Source of the DNA: Halichondria panicea
Taxonomy: Eukaryota > Porifera > Demospongiae > Suberitida > Halichondriidae
NCBI RefSeq assembly: GCF_963675165.1
Contig: NC_087377.1
Location: 15,992,198-16,056,197 of the forward strand
Direction: 5' to 3'
Length of the DNA stretch: 64,000 nt
Shown: positions 1 through 64,000 of the stretch, piece by piece
How the letters are laid out: the number at the start of each line of letters is the position of its first letter
Numbering within the stretch: the first letter of the stretch is position 1
Made by a program: the position numbers and the translations under genes
The notes under the pieces: model-generated
Database searches by the model: none
Told to the model about the DNA's origin: nothing
The model's input: the letters and a program-made list of their open reading frames with translations, nothing else

Positions 1-3
1 CAT
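1..3 (-). CDS. Start codon of a further Death-kinase-kelch copy (cut by window edge)
   Basis: The first three bases are CAT, and the sequence after them matches the bases just upstream of the ATG of the Death-domain exon in copies A, D and F (7793, 37239, 57173). A seventh minus-strand copy therefore probably begins here and runs leftward out of the window. Nothing of its product can be seen. Confidence 0.6.
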
Positions 4-330
4 CTTCTCTGTAGAGAGTGGAATAAGATAATGAATGTATAATATAAATTATATATTATGTCAGAATTAGCGTGTGCAAATTATATCATGCCATCTAAAT
101 CATGTACATGCAGTAAACAGTGCTGTCTGCACTCACTGATAATAATCCAGAGGCTCTGTACAGTACAGTATCTTCACAGCATGATACAGAAAAACAGCAA
201 CTAACAATTAAGATACGCCCTCTTTCTCTGCAGAATAAACAATAATCTGTCACGTGCAATAACACATACATTGCTAAACCACGTGGTGCTTCCAGAGAAA
301 CAGAAGAGAAGAAATTGTGCAGTCAGTTTT
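4..330. promoter_or_regulatory. Divergent spacer of unit 1 with two E-boxes
   Basis: Head-to-head spacer between the leftward kinase gene and the rightward plus-strand gene. The palindrome CACGTG occurs at 251-256 and 280-285. It is the canonical site of USF/MYC-type bHLH-zipper factors, and the plus-strand array encodes such a factor. The spacer is recognisably the same block as at 7794, 17268, 26982 and 57174. Its promoter role is inferred from its position. Confidence 0.5.
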
Positions 331-1661
331 GAAGCTCTGAGCAAGTGGTCAAACTATTTGTCTGTATTGGTGGAGGCTGAAGACATGAGTCCATGGACAG
401 GACTACTGAGGAACCTTCATCAAGAACAAGGTACATGTTAATATTAATGTGTAGTTAACTTTGGCCTTGTGCATGATACCGTACCCAGGTAACACACACA
501 CAGTTCCAAGTAACATATAAAGCTAGCACTTAAAAACAAGGTCTCCTAGGACGTTTCGTTTTCGTTTGCTTTCGTATTACATGGTTAGAATTTGCATGAT
601 GGTAACTACCTCCCAAATAACGAACACACACACACACACTTGTTGTTCCCGCCCACTCACACAGGAGGTCCACACGCTAACTAGCGATGATGGTTTGCCC
701 TCTGACATGACCTCTGAGGATGGCTCCACCCTCAACGCTATAGGCCACGCCCTCATCCAGATGCAGCAAGGTGGACAGACCACCCCCTCATCTCAGTTCC
801 TCATCACTAGGAGCACCTCATCTGGTTCAGAGTCTGGCCAAAATGGTGAGTAATGGAGGCCAAATTTATCAGTGTGACGATACATTTTTTGGGGCAAATC
901 CAAAAGTTATAGGCCTCGATAAGTTATCCAAGTGCTTGTACTTACTAATTACATGTAGAACCATGAGTATTATTGCTAATGTTTGATATAAAATAATTAT
1001 AAAATAAGGTTTCTTGGAAGTGGTGTTGAAAAATAGTCAGTTTTTACTATGTTGTTGTGTGTGTTCAGGTCCTCTGTATGCAATGGGTCGACCTATAGCA
1101 CCCAAGATGAGCGGGATATCAACTATGGATTATCACACGGCCGACCCCATCGTTCAAATGCAGTTGTGAGTACACAGTTCATGTGATTGCCTACCTCTGC
1201 ATAACATGTATGACAGTATGTTAGGGAAAGCATCATTCTTGCTACATACAGTATTACTAGAATATTTTGCTGTTGGTGAAAAACCTTTGCGAATCAGCCA
1301 AATCGGCAACCCTTTGCGATCTAACTATTGCGTTCTGGCAAGGATCGTGTGTATTTACCCAAAATTAGGTTTTGCAATTTTATTGTTTAAAAATTCGCAT
1401 ACTTATGCTCGTAAACATTCTAGTAATACGGTAACTGTGAGGAGTGTTGTTATTATGGTGGTTGGTTTGCAGGTCTGGGGATATGGCGGCCAACAGGGAA
1501 GCTCAGAGGAAGGCTACACACAACGAAGGTGCTGCAAATTCAATACTGAAAGTTAGAGTGTACAACAGATGTACATGTACGTACGTGGTCATAATCAAAT
1601 AGAAGCATTTCCCACAAAGTACAGTTACGAAGCTTTAACATCAAATCTGCCACTTCTAAAA

Positions 1662-2480
1662 CTAGTGTTCAAGCTGGCGCTGTGCTAATGCCTCTCGCCA
1701 TGTTTTTGCTTTCGCTCAAAAGTATTAGAGTGTTATCTATAATGAATTTTATATTAAAGATAGCTTATCTATATAAAGTCACTGAGAAAAAAAGACTTAT
1801 TTACATGCATCTATTGTTGTTATTTATTGTATTATGTGGCTTACCAGGACCTCAAGAAAGAAAAAAATTGATTCTTCCAGGATCTGTAGTTCAGTGTATA
1901 TAATATCTAAGAAGAAAAGACCTGTGTACATGCATATTGTTATCTATTATTGTTATATGGTAGTGTTTTGTGGCTAATACCAGGCCCTCAAGACAAAGAT
2001 GACAGCCAGGAGAATCTGGATCTGGATCTTGGATATCACACATGGGGAATGAGCGCGCATGCGCATTACATCCACAGGAATAATTAAAGGGTGTGTCCGA
2101 AGAGATAAATGGCTACTGCTAGCTAGCTGTTTTAACAGATATTTTCTGAGTATTGTAGCTAACAAAAAGCTAGCGCTTTAGTGCAAGGCTAACTCATAAT
2201 GTTGAATAGAAGTTTGTGAGGACAGATGATGCTATGAAAGATTCTGAAGATACTGCAACAGCCTTCAATGTGAGTCAAACTAGCCATAACTAGAGAAAGA
2301 AGCTTTAGTTTGCTAATCCAAGAATCAAAATCCAAGAGAACGTGGCTAGAAGCCTATAGAAGCTGTTAGTTTTCGTCGCATTGCAACCGTTGAGCAGTTA
2401 TAGCTGGAATACACACACAGACAGACAGACACACACAGTCAGCTTTACCGTATCTCTCGTGCGGCTACGCCTCGAGGCAT
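1662..2480 (+). mobile_element. ~820-bp interspersed element, full copy in u1 intron
   Basis: Starts CTAGTGTTCAAG and ends CCTCGAGGCAT. The uninterrupted site is visible in u4 near 31190, and comparison suggests a 2-base AA target duplication. It contains a short CA/GACA microsatellite near 2410-2440 and no credible ORF. The same element lies at 20990, 45784, inverted at 13444, and 5'-truncated at 61581. The class is not clear; the ends do not form an obvious long inverted repeat. Confidence 0.65.
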
Positions 2481-3297
2481 AACTAATAACTTGTTTTGTA
2501 GAGGTTATCTAATGCTGTAAACGCATTCTTAATTATTAATTATGCCTTGGTTTTTATACTGTACAGTGGTGTACGTGTGTGTGTGTGAGGTCAAGGTTCA
2601 TTCATTTTGCCAATTGGCTCAGCTTCATTGTACATGCCCTAAACCCTAAACGTTGTTGTTGTTCTTCCCACGCCCAGTTGAGTGTTGTGTTGAGTGTTGT
2701 TGGCGTCGGGACAGGATCAACGAGCTCATCAAGATACTGGCTCAGATAGTGCCTGCTTGTCAGAAGAAAGACGCAACTATACTGGTTCCATTGTCGGGGT
2801 GAGTGTGTGTGTCTGTTCATGTGTATACTAAAGTACTATTGAAAGCCATCGAAATAACTACTAACTTGGTTTTTTTTAAGCCTAAATTTCTTAATATTAT
2901 TGCTAAGCTTTTTTAAGCATGCATTAGTGTAGAGCCCAGTGTTATGTTAGTAGTAGCATAGAATCCAGCAGAGTTCATCGTATATAACACATGTAGTTAG
3001 TTGTACATAAAATATAATTGCTATTTTTTAACAGCAACTAAGTATGTTTTTTTGTTATCTCCACGTACATGTCTCACCCTCACGTCATGTTTCCCTGACT
3101 GCAGTATGTGTACAGCAAGGGAACGGTACTGGACAAGACAGTGGACTACTTGAAAAAGCTCGTATTTCAATCCTCTCAACAATAGTGTATAGTATATTAT
3201 AATATAATAATAATAGTATATCCTCCATTGCGAGCACGACCACTTCTCCGTCCACTCCTGTACCGAAATCCTCCATGCTGTCACAAGCCAACAACAA

Positions 3298-3324
3298 TGG
3301 CGGCGGTGGTGGTGGTGGTGGTCT
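3298..3324 (+). repeat. GGC/GGT trinucleotide run (poly-Gly)
   Basis: In-frame run of glycine codons in the 3' exon of u1. The equivalent run differs in length in u3 (about 22532-22550) and u5 (about 47437-47464), as expected of slippage. Confidence 0.8.
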
Positions 3325-3898
3325 CTCTGCCGCGGCTGCTGCTAGTCTGCTCAACACTCTGATTCTGGCTCAGAATGTGCTCACAAGCAACTCAAGTGCT
3401 GGTAGCCCCGGGCAAGATTCAATGTCTATGGAAACGGTGGACCAATCCTCTCAACAGTAGTGTACAGTATATTATAATTGTGGACTGTTTATACTGTTCT
3501 AGTTTTAACGTGTGTGTAGTTATGCAGTGCAATGAGTTAACTGTGTACTATTGAATGTACAGTACAAAGAATGGGAACCTAGCATGCTTACTAGTCTGTA
3601 TGTACATGCACTTGTATACAAGGTATGCTTCAATGTATGCAGTTTAGGTGTGTACAGGGAAACGTGTGTCAATTGAGAACACTAGCTCACAATATTTGTA
3701 CATGACATTGTACAGTACGTGTACCAGACCCTTCATCACACTACCAGTTTGAATGTGTCCATGTGTTGTTTATCCTGGCTACAGGACACTGCCGAGGGTA
3801 GCACTTCAGTGCTCTAGTTCTAATTGTAGATTGACTGATCGATTTGTCTTCTGTACTATTGTTTGATTTTTCCGCCCCTCATCTTTTCCGGCCCCCAG

Positions 3899-4428
3899 TT
3901 ATGCGGCCATTTTTCAGCCCGGCCAAGTGTTGAGGAGACAAGAAGAGGCACTGAGAATGGAGGTAGAGGTACAGAGTACATTAGCTGGAAAATGTATTTG
4001 TGTCATACTTTGTAGAGTCCCTTAAAGTCATTCAAGGTCAGCTATAGTGTGTCCTATTTGAGGTGTGCAATGTACAATCATGTACGACCCCCCCCCCCCA
4101 CACACACACACACACACCTTTAGGCGTACTATGCTGCTAAGAAGGCCACTCAGTGTGACTATGACCGTGTGACTCTTTAACCCCTCAGTTCCATTAGGAT
4201 AACTGGGGGCCGGAAAAGATAAGCCTACTATGCTGCTAAGAAAGAGAGGGGCCTCACGTAAACTGGCCACTCAGTGTGACTATGATCATGTGACTCTTTA
4301 ACCCCTCAGTTCCCGAGCCCCACCCCTCACTGTCTGACTCGGAAGAGGAGATAGACTTTGTATTCTAGGAGAAGGCGTTCACCCTACCCTCGGACAAGAC
4401 CCCAACCAAGGACCTGAACTTGTTATGA
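3899..4428 (+). pseudogene. Acidic tail gene, unit 1 (stop in last exon)
   Basis: Exon 3899-3962 reads YAAIFQPGQVLRRQEEALRME, with a pyrimidine-rich acceptor before it and GT after it. A short exon near 4126-4200 encodes AYYAAKK-like sequence. The last exon, 4310-4428, encodes PEPHPSLSDSEEEID then DFVF and a stop (TGG to TAG at the codon that is Trp in other copies). I do not recognise the family. The conserved end SEEEIDFGFWEKAS is strongly acidic. It may be the 3' end of the USF-like gene or a separate small gene. Confidence 0.4.
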
Positions 4429-4628
4429 GACTGTTAAATATTATTTTGTCTGTTTTTGTACTATTTTCTGGCAATGTAATTATGTATGTACCACTTCATG
4501 TCATCATAATAACTATAATTATATGCGATAAAATTCTGTTGCAACTTAATTGTCTCAACATAATAAAAAGAATATCAATATCGTTATAAACTCATCGCAC
4601 AATTAAAGAGAAACAATTAACAAAATAA

Positions 4629-7600
4629 CTAATTAGCACTTATAGAGAAGAAATCAACAGTTTGAGTATTGGTAAGTGCATCTGTCTGTCCTCCGGCTAC
4701 AATGACCTCTCCACTAGGAAGTACTGAGCATGTGCAGTTGAGTCGTGCAGTAGGCAGGTCTCCCACTTTCACCCACCTCCTGGTGTCAGGCTGGTAGAGG
4801 TGGATCAATGAACTTGGGTTGACATTGTCGTCCCATCCACCAACGGCTAATAGTGACCTCCCAATACTGAGAGGAGCTGACCGCACGAGTGGTACTTCCT
4901 GTAAGGTCTGCCAGAGAGTGGGTGTGTCCAGGTTCGAATGGGCCTTTGCAACGAGTTCAGTGAGGTCGACGTGGTACACTGTCTTGGTTGCACTCAGAGT
5001 GTGATTGTACCCTCCCATTAGGTAGAGGGTGTTTCCTATGAGAGTCGATTTCAGTACTGATCGTGGGTTAGGTAGTGACTGAGCAATGTACCATCTTCTT
5101 GATGCCACGTCCAACACCTCCACAGAGGAGAGGGCACGTACTTTATCATCACACCCACCAGCTACAATGATGTGGTTGTTGAAGGAGACAGCTGTTGAGG
5201 AATAACGAGCAATGTTCATTGGTGGGTACGGGTGAGTCCATTCCCCTGATTCAAACACTGCAAGTTGATTGGTGGGTTTTTTGTTTCTTGAATCATGTCC
5301 TCCCACCAGCACTAGTCGATTAGCGAGTGATGTCATAGCGAACCTATAGGCAGTGTACTCTGGTAGTTTGGTCCATTGATCTTGCTCGAGCTTCATCACT
5401 GTACACTTGTCACGATCACCGTATGCAATCCCTCCACCAACATACACTGTGTCACCGATAACAACACTCTGTACCGAGAAGCTCATCTTGATTGGCATGT
5501 ATTTTCCTATTCTCCATTTCAGAGTGAGTGGAGGTCTCAACTCTCTGGGAGGGGGACCCTGAATAATGAATGAGTGTAATTAGGATAGTGTCTACTAACA
5601 AGCGAGTGTTACTTGTAGCAATAATTGCATGCACACTAAATCACTTTCTCTAATTAGCTTAAGAGGCCACGCCCACCAGTCTAATAGAATGTACAGTACG
5701 ATTATAAGAGATCAAAGCTTCTACTATAGCTCTGCAATAATATAATGGTGCATTTTGTGTCACCAGTCTCTGCTGTTGAATGATGGCGTCTCTCCTGACC
5801 AGCTCAGCATCTTTGTGCTCAGTCTGTCCCCCGTGTGCCTGTACAGGGGAACGTTGGTGGAAATCAAACACAGACGTGAATATCATTAATGAAAATTCTA
5901 CAACAGAACGAGACAATCTTCACTAAAGGAAGTACATAATTATAGGCACACTCAAACGGATGTGTAGTTACGGCTTAACACATGAGACAGCATCCATGCA
6001 TGTTAAGGTACAATACTATTGTTGCTGTGGGAATCTCATTATCACACTACATGTACGCACCTTCTTGACTGGTTGAGGGTCCTTTGACTCCCTCTTTGTT
6101 TCCTCCACTGGGTCCGAGCCACTTGTCAGGTCAACATCTGCAGTCAAGTTATTATCTGGTTGAGTGTCCACCCGAGGTTGTATCTGTAGAAACTTCACTA
6201 GATGATCAATTTCTCTGGGTTGAACTTCAAACTGTTCTTGTTGAGGAGTGGTCACTTCTTCTAGTCCACAAACTTGCTCAGCTTGAAGCCGATCGATAGA
6301 TGCTTGTGAATGGGTGTCTTTCTCAGATACTTGATGTAAAAGTTGATTTACTTGAGTGTCCTTGAACTCCCTCTTTGTTGCCTCCACTGTGTCAGAGTCG
6401 CTTGTCAGTGAAGAATCTAAAGTAAAAGTTAAATCTTCAATAAGGAACTTTTTCCAAACAAAATGTCGGAATCGTAGACTCATAAATTATTTGCGATAAA
6501 ATGTACAACACATGTATTTAATTGACTCACAGATGTCCCTGGCAGATGGTCTCCTCCTCATGTCTTCTTGCAAGCAACTGTCGATAAGCTTCCTCAACCT
6601 GTGTGTGTGAGGGATCTGAGCAACATGGAATGATCGATCTTCCACAGATTTGACCGTCTTCAGCTTCTGAACAATCTGTACCATAATCACCCCAAGGGAA
6701 AAAACATCGACGCTATTATCGTAATTCTCCTTATCCAATCGAATAGCCTCGAGAGGTAGATACCCCATACGGTGACCAATGGCTGTGAGGGTGTGGCTAA
6801 GCTTGGAGGGATCGTATAGCCGTGACATACCAAAGTCGGAAATTTTTGCGATAGGCACTGGCTGTGTTAGCTTCAGCAAGACGTTATCGCCACAGAGGTC
6901 ACGGTGGATAATCTTCTTGCTATGAATGTAGGCCAGACCACAAGCCATGTCTTTGGAGAGGCTAATTTCACATTCGCTAGTGAGGGACTCTTCACCAAGG
7001 CTGGAGAAATAGGATCTCAGATTGCAATCCATCAGCTCAACAACGAGGATTGTACCACCTGATTTGGGATGCTTGGCAGTCGACAAATACAGAACAACGT
7101 TTGGGTGCTGGAGTGACTGGAGAAACTCACACTCACGATCAAATGCTTTGCTGGCTTCTTCACTTTTGCCGGTTGGGAAACCTGTCTGTATCTCTACAGC
7201 CTCGTAAATTAGAAGTTTGACTGCACAAATCTTGCCCCTGTAGCTGCCTTTGAAGACTGCTCCAAATGCACCTTTACCTAGTAGTTCGTCTAGGAAAACA
7301 GTTAAATCATCATTGATCTTCTGGTGATTTTCGTCAACTGTAAAAACATTGTGTGTGTGTGTGTGTGTGTGTGTTTATGAGAGGGACCCGGGTGAATATT
7401 ATAGAAGCTAGCTAATAAACTAAGCATCATGTATGAGATATGCATCCCTGTGCTGAACTAGTGCTTACCCTCTGACTTCACATCAGTAGGATTGCTTGCA
7501 TCAGTAGACTGTAGATGATCTTTCTCGATGGTCCTGGCTATGTCACTGTGGCCCACAATGGGACTTGACAAAGCTTTGACAACATCTTCCCAGCTTCTCT

Positions 7601-7793
7601 CACCACCTTTCAGCCATTCTTTTAAACCCTCACGATAGCAGTCATCAGGATCATCTCGCCATTTTGTACCAATGCTGTCAATGGTATCCGAAGATATTTT
7701 AAGAACCAGCAAGAAGTTTCGCCACTTGATTCGAGCATCAAACGTAGCTATGTATAGATCTCCTAGATCTGCTATTGTGAGATAGTCAGACAT
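4629..7793 (-). CDS. Death-kinase-coiled coil-kelch protein, copy A
   Basis: Five exons: 7793-7469 (Death domain), 7337-6531 (kinase), 6416-6057 (linker), 5897-5764 (coiled coil), 5558-4629 (kelch). Phases agree throughout, giving 851 residues. The kinase has a GKGAFGAVFKG glycine loop, AVK lysine, HRDLCGDN catalytic loop, DFGMSRL and LPLEA in place of APE, so it resembles the TKL group. Catalytic Asp and Asn are present, but the Lys usual after HRDL in TKL/Ser-Thr kinases is Cys. The kelch part has six GG-containing blades. The linker exon is 279 bases longer than in other copies and adds Gln/Glu-rich sequence. The usual coiled-coil acceptor is destroyed, but an upstream TGTTGTAG keeps frame. 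Likely a cytoplasmic signalling protein; binding partner unknown. Confidence 0.75.
7345..7372. repeat. GT microsatellite in Death-kinase intron (A)
   Basis: Simple TG repeat in the intron between the Death and kinase exons. The same intron carries longer runs in copies D (36777-36843) and F (56713-56774). Confidence 0.9.
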
Positions 7794-8130
7794 CTTCTCT
7801 GTAGAGTGTGGAATAAGATAAACAATGATATGAAGGTACATGTAATTATGTATAAATATTTGGTGTGTGCAAATTATATCATCAAAACCATGTACCTTAG
7901 ATCTATATGCAGAAAATAAAACAGTTAGTGCTGTCTGCACTTACTGATAATAATCCAGAGCTACAGTATCTTCACAGCTTGATACCAGGCACGATACAGA
8001 AATACAGGACAACAGCTAGCTCAGCTACAACGTTAACGAGACCCGCCCTCTTTCTCTGCAGAATACACAATAGCTGTCACATGCGATAACATTGCTAAAC
8101 CACGTGGCTGGTCTTTCACTTCTAGAGCTA
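7794..8130. promoter_or_regulatory. Divergent spacer of unit 2 with E-box
   Basis: Head-to-head spacer between copy A and the u2 5' exon. One intact CACGTG lies at 8101-8106. The upstream E-box seen in other units is CACATG here (about 8078). Promoter role inferred. Confidence 0.5.
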
Positions 8131-9100
8131 GAGAGAAGAAGAAATTGTGCTGTCAATTTTGAAGCTCTGAGCAAGTGGTCAAACTATTTGTCTGTATTGG
8201 TGGAGGCTGAAGACATGAGTCCATGGACAGGGACTACTGAGGAACCTTCATCAAGAACATTAACAAGGTACAGTTATTCATAAATATTAAATTACAAAGC
8301 GAGAGGTCATTTCTTTTGGAGGTTTAGAAAAATTCCTGGTGTCGCATATTTAGAGGGTGGCATCTAATTGGAGGTTACTCTACTATCCTCGATTATAGGA
8401 TGCTTAAAAATTTTTTGTTTCTAGCGGCCTGGAATCGAGGCTGTGGTTTGACCTCTATTATTTAGGACGCGACATAAAAAATAATTGTCACACGCAGCAG
8501 TCGCTACTTTTAGAGGTCAGAATATTACCTAAGATCGAGGGTGTCGCATATTTGGAGGGTCGCCTTAAATTGAACAAGTACGGTACTTGTGTATAATGTG
8601 TAGTTGGTTATAATGTGGACCCTAACTTTGGTCTTGTGCATGATACCCAGGTATGTACCCACACAGAGTTCACACCAAGTAACATAAAAGCAAACACTTA
8701 AAAACTGTTTTAATACAGAGATACTACACGTAGGAACAGAGCCGACCGACGTGGAGACGGTTACTATCGCTACTGAAGAGGTGGTACCCAGTTCACAGTT
8801 TGAGATAGAGATAAGTCAGAGTGATGATGGGGAGAGTGTGGAGCAGCTACAGGCCAGTGACTTGGACCCTAACTTTGGCCTTGTGCATGATACCCAGGTA
8901 ACACACACACACACACACTTCACACCAAGTAATATATAAAAACTAGCACTTAAAACACTTTTTTAAAGGTATCCTAGGACGTTTCGTTTTCGTATTATTT
9001 TCGCTTTCATATTACATGGTTAGAATTTGCATGATGGTAACTACCTCCCAAATAACGAACACACACACACACACACACACACTTGTTGTTCCCGCCCATA
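8130..9100 (+). pseudogene. USF-like gene, copy u2 (5' exons only)
   Basis: The 5' exon at about 8130-8267 encodes NFEALSKWSNYLSVLVEAED then MSPWTGTTEEPSSRT. The second exon, 8719-8897, encodes EILHVGTEPTDVETV and continues to FGLVHDTQ. Homology to the other units stops near 9095, within the intron before exon 3, where unrelated sequence takes over until about 12880. No basic region, HLH or zipper is present, so this copy cannot make a DNA-binding factor. Confidence 0.6.
8290..8585. repeat. ~300-bp MITE-like repeat in first intron (unit 2)
   Basis: AT-rich block with repeated motifs (GTCGCATATTT, GAGGGTCGC, GACCTCTATT) in opposite orientations, suggesting a small inverted-repeat element. It occupies the same intron at 17722-18020, 29416-29720 and 43925-44205, so it predates the duplications. 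It is absent from u1, where that intron is partly deleted. Confidence 0.5.
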
Positions 9101-9722
9101 CTTGTACTCAGAGATGTGCCCACAGAATAAGGCCTATAGTTTACTAGGATCATTTATGAGATGGAGGATTGAAAAATTAAGATATTCCGGGCACACCACT
9201 GTCAGTGTGTACTGTATACCGTATAACGGGTAGGGTATAAACTTTCGTAGAATGATCGTTGAAAGGTTTTCGCGGATTTAACTTTCACGGAATAGCAGCC
9301 TTTCTGCAGCATGCATGCATGCGATATTAAATTCTAAACCTGTGTAGGGTACGAGCTACATAGTCTTGTACATGGCTTGTAATAATAATTATTATACGTG
9401 TATAATTATGATGATATCCCATTTTGTACTACATCAGGAGTGCATGAACTCCTGGTACTATAATAATTAGTATCGGGTTTAAAATACAGCGACTTTTCAA
9501 TTACGAATTACGAAATTCGCTCAATAGATTGGTCATGCAATTTCCCATTTATAGTTACAACACAATCAAGCTTGTACAGTGTCATTCACAATCCATTAAC
9601 CTCTCATTGGATAGTACTGTCCCTATTCCTGTGTTGTACACTACTGTCTATTTAATTGTAGATTGTGTTATTAATGTTTATGTGATCAATTTCCTGAACC
9701 AATTTTCCCTCCCCCCACAGTC

Positions 9723-9923
9723 TCGTGCATGGACAAAGATGATGTGTACAGTTTTGGAGTGCTTGCTTGTGAAGTGGTGAATGCCAGATTTCCTGAAGCT
9801 GCTGTATTTCTTGGTCTGCTATCGAGTATGGAAGGTGTATGGCGGGAGCTCCACCCACTCATCACCTCAGGACAGACCCTCCATGGACACTGTGTTACAC
9901 CACATCAAACAATTGGACTCTGA
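9723..9923 (+). pseudogene. Protein kinase C-lobe fragment
   Basis: After a polypyrimidine-CAG acceptor, the frame reads MDKDDVYSFGVLACEVVNAR, the DVYSFGV block of helix F in protein kinases, and stops 64 codons on. No N-lobe or catalytic loop is nearby. The sequence differs from the array kinase exons, so it comes from another kinase gene. It is a stranded exon, not a working gene. Confidence 0.6.
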
Positions 9924-10634
9924 GTCTTAGTATTGGTGCATGAGTGTGTTATTATTAATTTGTGTAAAGAATATAATAATTATTATGAAGATTTAATAAT
10001 TATTCGAAGTGGGGGAGGGGCTGCTCAAGATGAGGGGGTGTTGCATATGGGGTCAGAGATCAGAAAGCCATGCGTATGCGCATACGCATGGACTCACTGA
10101 AAACTGTAGATATCATGCAAGATATATGAAGGCAGCCACTGTCCTCACACTCGCGTCTGCTCCCTTCATAAAGCCAGCTCTCTGGGGAAGCTGAACGTAC
10201 CGGTGGTTTTACTTCCCTATGTCCCCTCCAGCACTGGAGTCAAGATCAACTTCACTCTGAGCTCCCCTCAAGGTTGCTTCTCTTGGTCAGTGTACCTACT
10301 GTGTGTGTGTAGGGGAGGGGGGATACTGGTGTAAGCTGTGACCCTGAGTTACAGTCAATAGTTAATTAAGCTTGGTGCAAAGATTTAGGCCTAAAAACAA
10401 TTTTAACGTGGCTTAATATTGCTCGGTGAATTCCAGCGTCCAATAATTATTATATAATTATAGTGCAATAAAAATAATTAATGATTACGTATAATTATTA
10501 TGCCACACACACACACACAGGTTGAGCATTAAACCAGACATAGTGTCAGATATCTAACCATGCAGCTAGCATACTTGTAGTGATACATGTGTGTCTCTCC
10601 CCTGCCCTAACCACACACCCCCTCACACAAGTGC

Positions 10635-11274
10635 AGGTGTTGGCAAGTCCACCCTCCTCCGCTCTATGGCGTGTCGTGAGCTGCGTCTACCAGCTGGTGT
10701 GAGTGTACTACACGTGGAGCAAGAGGTCACCGGGGACAACACATTAGCACTGGATAGTGTACTCGAGTGTGACACTGAGAGAGTGCAGCTGCTCGCTAGA
10801 GAGGGGGAGCTACTTCATGGCCTCAGGGGACAAGAACACAGCAGCAGGCAGGTCTGTATACTAGGGGTGGGGGGAGGTGTTTTAAGTACAGTAAAATTAG
10901 AATTTTATTACCAAATTTGTGTCCAGCTATAATTAGGGTTACCAGTGTGTAGGTGTCCTAGTGTGTAGTGTACTGTGTGTTTGACTGCTAGTCAGCATTC
11001 GTATGATTATGGTTTGTGTGTATATTTTCAGTAGTTATTTTCAGTACTTTATTTACCTTTCATCTGCCCCTCTCTCTGTATGTGTAGCGCTTCTGACGAG
11101 CTGGCTGAGTTATACCTTCCACTACAGGAGATAGACGCTGATGAAGCACCAGCAAGGTAACTGTACCCAGTAGATCAAGTACCATCTTACACACTGTGCT
11201 CACTCACTCACAGAGCTGGCTGTATTCTGGCTGGTCTGGGGTTCACTCCACAGAAGAATGAGATTTTATCTGGC
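10635..11274 (+). pseudogene. ABCF3-like ATPase fragment
   Basis: Three exon-like pieces read as one protein: about 10635-10852 (GVGKSTLLRSMACRELRLP and SVLHVEQEVTGDNTLALDSV), about 11090-11156 (DELAELYLPLQEIDADEAPA) and about 11214-11274 (GCILAGLGFTP then LSG and a stop). The order and motifs match the first ABC domain of ABCF3/GCN20-type soluble ATPases: a Walker A followed by LHVEQEV, and an end at the signature region. Everything after the signature is missing. Splice sites still look reasonable, so this is a captured and truncated gene segment. Confidence 0.7.
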
Positions 11275-11419
11275 TAAGACACTATTTGCAAGGTAAGCAG
11301 TTTTTGAGAGACGGAAGTGCTGACATTAATTCATCTTCTGTTTTCTAGGGGAAGGCGTGGGTGTTTTTTCAGAATCAGGCCTGCTATCTTTTAGCTGCCA
11401 TAACTTGAATTCCGTGGAT

Positions 11420-11630
11420 ACAATTTCAATGATTTTCTGATTTTCTGAAAGCTTAGAAAGAGACCTTTCAAATGGTGTCATCAAAGTTTATATTTGAGAG
11501 ATAAAAGTATTTGCCAATTTGGCCATACCATGGTCCAAGGCGGAAAAATTACAAATTAGGGCACCAACAAAATTTTGGATCGAAACTCATCATTTGAAAG
11601 GTCTCTTTCTAAGCTTTCAGAAAATCATAA
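11420..11630. repeat. Inverted repeat (hairpin) in unit 2
   Basis: The arm at 11440-11478, containing GAAAGCTTAGAAAGAGACC, is the reverse complement of 11588-11625, containing GGTCTCTTTCTAAGCTTTC. The spacer is about 110 bases. This could be a small foldback element. No ORF. Confidence 0.7.
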
Positions 11631-11851
11631 CATGTTTGACATTGGATCAACAGTATTAAAGTTAATGGCTGTTGAAAAATCAGGTTTGTTTTTAGAGCTA
11701 TCTTTTAGAGGCCATAACTTGTGTTAGGAACGTCCTATCAAAGACGCATTCTGTAGCTCTGAGAAAGCACTATTGTATACAATTAAAGTGTCTTAAAACC
11801 GCTAATTGCTTGAAGTGCAAAAGCTCACTAATTTGTGTGTCCTATGCTGTA

Positions 11852-12353
11852 GATGTGGGAACACGGAACCATCGTCGGTTGTGTGCAGTGTATTATAGTC
11901 GTACCCCCGGGTTTGAAGTGATCCATGGACTACTGGACCATGTCATGTAGCTGCTGGAGGTGTCCTTCACCAAAGATGGCAGTGGATACTTCCTCAAGGC
12001 AGCTGAAGGTGAGGGTTGCATAAGCACAGCTGTGTATGTGTGTTAGGGACTTGTGAAGGAACTACTGTATATGCATTCAGTCCAGTTTGTTGGGAATTAG
12101 TGGCCGTGAGGTTTTTGAAGTGTATGTGTTGAATCCACTGGAAGAATATTTTGTCATAAAATTTATTCCTACAACTACACTTGCTCACTGCCCACACTTC
12201 TGCACTGCTTGTGTTTACCGCCCCCTCCCCTGCACACACACTCCACAGACTCTACCTAGTTCCCGGGCCGTTGTGCGGAGGTGTGTGTACGTGGGAAGGT
12301 GATTGGGAAACTGGGCATGCTCCATCCTGGTGTGTCTGTTGTGCAGCTCTAGT
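11852..12353 (+). pseudogene. Phenylalanyl-tRNA synthetase beta-like fragment
   Basis: 11852-12008 reads RRLCAVYYSRTPGFEVIHGL then LLDHVM, a stop, and LLEVSFTKDGSGYFLKAAE. About 12250-12350 continues with FPGRCAEV and [14 protein letters not shown]. This matches the C-terminal catalytic-core region of cytosolic FARSB (FEVIHGLLD...; FPGRCAE...GKLGVLHP). The in-frame TAG replaces a Gln codon, so it is a dead two-exon remnant. Confidence 0.75.
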
Positions 12354-12896
12354 GTGTGTGAGACTGGGAGGTGTGTCTGGTGCAGCTGTTCTCACGGCCT
12401 CCTCCAACCAGTACCTGCCCTCCGTACTCTCCAGGGAGAACCTATCTCCTCAGGTTAGTGTGCAGGATGAGTGCTGACTCGGCTCTGTTTAAGTCCAAGA
12501 GCAAGAAATCAAAGTGGCTCAACTAGTGAGTTGTGTCACGTCAGTTAGTGTGTAGAGTTGTAGTGAAGCTTTTCTTATTCTAGTCACTCTATAGAGATTA
12601 TTATAGAATACAGTCAGGTTAATTAATGGACTCCATAGCGGACCTATGCCACCTCTAGAGTACAGCTATACTGTTTCACTGTATATCTTGAAGTAAGATT
12701 ATAATCTAGTGCAATAAGATACTATTAGTGTTATGATTCTACTAAAACTCGTTCTCAAAAGTTTCAGCCTATAGTCTAGTTTTATTTTATTGCTCCCGTT
12801 ACTTGCTGCTTAGCCAGATCATATATACTATTGTATAACACTCCTCTGGTTTCTATACATCTTTATTATTTATGTCAACAGCCGAGGGTAGCACTT

Positions 12897-13414
12897 CAGT
12901 GCTCTAGTTCTAATTGTAGATTGACTGATCGATTTGTCTTCTGTACTATTGTTTGATTTTTCCACCCCTCATCTTTTCCGGCCCCCAGTTATGCGGCCAT
13001 TTTTCAGCCCGGCCAAGTGTTGAGGAGACAAGAAGAGGCACTGAGAATGGAGGTAGAGGTACAGAGTACATTAGCTGGAAAATGCATTTGTGTCATACTT
13101 TGTAGAGTCCCTTAAAGTCATTCAAGGTCAGCTATAGTGCGTCCTATTTGAAGGTGTGCAATGTACAACCATGTACGACCCCCCCCCCCCACACACACAC
13201 ACCTTTAGGCCTACTATGCTGCTAAGAAAGAGAGGGGCCTCACGTAAACTGGCCACTCAGTGTGACTATGACCATGTGACTCTTTAACCCCTCAGTTCCC
13301 GAGCCCCACCCCTCACTGTCTGACTCGGAAGAGGAGATAGACTTTGGATTCTGGGAGAAGGCGTCCACCCTGCCCTCAGACAAGACCCTAACTAAGGACC
13401 AGAACTTGTTATGA
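12897..13414 (+). pseudogene. Acidic tail gene, unit 2
   Basis: The array resumes near 12890. The exon YAAIFQPGQVLRRQEEALRME lies at about 12989-13052. The final exon, 13296-13414, encodes PEPHPSLSDSEEEIDFGFWE and ends in LNLL. The last exon is open, unlike unit 1, but no intact upstream gene is linked to it. Family not recognised. Confidence 0.4.
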
Positions 13415-13443
13415 GACTGTTGAATATTATTTTGTCTGTTTTT

Positions 13444-14274
13444 ATGCCTCGAGGCGTAGCCGCACGAGGGATACGGTAAAGCTGACTGTGTGTGTGTCTG
13501 TCTGTGTGTGTGTGTATTCCAGCTATAACTGCTCAACGGTTGCAATGCGACGAAAACTAACAGCTTCTATAGGCTTCTAGCCACGTTTTCTTGGATTTTG
13601 ATTCGTGGATTAGCAAACTAAAGCTTCTTTCTCGAGTTATGGCTAGTTTGACTCACATTGAAGGCTGTTGCAGTCTCTTCAGAATCTTTCATAGCATCAT
13701 CTGTCCGCACAAACTTTCTATTCAACATATGAGTTAGCCTTGCACTAAAGCGCTAGCTTTTTGTTAGCTACAATACTCAGAAAATATCTGTTAAAACAGC
13801 TAGCTAGCAGTAGCCATTATTTTGTGAAATTGATCTCTTTGGACACACCCTTTAATTATTCCTGTGGATGTAATGCGCATGCGCGCTCATTCCCTATGTG
13901 GATATCCAAGATCCAGATCCAGATTCTCCTGGCAGAATCATCTTTGTCTTGAGGGCCTGGTAAGCCACAAAACACTACCATATAACAATATAGATAACAA
14001 TATGCATGTACACAGGTCTTTTCTTCTTAGATATTATCTACACTGAACTACAGATCCTGGAAGAATCAATTTTCTTTCTTGAGGTCCTGGTAAGCCACAT
14101 AATACAATAAATAACAACAATAGATCCATGTAAATAAGTCTTTTCTTCTCAGTGACTTTATATAGATAAGCTAACTTTAATATAAAATTCATTATATAGA
14201 TAACACTCTAATACTTTTGAGCGAAAGCAAAAACATAGCGAGAGGCATTAGCACAGCGCCAGCTTGAACACTAG
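13444..14274 (-). mobile_element. ~820-bp interspersed element, inverted copy
   Basis: Reverse complement of the element at 1662-2480. The uninterrupted target is visible at the same place in unit 1 (near 4450) and unit 3 (near 24000). This is an independent insertion between the tail gene and kelch copy B, and it defines the element ends. Confidence 0.75.
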
Positions 14275-14442
14275 TTGTACTATTTTCTGGCAATGTAATT
14301 ATGTATGTATCACTTCATATCATCATAATAACTATAATTATATGCGATAAAATTCTGTTGCAATTTAATTTTCTCAACATGATAAAAAATATCGTTATAA
14401 ACTCATCGCACAATTAAAGAGAAACAATTATTAACAAAATAT

Positions 14443-17267
14443 CTAATTAGCACTTATAGAGAAGAAATCAACAGTTTGAATATAATCAATTTCTGTCTCT
14501 CCTCCGGCTACAATAACCTCTCCACTAGGAAGTACTGAGCATGTGCAGGTGTATCGTGCAGTAGGCAGGTCTCCCACTTTCACCCACCTCCTGGTGTCAG
14601 GCTGGTAGAGGTGGATTGATGAAATTAGGTTGAATCTGTCGTCCGCTCCACCAACGGCTAATAGCGACCTCCCAATACTGAGAGGAGCTGACCACACGAG
14701 TGGTACTTCCTGTAAGGTCTGCCAGAGAGTGGGTGTGTCCAGGTTGGAAAGGACCTTTACAATGAGTTCATTGAGGTCAACGTCATGCACTGTCTTGGTT
14801 GCCCTCCCAGTGTGATCGTGCCCTCCCATTAGGTAGAAGGTGTTTCCTATGAGAGTCGATTTCAGTCCTGATCGTGGGTTAGGTAGTGAGCAATGTACCA
14901 TCTTCTTGATGCTACGTCCAATACCTCCACAGAGAGGGGGTGGGTCCTTTATCATCACGCCCACCAGCTACAATGATGTGGTTGTTGAAGGAGACAGCTG
15001 TTGAGGAATCACGAGCAATGTTCATTGGTGAGTACGGGTGAGTCCATTCCCCTGACCCAAACACTGCAAGCTGATTGGTGCGTTTGTTACTTGGATCATA
15101 TCCTCCAACCAGCACTAGTCGATTAGCGAGTGATGTCATAGCGAAGTACATGGCAGTGTACTCTGGTAGTTTGGTCCATTGATCTTGCTCGAGCTTCATC
15201 ACTGTACACCTATCACGACCATTGTCTGCAAACCCTCCACCAACATACACCGTGTCACCGATAACAACACTCTGTACCGAGCTACCCATCTTGATTGGCA
15301 TGTCTTTTTCTCTTCTCCATTTCAGAGTGAGTGGAGGTCTCAACTCTCTGGGAGGGGGACCCTGAATAATGAATGAGTGTAATTAGGATAGTGTCTAGCC
15401 AGTGTTACTTGTAGCAATAATTGCATGCACACTAAATCACTTTCTCTAATTAGCTTAAGTGGCCACGCCTACCAGTCTAATAGAATGTACAGTCCGATTA
15501 TAAGAGATCAATGCTTCTACTATAGCTCTGCAATAATATAATGGTGCATTTTGTCTCACCAGCTGTCTCTGCTGTTGAATGATGGCGTCTCTCCTGACCA
15601 GCTCAGCATCTTTGTGCTCAATCTGTTCACTGTGAGCCTGTACAGGGGAGCGTTGGTGGAAATTTTGAATTAAAACACAAACGTGAATATCATTAGTGGA
15701 ATTCTACAACAGAACGAGACAATTTCCGCTAAAGGAAGTACATAATTATAGGCACACTCAAACGGATGTGCAGTTACGGCTTAACACATGAGACAGCATC
15801 CATGCATGTTAAGGTACAATACTATTGTTGCTGTGGGAATCTCATTCACACACTACATGTACGCATCTCCTTGACTGGTTGAGTGTCCTTTGACCTCCTC
15901 CTTGTTGCCTCCACTGAACCAGAACCTCTCATCAAGTAAGCATCTAGAAAATCGATACCAACATTAATAAATACAAATGTGATTTTTTTCGTTAGGGTTA
16001 GAGTTATAGGGTTAGCTGAATTGTAAAACATGTAATTATAATTGACTCACAGATGTCCCTGGCAGATGGTCTCCTCCTCATGTCTTCTTGCAAACAACTG
16101 TCGATAAGTTTCCTCAACCTGTGTGTGTGAGGGATCTGGGCAACATGGAATGATCGATCCTTGGCTGATTTAATGGTCTCTAGCTTGCAAACAATCTGTG
16201 TCACAATCACCCCATAGGAAAACACATCCAGGCTACTATCGTATTTCTCTTCTTCCAATCGAATAGCCTCGAGAGGTAGATACCCCATCCGGTGACCAAT
16301 GGCTGTGAGGGTGTGGCTAAGTATGGAGGGATCATATAGCCGTGACATGCCAAAGTCGGATATCTTTGCGACAGGCATTGGTCGTGTAAGCTTCAGCAAG
16401 ACGTTATCGCCACAGAGGTCACGGTGGATAATCTTCTTGCTGTGAATGTAGGCCAGACCACAAGCCATATCTTTGGAGAGGCTAATTTCACATTCGCTAG
16501 TGAGGGACTCTTCATCAAAACCAGAGAAATAGGATCTCAGATTGCAATCCATCAGCTCAACAACGAGGATTGTACTCCCTGATTTGGGGTGCTTGGCAGT
16601 AGACAAAAACTGAACAACATTTGGGTGCTGGAACGACTTGAGAAAATCACTTTCACGATCAATTGCATCGCTAGCTTCTTCGTTTTTGCCGACTGAAATA
16701 CTTGCCTGCATCTCCATAGCATCGTGAAGCAGCACTTTGACTGCACATATCTCGCCCCTGTAGCTGCCTTTGAAGACTGCTCCAAATGCACCTTTACCAA
16801 AACGCTCGTCTAGGAAAACAGTCAAATCATCGTTGATCAACTGGTGATTTTCGTCAACTAAAGAATATTGTGTGCATGAGGGTTGAAAGATAACGTATTA
16901 ACATGTATAATCTACGGTATAATCATGTATTAATGTGCCATTGGTACTTACTTTGTAATTTGATTCTTTTAGGATTGCTTGCACTAGGATGATCTTTCTC
17001 AATGGTCCTGGCTATGTGAACTTCACCCATGATGGGACTTGACAAAGCTTTGACAATATCTTCCCAGCTTCTCTCACCACCTTTTAGCCATTCTTTCAAA
17101 CCCTCACGATAGCAGTCATTAGGATTGTTGCTCCAATCTTTCCCAATGCTGTCGATGGTATCCGAGGGTATCTCAAGAACCAATAAGAAGTTTCTCCACT
17201 TGATTCGAGCATCAAACGTAGCTATGTATAGTTTTCCTAGATCTGCTATTGTGAGATAGTCACACAT
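14443..17267 (-). pseudogene. Death-kinase-kelch, copy B (broken)
   Basis: Exons corresponding to Death 17267-16952, kinase 16857-16051 (open; GKGAFGAVFKG, HRDLCGDN, DFGMSRL), linker 15943-15863, coiled coil about 15660-15560, and kelch about 15361-14443. The coiled-coil exon has lost the TTTAG acceptor (TTTTAATTCAAA), and the alternative acceptor used by A, C and D leads to a stop. The kelch exon is frameshifted near 14900-14960, splitting it into two ORFs. A Death-kinase product without kelch is conceivable, but the full protein is not encoded. Confidence 0.7.
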
Positions 17268-17590
17268 CTTCTCTGTAGAGTGTGGGCAATGATATGAAGG
17301 TACATGTAATTATGTATAAATATTTGGTGTGTGCAAATTATATCATCAAAACCATGTACCGTAGATCTATATGCAGAAAATAAAACAGCACTTATTGATA
17401 ATAATCCAGAGCTACAGTATCTTCACAGCTTGATACCAGGCACGATACAGAAGTACAGGACAACAGCTAGCTCAGCTACAACGAGACCCGCCCTCTTTCT
17501 CTGCAGGAATAAACAATAGCTGTCACGTGCGATAACATTGCTAAACCACGTGGCTGGTCTTTCACTGCACTAGCTAGAGAGAAGAAGAAA
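17268..17590. promoter_or_regulatory. Divergent spacer of unit 3 with two E-boxes
   Basis: CACGTG at 17524-17529 and 17547-17552, the second within CCACGTGG, in the block shared by all units. Promoter role inferred. Confidence 0.5.
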
Positions 17591-17721
17591 TTATGCTGTC
17601 AATTTTGAAGCTCTGAGCAAGTGGTCAAACTATTTGTTTGTATTGGTGGAGGCTGAAGACATGAGTCCATGGACAGGGACTACTGAGGAACCTTCATCAA
17701 GAACATTAACAAGGTACACTT

Positions 17722-18020
17722 ATTCATAAATATTAAATTACAAAGCGAGAGGTCATTTCTTTTGGAGGTTGAGAAAAATTCCTTGTGTCGCATATTTAGA
17801 GGGTCGCATCTAATTGGAGGTTACTCTACTATCCTCGATTATAGGATGCTTAAAATTATATTGTTTCTAGCGGCCTGGAATCGAGGCTATGGTTCGACCT
17901 CTATTTAGGACGCGACATAAAAAAATAATTGTCACACGCAGCAGTCGCTACTTACAGAGGTCAGAATATTACCTAAGATCGAGGGTGTCGCATATTTGGA
18001 GGGTGGCCTTAAATTGAACA
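17722..18020. repeat. ~300-bp MITE-like repeat (unit 3)
   Basis: Copy of the intron repeat described at 8290-8585. Confidence 0.5.
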
Positions 18021-19649
18021 AGTACGGTACTTGTGTATAATGTGTAGTTGGTTATAATGTGGGCCCTAACTTTGGTCTTGTGCATGATACCCAGGTATGT
18101 ACCCACACAGAGTTCACACCAAGTAACATAAAAGCAAACACTTAAAAACTGTTTTAATACAGAGATACTACACGTAGAGACAGAGCCGACCGACGTGGAG
18201 ACGGTTACTATCGCTACTGAAGAGGTGGTACCCAGTTCACAGTTTGAGATAGAGATAAGTCAGAGTGATGATGGGGAGAGTGTGGAGCAGCTACAGGCCA
18301 GTGACTTGGGCCCTAACTTTGGTCTTGTGCATGATACCCAGGTAACACACACACACACACACTTCACACCAAGTAACATATAAAAACTAGCACTTAAAAT
18401 GCTTTTTTAAAGGTATCCTAGGACGTTTCATTTTTGTATTATTTTCGCTTTCGTATTACATGGTTAGAATTTGCATGATGGTAACTACCTCCCAAATAAC
18501 GAACACACACACACACACACTTGTTGTTCCCGCCCACTCACACAGGAGGTCCACACGCTAACTAGCGATGATGGTTTGCCCTCTGACATGACCTCTGAGG
18601 ATGGCTCCACCCTCAACGCTATAGGCCATGCCCTCATCCAGATGCAGCAAGGTGGACAGACCACCCCCTCATCTCAGTTCCTCATCACTAGGAGCACCTC
18701 TTCTGGTTCAGAGTCTGGCCAAAATGGTGAGTAATAGAGGCCAAATTTATCAGTGTGACGATTGCTTTTTTGCCAAATCCAAAAGTTATAGGCCTCGATA
18801 AGTTATCCAAGTGCTTGTACATACTAATTACATGTAGAACCATGAGTATTATTGCTAATGTTTGATATAAAATAATTATAAAATAAGGTTTCTTGGAAGT
18901 GGTGTTGAAAAATAGTCAGTTTTTATTATGTTGTTGTGTGTGTTGAGGTCCTCTGTATGTGATGATCCCACCATCCAGTAGTGCTGAGATACTGCATGCA
19001 ATGGGTCGACCTATAGCACCCAAGATGAGCGGGATATCAACTATGGACTATCACACGGCCGACCCCATCATTCAAATGCAGTTGTGAGTACACAGTTTAT
19101 GTGATTGCCTACCTCTGCATAACATGTATGACAGTATGTTAGGAAAAGCATCATCTTGCTACATACACAGGGTTCTGCCTACAGTGGTCGTTTAGGTAAG
19201 CTGCGACCACCACTAGATATTTTCCGACCACCACTTAGCCTTTCCGACCACTGCTTTACATTCTACAAGTACTGGCTAGTCCAGTTTAGCTGCTAGTCTT
19301 CGCTTACCAGTTTTACTGTCTTGATGTGCCTTATATAGAGCTAACTATTAATTGAACTCTACTGCGCATGACCAGAACAATTAATTGAATTAATTGAAGC
19401 TGCAGCATGGCTTTGTTGAGTTCGAGGAGTACTGCAGCTAGCTAGCTAGCTATACTCTGCCTTAAAACAGGGAGTTGAACCACCTGCTAAGGAAAAGACA
19501 AGCTAGAGAGTGAGCAACTGGGTGCAGTTAACACTTCCAAGTACTGATTATGACCCGGCCTGTGATGAAGAAATCTTAGTATAGCACCATACTGTACTGA
19601 TGCAAGTACAACAATGTACATATATAATTATTTCAGCTACAGTACCCAT

Positions 19650-20467
19650 CAATAAAAAGTTCCCGTTCCGTTTGCGTAAAACGCACAATTCCGGTTTAAA
19701 CGCATAAAAAAAAAACGCATAATGAACGCATTGTATTATGCAAAACACTACCGTTTTCACGCATGTGCAGAAAAATTGCTGAGTAAGCAGATTCGTTAAC
19801 TTGTGATCGTGCGTACAGTGTAGCAGTAGCTAGCTAGCTAGCTTGTGTACTACAGTATAGCTGATTGTCTAGCGCTTTAATCCTCTCAGTTAGCTTATAG
19901 ATGCTATTTTGCAACAGTGGACCGTTTCCCCAGTTGTTCTCGGTCTCGCATCAGCCCCAAGACTAAGCTGCCCTCCATGCAAGTTATTTGTGACCTGGAA
20001 TGACCGTTTTTGAAGACCATCGTCTCTTCTCCAGTATGTCTGACTTTATAATAACTAGCTAGCTCATTGTACTACAAATCATACAGTATCATTGTCAGGG
20101 TTCTATCTAGAAGAAATATTTTGTGGGGGGAAGCCTACGGCGAGTGCAAAGCACGAGCCGTAGGCTGAAAGGGGGGGTCCAGGGGTCCTTCCCCGGAAAA
20201 TTTTTTATTCTAGATGGCCAGAGACGCAATTTGAGACAAATAAGGTGGAAGGTTTGGGGGGGAAGTTGGATAGTTTGGAGGGGAAGCTTCCCCCCTGCCC
20301 CCCCCCCCCCACTAGATAGAACCCTGATTGTGTAAGTAATTTAAATTTTTCATGATGACATCACCATTTTAATTTATAATGAGAAATTGGTCGCGTTGTG
20401 CATCCAGTTTAACGCTACCGTTTATACGTGCGTTTTTAGAAACGGAACGGGACCTTTTTATTGATGT
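19650..20467. mobile_element. Middle nested inverted-repeat element
   Basis: The left end near 19650, ATCAATAAAAAGTTCCCGTT, is mirrored by CGGGACCTTTTTATTGAT at the right end near 20467. The terminal repeat is roughly 26 bases and imperfect. Target duplication not resolved. Confidence 0.65.
20097..20326. mobile_element. Inner nested inverted-repeat element
   Basis: Ends CAGGGTTCTATCTAG and CTAGATAGAACCCTG, flanked by ATTGT on both sides (5-base target duplication). Interior is G- and C-rich. Its ends resemble those of the outer element (CAGGGTTCT), so they may belong to one superfamily. Confidence 0.75.
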
Positions 20468-20989
20468 ATACTGTATATACTTACATGGCTTACAACACAT
20501 GCTTGTTCAAATTTGTGTCCCCCATCATTTTTAACCACCTCTCAAAATTCCTAGGCAGAACCCTGCATACCGTATTACTAGAATACTTTGCTGTTGGTGA
20601 AAAACCTTTGCGAATCAGCCAAATCCAAATCGGCAACCCTTTGCGATCTAACTATTGCGTTCTGGCAAGGATCGTGTGTATTTACCTAAAATTAGGTTTT
20701 ACAATTTTATTGTTTAAAAATTCGCATAATTATGCTCGTAAAACATTCTAGCAATACGGTAACTGTGAGGAGTGTTGTTATTATGGTGGTTGGTTTGTAG
20801 GTCTGGGGATATGGCCGCCAACAGAGAAGCTCAGAGGAAGGCTACACACAATGAAGGTGATGCAAATTCAATACTGAAAGTTAGAGTGTACAACAGATGT
20901 ACATGTACGTACGTGGTCATAATCAAATAGAAGCATTTCCCACAAAGTACAGTTACGAAGCTTTAACATCAAATCTGCCACTTCTAAAA

Positions 20990-21780
20990 CTAGTGTTCAA
21001 GCTGGCGCTGTGCTAATGCCTCTCGCCATGTTTTTTGCTTTCGCTCAAAAGTATTAGAGTGTTATCTATAATGAATTTTATATTAAAGTTAGCTTATCTA
21101 TATAAAGTCACTGAGAAGAAAAGACTTATTTACATGCATCTATTGTTGTTATTTATTGTATTATGTGGCTTACCAGGACCTCAAGAAAGAAGAAAATTGA
21201 TTCTTCCAGGATCTGTAGTTCAGTGTATATAATATCTAAGAAGAAAAGACCTGTGTATGTTTTGTGGCTAATACCAGGCCCTCAAAACAAAGATGATTCT
21301 GCCAGGAGAATCTGGATCTTGGATATCACACATGGGGAATGAGCGCGCATGCGCATTACACTGATCCACAGGAATAATTAAAGGGTGTGTCTAAAGAGAT
21401 AAATGGCTACTGCTAGCTAGCTGTTTTAACAGATATTTTCTGAGTATTGTAGCTAACAAAAAGCTAGCGCTTTAGTGCAAGGCTAACTCATATGTTGAAT
21501 AGAAAGTTTGTGGGGACAGATGATGCTATGAAAGATTCTGAAGAGACTGCAACAGCCTTCAATGTGAGTCAAACTAGCCATAACTCGAGAAAGAAGCTTT
21601 AGTTTGCTAATCCATGAATCAAAATCCAAGAGAACGTGGCTAGAAGCCTATAGAAGCTGTTAGTTTTCGTCGCATTGCAACCGTTGAGCAGTTATAGCTG
21701 GAATACACACACAGACAGACAGACAGACACACACACAGTCAGCTTTACCGTATCTCTTGTGCGGCTACGCCTCGAGGCAT
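20990..21780 (+). mobile_element. ~800-bp interspersed element, copy in u3
   Basis: Same element, orientation and intron as at 1662, so it was duplicated with the unit. A shorter middle section than in u1 reflects small deletions. Confidence 0.7.
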
Positions 21781-23444
21781 AACTAATAACTTGTTTTGTA
21801 GAGGCTATCTAATGCTGTAAACGCATTCTTAGTTATTAATTATGCCTTGGTTTTTATACTGTACAGTGGTGTACGTGTGTGTGTGTGAGGTCAAGGTTCA
21901 TTCATTTTGCCAATTGGCTCAGCTTCATTGTACATGCCCTAAACACGATAATTACCAGTTGTTGTTGTTCTTCCCACGCCCAGTTGAGCGTTGTTGGCGT
22001 CGGGACAGGATCAACGAGCTCATCAAGATACTGGCTCAGATAGTGTTTGCTTGTCAGAAGAAAGACGCAACTATACTGGTTCCATTGTCGGGGTGAGTGT
22101 GTGTGTCTGTTCATGTGTATACTAAAGTACTATTGAAAGCCATCGAAATAACTACTAACTTGGTTTTTTTTAAGCCTAAATTTCTTAATATTATTGCTAA
22201 GCTTTTTTAAGCATGCATTAGTGTAGAGCCCAGTGTTATGTTAGTAGTAGCATAGAATCCAGCAGAGGCCATCGTATATAACACATGTAGTTAGTTACAC
22301 ATAAAATATAATTGCTATTTTTTAACAGCAACTAAGTATGTTTTTTTGTTATCTCCACGTACATGTCTCACCCTCACGTCATGTTTCCCTGGCTGCAGTA
22401 TGTGTACAGTATGTGTACAGCAAGGGAACGGTACTGGACAAGACAGTGGACTACTTGAAAGAGCTCGTGTTTCAATCCTCTCAACAGTAGTGTATAGTAT
22501 ATATTATAAATGCTGTCACAAACCAACAACAATGGTGGTGGTGGTGGTGGTCTCTCTGCCGCGGCTGCTGCTAGTCTGCTCAACACTCTGATTCTGGCTC
22601 AGAATGTGCTTGTGGCTGCTAGTCTGCTCAACACTCTGATTCTGGCTCAGAATGTGCTCACAAGCAACTCAAGTGCTGGTAGCCCCGGGCAAGATTCAAT
22701 GTCTATGGAAACGGTGGACCAATCCTCTCAACAGTAGTGTACAGTATATTATAATTGTGGACTGTTTATACTGTTCTAGTTTTAACGTGTGTTTTTTAGT
22801 AATCTCTCCTTCACTTACTATAGCTACATTGTCAGTATTATTATGTATACATAGTTTTTGTACATGATATTTGTGTGGAGCTCTTTGAGAAGAATATTGT
22901 AGCAAAGCCCATTTATATGTAACCATGCCCATTATAATTATGTGCAGCCTAGCCTCCATCTCAAGCGGCACTTCCTCGAAAGTTGGCCTGGTAATCGACT
23001 GCTTGTGCATGAGCTAACCATTAGCTGGCATTGAGAAGAACCTTCATCAAGAACAAGGTACGTGTGTATAATGTGTAGTTTTATGCAGTGCAATGAGTTG
23101 ACTGTGTACTATTGAATGTACAGTACAAAGAATGGGAACCTAGCATGCTTACTAGTCTGTATGTACATGCACTTGTATACAAGGTATGCTTCAATGTATG
23201 CAGTTTAGGTGTGTGCAGGGAAACGTGTGTCAATTGAGAACACTAGCTCACAATATTTGTACATGACATTGTACAGTACGTGTACCAGACCCTTCATCAC
23301 ACTACCAGTTTGAATGTGTCCATGTGTTGTTTATCCTGGCTACAGGACACTGCCGAGGGTAGCACTTCAGTGCTCTAGTTCTAATTGTAGATTGACTGAT
23401 CGATTTGTCTTCTGTACTATTGTTTGATTTTTCCGGCCCCCAGT

Positions 23445-23972
23445 TATGCGGCCATTTTTCAGCCCGGCCAAGTGTTGAGGAGACAAGAAGAGGCACTGAG
23501 AATGGAGGTAGAGGTACAGAGTACATTAGCTGGAAAATGCATTTGTGTCATACTTTGTAGAGTCCCTTAAAGTCATTCAAGGTCAGCTATAGTGTGTCCT
23601 ATTTGAGGTGTGCAATGTACAATCATGTACGACCCCCCCCCCCACACACACACACACACACCTTTAGGCGTACTATGCTGCTAAGAAGGCCACTCAGTGT
23701 GACTATGACCGTGTGACTCTTTAACCCCTCAGTTCCATTAGGATAACTGGGGGCCGGAAAAGATAAGCCTACTATGCTGCTAAGAAAGAGAGGGGCCTCA
23801 CGTAAACTGGCCACTCAGTGTGACTATGATCATGTGACTCTTTAACCCCTCAGTTCCCGAGCCCCACCCCTCACTGTCTGACTCGGAAGAGGAGATAGAC
23901 TTTGTATTCTGGGAGAAGGCGTCCACCCTACCCTCGGACAAGACCCCAACCAAGGACCTGAACTTGTTATGA
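23445..23972 (+). pseudogene. Acidic tail gene, unit 3
   Basis: Exon YAAIFQPGQVLRRQEEALRME near 23445-23507, and final exon 23854-23972 ending in LNLL. The last exon is open (DFVFWEKAS). Upstream, 23030-23057 has the EPSSRTR-encoding segment also seen at 33270. Family unknown; see unit 4 for the fullest version. Confidence 0.4.
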
Positions 23973-24176
23973 GACTGTTAAATATTATTTTGTCTGTTTT
24001 TGTACTATTTTCTGGCAATGTAATTATGTATGTACCACTTCATGTCATCATAATAACTATAATTATAATTATGCGATAAAATTTTGTTGCAACTTAATTG
24101 TCTGAACATAATAAAAAGAATATCAATATTGTTATAAACTCATCGCACAATTAAAGAGAAACAATTAACAAAATAA

Positions 24177-26981
24177 CTAATTAGTGCTTATAGAGATGAA
24201 ATCAACAGTTTGAATACTAGTAAACGCTTGAATAATTTTATAATTAATAAAATCAATTTTTGTCTCTCCTCCGGCTACAATAACCTCTCCACTAGGAAGT
24301 ACTGAGCATGTGCAGTTGTATCGTGCAGTAGGCAGGTCTCCCACTTTCACCCACCTCCTGGTGTCAGGCTGGTAGAGGTGGATCGATGAACTTGGGTTGT
24401 GTCTGTCGTCCGCTCCACCAACGGCTAATAGTGACCTCCCAATACTGAGAGGAGCTGACCGCACGAGTGGTACTTCCTGTAAGGTCTGCCAGAGAGTGGG
24501 TGCGTCCAGGTTGGAAAGGGCCTTTGCAATGAGTTCATTGAGGTCGACGTGGTGCACTATCGTGGTTGCCCTTCCAGTGTGATCGAACCCTCTCATTAGG
24601 TAGAGGGTGTTTCCTATGATAGTCGATTTCAGTGATGATTGTGGGTTAGGTAGTGACTGAGCAATGTACCATCTTCTTGATGCCACGTCCAACACCTCCA
24701 CAGAGGAGGTACGTTCTTTATCATTACGCCCACCAGCTACAATGATGTGGTTGTTGAAGGAGACAGCTGTTGAGGATTCACGAGCAATGTTCATTGGTGG
24801 GTACGGGTGAGTCCATTCCCCTGCTTCAAAAACTGCAAGTTGATTGGTGCGTTTGTTGTTACTTGGATCACGTCCTCCCACCAGCACTAGTCGATTAGCG
24901 AGTGATGTCATAGCGAACCACATGGCAGTGTACTCTGGTAGTTTGGTCCATTGATCTTGCTCGGTCTTCATCACTGTACACCCGTCACGATCATTGTCTG
25001 CATCACCTCCACCAACATACACCGTGTCACCGATAACAACACTCTGTACCGAGCCACCTATCTTGATTGGCATGTCTTTTCCTCTTCTCCATTTCAGAGT
25101 GAGTGGAGGTCTCAACTCTCTGGGAGGGGGACCCTGAATAATGAATGAGTGTAATTAGGATAGTGTCTACTAACAAGCGAGTGTTACTTGTAGCAATAAT
25201 TGCATGCACACTAAATCACTTTCTCTAATTAGCTTAAGAGGCCACGCCCAGTCTAATAGAATGTACAGTACGATTATAAGAGATCAAAGCTTCTACTATA
25301 GCTCTGCAATGATATAATGGTGCGTTTTGTCTCACCTTTCTTTGCTGTTGAATGATGGCGTCTCTCCTGACCAGCTCAGCATCTTTGTGCTTATTCTGTT
25401 CCCTGTGTGCCTGTACAGGGGGGTGAAAAAATTCTACAACAGAACGAGACATTCTTCACTAAAGGAAGTACTGTAACATAATTATAGGCACACTCAAACG
25501 GATGTGTAGTTACGGCTTAACACATGAGACAGCATCCATGCATGTTAAGGTACAATACTATTGTTGCTGTGGGAATCTCATTATCACACTACATGTACGC
25601 ACCTTCTTGACTTGTTCAGTGTCCTTTGACTCCTTCTTTGTTGCCTCCACTGGGTCCGAGCTTGTTGTTAGGTAAGTATCTAAAATCGATACCAACATTA
25701 ATAGACGGATATGATTTTTTCGTTAGGGTTACAGTTAGCTGAAACGTAAAACACATAATATACTTATCATTGACTCACAGATGTCCCTGGCAGATGGTCT
25801 CCTCCTCATGTCTTCTTGCAAACAACTGTCGATAAGCTTCCTCAACCTGTGTTTGTGAGGTATCTGGGCAACATGGAATGATCGATCTTCCACAGATTTG
25901 ATCGTCTTCAGCTTGCAAACAATCTGTACCATAATCGCCCCAAGAGAGAACACATCCAAGCTATTATCGTAATTATCCTTGTCCAATCGAATAGCCTCGA
26001 GAGGTAGATACCCCATACGGTGACCAATGGCTGTGAGGGTGTGGCTAAGCTTGGAGGGATCGTATAGCCGTGACATGCCAAAGTCGGATATCTTTGCGAC
26101 AGGCACTGGTCGTGTAAGCTTCAGCAAAACGTTATCACCACAGAGGTCACGATGGATAATCTGCTTGCTGTGAATGTAGGCCAGACCACAAGCCACGTCT
26201 TTGGAGAGGCTAATTTCACATTCGCTAGTGAGGGACTCTTCATCAAGGCCGGAGATATAGGATCTCAGATTGCAATCCATTAGCTCAACAACGAGGATTG
26301 TACTCCCTGATTTGGGGTGCTTGGCAGTCAACAAAAACTGAACAACATTTGGGTGCTGGAACGACTTGAGAAAACCACTTTCACGATCAATTGCATCGCT
26401 AGCTTCTTCGTTTTTGCCGACTGGAATACTTGCTTGCATCTCCATAGCATCGTGAAGCAGCACTTTGACTGCACATATCTCGCCCCTGTAACTGCCTTTG
26501 AAGACTGCTCCAAATGCACCTTTACCGAGACGCTCGTCTAGGAAAACAGTCAAATCATCGTTGATCAACTGGTGATTTTCGTCAACTAAAGAATATCGTG
26601 TGCATGAGGTTGAAAGATAACGTATTAACATGTATAATCATGTATTAATGTGTCATTGGTACTTACCCTGTAATTTTATTCTTTTAGGATTGCTTGCACT
26701 AGGATGATCTTTCTCGATGGTCCTGGCTATGTGAACTTCACTCACGATGGGACTTGACAAAGCTTTGACAACATCTTCCCAGCTTCTCTCACCACCTTTC
26801 AGCCATTCTTTCAAACCCTCACGATAGCAGTCATCAGGATTGTTGCTCCATTCTTTCCCAATGCTGTCGATGGTATCCGAGGGTATTTTAAGAACTAGCA
26901 AGAAGTTTCTCCACTTGATTCGAGCATCAAACGTAGCTATGTATAGACACCTAGATCTGCTATTGTGAGATAGTCAGACAT
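24177..26981 (-). CDS. Death-kinase-kelch, copy C (Death exon frameshifted)
   Basis: Exons: Death 26981-26667, kinase 26585-25779, linker 25679-25599, coiled coil 25433-25336, kelch 25133-24177. The Death exon lost one base near 26950 relative to copy B, so the reading from the first ATG ends after about 14 residues. All later exons are open and in phase. The kinase keeps GKGAFGAVFKG, AVK, HRDLCGDN and DFGMSRL; the kelch exon keeps six blades and has a longer end before the stop. An in-frame start inside the first intron could give a kinase-kelch protein of about 650 residues without the Death domain; this is speculative. Confidence 0.6.
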
Positions 26982-27330
26982 CTTCTGTGTAGAGTGTGGA
27001 ATAAGATAAGCAATGATATGAAGGTACATGTAATTATGTATAAATATTTGGTGTGTGCAAATTATATCATCAAAACCATGTACCGTAGATCTATATGTAG
27101 AAAATAAAACAGTGCTGTCTGCACTTACTGATAACAATCCAGAGCTACAGTATCTTCACAGCTTGATACCAGGCACGATACAGAAATACAGGACAACAGC
27201 TAGCTCAGCTACAATTACAACGCGACAAGACTTTCTCTGCAGAATAAACAATAGCTGTCACGTGCGATAACTAAACCACGTGGCTGGTCTTTCACTTCCA
27301 TAGCTAGCTAGCTCATAGATCATAGCTAGA
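26982..27330. promoter_or_regulatory. Divergent spacer of unit 4 with two E-boxes
   Basis: CACGTG at 27259-27264 and 27277-27282 in the shared spacer block. Promoter role inferred. Confidence 0.5.
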
Positions 27331-27460
27331 GAGAAGAAAAAATTGTGCTGTCAATTTTGAAGCTCTGAGCAAGTGGTCAAACTATTTGTCTGTATTGGTG
27401 GAGGGTGAAGACATGAGTCCATGGACAGGGACTACTGAGGAACCTTCATCAAGAACATTA

Positions 27461-29401
27461 AGGGTGCTGGAACACCTACGCCCACGTACGCCCACACACA
27501 CGTTGCTAGGGAAAGCTAACTATGAAACTACCTGCAGGGGAGACATGGATCCTTCACAGGATTATGAAGCAACACTCTACTAGTGTGCATTCCAAAAATG
27601 GAGAGGAAAGGATGATGACAACAGATTTTACACTTGATTTTCATCATATAGCTAAAAGAAGTTCCGCTTAGGAAACCAGTAGAGCTATGGACTTGATTGT
27701 TTGTTTGCAGGTGCACTACACACAGCTCTTCAACATTACGAAGAGCTTTTGTTGTAAAATCCCTTTGTTATCTATTTATGAGAATTTTTTGTCATGACAC
27801 ACCCTCTAGAGAAAAATCTAGACCGTATATGGACAAAGTCAGCCCGTAACTTTGTTCACCTTACCTAATTATAGCAGCATGCTAAATATAGACCAAGTCC
27901 TGTACGTAGATAGTCAGATCGAACACTTTTTATATCTGGCTCTAGTGTACGCGTACGCTAGAGTATAAATTAAGACGTAAGCCTGTAGACCACGCCCCAA
28001 TTGCGTACGTAGAGTGCAGAATTAGCGTTGAAGATCAAGAGCCATTAATTTTGTTAGTAGCCTGAAGAGAAGAGATAGGCAACGCTGGGGCTACAGACAG
28101 CGCTGACAATTGGCTGGCTCATAGACTTCTGCCAGGGTTGGCTGCTGTTTTGATGGACTTTGAAGGTAAACTATGAACTAGCTTTGCTAGCTTGATACAC
28201 AGGGCCTTGCTTTTCACTCCCTTCCCCTTCAGAGCTTCCATGAAAGCCTGTGTGTAATACCACTCTTGGACCCCAGTGTCACCAGAGTGCTGTGCTCCAG
28301 GCCAAGTTGGACCAGTCTCTTTGTCTGGGCTGCAGTAATGCTTGGCTTCCCCGGGCATCAGATTGGTGGAACCTCCGCTTTTGTGAGGTCCACACAGCTC
28401 CATCTGCTTATTAGCAGACCGAATAGGGAGGTTGGGGAGGCAGCTGATCAGTGAATGGTGTGTCGTAACTGCCTCCATCGCCAGGACATCTGGAAATGAG
28501 CTTCTGTGAGTGTGATACATAAAATAAATAATAACACAGATTGCCAACCTTCCAGACGAGTTCCTAGCGTGTTTGTAAGTATAGGTCCTCCATCCCAAGT
28601 TTTTTGCCAGAAAGGTGACTGTCCCCTTCATCTGGACAATACATGTGCATGTACAGTGAATAATTATGTAGTGGCACCGGGTCAGGTAGAATCCATCCAT
28701 AGGAACCAACCTATTTTTATCATCACCCCTGTTCACAATATTTTTTTCGTACCTGACCACAGGACCATTCTGCTAACTTGGTGGCAAGGATCTCCAGCTT
28801 CTGAAGGATGCGATGCCATTGTGTGCTGGAACATGGTGGAAGACCCAACCAGCCACTCAACCGGACGTATCAACATGCAGGTGGCCATTGAGGAGAAAGG
28901 ACAACACTGGATAGTGCCATGAACAGCTCGAATCGTGGATAGTACACGTCTAAAGCACTGAAGAGAAACGTCTCCACTCGACACAAATGAAGACAGTGTG
29001 TATTAACATCAAAAGACAATCCAACCTGCTGTGTGACTAATGCTAGTTGAGGAACTCGGACACTCGTGCTGATTGTACTGAGACTGGAGTCTATTGGCAC
29101 ACTTACGTTTCTCCCATCTACTACTGAAGGCACTCCTTTGCTACAAATCTGGCTCTGTATTTATTGGATTGTGTTATTTTGTTATTGATTTATTAGTTTG
29201 TGTAGCTACCTGATTTTCTTTCGCAGCTTGTAGTTAATTTAATTGAAGACATTCTCACAAAACCACTATGTTGTTACTTGTGGTTACTACTATACTAGCG
29301 CACGCATTGAAATTAAATACTGCGTGTGCAAGTCTCAGGATCTAAACGTTGCATTTTTGTGGTTAAATTATGTCAATTTGTTACTATGTGCGGGCACCCT
29401 T
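27461..29401. mobile_element. 1.94-kb inverted-repeat element in u4 5' exon
   Basis: Ends AAGGGTGC and GCACCCTT, flanked by AACATT on both sides (6-base target duplication). The empty site GAACATTAACAAGG is visible at 8258 and 17701. It interrupts the 5' exon of u4. Open frames at 28119-28760 (minus) and 28506-28922 (plus) overlap each other and match nothing I recognise. It is probably a decayed or non-autonomous DNA transposon. Confidence 0.75.
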
Positions 29402-29415
29402 AACATTAACAAGGT

Positions 29416-29720
29416 ACAGTTATTCATAAATATTAAATTACAAAGCGAGAGGTCATTTCTTTTTGGAAGTTTAGAAAAATTCCTGGTGTCGCATATTTAG
29501 AGGGTCGCATCTAATTGGAGGTTACTCTACTATCCTCGATTATAGGATGCTTAAAATTATATTGTTTCTAGCGGCCTGGAATCGAGGCTGTGGTTTGACC
29601 TCTATTTAGGACGCGACAAAAAAAAATTGTCACACGCAGCAGTCGCTACTTTTAGAGGTCAGAAAATTACCTAAGATCAAGGGGTGTCGCAAATTTGGAG
29701 GGTGGCCTTAAATTGAACAA
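29416..29720. repeat. ~300-bp MITE-like repeat (unit 4)
   Basis: Copy of the intron repeat described at 8290-8585. Confidence 0.5.
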
Positions 29721-29861
29721 GTACGGTACTTGTGTATAATGTGTAGTTGGTTATAATGTGGACCCTAACTTTGGTCTTGTGCATGATACCCGGGTATGTA
29801 CCCACACAGAGTTCACACCAAGTAACATAAAAGCAAACACTTAAAAACTGTTTTAATACAG

Positions 29862-30202
29862 AGATACTACACGTAGGGACAGAGCCGACCGACGTGGAGA
29901 CGGTTACTATCGCTACTGAAGAGGTGGTACCCAGTTCACAGTTTGAGATAGAGATAAGTCAGAGTGATGATGGGGAGAGTGTGGAGCAGCTACAGGCCAG
30001 TGACTTGGGCCCTAACTTTGGCCTTGTGCATGATACCCTGGTAACACACACACACACACACAGTTCACACCAAGTAACATATAAAAACTAGCACTTAAAA
30101 CGCTTTTTTAAAGGTATCCTAGGACGTTTCGTTTTCGTATTATTTTCGCTTTCGTATTACATGGTTTGAATTTGCATGATGGTAACTACCTCCCAAATAA
30201 CG

Positions 30203-30240
<38 letters not shown>

Positions 30241-31281
30241 TTGTTCCCGCCCACTCACACAGGAGGTCCACACGCTAACTAGCAATGATGGTTTGCCCTC
30301 TGACATGACTTCTGAGGATGGCTCCACCCTCAACGCTATAGGCCACGCCCTCATCCAGATTCAGCAAGGTGGACAGACCACCCCTTCATCTCAGTTCCTC
30401 ATCACTAGGAGCACCTCTTCTGGTTCAGAGTCTGGCCAAAATGGTGAGTAATGGACGCCAAATTTATCAGTGTGACGATACATTTTTTGGGGCAAATCCA
30501 AAAGTTATATATAGGCTTCGATAAGTTATCCAAGTGCTTGTACGTACTAATTACATGTAGAACCATGAGTATTATTGCTAATGTTTGAGGTTTCTTGGAA
30601 GTGGTGTTGAAAAATGTTAATAGTCAGTTTTTATTATGTTGTTGTGTGTGTTCAGGTCCTCTGTATGTGATGATCCCACCATCCAGTAGTGCTGAGATAC
30701 TGCATGCAATGGGTCGACCTATAGCACCCAAGATGAGCAGGATATCAACTATGGATTATCACACGGCCGACCCCATCGTTCAAATGCAGTTGTGAGTACA
30801 CAGTTCATGTGATTGCCTATCTCTGCATAACATGTATGACAGTATGTTAGGGAAAGCATCATTCTTGCTACATACAGTATTACTAGAATATTTTGCTGTT
30901 GGTGAAAACCTTTGCGAATCAGCCAAATCGGCAACCCTTTGCGATCTAACTATTTCGTTCTGGCAAAAATTCGCATATGCTCGCTGTAATACGGTAACTG
31001 TGAGGAGTGTTGTTATTATGGTGGTTGGTTTGCAGGTCTGGGGATATGGCCGCCAACAGGGAAGCTCAAAGGAAGGCTACACACAATGAAGGTGCTGCAA
31101 ATTCAATACTGAAAGTTATAGTGTACAACAGATGTACATGTACTTACGTAGTCATAATCACATTTCCCACAAAATACAAATTTGTCACTTCTAAAACTAA
31201 TAACTTATTTGCTGTGTGGGGGCTATCCATCCATGCTGTAAACGTCTAAGTATGCCTTGATTTTCATTTTATACTGTACAG

Positions 31282-31325
<44 letters not shown>

Positions 31326-32250
31326 CAAGATTCATTTATTTTGCCAATTGGCTCAGCTTCATTGTACATGCCCTAAACACGATAATTACCAGTTGTTGTT
31401 GTTCTTCCCACGCCCAATTGAGCGTCGGCGTCGGGACAGGATCAACGAGCTCATCAAGGTACTGGCTCAGATAGTGCCTGCTTTTCAGAAGAAAGACGCA
31501 ACTACTGGTTCCATTGTCGGGGTGAGTGTGTGTGTCTGTGAGTGTGTGTACTAAAGTACTATTGGAAAAGCCATCGAAATATCTACTAACTTCGGTTGTT
31601 TTTTTTAAGCATGCATTAGTGCAGAGCCCAGTGTTACGTTAGTTACTAGTAGCATAGAATCCAGCAGAGGCCATCGTATATAACACATGTAGTTAGTTGC
31701 ACATAAAATTGCTAAAGCATGTTTTTTTGTTATCTCCACGTACATGTCTCACCCTCACGTCATGTTTCCCTGACTGCAGTATGTGTACAGCAAGGGAACG
31801 GTACTGGACAAGACAGTGGACTACTTGAAAGAGCTCGTGTTTCAAAATGAACAACTCACAGCCAGTGCCAAAATCGCAGAGAAATCTTTAGCAATGCTTC
31901 AAAACCAGATCCAAGTCCTAGAGAAAGAGAACGCATTTCTTCAAGCACAGATTATCCAGTTTGGAATTGATGTAGCTGCCTCCTCTGGTCAGAAGCAACC
32001 TAACCAGCAACTTCTAAACTCTCCTCTGGCCCAGAATCTCCCCTTCACTTACTATAGCTATACATTGTCAGTATTATTATGTATACCACACATAGTTTTT
32101 ATACATGATATTTGTCTTATTGAACCTGAGCATAATAAAAATTGTGAACAAAGCTACGCCCATTATAATTATGTGCAGTCTAGCCTCCATCTCAAGCCGC
32201 ACTTCCTCGAAAATTGGCCTGGTAGTATACGCTGCTTGTGCATGCGCTAA
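29862..32250 (+). CDS. USF-like bHLH-leucine zipper protein, copy u4 (best preserved)
   Basis: Exons 29862-30040, 30263-30443, 30656-30791, 31036-31091, 31418-31521 and 31780-32250 join in a single frame. The bHLH reads NREAQRKATHNE, VERRRRDRINELIKVLAQIV, then YSKGTVLDKTVDYLKELVFQ. A zipper with Leu/Ile heptads follows (LTASAKIAEKSLAMLQNQIQ, VLEKENAFLQAQI). HNEVERRRRD-x-IN plus SKG..LDK..DY is characteristic of USF-type factors, which bind CACGTG as dimers. Two defects: the acceptor before 31418 reads CCCAA instead of CCCAG, and the 5' exon carries the 1.94-kb insertion. It may be recently inactivated, unless an alternative splice rescues it. Confidence 0.6.
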
Positions 32251-32252
32251 CC

Positions 32253-33234
32253 CACCGCTGTTTCACAACAATGAAGCTATCGATTTAATGTGCTTGATCG
32301 CTGACTGGAATGAGCCTTTTGCTGGTCTGCCAGGTGTGTAGGATTGTTTCTTTGGCCTCCCACCAACACTGTGAGTGCTAACGCTTAAACAAACTGAGCA
32401 ATTAACACTGTGTGCAGACCAGGTCGCAATCGTTTTTTGTGGATTATAATCTTTTCCGTCTCTAGTGTGCTTAATAGTATGATAAATAATGTTATTGCAT
32501 GGGTGACAATATGATTGGGGATGAATTGCGTCCACATCTTCGTTCACTTCTATCCCAAAAACCTCCAGAAGATCAACCTTTCTGTCTGAACAGGAATACT
32601 TATGGCCTTGAGGACCTTTCTTGTTCCTGAAATAAGACCCACACACCCGACAGTGCTTGGAGAGTGCTACAAGGTGCTCATCATCCATTCCTGAATGTAT
32701 TATTTGTTGTTAGTCTTTAACCATACTATGTGAGTATATATAAATCATTATTGTATTGAAGTCGTAATTATTTTTTGTCAATTTTTGGTCAATTTTCAAT
32801 CCTAATTAATATTTGTTGCAAAAAAAAGTGAAGTTACCTGTTGCTGTCAAATAGTAGTATGAGACTTCCTCTTGGGATTGCTGCAGAGATCACTTAAAGA
32901 AAAACTCTTTTGTTGTCAGGAATTAGTGGTCAAAACATCTACTTAGCACCTTGTAGTTGACCATTAATTAAGTGCAGTGTAGTTTGCAGGTGCGCATGGG
33001 CAGCCTAATGACTGTTGCTATGCGCATTTGGTGTCATTCAGTAGAGGACAAGGTGCACATGACTGTCACTCTGCTTTCATGTGATTTAGATGAATAACTA
33101 AGCAGTTGCCATGGGTATAAATATTTCATAATACAAGAAATTTACAGATGTAAAACCACACCCACTTTCCAATATTTCATTGAGTTGCATTCTGTTCTAA
33201 TTACCAACTAAGTAGCAGTCTTGAAACAGCGGTG
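32253..33234. mobile_element. 982-bp inverted-repeat element carrying a RAG1-N-like gene
   Basis: Perfect 13-base terminal repeats, CACCGCTGTTTCA and its reverse complement, flanked by AACC on both sides. The uninterrupted sequence (GCTAACCATTAGC) is visible in u3 and u5. It has one ORF, on the minus strand at 32263-32688, that nearly touches the left terminus. No catalytic transposase domain is present, so it must be mobilised in trans. Confidence 0.8.
32263..32688 (-). CDS. RAG1 N-terminal zinc-region-like protein
   Basis: 141 residues. Visible order: HCRVCGSYF near 12-20, a basic stretch, VDLLEVFGIEVNEDVDAIHP near 38-57, YCHPCNNIIYH, TIATWSAHSVNCSVC, then a basic GGRPKK tail. In vertebrate RAG1, the region just before the RING finger has the same order of Cys pairs and the same V-F-x-I-x-V-x-x-D-V-D-x-IHP and W-x-x-H-S-x-x-C-x-VC pattern. 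No RING or DDE core follows. Similar stand-alone RAG1-N-like mobile elements are known from molluscs (N-RAG-TP). Likely zinc- and DNA-binding; role in transposition unknown. Confidence 0.7.
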   Translation of the reverse strand: MDDEHLVALSKHCRVCGSYFRNKKGPQGHKYSCSDRKVDLLEVFGIEVNEDVDAIHPQSYCHPCNNIIYHTIKHTRDGKDYNPQKTIATWSAHSVNCSVCLSVSTHSVGGRPKKQSYTPGRPAKGSFQSAIKHIKSIASLL

Positions 33235-33269
33235 AACCATAATTATGCTACTGAACATGAAAACTGTGC

Positions 33270-34020
33270 TGATGAAGAACCTTCATCAAGAACAAGGTAC
33301 GTGTGTATAATGTGTAGTTATGCAGTGCAATGAGTTGACTGTGTACTATTGAATGTACAGTACAGAGAATGGGAACCTAGCATGCTTACTAGTCTGTATG
33401 TACATGCACTTGTATACAAGGTATGCTTCAATGTATGCAGTTCAGGTGTGTACAGGGAAACGTGTGTCAATTGAGAACACTAGCTCACAATATTTGTACA
33501 TGACATTGTACAGTACGTGTACCAGACCCTTCATCACACTACCAGTTTGAATGTGTCCATGTGTTGTTATCGTGGCTACAGAACACTGACTCAGGACGAG
33601 GAGGACTTTGACAAGTTCCTGGAGAGTGCCAAAGCTCAGCAGCTCTCACCCTCCACAATTAAAAGGTATCACTTTAACTGACTCTTACGATTATTCTAGT
33701 ATTCATAATGTAAGTACGTACATATTGTATACCAGTACATGTGTTGTGTGTGGTGTCCCTTTTATCATAGTTGAGCCATTTTGCTTTTAGCCAGTATAAA
33801 TTATAGCTACTGTTATCATGTGATTTTCTTACCCCTTACTTCCTAAGTCCTCAAACTTCCACTCAGTATGACTATGATCATGTGACTCTTTAACCCCTCA
33901 GTTCCCGAGCCCCACCCCTCACTGTCTGACTTGAAAGAGGAGATAGACTTTGGATTCTGGGAGAAGGCGTCCACCCTACCCTCGGACAAGACCCCAACCA
34001 AGGACCTGAACTTGTTATGA
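33270..34020 (+). CDS. Acidic tail gene, unit 4 (fullest version)
   Basis: Segment 33270-33296 encodes EPSSRTR, exon 33582-33665 encodes TLTQDEEDFDKFLESAKAQQ then LSPSTIK, and final exon 33902-34020 encodes PEPHPSLSD, then an acidic EEEIDFGFWEKAS, and ends in LNLL. The first two join in frame across good splice sites. The phase into the last exon does not fit directly, so an exon may be missing (the AIFQPGQVLRRQEEALRME exon of other units is absent here). EEPSSRT also occurs at the end of the 5' array exon, so these may be exons of one gene alternative to the bHLH exons. Family not recognised. Confidence 0.4.
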
Positions 34021-34146
34021 GACTGTTAATATTATTTTGTCTGTTTTTGTACTATTTTCTGGCAATGTAATTATGTATGTACCACTTCATGTCATCATAA
34101 TAACTATAATTAAAAGTCTGTTGCAACTTAATTTTCTCTTACCTGC

Positions 34147-34266
34147 TATAACGTGCAAATATTTAAGGCGTGGCTTCCGGTAAGCAGTCATTCCGCGAAT
34201 ATTGTGCAACAAAAAGAGGCCTATCCACAAAATATAAATGCCTCAAAAATTTCGCACTATACGGTA
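34147..34266. repeat. Small MITE-like repeat (TATACGGTA end), unit 4
   Basis: About 120 bases, with a right end ATTTCGCACTATACGGTA and a left end resembling its complement (TATAACGTGCAAAT). The same insertion occurs at 48775-48892 downstream of copy E. The ends match the ACCGTATAG-type MITEs at 59320 and 63349. Confidence 0.55.
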
Positions 34267-34379
34267 TTTAGCACTTATAGATCAACAGTTCGAATAAAAA
34301 TAAACGAAATATGCGAACTTAATTAGAAAACTTTTTTCAAAAAGATTGTTAACAATGCACAACATATTACAATAACTAA

Positions 34380-36775
34380 TTAATCGCTTCTACAAAAGAA
34401 ATCAACTATTTGAACATAAATACCAAGTAGTTTTGTCTGTCCTCCGGCTACAATGACCTCTCCACTAGGAAGCACTGAGCATGTGCAGCTGTATCGTGCA
34501 GTAGGCAGGTCTCCCACTTTCACCCACCTCCTGGTGTCAGGCTGGTAGAGGTGGATCGATGAACTTGAGTTGTCTCTGTCGTCCCGTCCACCAACGGCTA
34601 ATAGTGACCTCCCAATACTGAGAGGAGCTGAATGCACGAATGGTACTTCCTGTAAGGTCTGCCAGAGAGTGGGTGTGTCCAGGTTGGAAAGGGCCTTTGC
34701 AACGAGTTCAGTGAGGTCGACGTGGTGCACTGTCTTGGTTGCTGCAGTGTGATCGTACCCTCTCATTAGGTAGAGGGTGTTTCCTATGATAGTCGATTTC
34801 AGTGATGATTGTGGGTTAGGTAGTGACTGAGCAATGTACCATCTTCTTGATGCCACGTCCAACACCTCCACAGAGGAGGTACGTTCTTTATCATCACGCC
34901 CACCAGCTACAATGATGTGGTTGTTGAAGGAGACAGCTGTTGAGGAATGACGAGCAATGTTCATTGGTGGGTACGGGTGAGTCCATTCCCCTGACTCAAA
35001 CACTGCAAGCTGATTGGTGCGTTTGTTGTTTCTTGGATCACGTCCTCCCACCAGCACTAGTCGATTAGCGAGTGATGTCATAGCGAACCACATGGCAGTG
35101 TACTCTGGTAGTTTGGTCCATTGATCTTGCTCGAGCTTCATCACTGTACACCCGTCACGACCATTGTCTGCATCACCTCCACCAACATACACCGTGTCAC
35201 CGAACAACACTCTGTACCGAGAAGCTCATCTTGATTGGCATGTCTTTTCCTCTTCTCCATTTCAGAGTGAGTGGAGGTCTCAACTCTCTGGGAGGGGGAC
35301 CCTGAATAATGAATGAGTGTAATTAGGATAGTGTCTACTATAACAAGCGAGTGTTACTTGTAGCAATAATTGCATGCACACTAAATCACTTTCTCTAATT
35401 AGCTTAAGAGGCCACGCCCACCAGTCTAATAGAATGTACAGTACGATTATAAGAGATCAAAGCTTCTACTATAGCTCTGCAATGATATAATGGTGCGTTT
35501 TGTCTCACCTTTCTCTGCTGTTGAATGATGGCGTCTCTCCTGACCAGCTCAGCATCTTTGTGCTTATTCTGTTCCCTGTGTGCCTGTACAGGGGAACGTT
35601 GGTGAAAAAATTCTACAACAGAACGAGACATTCTTCACTAAAGGAAGTACTGTAACATAATTATAGGCACACTCAAAGGGATGTGTAGTTACGGCTTAAC
35701 ACATGAGACAGCATCCATGCATGTTAAGGTACAATACTATTGTTGCTGTGGGAATCTCATTATCACACTACATGTACGCACCTTCTTGACTTGTTCAGTG
35801 TCCTTTGACTCCTTCTTTGTTGCCTCCACTGGGTCCGAGCTTGTTGTTAGGTAAGTATCTAAAATCGATACCAACATTAATAGACGGATATGATTTTTTC
35901 GTTAGGGTTACAGTTAGCTGAAACGTAAAACACATAATATACTTATCATTGACTCACAGATGTCCCTGGCAGATGGTCTCCTCCTCATGTCTTCTTGCAA
36001 ACAACTGTCGATAAGCTTCCTCAACCTGTGTTTGTGAGGTATCTGGGCAACATGGAATGATCGATCTTCCACAGATTTGATCGTCTTCAGCTTGCAAACA
36101 ATCTGTACCATAATCGCCCCAAGAGAGAACACATCCAAGCTATTATCGTAATTATCCTTGTCCAATCGAATAGCCTCGAGAGGTAGATACCCCATACGGT
36201 GACCAACGGCCGTGAGGGTGTGGCTAAGCTTGGAGGGATCGTATAGCCGTGACATGCCAAAGTCGGATATCTTTGCGACAGGCACTGGTCGTGTAAGCTT
36301 CAGCAAAACGTTATCGCCACAGAGGTCACGGTGGATAATCTTCTTGCTGTGAATGTAGGCCAGACCACAAGCCATGTCTTTGGACAGGCTAATTTCACAT
36401 TCGCTAGTGATAGACTCTTCACCAAGGCCGGAGAAATAGGATCTCAGATTGCAATCCATCAGCTCAACAACGAGGATTGTACCACCTGATTTGGGATGCT
36501 TAGTAGTCGACAAATACAGAACAACGTTTGGGTGCTGGAGTGACTGGAGATACTCACACTCACGATCAAATGCTTTGCTAGATTCTTCACTTTTACCGGC
36601 TGGGAAACCTGTCTGCATTTCTACAGCCTCGTAAATCAGAAGTTTGACTGCACAAATCTCGCCCCTGTAGCTGCCTTTGAAGACTGCTCCAAATGCACCT
36701 TTACCGAGAGGTTCGTCTAAGAAAACAGTTAAATCATCGTTGATCTTCTGGCGGTTTTGGTCAACTGTAGAACAT

Positions 36776-36815
<40 letters not shown>

Positions 36816-37239
36816 GGTGTGTGTGTGTGGGTGTGTGTGGGGGGGGTGAATATTATAGCAGCTAACGAACTAAGCATTATGACTGTATGATTCCTGTGCT
36901 GAACTAGTGCTTACCCTCTGACTTCACATCAGTAGGATTGCTTGCATCAGTAGACTGTAGATGATCTTTCTCGATGGTATTAGCTATGTCAACGTGGCCC
37001 ACAATGGGACTGGACAAAGCTTTGACAACATCTTCCCAGCGTCTCTCTTCACCTTTCAGCCATTCTTTCAAACCCTCACGATAGCATTCATCAGGATTGT
37101 CTCGCCATTTCGTACCAATACTGTCGATGGTATCCGAGGGTACGTCAAGAATAAGCAAGATGTTTCGCCACTTAATTCGAGCATTAAACGTGACGAGGTA
37201 CAATTTCTTTAGATCTGCTATTGTGAGATAGTCAGACAT
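34380..37239 (-). pseudogene. Death-kinase-kelch, copy D (kelch frameshift)
   Basis: Exons: Death 37239-36915, kinase 36764-35958, linker 35858-35778, coiled coil 35612-35509, kelch 35301-34380. Splice phases hold through the coiled coil. The kelch exon lacks two bases near 35203 (CCGAACAAC against CCGATAACAAC), which shifts the frame early in the first blade; the rest is open from MLFGDTVYVGGG. A Death-kinase protein with only the start of kelch is the expected product. The kinase N-lobe resembles copy F, while the C-lobe and downstream exons are almost the same as copy C. Confidence 0.65.
36777..36843. repeat. GT microsatellite in Death-kinase intron (D)
   Basis: Interrupted TG repeat ending in a G run. 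Confidence 0.9.
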
Positions 37240-37345
37240 CTTCTCTGTAGAGTGTGGAATAAGATAAACAATGATATGAAGGTCATGTAATTATGTATAA
37301 ATATTTGGTGTGTGCAAATTATATCATCAAAACCATGTACCGTAG
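37240..37345. promoter_or_regulatory. Left part of the unit 5 divergent spacer
   Basis: The shared spacer is interrupted here by the 5.4-kb transposon and resumes at 42759-42864 and 43616-43760. The insertions move the copy D start about 6 kb away from the u5 start. One intact CACGTG remains at 43699-43704, and the second is CACACG. Confidence 0.5.
37337..37345 (+). repeat. Target duplication, left flank
   Basis: GTACCGTAG, repeated exactly at 42759-42767. The uninterrupted site with one copy is visible near 17354 and 27081. Confidence 0.9.
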
Positions 37346-37576
37346 TAGTTGGGCGGAGCCCGACCGTCCCTGACGGGAGGTCGGGTTGCAAGCCTATCTG
37401 AGATTTGTTCTACGTGTGTTTTTGTAACAAGTATGAATATCATTAATTTTCAAGTGGGTGTTAAACCACCTTAACCGCGCAACACCCGCTGAATGAGTGC
37501 ACATGTGAATTAGAGATTGCTCTTAGAAAACTGAAGACAAGCTAGTAGGGATAGATGATCTACACCACTCTGAGTA

Positions 37577-40500
37577 ATGTATTGCCTTGGATGTGGCAGT
37601 GACATAGCTGATAAACTGAAGGACAGCCGGAATGTGAACACCTCAAGCTCTGAAAACGTTGCAGCAGTATGGAAAGCATTCTTAGAAAATGAAGACCAGC
37701 AGGCTGCAGATGTCGACAGCATCCTCAATGGTGGAGACAGCCAAAGAGTGCCCAAGATGTGCAAGAATTGCTTCTATTCTTACAATAGGTACACCAAACT
37801 TCATGACAAACTCCAAGAAAACATTAGAAAGGCCGCTGATGTTTTGGAACTACAACTCCCACTGCCAAAGAAACGTAAGCTTGATAGTTCACTGTCTTGG
37901 CAAACAACTAGGGCTCAGCCATCAGGATCTAGCACCCAGTCCCCTGAAGTTGCGGTGGGTGCCATTAATATTCATTTTATAAGTCATTAAGTCTAGTTAT
38001 TTTTACAGATTAAAGTGTGTTACAAAACTCCAAAAACATTCCTGCTCACTCCTAGCCGAAAACACATAGGAAAAGCTATTGCTCGTAAAAGCAGAAAAAA
38101 AGTTGCTATGGAGGCCTTAAAAGACCCAACCACCAGAAAATACTTATTGAAGATGGTCGGGATAGAATTGGCCAAAGAAGTGAAATGTATGTCATCAGAG
38201 AGTGCTAACTCTATCTTGCAGAGCCAGAATCCTGATGACCTTAGACAATTCAGCTGGGAAATGCTACTGAACGAGCTCTCTATGTTTGCCCCTGTGTTGA
38301 GACAACTCCTGGATTTAGCCACTAACACCAGAGTCCGCCGTTCCAACACTGATGCTGTCATTGGGATGTGTGCAGCCATCCTTATCAACCATCGCAATCC
38401 AAAGATGAATTTGGTCCAACGAAGCAATGCCCTGGTTCTGTATGCTGGTCACAGCTCAAAGCAGGTGATTAAAACGTTCCCACGCCAAGTTGTCTAAAAG
38501 AACGCTATAGATTGCCATTTTCACTTAATTTCAAATCTGCCCGGGAACGAGGCTATAGTATAATTATAATTACCGATATACAGACTGAGATTACTTTGTT
38601 TGCGAACGGTCGTATACTGTATAGGTCTATCAGCGACTACAGAGGTTAAATGTGACTGTATCACACTCTTCTGTGATTCGAATGCTAGACAAAGTTGGCG
38701 AAGGGTTTGATGCTCAGGTTAAGGAATGGAGAGATCGCCTTGTATCCACACTGGACAGTGGCAATGAAATTGTAAGAAATTTGTAATTATTAATTCTTTT
38801 TAAAAAATATTATACAGCAAATTCAGAGAGCCCCCTGGATCACTTGTGAGAATGACGATATTGATCGGCCCACAGCATCCACCAGTGATGATTCGGACAC
38901 GGACTCAGATTCTGACTCATCGTGGAAGAATTACTCACCCATCACCTCTGGGTCAGAAGACGAAGGTGATGATGATCTCAGGAGCAACTCCTCTTCAAGT
39001 GATGTGAGTAATTTTGACAGCAGTGATGAAGAAGATACTCCAAGTAACCTTCCTACTTCTGGACCTCTTCACCAGGGCTCAACTTCTAACGCACCACAAA
39101 CTGGAAATATGGCAGGCGTCACATCCAATAAACACACTAAGCAGCAAGGTGCACATGCATGCATTATGTATACTTTTTACTTTGTGTTTTTGCATATAGA
39201 TCATCCAACAATGTACCATTTGGTTGGTGATAATGTGGACAAAGGAATAAAACAGCGGTATATGAGAGTTGGTACCAGTAAGCCGGATGATATTCACTAC
39301 TTCCACTCCTATGCTGTCGGTGACCGAATTGACTTCATGAATCTCAGTGACCAAGTTATTCCGACTCTACAGCAAAATTCTGAACAAGTTGCTGTTTCCT
39401 TATTACCAACATCTGACGATGATCTCGCTCTTCGTAACAACATGTGTATTCTCATGTCCAGAATCCTCTACGAAAACATGGGATTCTTCAATCTAGCTTT
39501 TGATGGTGTCGTAGATTGGCACATCAAGCATCAATTCTATGACGAGATGTCAACAAAGTCAAAAGTGGTTAGTAAGACATTTTATTGTGCTTAAACAGGT
39601 TTTTTAATCTTAACTACAATTTTCACACATTCATTAGCACCCTCTCGGAATTCTACCTAAAGACGAAAACAAAACCGAGCACATGATTGACATAATGTCT
39701 GATTTACAGCAATATGTTCCTATGGTGGAGATGGTCAAGGACTTCTATATTCCAACTATAGCCAGGACTGTGCCAGTGGTGACTGCTCGAGCTTATCTCT
39801 TACACTTTGCAGGGGACCAAAAGACTGCGGCTAGGGCGAGAGGAGCACAGAAGGCCAAAGTGAATGAAGTGTCTCCTTCCGGCCAACTGGTTGGATTAGT
39901 CCCTGTTGCAACTGATTGGCACACAAAAGTGATATTGTTGAATGTAAGGTGCTAATATTTATATATAGGGTTTGTAAATATTCACCTCTTTCGATACAGG
40001 TTATCTGGAAGTTTTTCTACTCTTACAATTCATCAGGAGACCATGGTACACTCTACCAGATCCGCAACAAGCTGAATCGCACAAATGTGGTGAAGAGTCC
40101 CAAAAAAGATGTCAATGCCTGTGAAGACTTCATTGAGATAGTGACTGACAGTCTTGTTGTTGTTGCCGCTCTTGCTACCTTTCAACTAAAGTCTGCAAAT
40201 GACACCCCTGTTGAATCCTTCCTTCCGACGGATATTTGGACTCTGTCTGACAGTGAGAGACGCGAGTGCTTGATAAAGCTCTGTGAAAAGGTCTATGACA
40301 AATTCGTGCATTTCAGCTACAACACGAGTGTGAGAGTGTTAACAGGTGATGATCAAGTGTGTGAGTACTCAGTGCAGCTGTTGCGTCTTGGATGCTTCTA
40401 CATGGAGTTCAAAGATGCTATTAGGGAAGGTGATGGTGAGCGTGTGTTGAGGTGCTGGAAGTACATGATACCCATATTTTCGGCTTCTGGGAACAGGAAC

Positions 40501-40983
40501 TACGCTTGCGAGGCAGCAAACCTCCTTTTACAACACAAGTACACACTTTCCCCTAGATTGTCAGCACAGCTTATGTGGAGTCGTTTTGTGAATACCACTG
40601 GCCGACCTGGGAAGAACATTCCTGTAGACCTACACATGGAGCACCTAAATAAGATAGCTAAAGGCGCTATTCGATTTCAGGGCTCCAATCGATCAATAAA
40701 AGCGATTAAACGAATTGGCAGAGCAATTGGGACACTTTCTCCAATGCTTGACAACTTTGACTCTGTCAACCATGTTACTACTACATCCAGCAGACAAAGA
40801 AAGCCTAATTCACAGAAGGACATCCATGTGGTAGTCAATGAACTTGTAGAAAGTCAATCATTTGTTATAATACGCAAGGGAAGAAAGCATCGTAAATTTT
40901 CCCATCCAAAGGATGTTTTGAATGGCAAAGAGAAGAAAACAATCGTTGACTGGCTTATGAGTAAATTGCCTACCTCCTTTTGA
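37577..40983 (+). CDS. DUF6589-like putative transposase
   Basis: Seven exons in consistent phase: 37577-37954, 38009-38464, 38625-38771, 38818-39148, 39200-39567, 39638-39943, 40000-40983, giving 989 residues. It starts with a candidate zinc knuckle (YCLGCGSDI ... CKNCF). An acidic Ser/Asp-rich region near residues 330-400 is followed by a conserved-looking core beginning GDNVDKGIKQRYMRVG and HYFHSYAVGDRIDF. The GDNVD...HYFHSYAVKDR pattern is what I associate with DUF6589 proteins of transposon origin. Which acidic residues form the active site cannot be decided from one sequence. The start was chosen as the first ATG preceding the CxxC motif. Confidence 0.65.
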
Positions 40984-41066
40984 TTGAACCTTGGACTTTA
41001 CTCAAAACTTATTATTTTATTGGCCTCATGCTTCAATTCATTATTTTGTTGATCAACATTAATTGA

Positions 41067-42557
41067 TTAGTTGTTGAATAACAGAAATGAATGAAGATTT
41101 GCTTTACAATAACCACAAACACAAGAATGTGCACATATATCACAGCACATGCACTTAAAGACAATACTAATGGGACTACTGTAGTTATCCATATTTCCAA
41201 AAAGGGCATCTCGTCTACACAGAGTCATGTTGGACACATACGTCTTAATTTCATCATCAACAGGGTGGTATGTTCTCGACTTCAACAGGGTGGCCATTGA
41301 TGTTTTACCATCCCTTCCAGCCCGTCCAGTCTCTTGCAAATAGCTACTAATATCATCACATAGCCCCACATGAACAATTTGCCTGACATCGGGACAATCA
41401 ACACCCATCCCAAAGGCTACAGTTGCAACAACAATCCTCAGATTTCCATCAATTTTAAATAAACGTAAAATTTGCGACTTGTGATTGGAGTCTGTCACAC
41501 TGGTAAACATGTCAACCAAACGGAATTCTGGGATATCAGGTGCATCTTCTGGAATGGTAAACGCTGATCCTAGATGATACTTCAGAAAAATGTATATGTC
41601 TGCACACATTCCAAATGACTGTCCATAGATGATGGTCTTTGGAAATTTAGAACTTTGTACCTTGAGTTTGTCAGCCAATGCTCTGAACGTTTCTTCCACA
41701 CTCTTAAATGACCCCACTGAATAGATCAGATTTGGTTTAGTTGGGTACCTTGTGAGAACGTATGGGTTCCTTAACCCTATTGCACGACTCACTGCTAAAC
41801 GGTCACTTCGAGTGGCAGTCGCTGTCAGAGCCATCACACGTACAGCTGGTGGAATTAGGCTGCGTACTTCACCAATTCGTTTCAGTACATGACGGAAAGT
41901 GTCACCCCTAAATATTCAGAATGAAGGGTTAATCACAGCACACGAACGTAAAGTACCATAAACCTTACCATTTCTTAACACAATGAGCCTCATCAATCAC
42001 GAATGCTTTGAGCCTATTTGCATACACCTCCGCTTGTATGACTCTTCTCCACCTATTATTAATAATTATCATCTCAGGTGTGAAAAACACCAACTGGTAC
42101 TCTCCCCGCTCAACTCCAGACTGAATTCTGCTGTCAGTAATTTCACCAGAGATGTAGGTACTGGAGAGACCTTTACTCAAATACGTTGCTACCTGCATGC
42201 ATGTATAATGTGCAGATCATCTTGAAACCTTCATCATGCACACATCTATTTAAGTACTACAATTAACAACAACTTACACCATTTAGAATCTACCTGGTCT
42301 TTCATGATGGCTAAAAGAGGAGTCACAACCACCACAATTGAATGCCCTACTTCCTTCTTCAAGATCTTGTCAAGGGCTACTGGCAAGCAGGCATAACACA
42401 AGCTCTTTCCAAAGCCGGTTGGAAGAACAGCAAACACATCTCGACCTTCAATAAAAGCCAGAACTATATCAACTTGTTCAGGCTTCATGACAGGGTAGCC
42501 CAACTCTTTGGAAGCCTCAATGACACACTCCCTAATAAACTCTGATCTCTCCATCAT
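41067..42557 (-). CDS. RecQ-like DNA helicase of the transposon
   Basis: Three exons, 42557-42297, 42192-41969 and 41907-41067, in phase, giving 441 residues. Superfamily 2 motifs in order: Walker A LPTGFGKSLCYACLP, TPLLAIMKDQV, DEAH within FVIDEAHCVKKWGDTFR, ALTATAT, VATVAFGMGVDCPDV and QETGRAGRDG. A Cys-rich zinc-binding-like tail follows (CMCCDICAHSCVCGYC). There is no visible HRDC or nuclease domain, so it is shorter than cellular RecQ proteins. Being inside the inverted repeats and convergent with the transposase suggests a role in element replication or excision. Confidence 0.85.
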
Positions 42558-42864
42558 CAACTAGCTCTGGTCTACTATTACTGCGTTGCGGTTGCACTGC
42601 AGCATTGTGGTGTTGCACTTAAGAGAGTAATTAACTGGGTGTGGTAATGGTCTAGAATCTGCAATCTGATTGGGCGCCACTATAGTGGCGCTAGAACAAA
42701 TCCCAGATAGGCTTGCAACCCGACCTCCCGTCAGGGACGGTCGGGCTCCGCCCAACTAGTACCGTAGATCTATATGCAGAAAATAAAACAGTGCTGTCTG
42801 CACTTACTGATAATAATCCAGAGCTACAGTATCTTCCTTCACAGCTTGATACCAGGCACGATAC

Positions 42865-43615
42865 TAGTTGGGCGGAGTCCAACCAACGCTTCGCTCATGG
42901 TTGGGTATCAGTACATGTAGCAGTTTTGTTCCCACTGCAAGAAATTTGCAGCCCAATCAGATTGCTGCGTTAAAGTGGGAAACCTTACAGCTCAATTTAG
43001 CTGACAAGGCGAGCTGGGACACTGTATTTCTCTGGAGAATGCAGAAACAGCTCCTGCTGGATATCTAGGCTACTAGAAAAGAAGCATAGTCTATCCTAGC
43101 ATCTATGAATGAAGCTTGAACAGTATGTATTAATTAATTAAAAGGACTTGTCTTTGTTTTAAGTTTTGTTGTGCTACCAATAAGATTAGATCATTAGTTT
43201 GGACAAAACCTGTGTTATGTATGCCTTCTTTGGTCTTCGAAAAGCTTCTCAGAAGCCTTGGGGTAGTCTTATAGCTGGCTGTACCTCTCCTTGTGCTAGA
43301 TGTCTAACTATTATGAAAAAGTTTATTTCTGCCTGTACTAAATCTTATATTACAGGCTAAAGTATTCTTCTACTTTCTCTAAGAGTCTGAGGTCTTTCTT
43401 GAATTCCAAAACAACTATAGCTAGATCCAGTCAGCTAGAATAGCCATCCAAATAGTTAATTGATTTCTTTATATCGCACCCCTGAGCCATGTGGTTGTCA
43501 GCCACTTAAAGATTAAACAATATTCATACTCTGTCTCAAGTACCGGTGGAACAAAACTGCTACGTGTACTGATACCCAACCCAGAGCGCAGCGTTGGTTG
43601 GACTCCGCCCAACTA
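42865..43615. mobile_element. 751-bp non-autonomous relative of the 5.4-kb element
   Basis: Ends TAGTTGGGCGGAGTCCAACC and its complement, sharing the first 13 bases with the large element. GCACGATAC flanks it on both sides (42856-42864 and 43616-43624), an exact 9-base duplication; the single-copy site is near 8000 and 17440. No substantial ORF. It is probably mobilised by the same enzyme type. Confidence 0.85.
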
Positions 43616-43924
43616 GCACGATACAGAAATACAGGACAACAGCTAGCTCAGCTACAACAAGACCCTCCCTCTTTCTCTGCAGAATAAACAATAGCTGTCA
43701 CGTGCGATAACACTGCTAAACCACACGGCTGGTCTTTCACTTCCATAGCTAGCTAGAGCTAGAGAGAAGAAGAAATTGTGCTGTCAATTTTGAAGCTCTG
43801 AGCAAGTGGTCAAACTATTTGTCTGTATTGGTGGAGGCTGAAGACATGAGTCCATGGACAGGGACTACTGAGGAACCTTCATCAAGAACATTAACAAGGT
43901 ACAGTTATTCATTAATATTAAATT

Positions 43925-44205
43925 ACAAAGCGAGAGGTCATTTCTTTTTGGAGGTTGAGAAAAATTCCTGGTGTTGAATATTTAGAGGGTCGCATCTAAT
44001 TGGAGGTTACTCTACTATCCTCGATTATAGGATGCTTAAAATTATATTGTTTCTAGCGGCCTGGAATCGAGGCTGTGGTTTGACCTCTATTTAGGACGCA
44101 ACATAAAAATATAATTGTCACACGCAGCAGTTGCTACTTTTAGAGGTCAAAATATTACCTAAGATTGAGAGTGTCGCATATTTGGAGGGTCACCTTAAAT
44201 TGAAT
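43925..44205. repeat. ~300-bp MITE-like repeat (unit 5)
   Basis: Copy of the intron repeat described at 8290-8585. Confidence 0.5.
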
Positions 44206-45783
44206 AAGTACGGTACTTGTGTATAATGTGTAGTTGGTTATAATGTGGACCCTAACTTTGGTCTTGTGCATGATACCAGGTATGTACCCACACAGAGTTC
44301 ACACCAAGTAACATAAAAGCAAACACTTAAAAACTGTTTTAATACAGAGATACTACACGTAGGGACAGAGCCGACCGACGTGGAGACGGTTACTATCGCT
44401 ACTGAAGAGGTGGTACCCAGTTCACAGTTTGAGATAGAGATAAGTGAGATAGAGATAAGTCAGAGTGATGATGGGGAGAGTGTGGAGCAGCTACAGGCCA
44501 GTGACTTGGGCCCTAACTTTGGCCTTGTGCATGATACCCAGGTAACACACACACACACAGTTCATACCAAGTAACATATAAAAACTAGCACTTAAAAACG
44601 CTTTTTTAAAGTGTCTGGCTTCTAAGACTTTTCGTTTTTGTACTATTTTCGCTTTCGTATTACATGGTTAGAATTTGCATGATGGTAACTACCTCCCAAA
44701 TAACGAACACACACACACACACACACTTGTTGTTCCCGCCCACTCACACAGGAGGTCCACACGCTAACTAGCGATGATGGTTTGCCCTCTGACATGACCT
44801 CTGAGGATGGCTCCACCCTCAACGCTATAGGCCACGCCCTCATCCAGATGCAGCAAGGTGGACAGACCACCCCCTCATCTCAGTTCCTCATCACTAGGAG
44901 CACATCATCTGGTTCAGAGTCTGGCCAAAAATTAATGGTGAATAAAGAAGACCAAATTTATCAGTGTGCTTTTTGGCCAAATCCAAAAGTTATAGTCCTC
45001 GATAAGTTATCCAAGTGCTTGTACGTACTAATTACATGTAGAACCATGAGTATTATTGCTAATGTTTGATATAAAATAATTATAAAATAAGGTTTCTTGG
45101 AAGTGGTGTTGAAAAATAGTCAGTTTTTACTATGTTGTTGTGTGTGTTCAGGTCCTCTGTATGTGATGATCCCACCATCCAGTAGTGCTGAGATACTGCA
45201 TGCAATGGGTCGACCTATAGCACCCAAGATGAGCGGGATATCAACTATGGACTATCACACGGCCGACCCCATCATTCAAATGCAGTTGTGAGTACACAGT
45301 TCATGTGATTGCCTACCTTGCATAACATGTATGACAGTATGTTAGGAAAAGCATCATTCTTGTTACATACAGTATTACTAGAATATTTTGCTGTTGGTGA
45401 AAAACCTTTGCAAATCAGCCAAATCGGCAACCCTTTGCGATCTAACTATTGCGTTCTGGCAAGGATCGTGTGTATTTACCCAAAATTAGGTTTTGCAATT
45501 TTATTGTTTAAAAATTCGCATAATTATGCTCGTAAAACATTCTAGTAATACGGTAACTGTGAGGAGTGTTGTTATTATGGTGGTTGGTTTGCAGGTCTGG
45601 GGATATGGCGGCCAACAGGGAAGCTCAGAGGAAGGCTACACACAATGAAGGTGCTGCAAATTCAATACTGAAAGTTAGAGTGTACAACAGATGTACATGT
45701 ACGTACGTGGTCATAATCAAATAGAAGCATTTCCCACAAAGTACAGTTACGAAGCTTTAACATCAAATCTGCCACTTCTAAAA

Positions 45784-46610
45784 CTAGTGTTCAAGCTGGT
45801 GCTGTGCTAATGCCTCTCGCCATGTTTTTGCTTTCGCTCAAAAGTATTAGAGTGTTATCTATAATGAATTTTATATTAAAGTTAGCTTATCTATATAAAG
45901 TCACTGAGAAGAAAAGACTTATTTACATGCATCTATTGTTGTTATTTATTGTATTATGTGGCTTACCAGGACCTCAAGAAAGAAGAAAATTGATTCAGTG
46001 TATATAATATCTAAGAAGAAAAGACCTGTGTACATGCATATTGTTATCTATATTGTTATATGGTAGTGTTTTGTGGCTTACCAGGCCCTCAAGACAAAGA
46101 TGATTCTGCCAGGAGAATCTGGATCTGGTCTTGGATATCACATGGGGAGTGAGCGCGCATGCGCATTACATCCACAGGAATAATTAAAGGGTGTGTCCAA
46201 AGAGATAAATGGCTACTGCTAGCTAGCTGTTTTAACAGCTATTTTCTGAGTATTGTAGCTAACAAAAAGCTAGCGCTTTAGTGCAAGGCTAACTCATATG
46301 TTGAATAGAAAGTTTGTGAGGACAGATGATGCTATGAAAGATTCTGAAGAGACTGCAACAGCCTCAACAGCCTTCAATGTGAGTCAAACTAGCCATAACT
46401 CGAGAAAGAAGCTTTAGTTTGCTAATCCAAGAATCAAAATCCAAGAGAACGTGGCTAGAAGCCTATAGAAGCTGTTAGTTTTCGTCGCATTGCAACCGTT
46501 GAGCAGTTATAGCTGGAATACACACACAGACAGTACAGACAGACAGACAGACAGACAGACACACACAGTCAGCTTTACCGTATCTCTCGTGCGGCTACGC
46601 CTCGAGGCAT
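45784..46610 (+). mobile_element. ~820-bp interspersed element, copy in u5
   Basis: Same intron and orientation as the copies at 1662 and 20990. Its internal GACA microsatellite is expanded (about 46525-46560). Confidence 0.7.
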
Positions 46611-48228
46611 AACTAATAACTTGTTTTGTAGAGGCTATCTAATGCTGTAAACGCATTCTTAATTATTAATTATGCCTTGGTTTTTATACTGTACAGTGGT
46701 GTACGTGTGTGTGTGTGAGGTCAAGGTTCATTCATTTTGTCAATTGGCTCAGCTTCATTGTATATACATGCCCTAAACACGATAATTACCAGTTGTTGTT
46801 GTTCTTCCCACGTCCAGTTGAGCGTTGTTGGCGTCGGGACAGGATCAACGAGCTCATCAAGATACTGGCTCAGATAGTGCCTGCTTGTCAGAAGAAAGAC
46901 GCAACTATACTGGTTCCATTGTCGGGGTGAGTGTGTGTCTGTTCATGTGTATACTAAAGTACTATTGAAAGCCATCGAAATAACTACTAACTTGGTTTTT
47001 TTTAAGCCTAAATTTCTTAATATTATTGCTAAGCTTTTTTAAGCATGCATTAGTGTAGAGCCCAGTGTTATGTTAGTAGTAGCATAGAATCCAGCAGAGG
47101 CCATCGTATATAACACATGTAGTTAGTTACACATAAAATATAATTGCTATTTTTTAACAGCAACTAAGTATGTTTTTTTGTTATCTCCACGTACATGTCT
47201 CACCCTCACGTCATGTTTCCCTGACTGCAGTATGTGTACAGTATGTGTGCAGCAAGGGAACGGTACTGGACAAGACAGTGGACTACTTGAAAGAGCTCGT
47301 ATTTCAATCCTCTCAACAATAGTGTATAGTATATAATAATATAATAATAATAGTATATCCTCCATTGCGAGCACGACCACTTCTCCGTCCACTCCTGTAC
47401 CGAAATTCTCCATGCTGTCACAAGCCAACAACAATGGCGGTGGTGGTGGTGGTGGTGGTGGTGGTCTCTCTGCCGCGGCTGCTGCTAGTCTGCTCAACAC
47501 TCTGATTCTGGCTCAGAATGTGCTCACAAGCAACTCAAGTGCTGGTAGCCCCGGGCAAGATTCAATGTCTATGGAAACGGTGGACCAATCCTCTCAACAG
47601 TAGTGTACAGTATATTATAATTGTGGACTGTTTATACTGTTCTAGTTTTAACGTGTGTTTTTTAGTAATCTCTCCTTCACTTACTATAGCTACATTGTCA
47701 GTATTATTATGTATACATAGTTTTTATACATGATATTTGTGTTATTGAACCTGAGCATAATAAATTGTTTGTCTCTAGAAAAAAAAATGTTGTGAACATA
47801 GCTATGCCCATTATAATTATGCAGTCTAGCCTCCATCTCAAGCCGCACTTCCTCGAAAGTGGGCCTGGTTGCTTGCACATGTGCTAACCATTAGCTTCTG
47901 AACATGAAAACTGTGCTGATGAAGAACCTTCATCAAGAATAAGGTATGTGTGTATAATGTGTACTTATGCAGTGCAATGAGTTGACTGTGTACTATTGAA
48001 TGTACAGTACACAGAATGGGAACCTAGCATGCCTACTAGTCTGTATGTACATGCACTTGTATACAAGGTATGCTTCAATGTATGCAGTTTAGGTGTGTAC
48101 AGGGAAACGTGTGTCAATTGAGAACACTAGCTCACAATATTTGTACATGACATTGTACAGTACGTGTACCAGACCCTTCATCACACTACCAGTTTGAATG
48201 TGTCCATGTGTTGTTTATCCTGGCTACA

Positions 48229-48633
48229 GAACACTGACTCAGGACGAGGAGGACTTTGACAAGTTCCTGGAGACTCCGAGAGTGTCAAAGCTCAGCAGCT
48301 CTCACTCTCCACAAAAGGTATCTCTTTAACTCACTCTTACGATTATTCTAGTATTCATAATGTAAGTACGTACATATTGTATACCAGTACATGTGTTGTG
48401 TGTGGTGTCCCTTTTGTATAAATTATAGCCACTATTATCATGTGATTTTCTCACCCCTTACTATCAAACTTCCTCTCAGTGTGACTATGACCATGTGACT
48501 CTTTAACCCCTCAGTTCCCGAGCCCCACCCCTCACTGTCTGACTCGGAAGAGGAGATACACTTTGGATTCTGGGAGAAGGCGTCCACCCTACCCTCGGAC
48601 AAGACCCCAACCAAGGACTTGAACTTGTTATGA
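48229..48633 (+). pseudogene. Acidic tail gene, unit 5
   Basis: Exon near 48230-48316 encodes TLTQDEEDFDKFLE, then an altered end (6-base insertion relative to unit 4). The final exon, 48515-48633, ends in LNLL and has ID changed to IH in the acidic motif. Family not recognised. Confidence 0.35.
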
Positions 48634-48774
48634 GATTGTTAAATATTATCTTGTCTGTTTTTGTACTATTTTCTGGCAATGTAATTATGTATGTACCACT
48701 TCATGTCATCATAATAACTATAATTATATGCGATAATAAAATTCTGTTGCAACTTAATATTCTCTTACCAGCTA

Positions 48775-48892
48775 TACCGTGCAAATATTTAAGGCATGGC
48801 TTCTGGTGAGCAGTCATTCCGCGAACATTGTGCAACGAAAAGAGGCCTATCTACAAAATATAAATTCCTCAAAAATTTCGCGCTATACGGTA
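48775..48892. repeat. Small MITE-like repeat, unit 5
   Basis: Same insertion as at 34147-34266, with ends TACCGTGCAAAT and CGCTATACGGTA. Confidence 0.55.
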
Positions 48893-49005
48893 TTTAGCAC
48901 TTATAGATCAACAGTTCGAATAAAAATAAACGACATATGCGAACTTAATTAGAAAACTTTTTTCAAAAAGATTGTTAACAATGCACAACATATTACAATA
49001 ACTAA

Positions 49006-51942
49006 TTAATCGCTTATACAAAAGAAATCAACTGTTTGAACACAATTACCAAAATTTGGGTCTGTCTGTCCTCCGGCTACAATGACCTCTCCACTAGGAA
49101 GCACTGAGCATGTGCAGCGATATCGTGCAGTAGGCAGGTCTCCCACTTTCACCCACCTCCTGGAGTCAGGCTGGTAGAGGTGGATCGATGATCTTGGGTT
49201 GCGTCTGTCGTCTCGTCCACCAACGGCTAATAGTGACCTCTCAATACTGAGAGGAGCTAAGAACACGAGTGATACTTCCTGTAAGGTCTGCCAGGGAGTG
49301 GGTGTGTCCAGGTTGGAAAGGGCCTTTGCGATGAGTTCATTGAGGTCGACGTGATGCACTGTCTTGGTTATCCCAGTGTGATCCCACCCTCCCATTAGGT
49401 AGAGGGTGTTTCCTATGAGAGTCGATTTCAGTTCTGATCGTGGGTTAGGTAGTGACTGAGCAATGTACCATCTTCTTGATGCCACGTCCAACACCTCCAC
49501 AGAGGAGGTATATCCTTTATCATCATGCCCACCAGCTGCAATGATGTGGTTGTTGAAGGAGACAGCCGTTGAGGAAGAACGAGCAATGTTCATTGGTGGG
49601 TACGGGTGAGTCCATTCCCCTGACTCCAACAGTGCTAGTTGATTAGTGCATTTGTTGTTTCTCGGATCAGTTCCTCCCACCAGCACTAGTTGATTAGCGA
49701 GTGATGTCATAGCAAACCACTTGGCAGTGTACTTTGGTAGTTTGGTCCATTGATCTTGCTCGAGCTTCATCACTGTACACATGTCACGATCATTGTCTGC
49801 ACTACCTCCACCAACATACACCGTGTCACCGATAACAACACTCTGTACCGAGCCATCCATCTTGATTGGCATGTCTTTTCCTCTTCTCCATTTCAGAGTG
49901 AGTGGAGGTCTCAACTCTCTGGGAGGGGGACCCTGAATAATGAATGAGTGTAATTAGGATAGTGTCTACTAACAAGCGAGTGTTACTTGTAGCAATAATT
50001 GCATGCACACTAAATCACTTTCTCTAATTAGCTTAAGAGGCCACACCCACCAGTCTAATAGAATGTACAGTACGATTATAAGAGATCAAAGCTTCTACTA
50101 TAGCTCTGCAATAATATAATGGTGCATTTTGTCTCACCTGTCTCTGCTGTTGAATGATGGCGTCTCTCCTGACCAGCTCAGCATCTTTGTGCTCAATCTG
50201 CTCACAGTGAGCCTGTACAGGGGAACGTTGGTGGAAATCTAAAACACAGACGTGAATATCATTGTGGAAATTCTACAACAGAACGAGAACAATCAACAAT
50301 TTGCGCTAAATGAAGTACATAATTATAGGCACACTCAAACGGATGTGTAGTTACGGCTTAACACATGAGACAGCATCCATGCATGTTAAGGTACAATACT
50401 ATTGTTGCTGTGGGAATCTCATTATCACACTAAATGTACGTACCTTCTTGACTTGTTCAGTGTCCTTTGACTCCTTCTTTGTTGCCTCCACTGTGTCCGA
50501 GCCTCTTGTATCTAAAAGAAAGATTATAGGATATCAAGTTGGCCAAACACTCATACCTTTAGTGTCCTTCATTTGAGTGAAGGTTGTCGTGCTCGTCCTT
50601 GTGTCTTTAGACATCTCCTCAACACCTTTTAGTTTGAGTTTGCTCAGATCCCTGTACGTGACATGTACATACTTGTAATTATTATAATAATACGAATATT
50701 ATATTCATGTAACTAAATTATAGGGCCCATGCTTGTTAATTAAGTTATGGTATAATTATGCGGAGTACGGGTACATAGTGCCTCTTCAAGAACTTACTGT
50801 TCCAGCAGAAATGTCTCCACCTCATCCGTACTTCCACAGGTGAGAACTTTGACCCCCATCGCACTGAGAGCTGCCTGTACAGTAGGGGACACTGGGTAGA
50901 TACGCTTGGCAACAGCTACAGTGACGAGAAAGTGGAGCTCCAAGCAGCCTTGTTTGATTGAACAGAGTTGTAGCGCTGCTCTTTGTAGACCAAGTGCTTC
51001 AGCAATTCTCGGAGTCAGCCTTTTCACATACTCCAGTGTGGCTATTCGCTCAGTGCACTTGATAACAAACACTTTAGCCGTTTTGATACGAGATTTTGAA
51101 GAGAAAGCTTCGGCCGGAACTTCAAACACATTTCGCTGGCAGAACTGATCAAGTGCAGAGCAATACTCACGCAGTTGTGTTTGGTCGTCTGGTGATCCCA
51201 GCAGCTCGATGAGGTACTCCACTATCTCATAGTTGAAAAAAGAGATGTAAGCACGTAGAGTCATGAAGACTTGGGCCAAATTTTTGGCATTTTTGATCTC
51301 TTGCCTATCTTCTGCATCTAGGACTTTAACTCCAATCCCGTCGTTGAAAGATTCGAGGCTGAGAACGGAATCTTTAATCTGATCCAAAGGGATCCGTTGG
51401 TTTTCAAATGATCTTTGTATAATTAGAGTAAAAGCAGTGAACCTAATAATCATTTTCCTTGTATCACGTATGAGCCGATCCTCCAATTCAATTCTATCAT
51501 CCTCATTAAGGCTAGAGGTGTCGAGGTGTGGGAAGCTGAAGGACGTCGGAGCCTCTGGTGGAGGTTGCTGGTGTGGGGGTGGAGAGAGTTGCGGCTGTTC
51601 AACACGGCTGGTCGCAGTCTTGTGACGCTCGTAACTATCATGTAGTTTCTTGACAACATCGTCAGTAGAAGGGCCAGCGATGGCAGCGATAAAGCCGTGG
51701 AATACACTGGGATTGAGCTTAATTCGATGGATGATAGTATCCAGAATCTTTCGAGATTTATCCGAGTCCATAACTCCATTCAGTCTAGAGTACTCGAGAA
51801 CTTCATCTGGTATGTAGCCATTGGAGAAGAGGCTATCAGCGTATGCAGCAGGTTGAGTTTTGAATGTGGACACCAATGCTTCAAAGTTCTCTTGGATGGA
51901 CAAATACTCAGGAGAATGATCGGGGGTTGCTTGAGTGGCCAT
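49006..51942 (-). CDS. CARD-like domain-coiled coil-kelch protein, copy E (exon-shuffled)
   Basis: Exons 51942-50798, 50651-50557, 50511-50440, 50238-50138 and 49932-49006 are in phase, giving 779 residues. The last three are the same linker, coiled-coil and kelch exons as in copies A-F. The Death and kinase exons are replaced by an exon with an N-terminal helical domain resembling CARD/Death-fold (residues about 12-100; SIQENFEALV ... NPSVFHGFIAAIAGPS), a Pro/Gln-rich spacer (about 118-135) and a second all-helical region ending LQLCSIKQGCLELHFLVTVA. The latter resembles a C-terminal module I associate with sponge Death/CARD proteins. All reading frames are open, so it is probably functional. 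The CARD-type call rests on pattern only. Confidence 0.7.
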
Positions 51943-52229
51943 TGACAGTTAGCCTGTGAGTGGACCAGGGCATTTCATACAATGGCATATGGTGCACATC
52001 AATTTTAGCTTATTATATTATTCAAACTGAGACTTTGAGATGGGCTATAGAATGAGATATGAATCACGCACTCACCTTGGTGGCTACTCACTCCTTAGAG
52101 GCCCTAGCTAGCTCTAGGATTAGATATAGGAAGTGAACTGGTGAAGGACCCTGATAATCTCCCTCAGTGCTGTATTATCTGCCCACATTTCTAAAGAGAT
52201 ACGCCCCCTTTTCTGCAATAACAATGTTG

Positions 52230-52355
52230 AATCAGCAAATCACGTTTTGAAGCAGCATGGCAGAAATCTATTGCCTGGAGGCTTTGTCCAGTCCTAGATC
52301 CTATTGTGGGCCACAGTGACATAGCCAGGACCATGGAGAGAGACCATTGCTGAGG
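52230..52355 (+). pseudogene. Inverted Death-exon remnant
   Basis: The plus strand reads PIVGHSDIARTMERDHC then a stop, matching the end of the Death exon (PIVGHSDIARTIEKDH) but in the opposite orientation to every other copy. It lies just upstream of copy E, so it may mark the rearrangement that replaced the Death and kinase exons there. Confidence 0.6.
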
Positions 52356-52821
52356 AGGTGGGAATGGCAAGTTCCAGACCAATCAGATGATCCTACATGA
52401 CGAAGCTGCTCGTAAAGATGCAAGTCTGATGACAAACTCAGGATGATGAGTGAGTGATAGTGTTGTTATTTAATAGCCTGATAGGATATACCTACTGCCA
52501 ACATTTTCATGTACACTGTTCCTATAGGACGCATTTGATTTTGTTTGGATGGTCCGGAAAGCTGTTTGAAACTTTTAAATAGTATGTTGAAGAGTGCGGC
52601 AGTACACTACCATCATGTAGCAAGCTCTGACAAGGGCTCTAATGACCCGAGTATTTGACGTTATAGTCAGGGGTCATGTTATGGTGAAGTTGCTTGAGAC
52701 TATTATAGCCATTGCCTTGGTTACATGTGCAGTGTTTGAAGACGTGCTTGTGTGTGTACAGTTATTATTGTTTGACCATAATTCGTAGTAAGTACTGTTC
52801 ACGTGTTTTCCCCCTACTAGA

Positions 52822-52947
52822 CCTGAGGATTTGTACCAACCAGGTGAGGTGGACTTTGACCCCAACGAGGAGAGCTTACTAGCGGAGCTCCACCTAGCAA
52901 CCAGCGGTAGCAAAGCACCCGGAGTGGATCAGACAATGAGAAACTAA
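52822..52947 (+). CDS. Exon of an unrecognised acidic protein
   Basis: After a CTACTAG acceptor the frame reads PEDLYQPGEVDFDPNEESLL then AELHLATSGSKAP, and stops after about 40 residues. It looks coding by composition and may belong with the tail-gene exons downstream (53494 onward), but no other unit has it. Function unknown. Confidence 0.35.
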   Translation, partial: PEDLYQPGEVDFDPNEESLLAELHLATSGSKAPGVDQTMRN

Positions 52948-53397
52948 TGCTGGAGAAGTGAGTGATAGCATGTCAGACAACTACACACATATTGGAGGTT
53001 TCTTTCTGAGAGCTTTGTTGACTTGTGTAGTCATCTGGTGTTGCAAACCTCCGATTTTATCGTATTTAATAGCATCTTTAATAGTGCTGCAATAATTATA
53101 GTGTGCTTAGATCAATAATAGTATTTATTTCAGGCCCAAATTGCAAATTGTACTTGAAAATAACCAGCTAAGCTATAACCTTCATAGTATGTGTTTGGAC
53201 CTGTGCCACCACCTACTGTTTCATTATAATATTAGTGCAATAAAGTACGTGTCTATGATGTTATGCTAAAACTCCCTTCTCACCTCTAGTCTAGTTTTTT
53301 TTATTGCTCCCGTTACTTGCTGCTTAGCCAGATCATATATACTATTGTATAACACTCCTCTGGTTTCTATAGTTATTTATGTCAACAGCCGAGGGTA

Positions 53398-53916
53398 GCA
53401 CTTCAGTGCTCTAGTTCTAATTGTAGATAGACTGATCGATTTGTCTTCTGTACTATTGTTTGATTTTTCTACCCCTCATCTTTTCTGGCCCCCAGTTATG
53501 CGGCCATTTTTCAGCCCGGCCAAGTGTTGAGGAGACAAGAAGAGGCACTGAGAATGGAGGTAGAGGTACAAAGTGTATTAGCTGGAAAATGCATTTGTGT
53601 CATACTTTGTAGAGTCCCTTAAAGTCATTCAAGGTCACCTATAGTGTGTCCTATTTGAAGGTGTGCAATGTACAATCATGTACGATCCCCCCCCACACAC
53701 ACACCTTTAGGCCTACTGTGCTGCTAAGAAATAGAGGGGCCTCACGTAAACTGGCCACTCAGTGTGACTATGATCATGTGACTCTTTAACCCGTCAGTTC
53801 CCGAGCCCCACCCCTCACTATCTGACTCGGAAGAGGAGATAGACTTTAGATTCTGGGAGAAGGCGTCCACCCTACCCTCGGACAAGACCCCAACCAAGGA
53901 CCTGAACTTGTTATGA
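53398..53916 (+). pseudogene. Acidic tail gene, unit 6
   Basis: Exon YAAIFQPGQVLRRQEEALRME at about 53495-53558, and final exon 53798-53916, open to LNLL. There is no bHLH exon upstream in this unit. The stretch 53270-53390 matches 12770-12890 of unit 2, so units 2 and 6 share the same breakpoint. Confidence 0.4.
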
Positions 53917-54119
53917 GACTGTTAAATATTATTTTGTCTGTTTTTGTACTATTTTCTGGCAATGTAATTATGTATGTACCACTTCATGTCATCATAATAA
54001 CTATAATTATATGCGATAAAATTCTGTTGCAACTCAACACGATAAAAATAATATCAATATCGTTATAAACTCATCGCACAATTAAAGAGAAGCAATTAAC
54101 AAAATAACTAATTAGCACT

Positions 54120-54190
54120 TATAGAGAAGAAAACAGTTTGCAATTGAGCATAAATAAATGAATTTGCCTGTCCTCCGGCTACAATGACTT
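54120..54190 (-). pseudogene. Duplicated scrap of the kelch exon end
   Basis: A second, truncated copy of the last bases of a kelch exon (CCTGTCCTCCGGCTACAATG and the preceding stop region) lies just downstream of copy F. Confidence 0.5.
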
Positions 54191-54292
54191 TATATGAGAT
54201 AAAATTTATAATTATATTATGTGATAAAAATCTGTTGCAACTCAACATAATAATCAATATCGTTATAACTCATTGCACAATTAACAAAATAA

Positions 54293-56711
54293 CTAATTAG
54301 CACTTATAGAGAAGAAATCCACAGTTTGAATAATAGTATAACTGTTGGTCTGTCCTCCGGCTACAATGACCTCTCCACTAGGAAGTACTGAGCATGTGCA
54401 GTTGTATCGTGCAGTAGGCAGGTCTCCCACTTTCACCCACCTCCTGGTGTCAGGCTGGTAGAGGTGGATCAATGAACTTGGGTTGAATCTGTCGTCCACT
54501 CCACCAACGGCTAATAGTGACCTCCAAATACTGAGAGGAACTGACCACACGAGTGGTACTTCCTGTAAGGTCTGCCAAAAAGTGGGTGTGTCCAGGTTGG
54601 AAAGGTCCTTTGTAATGAGTTCATTGAGGTCGACGTGATGCACTGTCTTGGTTACCGTCCCAGTGTGATCGTGCCCTCCCTTTAGGTAGAGGGTGTTTCC
54701 TATGAGAGTTGATTTCTGTCCTGATCGTGGGTTAGGTAGTGACTGAGCAATGTACCATCTTCTTGATGACACGTCCAACACCTCCACAGAGGAGGAGATA
54801 CGTCCTTTATCATCACGCCCACCAGCTACGATGATGTGGTTGTTGAAGGAGACAGCTGTTGAGGAATGACGAGCAATGTTCATTGGTGGGTACGGGTGAG
54901 TCCATTCCCCTGACCCAAACACTGCAAGCTGATTGGTGTGTTTGTAGTTTCTTTGATCATATCCTCCCACCAACACTAGTCGATTAGCGAGTGATGTCAT
55001 AGCGAACCAATAGGCAGTGTACTCTGGTAGTTTGGTCCATTGATCTTGCTCGAGCTTTATCACTGTACACGCGTCACGATCATTGTGTGCATAGCCTCCA
55101 CCAACATACACTGTGTCACCGATAACAACACTCTGTACCGAGCGACCCATCTTGATTGGCATGTCTTTTCCTCTTCTCCATTTCAGAGTGAGTGGAGGTC
55201 TCAACTCTCTGGGAGGGGGACCCTGAATAATGAATGAGTGTAATTAGGATAGTGTCTACTAACAAGCGAGTGTTACTTGTAGCAATAATTGCATGCACAC
55301 TAAATTACTTTCTCTAATTAGCTTAAGAGGCCACGCCCACCAGTCTAATAGAATGTACAGTACGATTATAAGAGATCAAAGCTTCTACTATAGCTCTGCA
55401 ATAATATAATGGTGCATTTTGTCTCACCTGTCTCTGCTGTTGAATGATGGCGTCTCTCCTGACCAGCTCAGCATCTTTGTGCTCAATCTGCTCACAGTGA
55501 GCCTGTACAGGGGAACGTTGGTGGAAATCTAAAACACAGACGTGAATATCATTGTGGAAATTCTACAACAGAACGAGAACAATCAACAATTTGCGCTAAA
55601 TGAAGTACATAATTATAGGCACACTCAAACGGATGTGTAGTTACGGCTTAACACATGAGACAGCATCCATGCATGTTAAGGTACAATACTATTGTTGCTG
55701 TGGGAATCTCATTATCACACTACATGTACGCACCTTCTTGACTGGTTGAGTGTCCTTTGACTCCCTCTTTGTTGCCTCCACTGTGTCTAAGCCCCTCGTC
55801 AGGTCCGCATCTAAAGTAAAAGAAAATCGATACCAACATTATGACTTTTTCGTTAGGGTTAGCAAAAACATAAAACACATACTTAATTAACTCACAGATG
55901 TCCCTGACAGTTGGTCTCCTCGTCATGTCTTCTTGCAAGCAACTGTTGATAAGCTTCCTCAACCTGTGTGTGTGAGGGATCTGGGAAACATGGAATGATC
56001 GATCCTTGGCTGATTTGATCGTCTCCAGCTTGCAAACAATCTGCGTCACGATCACCCCATAGGAAAACACATCCAGGCTGCTATCGTATTTCTCCTCTTC
56101 CAATCGAATAGCCTCGAGAGGTAGATACCCCATACGGTGACCAACGGCCGTGAGGGTGTGGCTAAGCTTGTAGGGATCGTATAGCCGTGACATGCCAAAG
56201 TCGGAAATCTTTGCAACAGGCACTGGCTGTGTTAGCTTCAGCAAAACGTTATCACCACAGAGGTCACGGTGGATAATCTTCTTGCTGTGAATATAGGACA
56301 GACCACAAGCAATGTCTTTGGAGAGGCTAATTTCACATTCGCTAGTGATAGACTCTTCACCAAGGCTGGAGAAATAGGATCTCAGATTGCAATCCATCAG
56401 CTCAACAACGAGGATTGTACCACCTGATTTGGGGTGCTTAGTAGTCGACAAATACAGAACAACGTTTGGGTGCTGGAGTGACTGGAGATACTCACACTCA
56501 CGATCAAATGCTTTGCTGGCTTCTTCACTTTTACTGGCTGGGAAACCTGTCTGCATTTCTACAGCCTCGTAAATTAGAAGTTTGACTGCACAAATCTCGC
56601 CCCTGTAGCTGCCTTTGAAGACTGCTCCAAATGCACCTTTACCAAGAGGTTCGTCTAAGAAAACAGTTAAATCATCGTCGATCTTCTGGCGGTTTTGGTC
56701 AACTGTAGAAC

Positions 56712-56763
<52 letters not shown>

Positions 56764-57173
56764 GGGGGGGGGGGTGAATATTATAGCAGCTAACAAACCA
56801 GAACTAAGCATTATGACTGTATGATTCCAGTGCTGAGCTAGTGCTTACCCTCTGACTTCACATCAGTAGGATTGCTTGCATCAGTAGACTGTAGATGATC
56901 TTTCTCGATAGTCCTGGCTATGTCACTGTGGCCCACAATAGGACTTGACAAAGCTTTGATAACATCTTCCCAGCTTCTCTTACCACCTTTCAGCCATTCT
57001 TTCAAACCCTCACGATAGCATTCATCAGGATTGTCTCGCCATTTCGTACCAATACTATCGATGGTATCCGAGGGTACGTCAAGAATAAGCAAGATGTTTC
57101 GCCACTTAATTCGAGCATCAAACGTGACGAGGTACAATTTCTTTAGATCTGCTATTGTCAGATAGTCAGACAT
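54293..57173 (-). CDS. Death-kinase-coiled coil-kelch protein, copy F (intact)
   Basis: Exons 57173-56849, 56702-55896, 55810-55730, 55528-55428 and 55222-54293 join in phase to 747 residues. Death domain about 1-100 (WRNILLIL, IDSIGTKW, YREGLKEWLKG, WEDVIKALSSP). Kinase about 115-370: glycine loop near 129, AVK Lys near 149, HRDLCGDN near 253, DFG near 276, LPLEA in place of APE. Charged linker about 378-404. Short coiled coil about 405-438 (EHKDAELVRRDAIIQQQRQ). Six kelch blades about 450-740, each with a GG doublet. The start ATG is conserved in all copies. Likely a cytoplasmic adaptor-kinase whose propeller binds a ligand; substrate unknown. Confidence 0.8.
56713..56774. repeat. GT microsatellite with G run in Death-kinase intron (F)
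   Basis: Long pure TG repeat followed by about 14 G. It is antisense CA when read in the gene. Confidence 0.9.
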
Positions 57174-57411
57174 CTTCTCTGTTGAGTGTGGAATAAGATA
57201 AGCAATGATATTGAAGGTCATGTAATTATGTATCAATATTTGGTGTGTGCAATTATATCATCAAAACCATGTATATGCAGAAATAAAACAGTGCTGTCTG
57301 CACTTACTGATAATAATCCAGAGCTACAGTATCTTCACAGCTTGATACCAGGCACAATACAGAAATACAGGACACAGCTAGCTCAGCTACAACATTAACA
57401 AGACCCGTTGT
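57174..57411. promoter_or_regulatory. Truncated divergent spacer, right end of the array
   Basis: The shared spacer block runs to about 57411, then stops abruptly at GACCCG. The E-box part and the plus-strand partner are missing, so copy F has lost its divergent neighbour. This is the right boundary of the array. Confidence 0.5.
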
Positions 57412-58620
57412 CATAAAATTTTAGGCCCCCCATGAGATTGGGCCCCCCCGGGCCTAGAATTTTAACCTTTTAGGCCCCCTCTTAAAATTTTAGGCCCCCC
57501 ATTAACAGCACAACAGCGGTAACATTATGTGACAGTGCATTCTCAAAATACACCAATACAGTCTTCTATGGTCTTCACAGTCTATGCAGTGCCAGTTACT
57601 GAATGCAGCTCTCCTCACACACACACATTTCATGCATGTACAGTAGTATACCACTGGTCTCACAGCCATCACACTGCACCATGTCATTCTATGAATCAGG
57701 CCTCATGCAGCACGAAGCACATAGGTGCCAACTGTCCCGAATTGGTCAGGACTGTCCAAGATTACCATTGTCCTGAAAGGAAACTGCTATTGTGATTCCA
57801 CCATGATACAACAGTTTCTCTCTTGACTTCTATCTGTGATTCCACATTACTTGAGAGCTGAGCCAGTGATGCTATTGGAGCATCCCCACAACAATTTACA
57901 TCTTCTATGTATAGGAAAACATGGAGGAAGATATAAATTGTTGTCTTTGCACTGAAATTGTGTGTTTTATACTTTTTTGTCCTGAAATTTGACTGAGAAA
58001 GTAAACACGAAGTTGCAAATATGGCGATAGCTATGCAACAACATCGATTGTCTTACAGGCAGATCCAACATTGCAGAGCTGCATCAAAGCATTTAACTCT
58101 TATAGGTAAAGCATGAGTAACTTGAAAGGTAAATCTTCCTTCACTTTGAATTGCATGATAGAATAATAATGCATGCAAACATTTTTGCTACTTTGATACA
58201 GAGTCTTTGCATACATGCAGTCTCTTTGATGCTTTGTCAACTAATAGAGCTAACCTTACCATATTATTATATCTCTTTGACTTCGTTCTATTGTGCAGAA
58301 AAGGATAGCAGAAGAGCTAGGGGGGCCTAATCTCACAGTGGGGGCCTAGNNNNNNNNNNNNNNNNNNNNNNNNNNNNNNNNNNNNNNNNNNNNNNNNNNN
58401 NNNNNNNNNNNNNNNNNNNNNNNNNNNNNNNNNNNNNNNNNNNNNNNNNNNNNNNNNNNNNNNNNNNNNNNNNNNNNNNNNNNNNNNNNNNNNNNNNNNN
58501 NNNNNNNNNNNNNNNNNNNNNNNNNNNNNNNNNNNNNNNNNNNNNNNNNCCCCACGGCCCCCCCCACGGCCCTATTTCACTAGCGCTTTGAGGCCCCTGG
58601 CCCTCCAGCGATATACTCAT
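57412..58620. repeat. GGCCCCC-rich repeat with assembly gap
   Basis: Left part (57412-57510) repeats AATTTTAGGCCCCCC-type motifs. The right part after the gap has CCCACGGCCCCCC and AGGCCCCTGGCCC. Sequence between 57510 and 58310 shows no convincing coding region. Complementary GGGGGCCTA copies just before the gap suggest an inverted-repeat element that also stopped assembly. Confidence 0.45.
58350..58549. other. Assembly gap (200 N)
   Basis: Run of 200 N. The round size suggests a placeholder, so true length is unknown. Confidence 0.98.
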
Positions 58621-61580
58621 ATGCAGTCACACAAAAAAGTTCGCCCAATAAGCTATTATGCGCATAATTGTGCAAGTATACAAATCGACAACCTATAGTT
58701 AGAAACGAATGCAGTGCAATTATGAATGTGGAACATCTTTTTACTGATTTCCATGTTGCTGGCCGTTACACTGATCACAAAATGCTGATGTGTAATACAG
58801 AATGGTGAAAGATTGATCATCATATCTATACAATTACAATTATATTAAATAATAATACCCTGTATATACACACATAATTAAATGCAACACCACAAGCAAT
58901 TTGATAATGTGGGAATATTAGGTGATTTGAAAAGAATAATAGACTGTTAACTTGAGCATAAAAGAATACTCGTGCATGATAGGCAATATCTCGGGCATAT
59001 ACTCTACCAACCCTATAGCTACTGTATATAATTATTTTAGTGGTAATAATTATTATAGTCAACGTTACGAGCATTACATCAAGTCCATAACATGCAGAAG
59101 GCAGTATAATGAATGTGTTGCGAGCATTAAACATAATTATGTGAGGGTTGATCAATAATTATTTGCAACAATAAAATCGCAAAACCTAAATTATTACTAG
59201 CAAATACACCCGATCCTTGCCAAAACGTAATAGTTAGATCACAAGGGGTAAATTTTCTGCTGATTTGGTTCATTCGTAAAGGTTATTCACCCATATTCTA
59301 TTCTATATATTCTACGATATACCGTATAGCGGGGAATTTTCGTGAGATGCAAAATTTTGTGTTTTTCGAAGGCAGAAAAGTTAACGGGGAAATTAAAACC
59401 GGGATAAACTCCCACCCACTGGTATTTCACATTGGTGGGTGTCGTTTCCTGGCATTCAACCGCGAATATTAGAACCCACGAGCAATTCCGCTAACTAAGG
59501 GCTCTGAAGCCAAATAGCGAAAATTTGCACACGCGAACATTTCTCACTATAAGGTATACCTAGTCTGTGCTGGTATCTGATATAACGGTAAGAACATAGA
59601 TTTACTTCTGTCTCAACGTCATGAACAGTCACAATCAATGGAATCTGTGTTCTGTGACATGTTAGATGACGGTGCTTGTAGTATCAGCTACGTTGCGTGG
59701 ATTCAAGTTGTAACGAGGAATTCTCCCAAAACAATATACCTCAAATGGTGAAGTATAATAAAATTGCATATTTGAGTGCATACATGTATAAGCTAGATGA
59801 ACAAAAATACAAATTACCCCGTTCGTGTGTTGAGTTGTGTCCCAATATGGGTGTTTGTGTGTGTTAGTGTGTGTGCATGTGGTCACAAAAATGAGCTGTT
59901 CTATATATATACATGCACTTTAACATGAACTGCTTTAACTGCTAATGATTGAGACTGTCCATATATAGTTATAGTTGAAACTTGTAGGCGATCTTAAGTT
60001 CTAAGGCGACAAAAAACAACACCGTATAGCTGGTAGTTTTTGTGGGGCAAAATATTCGTGGTTTACGGAGTGTACAGTATCTATGCTTTATAGATTCACG
60101 ATCGTTCCCAATTCACGATCATTCCCCGTAATGATAAAGACATTACGATAAAAAGTTAGTGTATCCGTTTTTCCGTTTGCAATGAAGCTCAACCAACGCA
60201 CGGGGTGAATGATCTATGAGCATCTTATTTGTGCATGCATGGTCTCATTCTCAGTATATAACTCTCACTATTTCAGCTCTCTGACTGACTGACTGAGTAC
60301 GGCCACCTCAATAATTATATACCGGCCATTTAGTTTAGCACAGATTGCTATAGCTAGATTTTTATTGCACAAAACTCACCCTGAAATGCGGCCACTCGCT
60401 ATTCTGTATATATACTGGCCATGCAGTATTGACTGCCCCAAACTAGGTTCTTAATGTTTATTACGGCCGGATATGACGTTTGGGTGTGGTTTGGCAGGAT
60501 TATACTTAAATAGAAACCGCAAAATTAGTTATTAGATCTGAGGTATAGGGTTAGCCGCAGCTATTTTCTGAAATGCGGCCACCTCGATATTCCGGCAAAG
60601 CTGCACAAGGGTGGCTGGATTAAGGAGAGTCTAGTATTACTGTATGCCTCTGCATATAAAGATGTCTACATTGCTTATACAGTATTGTTTAATGCATGGA
60701 CAGACCTATTGACAAATCAGTGTTGTATGATTTGGTATAATTATAGACAGGGGAGATGTCTCTATAATAGCTAGTACCCAGTTGTATTCAACCTCCTCAT
60801 TGTCAACCGCACACTCTGCATGTCCTCATTTTGACTTTATCTTGTCTCAAAGAGTGCGATGAGATCTTTCATCCTGCATCTGCATGAAAGCCATTATAAT
60901 AATTATTATATACTGAGCCAGAAGAGGAACCGAATATATGCATCTCTTAATAAGTACATATTATAATTGTACATGCATTGCATGCGTATAATAGTTATAA
61001 TTCTTATACTTTTATGCATGCATGGTTGCCATTATAAGTATACTGCCCTTTGCAGCTCACTTGGAAGTTTTGGGCAAATATAGTAAATTGCAAAAAAACC
61101 ACTTGAGATACAGTGCCTGTAACCTAGGGAGTAGAATACAAACATTTGTACTTAAGTGTATCTTGAGTTTGGAACATTTCTAAGAAATGATGCTGATACC
61201 ATTGTGTAGGTGAATGAATAAGCTACAAACATATTCAAAAATATTTCTTGTTATAGTGGAAAATCATTTAGGTGAAATGATTGTAAAAAAATGTATGTAA
61301 CATCAATTATCTCTGGAAGTAAAATGTTTCTAGAAAAATTGCTTCTACCAAAAGATATAGACAATTTATTAACAATTACATATGTAAAATTTACTTGAAA
61401 TCTCTCCCTAAGCGAAAAGGCACCCAAAAACACACATAATGGAGTACAAAACAGCGTGTGTACTTATGTAACCGATTTTAATTCATGCATATGTTAGCTC
61501 AACTAACCACTGATGTTAATGCCAGAGTTCCAGACCTTAGCCGACAACGGTTGGTGTTTTTCCTCCCTATAAGCTTTCAC
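58621..61580. other. Non-coding stretch
   Basis: AT-rich sequence with no exon-like frame I can support. It contains the MITE at 59320-59556, an isolated related end near 60021-60070 (ACCGTATAGCTGGTAGTTTT), and short motifs such as GAAATGCGGCCAC repeated at about 60384 and 60571. Confidence 0.6.
59320..59556. repeat. MITE of the ACCGTATAG family
   Basis: The left end TACCGTATAGCGGGGAATTT is mirrored at the right by TTTCTCACTATAAGGTA. TA at both borders fits a TA target duplication. Confidence 0.6.
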
Positions 61581-61959
61581 AAATGGCTACTGCTAGCTAG
61601 CTGTTTTAACAGATATTTTCTGAGTATTGTAGCTAACAAAAAGCTAGCGCTTTAGTGCAAGGCTAACTCATATGTTGAATAGAAAGTTTGTGCGGACAGA
61701 TGATGCTATGAAAGATTCTGAAGAGACTGTAACAGCCCTCAATGTGAGTCAAACTAGCCATAACTCGAGAAAGAAGCTTCAGTTTGCTAATCCACGAATC
61801 GAAATCCAAGAGAACGTGGCTAGAAGCCTATAGAAGCTGTTAGCTTTCGTCGCATTGCAACCGTTGCGCAGTTACAGCTGGAACAGACACACAGACACAC
61901 AGAACACACACACACAGTCAGCTTTACCGTATCCCTCCTGCGGCTACGCCTCGAGGCAT
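61581..61959 (+). mobile_element. ~820-bp interspersed element, 5'-truncated copy
   Basis: Only the last 380 bases of the element seen at 1662 are present, ending at the same CCTCGAGGCAT terminus. It lies outside the array, so the element is genome-wide and not just a component of the unit. Confidence 0.7.
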
Positions 61960-62256
61960 AATAAAAAATGTTCTGAATCAAACACATTCCCAAAGGATTA
62001 TCACGGACACTTCAAACTATACATGGACATCTTACTACGGGTCTGCTAAATACTACAATATTTGGATCAATAGCTCCGTACAGCTCAACTACACCATCAC
62101 AAGAGAAGCGTATCGCTACAATGCAAGTGACCTCACCCTTTCTCTGGGGCCGCTATTATCTCGATGTCCTCCACCTGTGAGGGTGTGTGTGTGGTGTGTG
62201 TGTGTTGTGTGTGTTGTGTGTGTGGTGTGTGTGTGTGTGGGTGTGTCTGTGAGTGT
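61958..62256 (+). other. Unassigned open frame abutting the truncated element
   Basis: From the element end a plus-strand frame stays open for about 97 codons, e.g. IITDTSNYTWTSYYGSAKYY and IWINSSVQLNYTITREAYRY. Several N-x-S/T sequons give it the look of an extracellular domain, but the end runs into a GTGT repeat. It overlaps the third C1-gene exon on the other strand. Not recognised; may be chance. Confidence 0.25.
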
Positions 62257-63961
62257 GCGGGTGGTAGGTTATTGTACGAGTACAGCATACATGTATAAAG
62301 GCCAAAATTATCAAATGATATGCTGCAAGCATTTCAATCCATGAATGGGTACTCAAACAGACCTACATAAAAGTTGTCTAGAGGAGGTTAGTACCAACCA
62401 CCACCCATTGACCAGTGTGGGTGCATATGCGTGTGTGTACATAGTTCTTTTTATAGATCACCTGCTTGTCATGTGATAGGACAGCATGGGAACAAGTGAC
62501 GGTCACTTTAGTCTCACACTTGCGATGGACAATGAACTCACAACCTACAGTGGGCAAGGGATTAAACACACATGCCTAATACGGTTCACAAGGAGTTAAA
62601 ACATACACGTACACTAACTTGTTGTTTCAACTTCTGTTTACATTGACCTTCCTTCAACAGCTGCCTTCATATGATACACAATTAACAGAGCGATTTTACA
62701 GAGCTACTTGTAGTATACAAGCTTACTATAGAAAGCCAGCTAGTACACACTGGTTGGTGTGTGTGAGCTAGGTACTAGGTACTGGTGTATAAGCTGCATG
62801 CACTGGGACAAGCAATTATTTACAGCTAACAGCTCATAATCAAAACTACGAAATTAGCCCAAGTATTAATACCATCTCGTACAATGCTATCACTATTGAC
62901 CCCCCTAAAGAGACCACCTCTCTATTGAGACCACTCAGTACTGTCCCTACAATGCTCACACTATATTGACCACCCTATTGAAACACACACACACGGCTAA
63001 AATAAACACATACATAAAGCTATATACAATACAGCCCACCGCAAACTACTGTCAGGATTTCCTTAAGACATGTTTTCCATGAAGCACTTCAAATTAAACA
63101 GAAAGCGATTCTTCTACACATAACAGTAACTGTTCATTAACACAGGCTCTGTACAGTGTTGCACTTTGTGAAGGTGCACGTTAATCACGTTATGGTGAAA
63201 ACAAGGTGGCATGAGAGTGTATTAATTAAGGTAGGTTGTGTTGAGGTGACCTCAATGCAATTACTATACAGTGTACATGTACTGTACACACGTTAGTACA
63301 CAATAAAGCAGTTACCTCGATCTGTACACCATTATAAGGTACTATCATTACCGTATAGCGGGTAATTTTTGTGGGGTAAAAAATTCGTTCAACTCGAAAA
63401 ACTATGGTTTTTGTGAGTAAAAATTTTGTTTAGTCTCGTTGCCTGCACTGCATTCCTACGTTAAGGTAAGCCACGCGTACGTTAACATTTCGTGGAGGTC
63501 AGCCTGCCCACGAAAATAACGAATATTATACCCCACGAAAATTACCCACTATACAGTAAGGTACGTACTACACATTAAGGTACTATGTAGTTACACTGTA
63601 CACACATTAAGGTAGCATTAAGGTACACATTAAGGGTGTTCACACATTAAGGTACACACTCACTGGCACACTTGAGCACCTGTCTGTAGAGCCCCCAGGC
63701 AATCTCCCCACATACATCACAGTACTCTGGCTTATTATGTGGGATAGACACAGGCTTGAAGTTGTGATCTTGACTAGCCTTAGCATCTGTACCCTCAGAA
63801 CAACTTGTCTCGAATGGATCTTGACATTTCGACGACGCATTCATATTGATTTCAACAGGTGCTATGGAGTAAGCAAGTCCTTTTCCTTTGGTGCCTTTCT
63901 TCTTGGGACGGCTAATTCGAAGGGTGTCCCGTATTTTAGACGCCAGTGACGAATCGTCCAT
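62137..63961 (-). CDS. C1-domain (diacylglycerol-type zinc finger) protein, 5' exons
   Basis: Exons 63961-63664 and 62544-62462 join across good GT-AG sites. Together they encode a full C1 motif: HNFKPVSIPHNKPEYCDVC, then VLKCASCEFIVHRKC and C after TKVTVT. All zinc-ligand positions of the C1 pattern are present; the first spacer is 14 rather than 12. The N-terminal ~60 residues are basic and Ser-rich. A third possible exon, 62174-62137 (VEDIEIIAAPEK), is less sure. Later exons were not found; the gene may continue leftward across non-recognised sequence. The start at 63961 is the first ATG seen, but the frame is open upstream to near the window edge. Whether it belongs to a kinase, RhoGAP or other C1 family cannot be told. 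Confidence 0.65.
62180..62260. repeat. GT-rich microsatellite
   Basis: Imperfect GTGT/GTGGT repeat within the C1 gene intron. Confidence 0.85.
63349..63558. repeat. MITE of the ACCGTATAG family in the C1-gene intron
   Basis: Left end TACCGTATAGCGGGTAATTT; right end AAATTACCCACTATACAGTA. The terminal repeat is about 30 bases and nearly perfect, with an inner TTTTGTGGGGTA/TACCCCACGAAAA extension. Length 210. Confidence 0.75.
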
Positions 63962-64000
63962 ATCTGCCGTAGATTTCGTCCCGTTTTGGTGTGTGTGTGA

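Follow-up and report, generated by a model that had tools for sequence, protein, structure and literature searches.

A kelch gene family with hypervariable residues on its putative binding face in Halichondria panicea looks like an inherited recognition repertoire

The kelch genes described here are likely to encode intracellular receptors as a germline repertoire, with a binding face under selection, short-tract conversion between copies, and Death-kinase as well as other heads. Since variation falls mainly at expected contact residues and the propellers stand behind several signalling heads, the family looks like a previously undescribed inherited recognition repertoire, which probably tells friend, foe or self apart; we infer an immune or allorecognition role.

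The window (the whole 64-kb stretch of DNA analysed, 64,000 nucleotides) carries six kelch exons on its minus strand (A–F, Table 1), four of them intact, since B and D are frameshifted. The initial annotation had described tandem Death-kinase-kelch genes, and this layout was found for genes A–D and F. Gene E has no Death exon within 6 kb upstream and no kinase exon within 4.5 kb upstream, and a different 382-aa ORF takes their place there, so the layout is not universal. The joined exons of the gene F model comprise 738 codons with a sole stop at the last codon, and its predicted junctions show GT at 4/4 donors and AG at 4/4 acceptors. Re-read from the DNA, the variable residues reported earlier for A–F agreed in 6/6 exons in blade 2 (H,Y,R,R,T,Y), blade 3 (C,R,R,R,H,R), blade 5 (W,A,A,R,R,V) and IAR-x-SST (Y,D,E,H,S,H; codons TAT, GAT, GAA, CAT, TCT, CAT), while the blade-4 list (Y,H,F,Y,W,H) was recovered in five exons of six, the search pattern finding no match in B. 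The variation noticed near FAMTS and CTCS is also real, with Y,M,M,M,K,Y two residues before the former and N,T,N,S,R,N before the latter.

Table 1 Features of the kelch locus in the window (positions within the window; splicing of gene F inferred from sequence)
Feature	Position	Strand	Remark
Gene F, five-exon Death-kinase-linker-coil-kelch model	54293..57173	-	737 aa
Gene F, exon order	56849-57173, 55896-56702, 55734-55810, 55428-55502, 54293-55222	-	Death, kinase, linker, coil, kelch
Kelch exon A	4632..5579	-	intact; coding begins ~5558, past AG
Kelch exon B	14446..15382	-	frameshifted
Kelch exon C	24180..25154	-	intact
Kelch exon D	34386..35322	-	frameshift near codon 40
Kelch exon E	49012..49953	-	intact
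Kelch exon F	54293..55222	-	intact, stop codon included
Kinase exon, gene A	6517..7338	-	AVK, HRD, DFG motifs
Kinase exon, gene B	16040..16858	-	
Kinase exon, gene C	25768..26586	-	
Kinase exon, gene D	35947..36765	-	
Kinase exon, gene F	55896..56702	-	
Death exon, gene A	7461..7793	-	
Death exon, gene B	16947..17267	-	
Death exon, gene C	26659..26949	-	match without start
Death exon, gene D	36907..37239	-	
Death exon, gene F	56849..57173	-	
Alternative N-terminal module	50797..51942	-	382 aa; upstream of kelch exon E, replaces Death-kinase
Coil exon, gene F	55428..55502	-	25 aa; links head to kelch; similar sequence upstream of other kelch exons
Linker exon, gene F	55734..55810	-	77 nt

With its six GG motifs and its matches to Pfam Kelch_1 (E 2.9e-28 in exon A, 8.4e-24 in exon F), the kelch exon fits a predicted six-bladed propeller; the only WD40 match in these two exons was at E 0.18, in A, and NS1BP, KLHL12 and KEAP1 were among the top PDB matches. 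For the kinase exon, the PDB gave a single match with E ≤ 1e-18, an EGFR kinase entry. The Pfam Death match is weak (6/14 copies, best E 0.003), and the Death profile gave 11 modest matches to the PDB set up to E 10, all of them FADD (best E 0.005). The 382-aa module matched no Pfam family at an E cut-off of 1. Neither NACHT nor HET was matched in the Pfam scan of this module and of the Death, kinase, coil and kelch exons (the 77-nt linker exon lay outside the scan), and in gene F the same four exon types lacked BTB and BACK.

The genome holds at least 126 kelch exons closely related to those of the window, 104 of which lie in one 1.9-Mb stretch as two opposed arms; all family, diversity and selection figures come from this one assembly. 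The assembly also gave ten Wnt matches, which point to an animal, and for COX1 one short nuclear fragment containing two TGA. The proposed coupling to Death-domain and kinase signalling fits 67 of the 126, the others being preceded by a kinase only (4), another kinase (40), another module (12) or no head that we found (3); these head counts derive from subsets of the matches on the relevant contigs (Death 114 of 151, kinase 114 of 141, module 17 of 120, second kinase 49 of 150), in match lists that are themselves lower bounds. Judged by position, with splicing modelled for one gene, the heads number three or more: a Death domain with a protein kinase, a second kinase that carries a coiled coil, and the 382-aa module.

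Broken copies (B, D and one listed exon with an internal stop at codon 272) and near-identical kelch copies in both arms might suggest a tandem family that drifts neutrally or decays into pseudogenes, or else an artefact of assembly. We give this explanation almost no credence, and it is already largely contradicted: omega outside the variable sites is 0.51, variation is clustered rather than scattered, and, in a list skewed toward the best matches, stops occur in only 4/126 exons (two at codon 7, in the intron TAG acceptor, one at the penultimate codon and one internal). Mis-joined haplotypes as the source of the opposed arms are not favoured, since identical pairs occur inside one arm as well as across arms, nearest neighbours fall about equally in the own and the other arm (27 and 27 for the minus arm, 26 and 24 for the plus arm) and no mirrored order was seen by eye.

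For site-by-site comparison, 130 kelch exons were aligned, leaving aside L133 and L136 (other kelch families), L025 (the same exon as F) and the frameshifted B and D, with L134, L135, L137 and L138 cut to their longest stop-free piece. More than 2 bits of diversity were found in 25 of the 315 columns, of which seven are intron read-through retained at the start of the kelch ORFs (LHSFIIQ). All 25 lie 15 or 14 residues before, or 2 or 4–9 after, the first G of each GG, thus extending genome-wide the earlier observation of variable residues at matched blade places; the hypergeometric p of 2.4e-22 for 25/25 within this 54-column GG-anchored set is descriptive, since the set was drawn after the columns had been seen. 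No column above 2 bits was present in the kinase (22 copies), Death (14) or coil (23) exons. After removal of four exons with stops (L016, L122, and L032 and L041, although the stop of the last two is the intron acceptor) and of seven identical copies, the 119 unique exons carried 108 distinct strings over 20 hypervariable sites, and residue diversity over 20 binding positions summed to ~54 bits in the main array. In the aligned sequences, therefore, about 20–25 residues at the predicted ligand face vary widely on a nearly fixed scaffold.

The assignment of these residues to a ligand face is supported by homology to KEAP1. Part of the KEAP1 set consists of positions that we presume to be contacts. 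The other ligand contact positions were taken from PMC6891428, and all were mapped onto the kelch exons by anchoring on the GG motifs. Columns holding KEAP1 contacts coincide with 16 of the 25 hypervariable columns (p 6e-13, both sets having been drawn once the columns were known). Scattered or buried sites would have spoken against the original reading; by homology to KEAP1, on which the surface assignment rests, the hypervariable sites are clustered at contact positions.

Consistently with diversification of this face, omega reached 10.4 and 10.3 in the two core classes vs 0.51 elsewhere (exon-wide dS; bootstrap 9.5–12.2), with site classes defined after the variable columns had been seen and variable position 232 counted in the rest. 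On each class's own dS, the all-pair ratios were not ~10 but 4.7 and 4.4 for the core and 1.9 for the further class, and among the 30 closest pairs omega was only 1.3, 2.9 and 1.2. The dN/dS above 1 on which the initial reading depended thus holds at about 10 or 4–5 over all pairs and is weaker (1.3 and 2.9 in the core) in the closest ones, so that long-standing diversity may have been reshuffled, as opposed to new variants arising fast. In 16 disjoint close pairs, nonsynonymous changes affected 34/389 hypervariable codons vs 80/4615 others (Fisher 1.8e-12). Control exons of equal length gave 0.33 for the kinase (16/22 copies), 0.33 for Death (13/14) and 0.56 for the coil (14/23). Synonymous sites of the kelch exon (pS 0.084) exceeded intron diversity, a low figure computed without 3/31 copies whose intron differs, and the downstream flank varied at the level of the exon; the intron is thus no clean neutral yardstick. 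Together, dN/dS and the contrast with the other exons support the view that diversifying selection keeps the predicted face residues different, and the reading of the array as a diversifying recognition system is well supported by site clustering and dN/dS.

A targeted mutator (DGR-like or other) that varies chosen codons independently of selection would fit sites with variable first and second bases but an almost constant third one (position 34, C in 129/130; 51, T in 122/127; 253, C in 126/130), at which third-base variation falls below a selection-only simulation. That simulation comprised six runs per site with independent copies, and yields too much third-base change if conversion propagates codons; a small number of old codons propagated in this way would likewise freeze third bases. 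At sites 102, 191, 196, 233 and 249, third-base variation lies above the simulation mean, and the almost constant third base differs from site to site (C at 34, T at 51, G at 232, A at 147), a pattern that speaks against a mutator specific to one base. We consider targeted hypermutation very unlikely and retain selection on the binding face.

Linkage between sites is lost within about 60 bp: r2 among copies was ~0.015 past that distance vs 0.011 expected without linkage, and hypervariable sites were mostly unlinked past ~8 residues. This loss of linkage suggests that short-tract gene conversion across the 1.9-Mb array shuffles residues between copies. Fst between the two head classes was 0.004 and 0.002 (L134, L135, L137 and L138 excluded from the C1-versus-other head comparison); at the sequence level, the two kinase heads draw on one common sensor pool. 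These observations bear on the idea that the propellers are adaptors steering kinases to many host proteins, with subfunctionalisation rather than non-self recognition behind their diversity. KEAP1- and KLHL-type propellers do bind endogenous partners and are among the best PDB matches here, and kinase motifs are present in 5/5 kinase exons of the window. Such substrate choice predicts stable, lineage-bound specificities, as opposed to the unlinked sites and the pool shared by two head classes, and an omega near 10 is, to our knowledge, unusual for adaptors; we regard this alternative as improbable.

Under the favoured reading, a germline receptor repertoire, each gene would end in a single kelch exon encoding a six-bladed propeller sensor, connected through the short coil exon with one of three or more heads, with conversion shuffling ligand-face residues among array copies. 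A foreign or non-self protein bound to the propeller may cluster the heads, and Death-domain assembly and kinase activity could then trigger an immune or incompatibility response, by analogy with fungal propeller receptors. A bolder version, which we hold only tentatively at somewhat less than even confidence, is an anticipatory repertoire in which each assembled genome encodes ~100 or more intracellular receptors and one conversion-linked sensor pool serves different kinase heads, with somatic reshuffling possibly setting cells apart as well. The ligands might alternatively be those of allorecognition, the repertoire scoring self vs other individuals, as fungal HNWD receptors do, instead of pathogens or symbionts. 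Sponges show tissue incompatibility, and the logic would be shared with HNWD propellers as presented in PMC12222747; yet more than 100 loci would be more in keeping with a wide range of antigens than with a small set of polymorphic allotype loci, and no transmembrane or signal sequence was seen when the gene F translation was inspected by eye. We consider this alternative rather unlikely.

No description of such genes appeared in the literature searched by title and abstract opening. If our interpretation is correct, this is a hypervariable animal receptor system built on kelch, a fold without such a role in the titles and abstract openings searched, and a design reached separately by fungi with WD40 propellers. 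It would give a candidate, open to testing, for the way an animal recognises self or microbes, together with a natural collection of propeller binding faces from which the residues free to vary could be read. A sensor exon swapped between unlike signalling heads would also bear on the evolution of receptor diversity where V(D)J recombination is absent.

Several known systems share parts of this architecture. IRAK/Pelle proteins consist of a Death domain followed by a protein kinase, an N-terminal order that recurs in the gene F model (where the single-copy Pfam Death match is weak), whereas here a C-terminal kelch propeller is added, the Death profile matches FADD and not IRAK in PDB, and the genes have expanded into an array. 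KEAP1/KLHL proteins share the propeller family and binding residues at the same blade positions; those residues serve a fixed partner there and are hypervariable here, and BTB and BACK were not found in the kelch-gene exons scanned. The sea urchin 185/333 proteins are secreted, element-mosaic and without propeller or kinase, unlike the kelch genes. What they have in common with them is a large, highly diverse animal gene family, proposed as immune in PMC1988830. The closest analogue appears to be the fungal HNWD family (het-d, het-e; Podospora), in which, according to PMC12222747, a C-terminal WD40 beta-propeller sensor is joined to an incompatibility signalling head, concerted evolution keeps the scaffold alike, and in each repeat a few positions of the predicted interaction face are hypervariable under diversifying selection. 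The fungal receptors use WD40 with NACHT and HET, the animal genes kelch with Death and kinase; the likeness is among repeats of a single gene in the former and among whole exons of more than 100 genes in the latter. Variable interaction-face positions under diversifying selection nevertheless recur here, with the face assigned by KEAP1 homology and the signal weaker in the closest pairs.

The 64-kb window lies in an 18.1-Mb contig of a 131-Mb genome assembly (39 contigs), and its minus strand carries six kelch exons (A-F) and five each of kinase and Death exons. Ten Wnt matches, with none in 14 control genomes, mark the genome as that of an animal, perhaps a sponge. On splice signals alone, the exons of gene F join into a single clean 737-aa protein, predicted to run from a Death domain through a protein kinase, a short linker and a 25-aa coil to a kelch propeller. 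AVK, HRD and DFG motifs were present in all five kinase exons, each of which matched a Pfam kinase model at E 6.3e-37 or better. The Death exon was weak against Pfam (6 of 14 copies matched at up to E 1, best E 0.003), and all 11 PDB matches of its profile up to E 10 were FADD (best E 0.005).

At least 126 kelch exons of this family were scored in the same genome (460 candidates), a lower bound that does not include window exons B and D. The main array has two arms, of 54 and 50 exons; the remaining 22 lie on C6, C28 and C12 and, on the array contig C1, at 11.0 Mb. Upstream we found Death plus kinase for 67 of the 126, kinase without Death for four, a second kinase with a coiled coil (characterised by reading one gene) for 40 and a 382-aa module for 12, while no head was found for three and none had two kinds of head. 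For the 382-aa module Pfam gave nothing up to E 1, and nothing in the PDB scored better than E 0.3 against its first 108 residues. Related clusters were also seen, of which the several dozen kinase ORFs on C3 could be a sister repertoire.

Coordinates of the kelch array and of neighbouring or related features
Feature	Location	Strand	Remark
Array arm 1	C1: 15.48-16.13 Mb	minus	all exons on this strand
Array arm 2	C1: 16.71-17.39 Mb	plus	all exons on this strand
CA/TG microsatellite tract	window ~56712-56772		Death-kinase intron, directly before kinase exon of F
CA/TG microsatellite tract	window ~36766-36852		Death-kinase intron, directly before kinase exon of D
CA/TG microsatellite tract	window ~7339-7374		Death-kinase intron, directly before kinase exon of A
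DUF6589 ORF	window 39916-40983	plus	between genes D and E; with the next, looks like mobile-element pieces (38794-41915)
Helicase_C domain ORF	window 41067-41915	minus	between genes D and E
200-N run	window 58350-58549		assembly gap or withheld sequence
Kinase ORF cluster	C3: 0.87-3.3 Mb		many 350-590 aa; related to second-kinase tail
Exons akin to Death exon	C12: 5.9-6.14 Mb		cluster
Exons akin to 382-aa module	C5: 2.7-3.2 Mb		cluster
Short tandem kelch ORFs	C8: 0.693-0.707 Mb		187-423 aa; separate group outside the 126

The initial annotation had proposed, from six exons, that kelch variation clusters at matched places in the blades, and this was borne out genome-wide. The alignment of 130 exons, in which identical copies were kept, shows an almost invariant scaffold and 25 columns above 2 bits, where as many as 16 residue types occur. 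All 25 lay at -15/-14 or +2/+4 to +9 from the first G of the GG doublet that marks each blade, a set of 54 of 316 positions drawn after the variable columns were known (315 columns scored; p 2.4e-22). The 21 kelch exons outside the main array repeat this pattern, with 19 columns over 2 bits, 18 of them common to the same 25. No column of the kinase, Death or coil exons passed that threshold, against means of 19.7 and 16.8 columns when the kelch exons were subsampled to 22 and 14 copies. In codons 34, 51 and 253 (exon A numbering) the first two bases vary widely and the third is nearly fixed (C in 129/130, T in 122/127 and C in 126/130, respectively).

We anchored KEAP1 on the same GG doublets without gaps, and found that its contacts fall at matching positions: Ser363, Asn414, Arg415, Ile461, Ser508, Ser555 and Ala556 before GG, Tyr334, Arg380, Phe478, Tyr525 and Tyr572 right after it, and Asn382, Arg483 and Phe577 in the loop. 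The contact list also holds Gln530 and some glycines, which we take to be contacts. The 15 residues given first are named as NRF2-peptide or inhibitor contacts in PMC6891428. With the full list, 16 of the 25 hypervariable columns are among the 30 columns that hold a KEAP1 contact in some blade (p 6e-13).

Treating the copies as a sample (119 copies, 7021 pairs), we obtained nonsynonymous divergences of 1.05 and 1.03 in the two core classes of hypervariable sites, 0.31 in the loop class and 0.051 elsewhere, with an exon-wide dS of 0.10 in these 119 copies. The resulting ratios were 10.4 (9.5-12.2) and 10.3 (9.5-11.5) for the core, 3.1 (3.0-3.4) for the loop and 0.51 (0.49-0.54) elsewhere (ranges: 40 bootstraps over copies). 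With the dS of each class itself as denominator they were 4.7, 4.4, 1.9 and 0.56, and in 97 nearest-neighbour pairs, on exon-wide dS, 9.6, 9.5, 3.1 and 0.58. Control ratios were 0.33 (kinase), 0.33 (Death) and 0.56 (coil exons). The dN/dS above 1 expected of a diversifying system was found in the core overall, but it weakened in the 30 closest pairs, where ratios dropped to 1.3 and 2.9 (core) and 1.2 (loop), which tells against a simple reading. An excess at hypervariable codons persisted in 16 disjoint close pairs: nonsynonymous differences affected 34/389 hypervariable codons versus 80/4615 others, and synonymous ones 3 hypervariable versus 39 other codons; of 37 differing codons in close pairs, 12 carried two or three base changes. 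Upstream of the kelch ORF, the adjoining 240 bases (end of the coil exon plus intron) showed pi of 0.007-0.033 across 28 of 31 copies, and 18 of 23 40-base windows over ORF bases 40-960 had pi 0.04-0.15. The other three copies carry a different intron. Since synonymous sites of the exon (pS 0.084) and the flank downstream vary more than the intron does, it is an imperfect neutral reference.

Residues at 20 hypervariable sites differed in 4% of cases at 0.2-0.5% background difference (4 pairs) and in 72% at 2-3% (128 pairs), with a plateau near 80% above. Among 94 array copies, r2 between 52 background sites was 0.10 at 1-5 bp and dropped to about 0.015 at distances over 60 bp (0.011 expected without linkage). 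CpG-like sites made up 13 of 54 background sites; recurrent transitions alone are insufficient to explain this loss of linkage, since 13 transversion-only sites agree (r2 was 0.27 for 7 pairs less than 30 bp apart and 0.014-0.022 at greater distances, and 46 of 78 pairs showed all four gametes). Hypervariable sites were nearly independent beyond about 8 residues (83 copies), the sole exception being the pair 249 and 301 (z 4.0), and entropy over the 20 sites summed to 53.8 bits (94 copies). Adjacent kelch genes resembled each other no more than genes far apart did. Between the two arms there was a slight difference (background Fst 0.006, 6/200 shuffles as high; hypervariable sites 0.004, 27/200). 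Kelch exons joined to one or the other kinase head form a single pool (Fst of 0.004 and 0.002; 24/200 and 62/200). Exons with the 382-aa head were set apart (Fst 0.072-0.075), as were exons from outside the array (0.086; 0/200 shuffles each).

The data establish or support well that the propeller is nearly fixed but for a varied face, that difference is selected for, that copies exchange sequence and that the heads are of the death-fold and kinase types. Inside the cell, the varied face would bind proteins that are foreign or non-self, and such binding might cluster the signalling head. A study of two sponges lists kelch-containing and, separately, Death-containing genes as changing after microbial stimuli (PMC6208332), which is no more than suggestive. 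In the literature covered (titles and abstract starts, with subscription papers and preprints mostly outside) we found no account of such kelch genes. The nearest precedent, probably alike in its way of working, is the HNWD family of Podospora. Its WD40 propellers carry hypervariable sites, located where the interaction face is predicted, on which diversifying selection acts, and its proteins recognise allelic variants of HET-C (PMC12222747). The kelch family is not itself of the HNWD type, since it differs in propeller, head and lineage. The variable-face propeller receptor is a known kind; here its fold, head set and lineage would be new.
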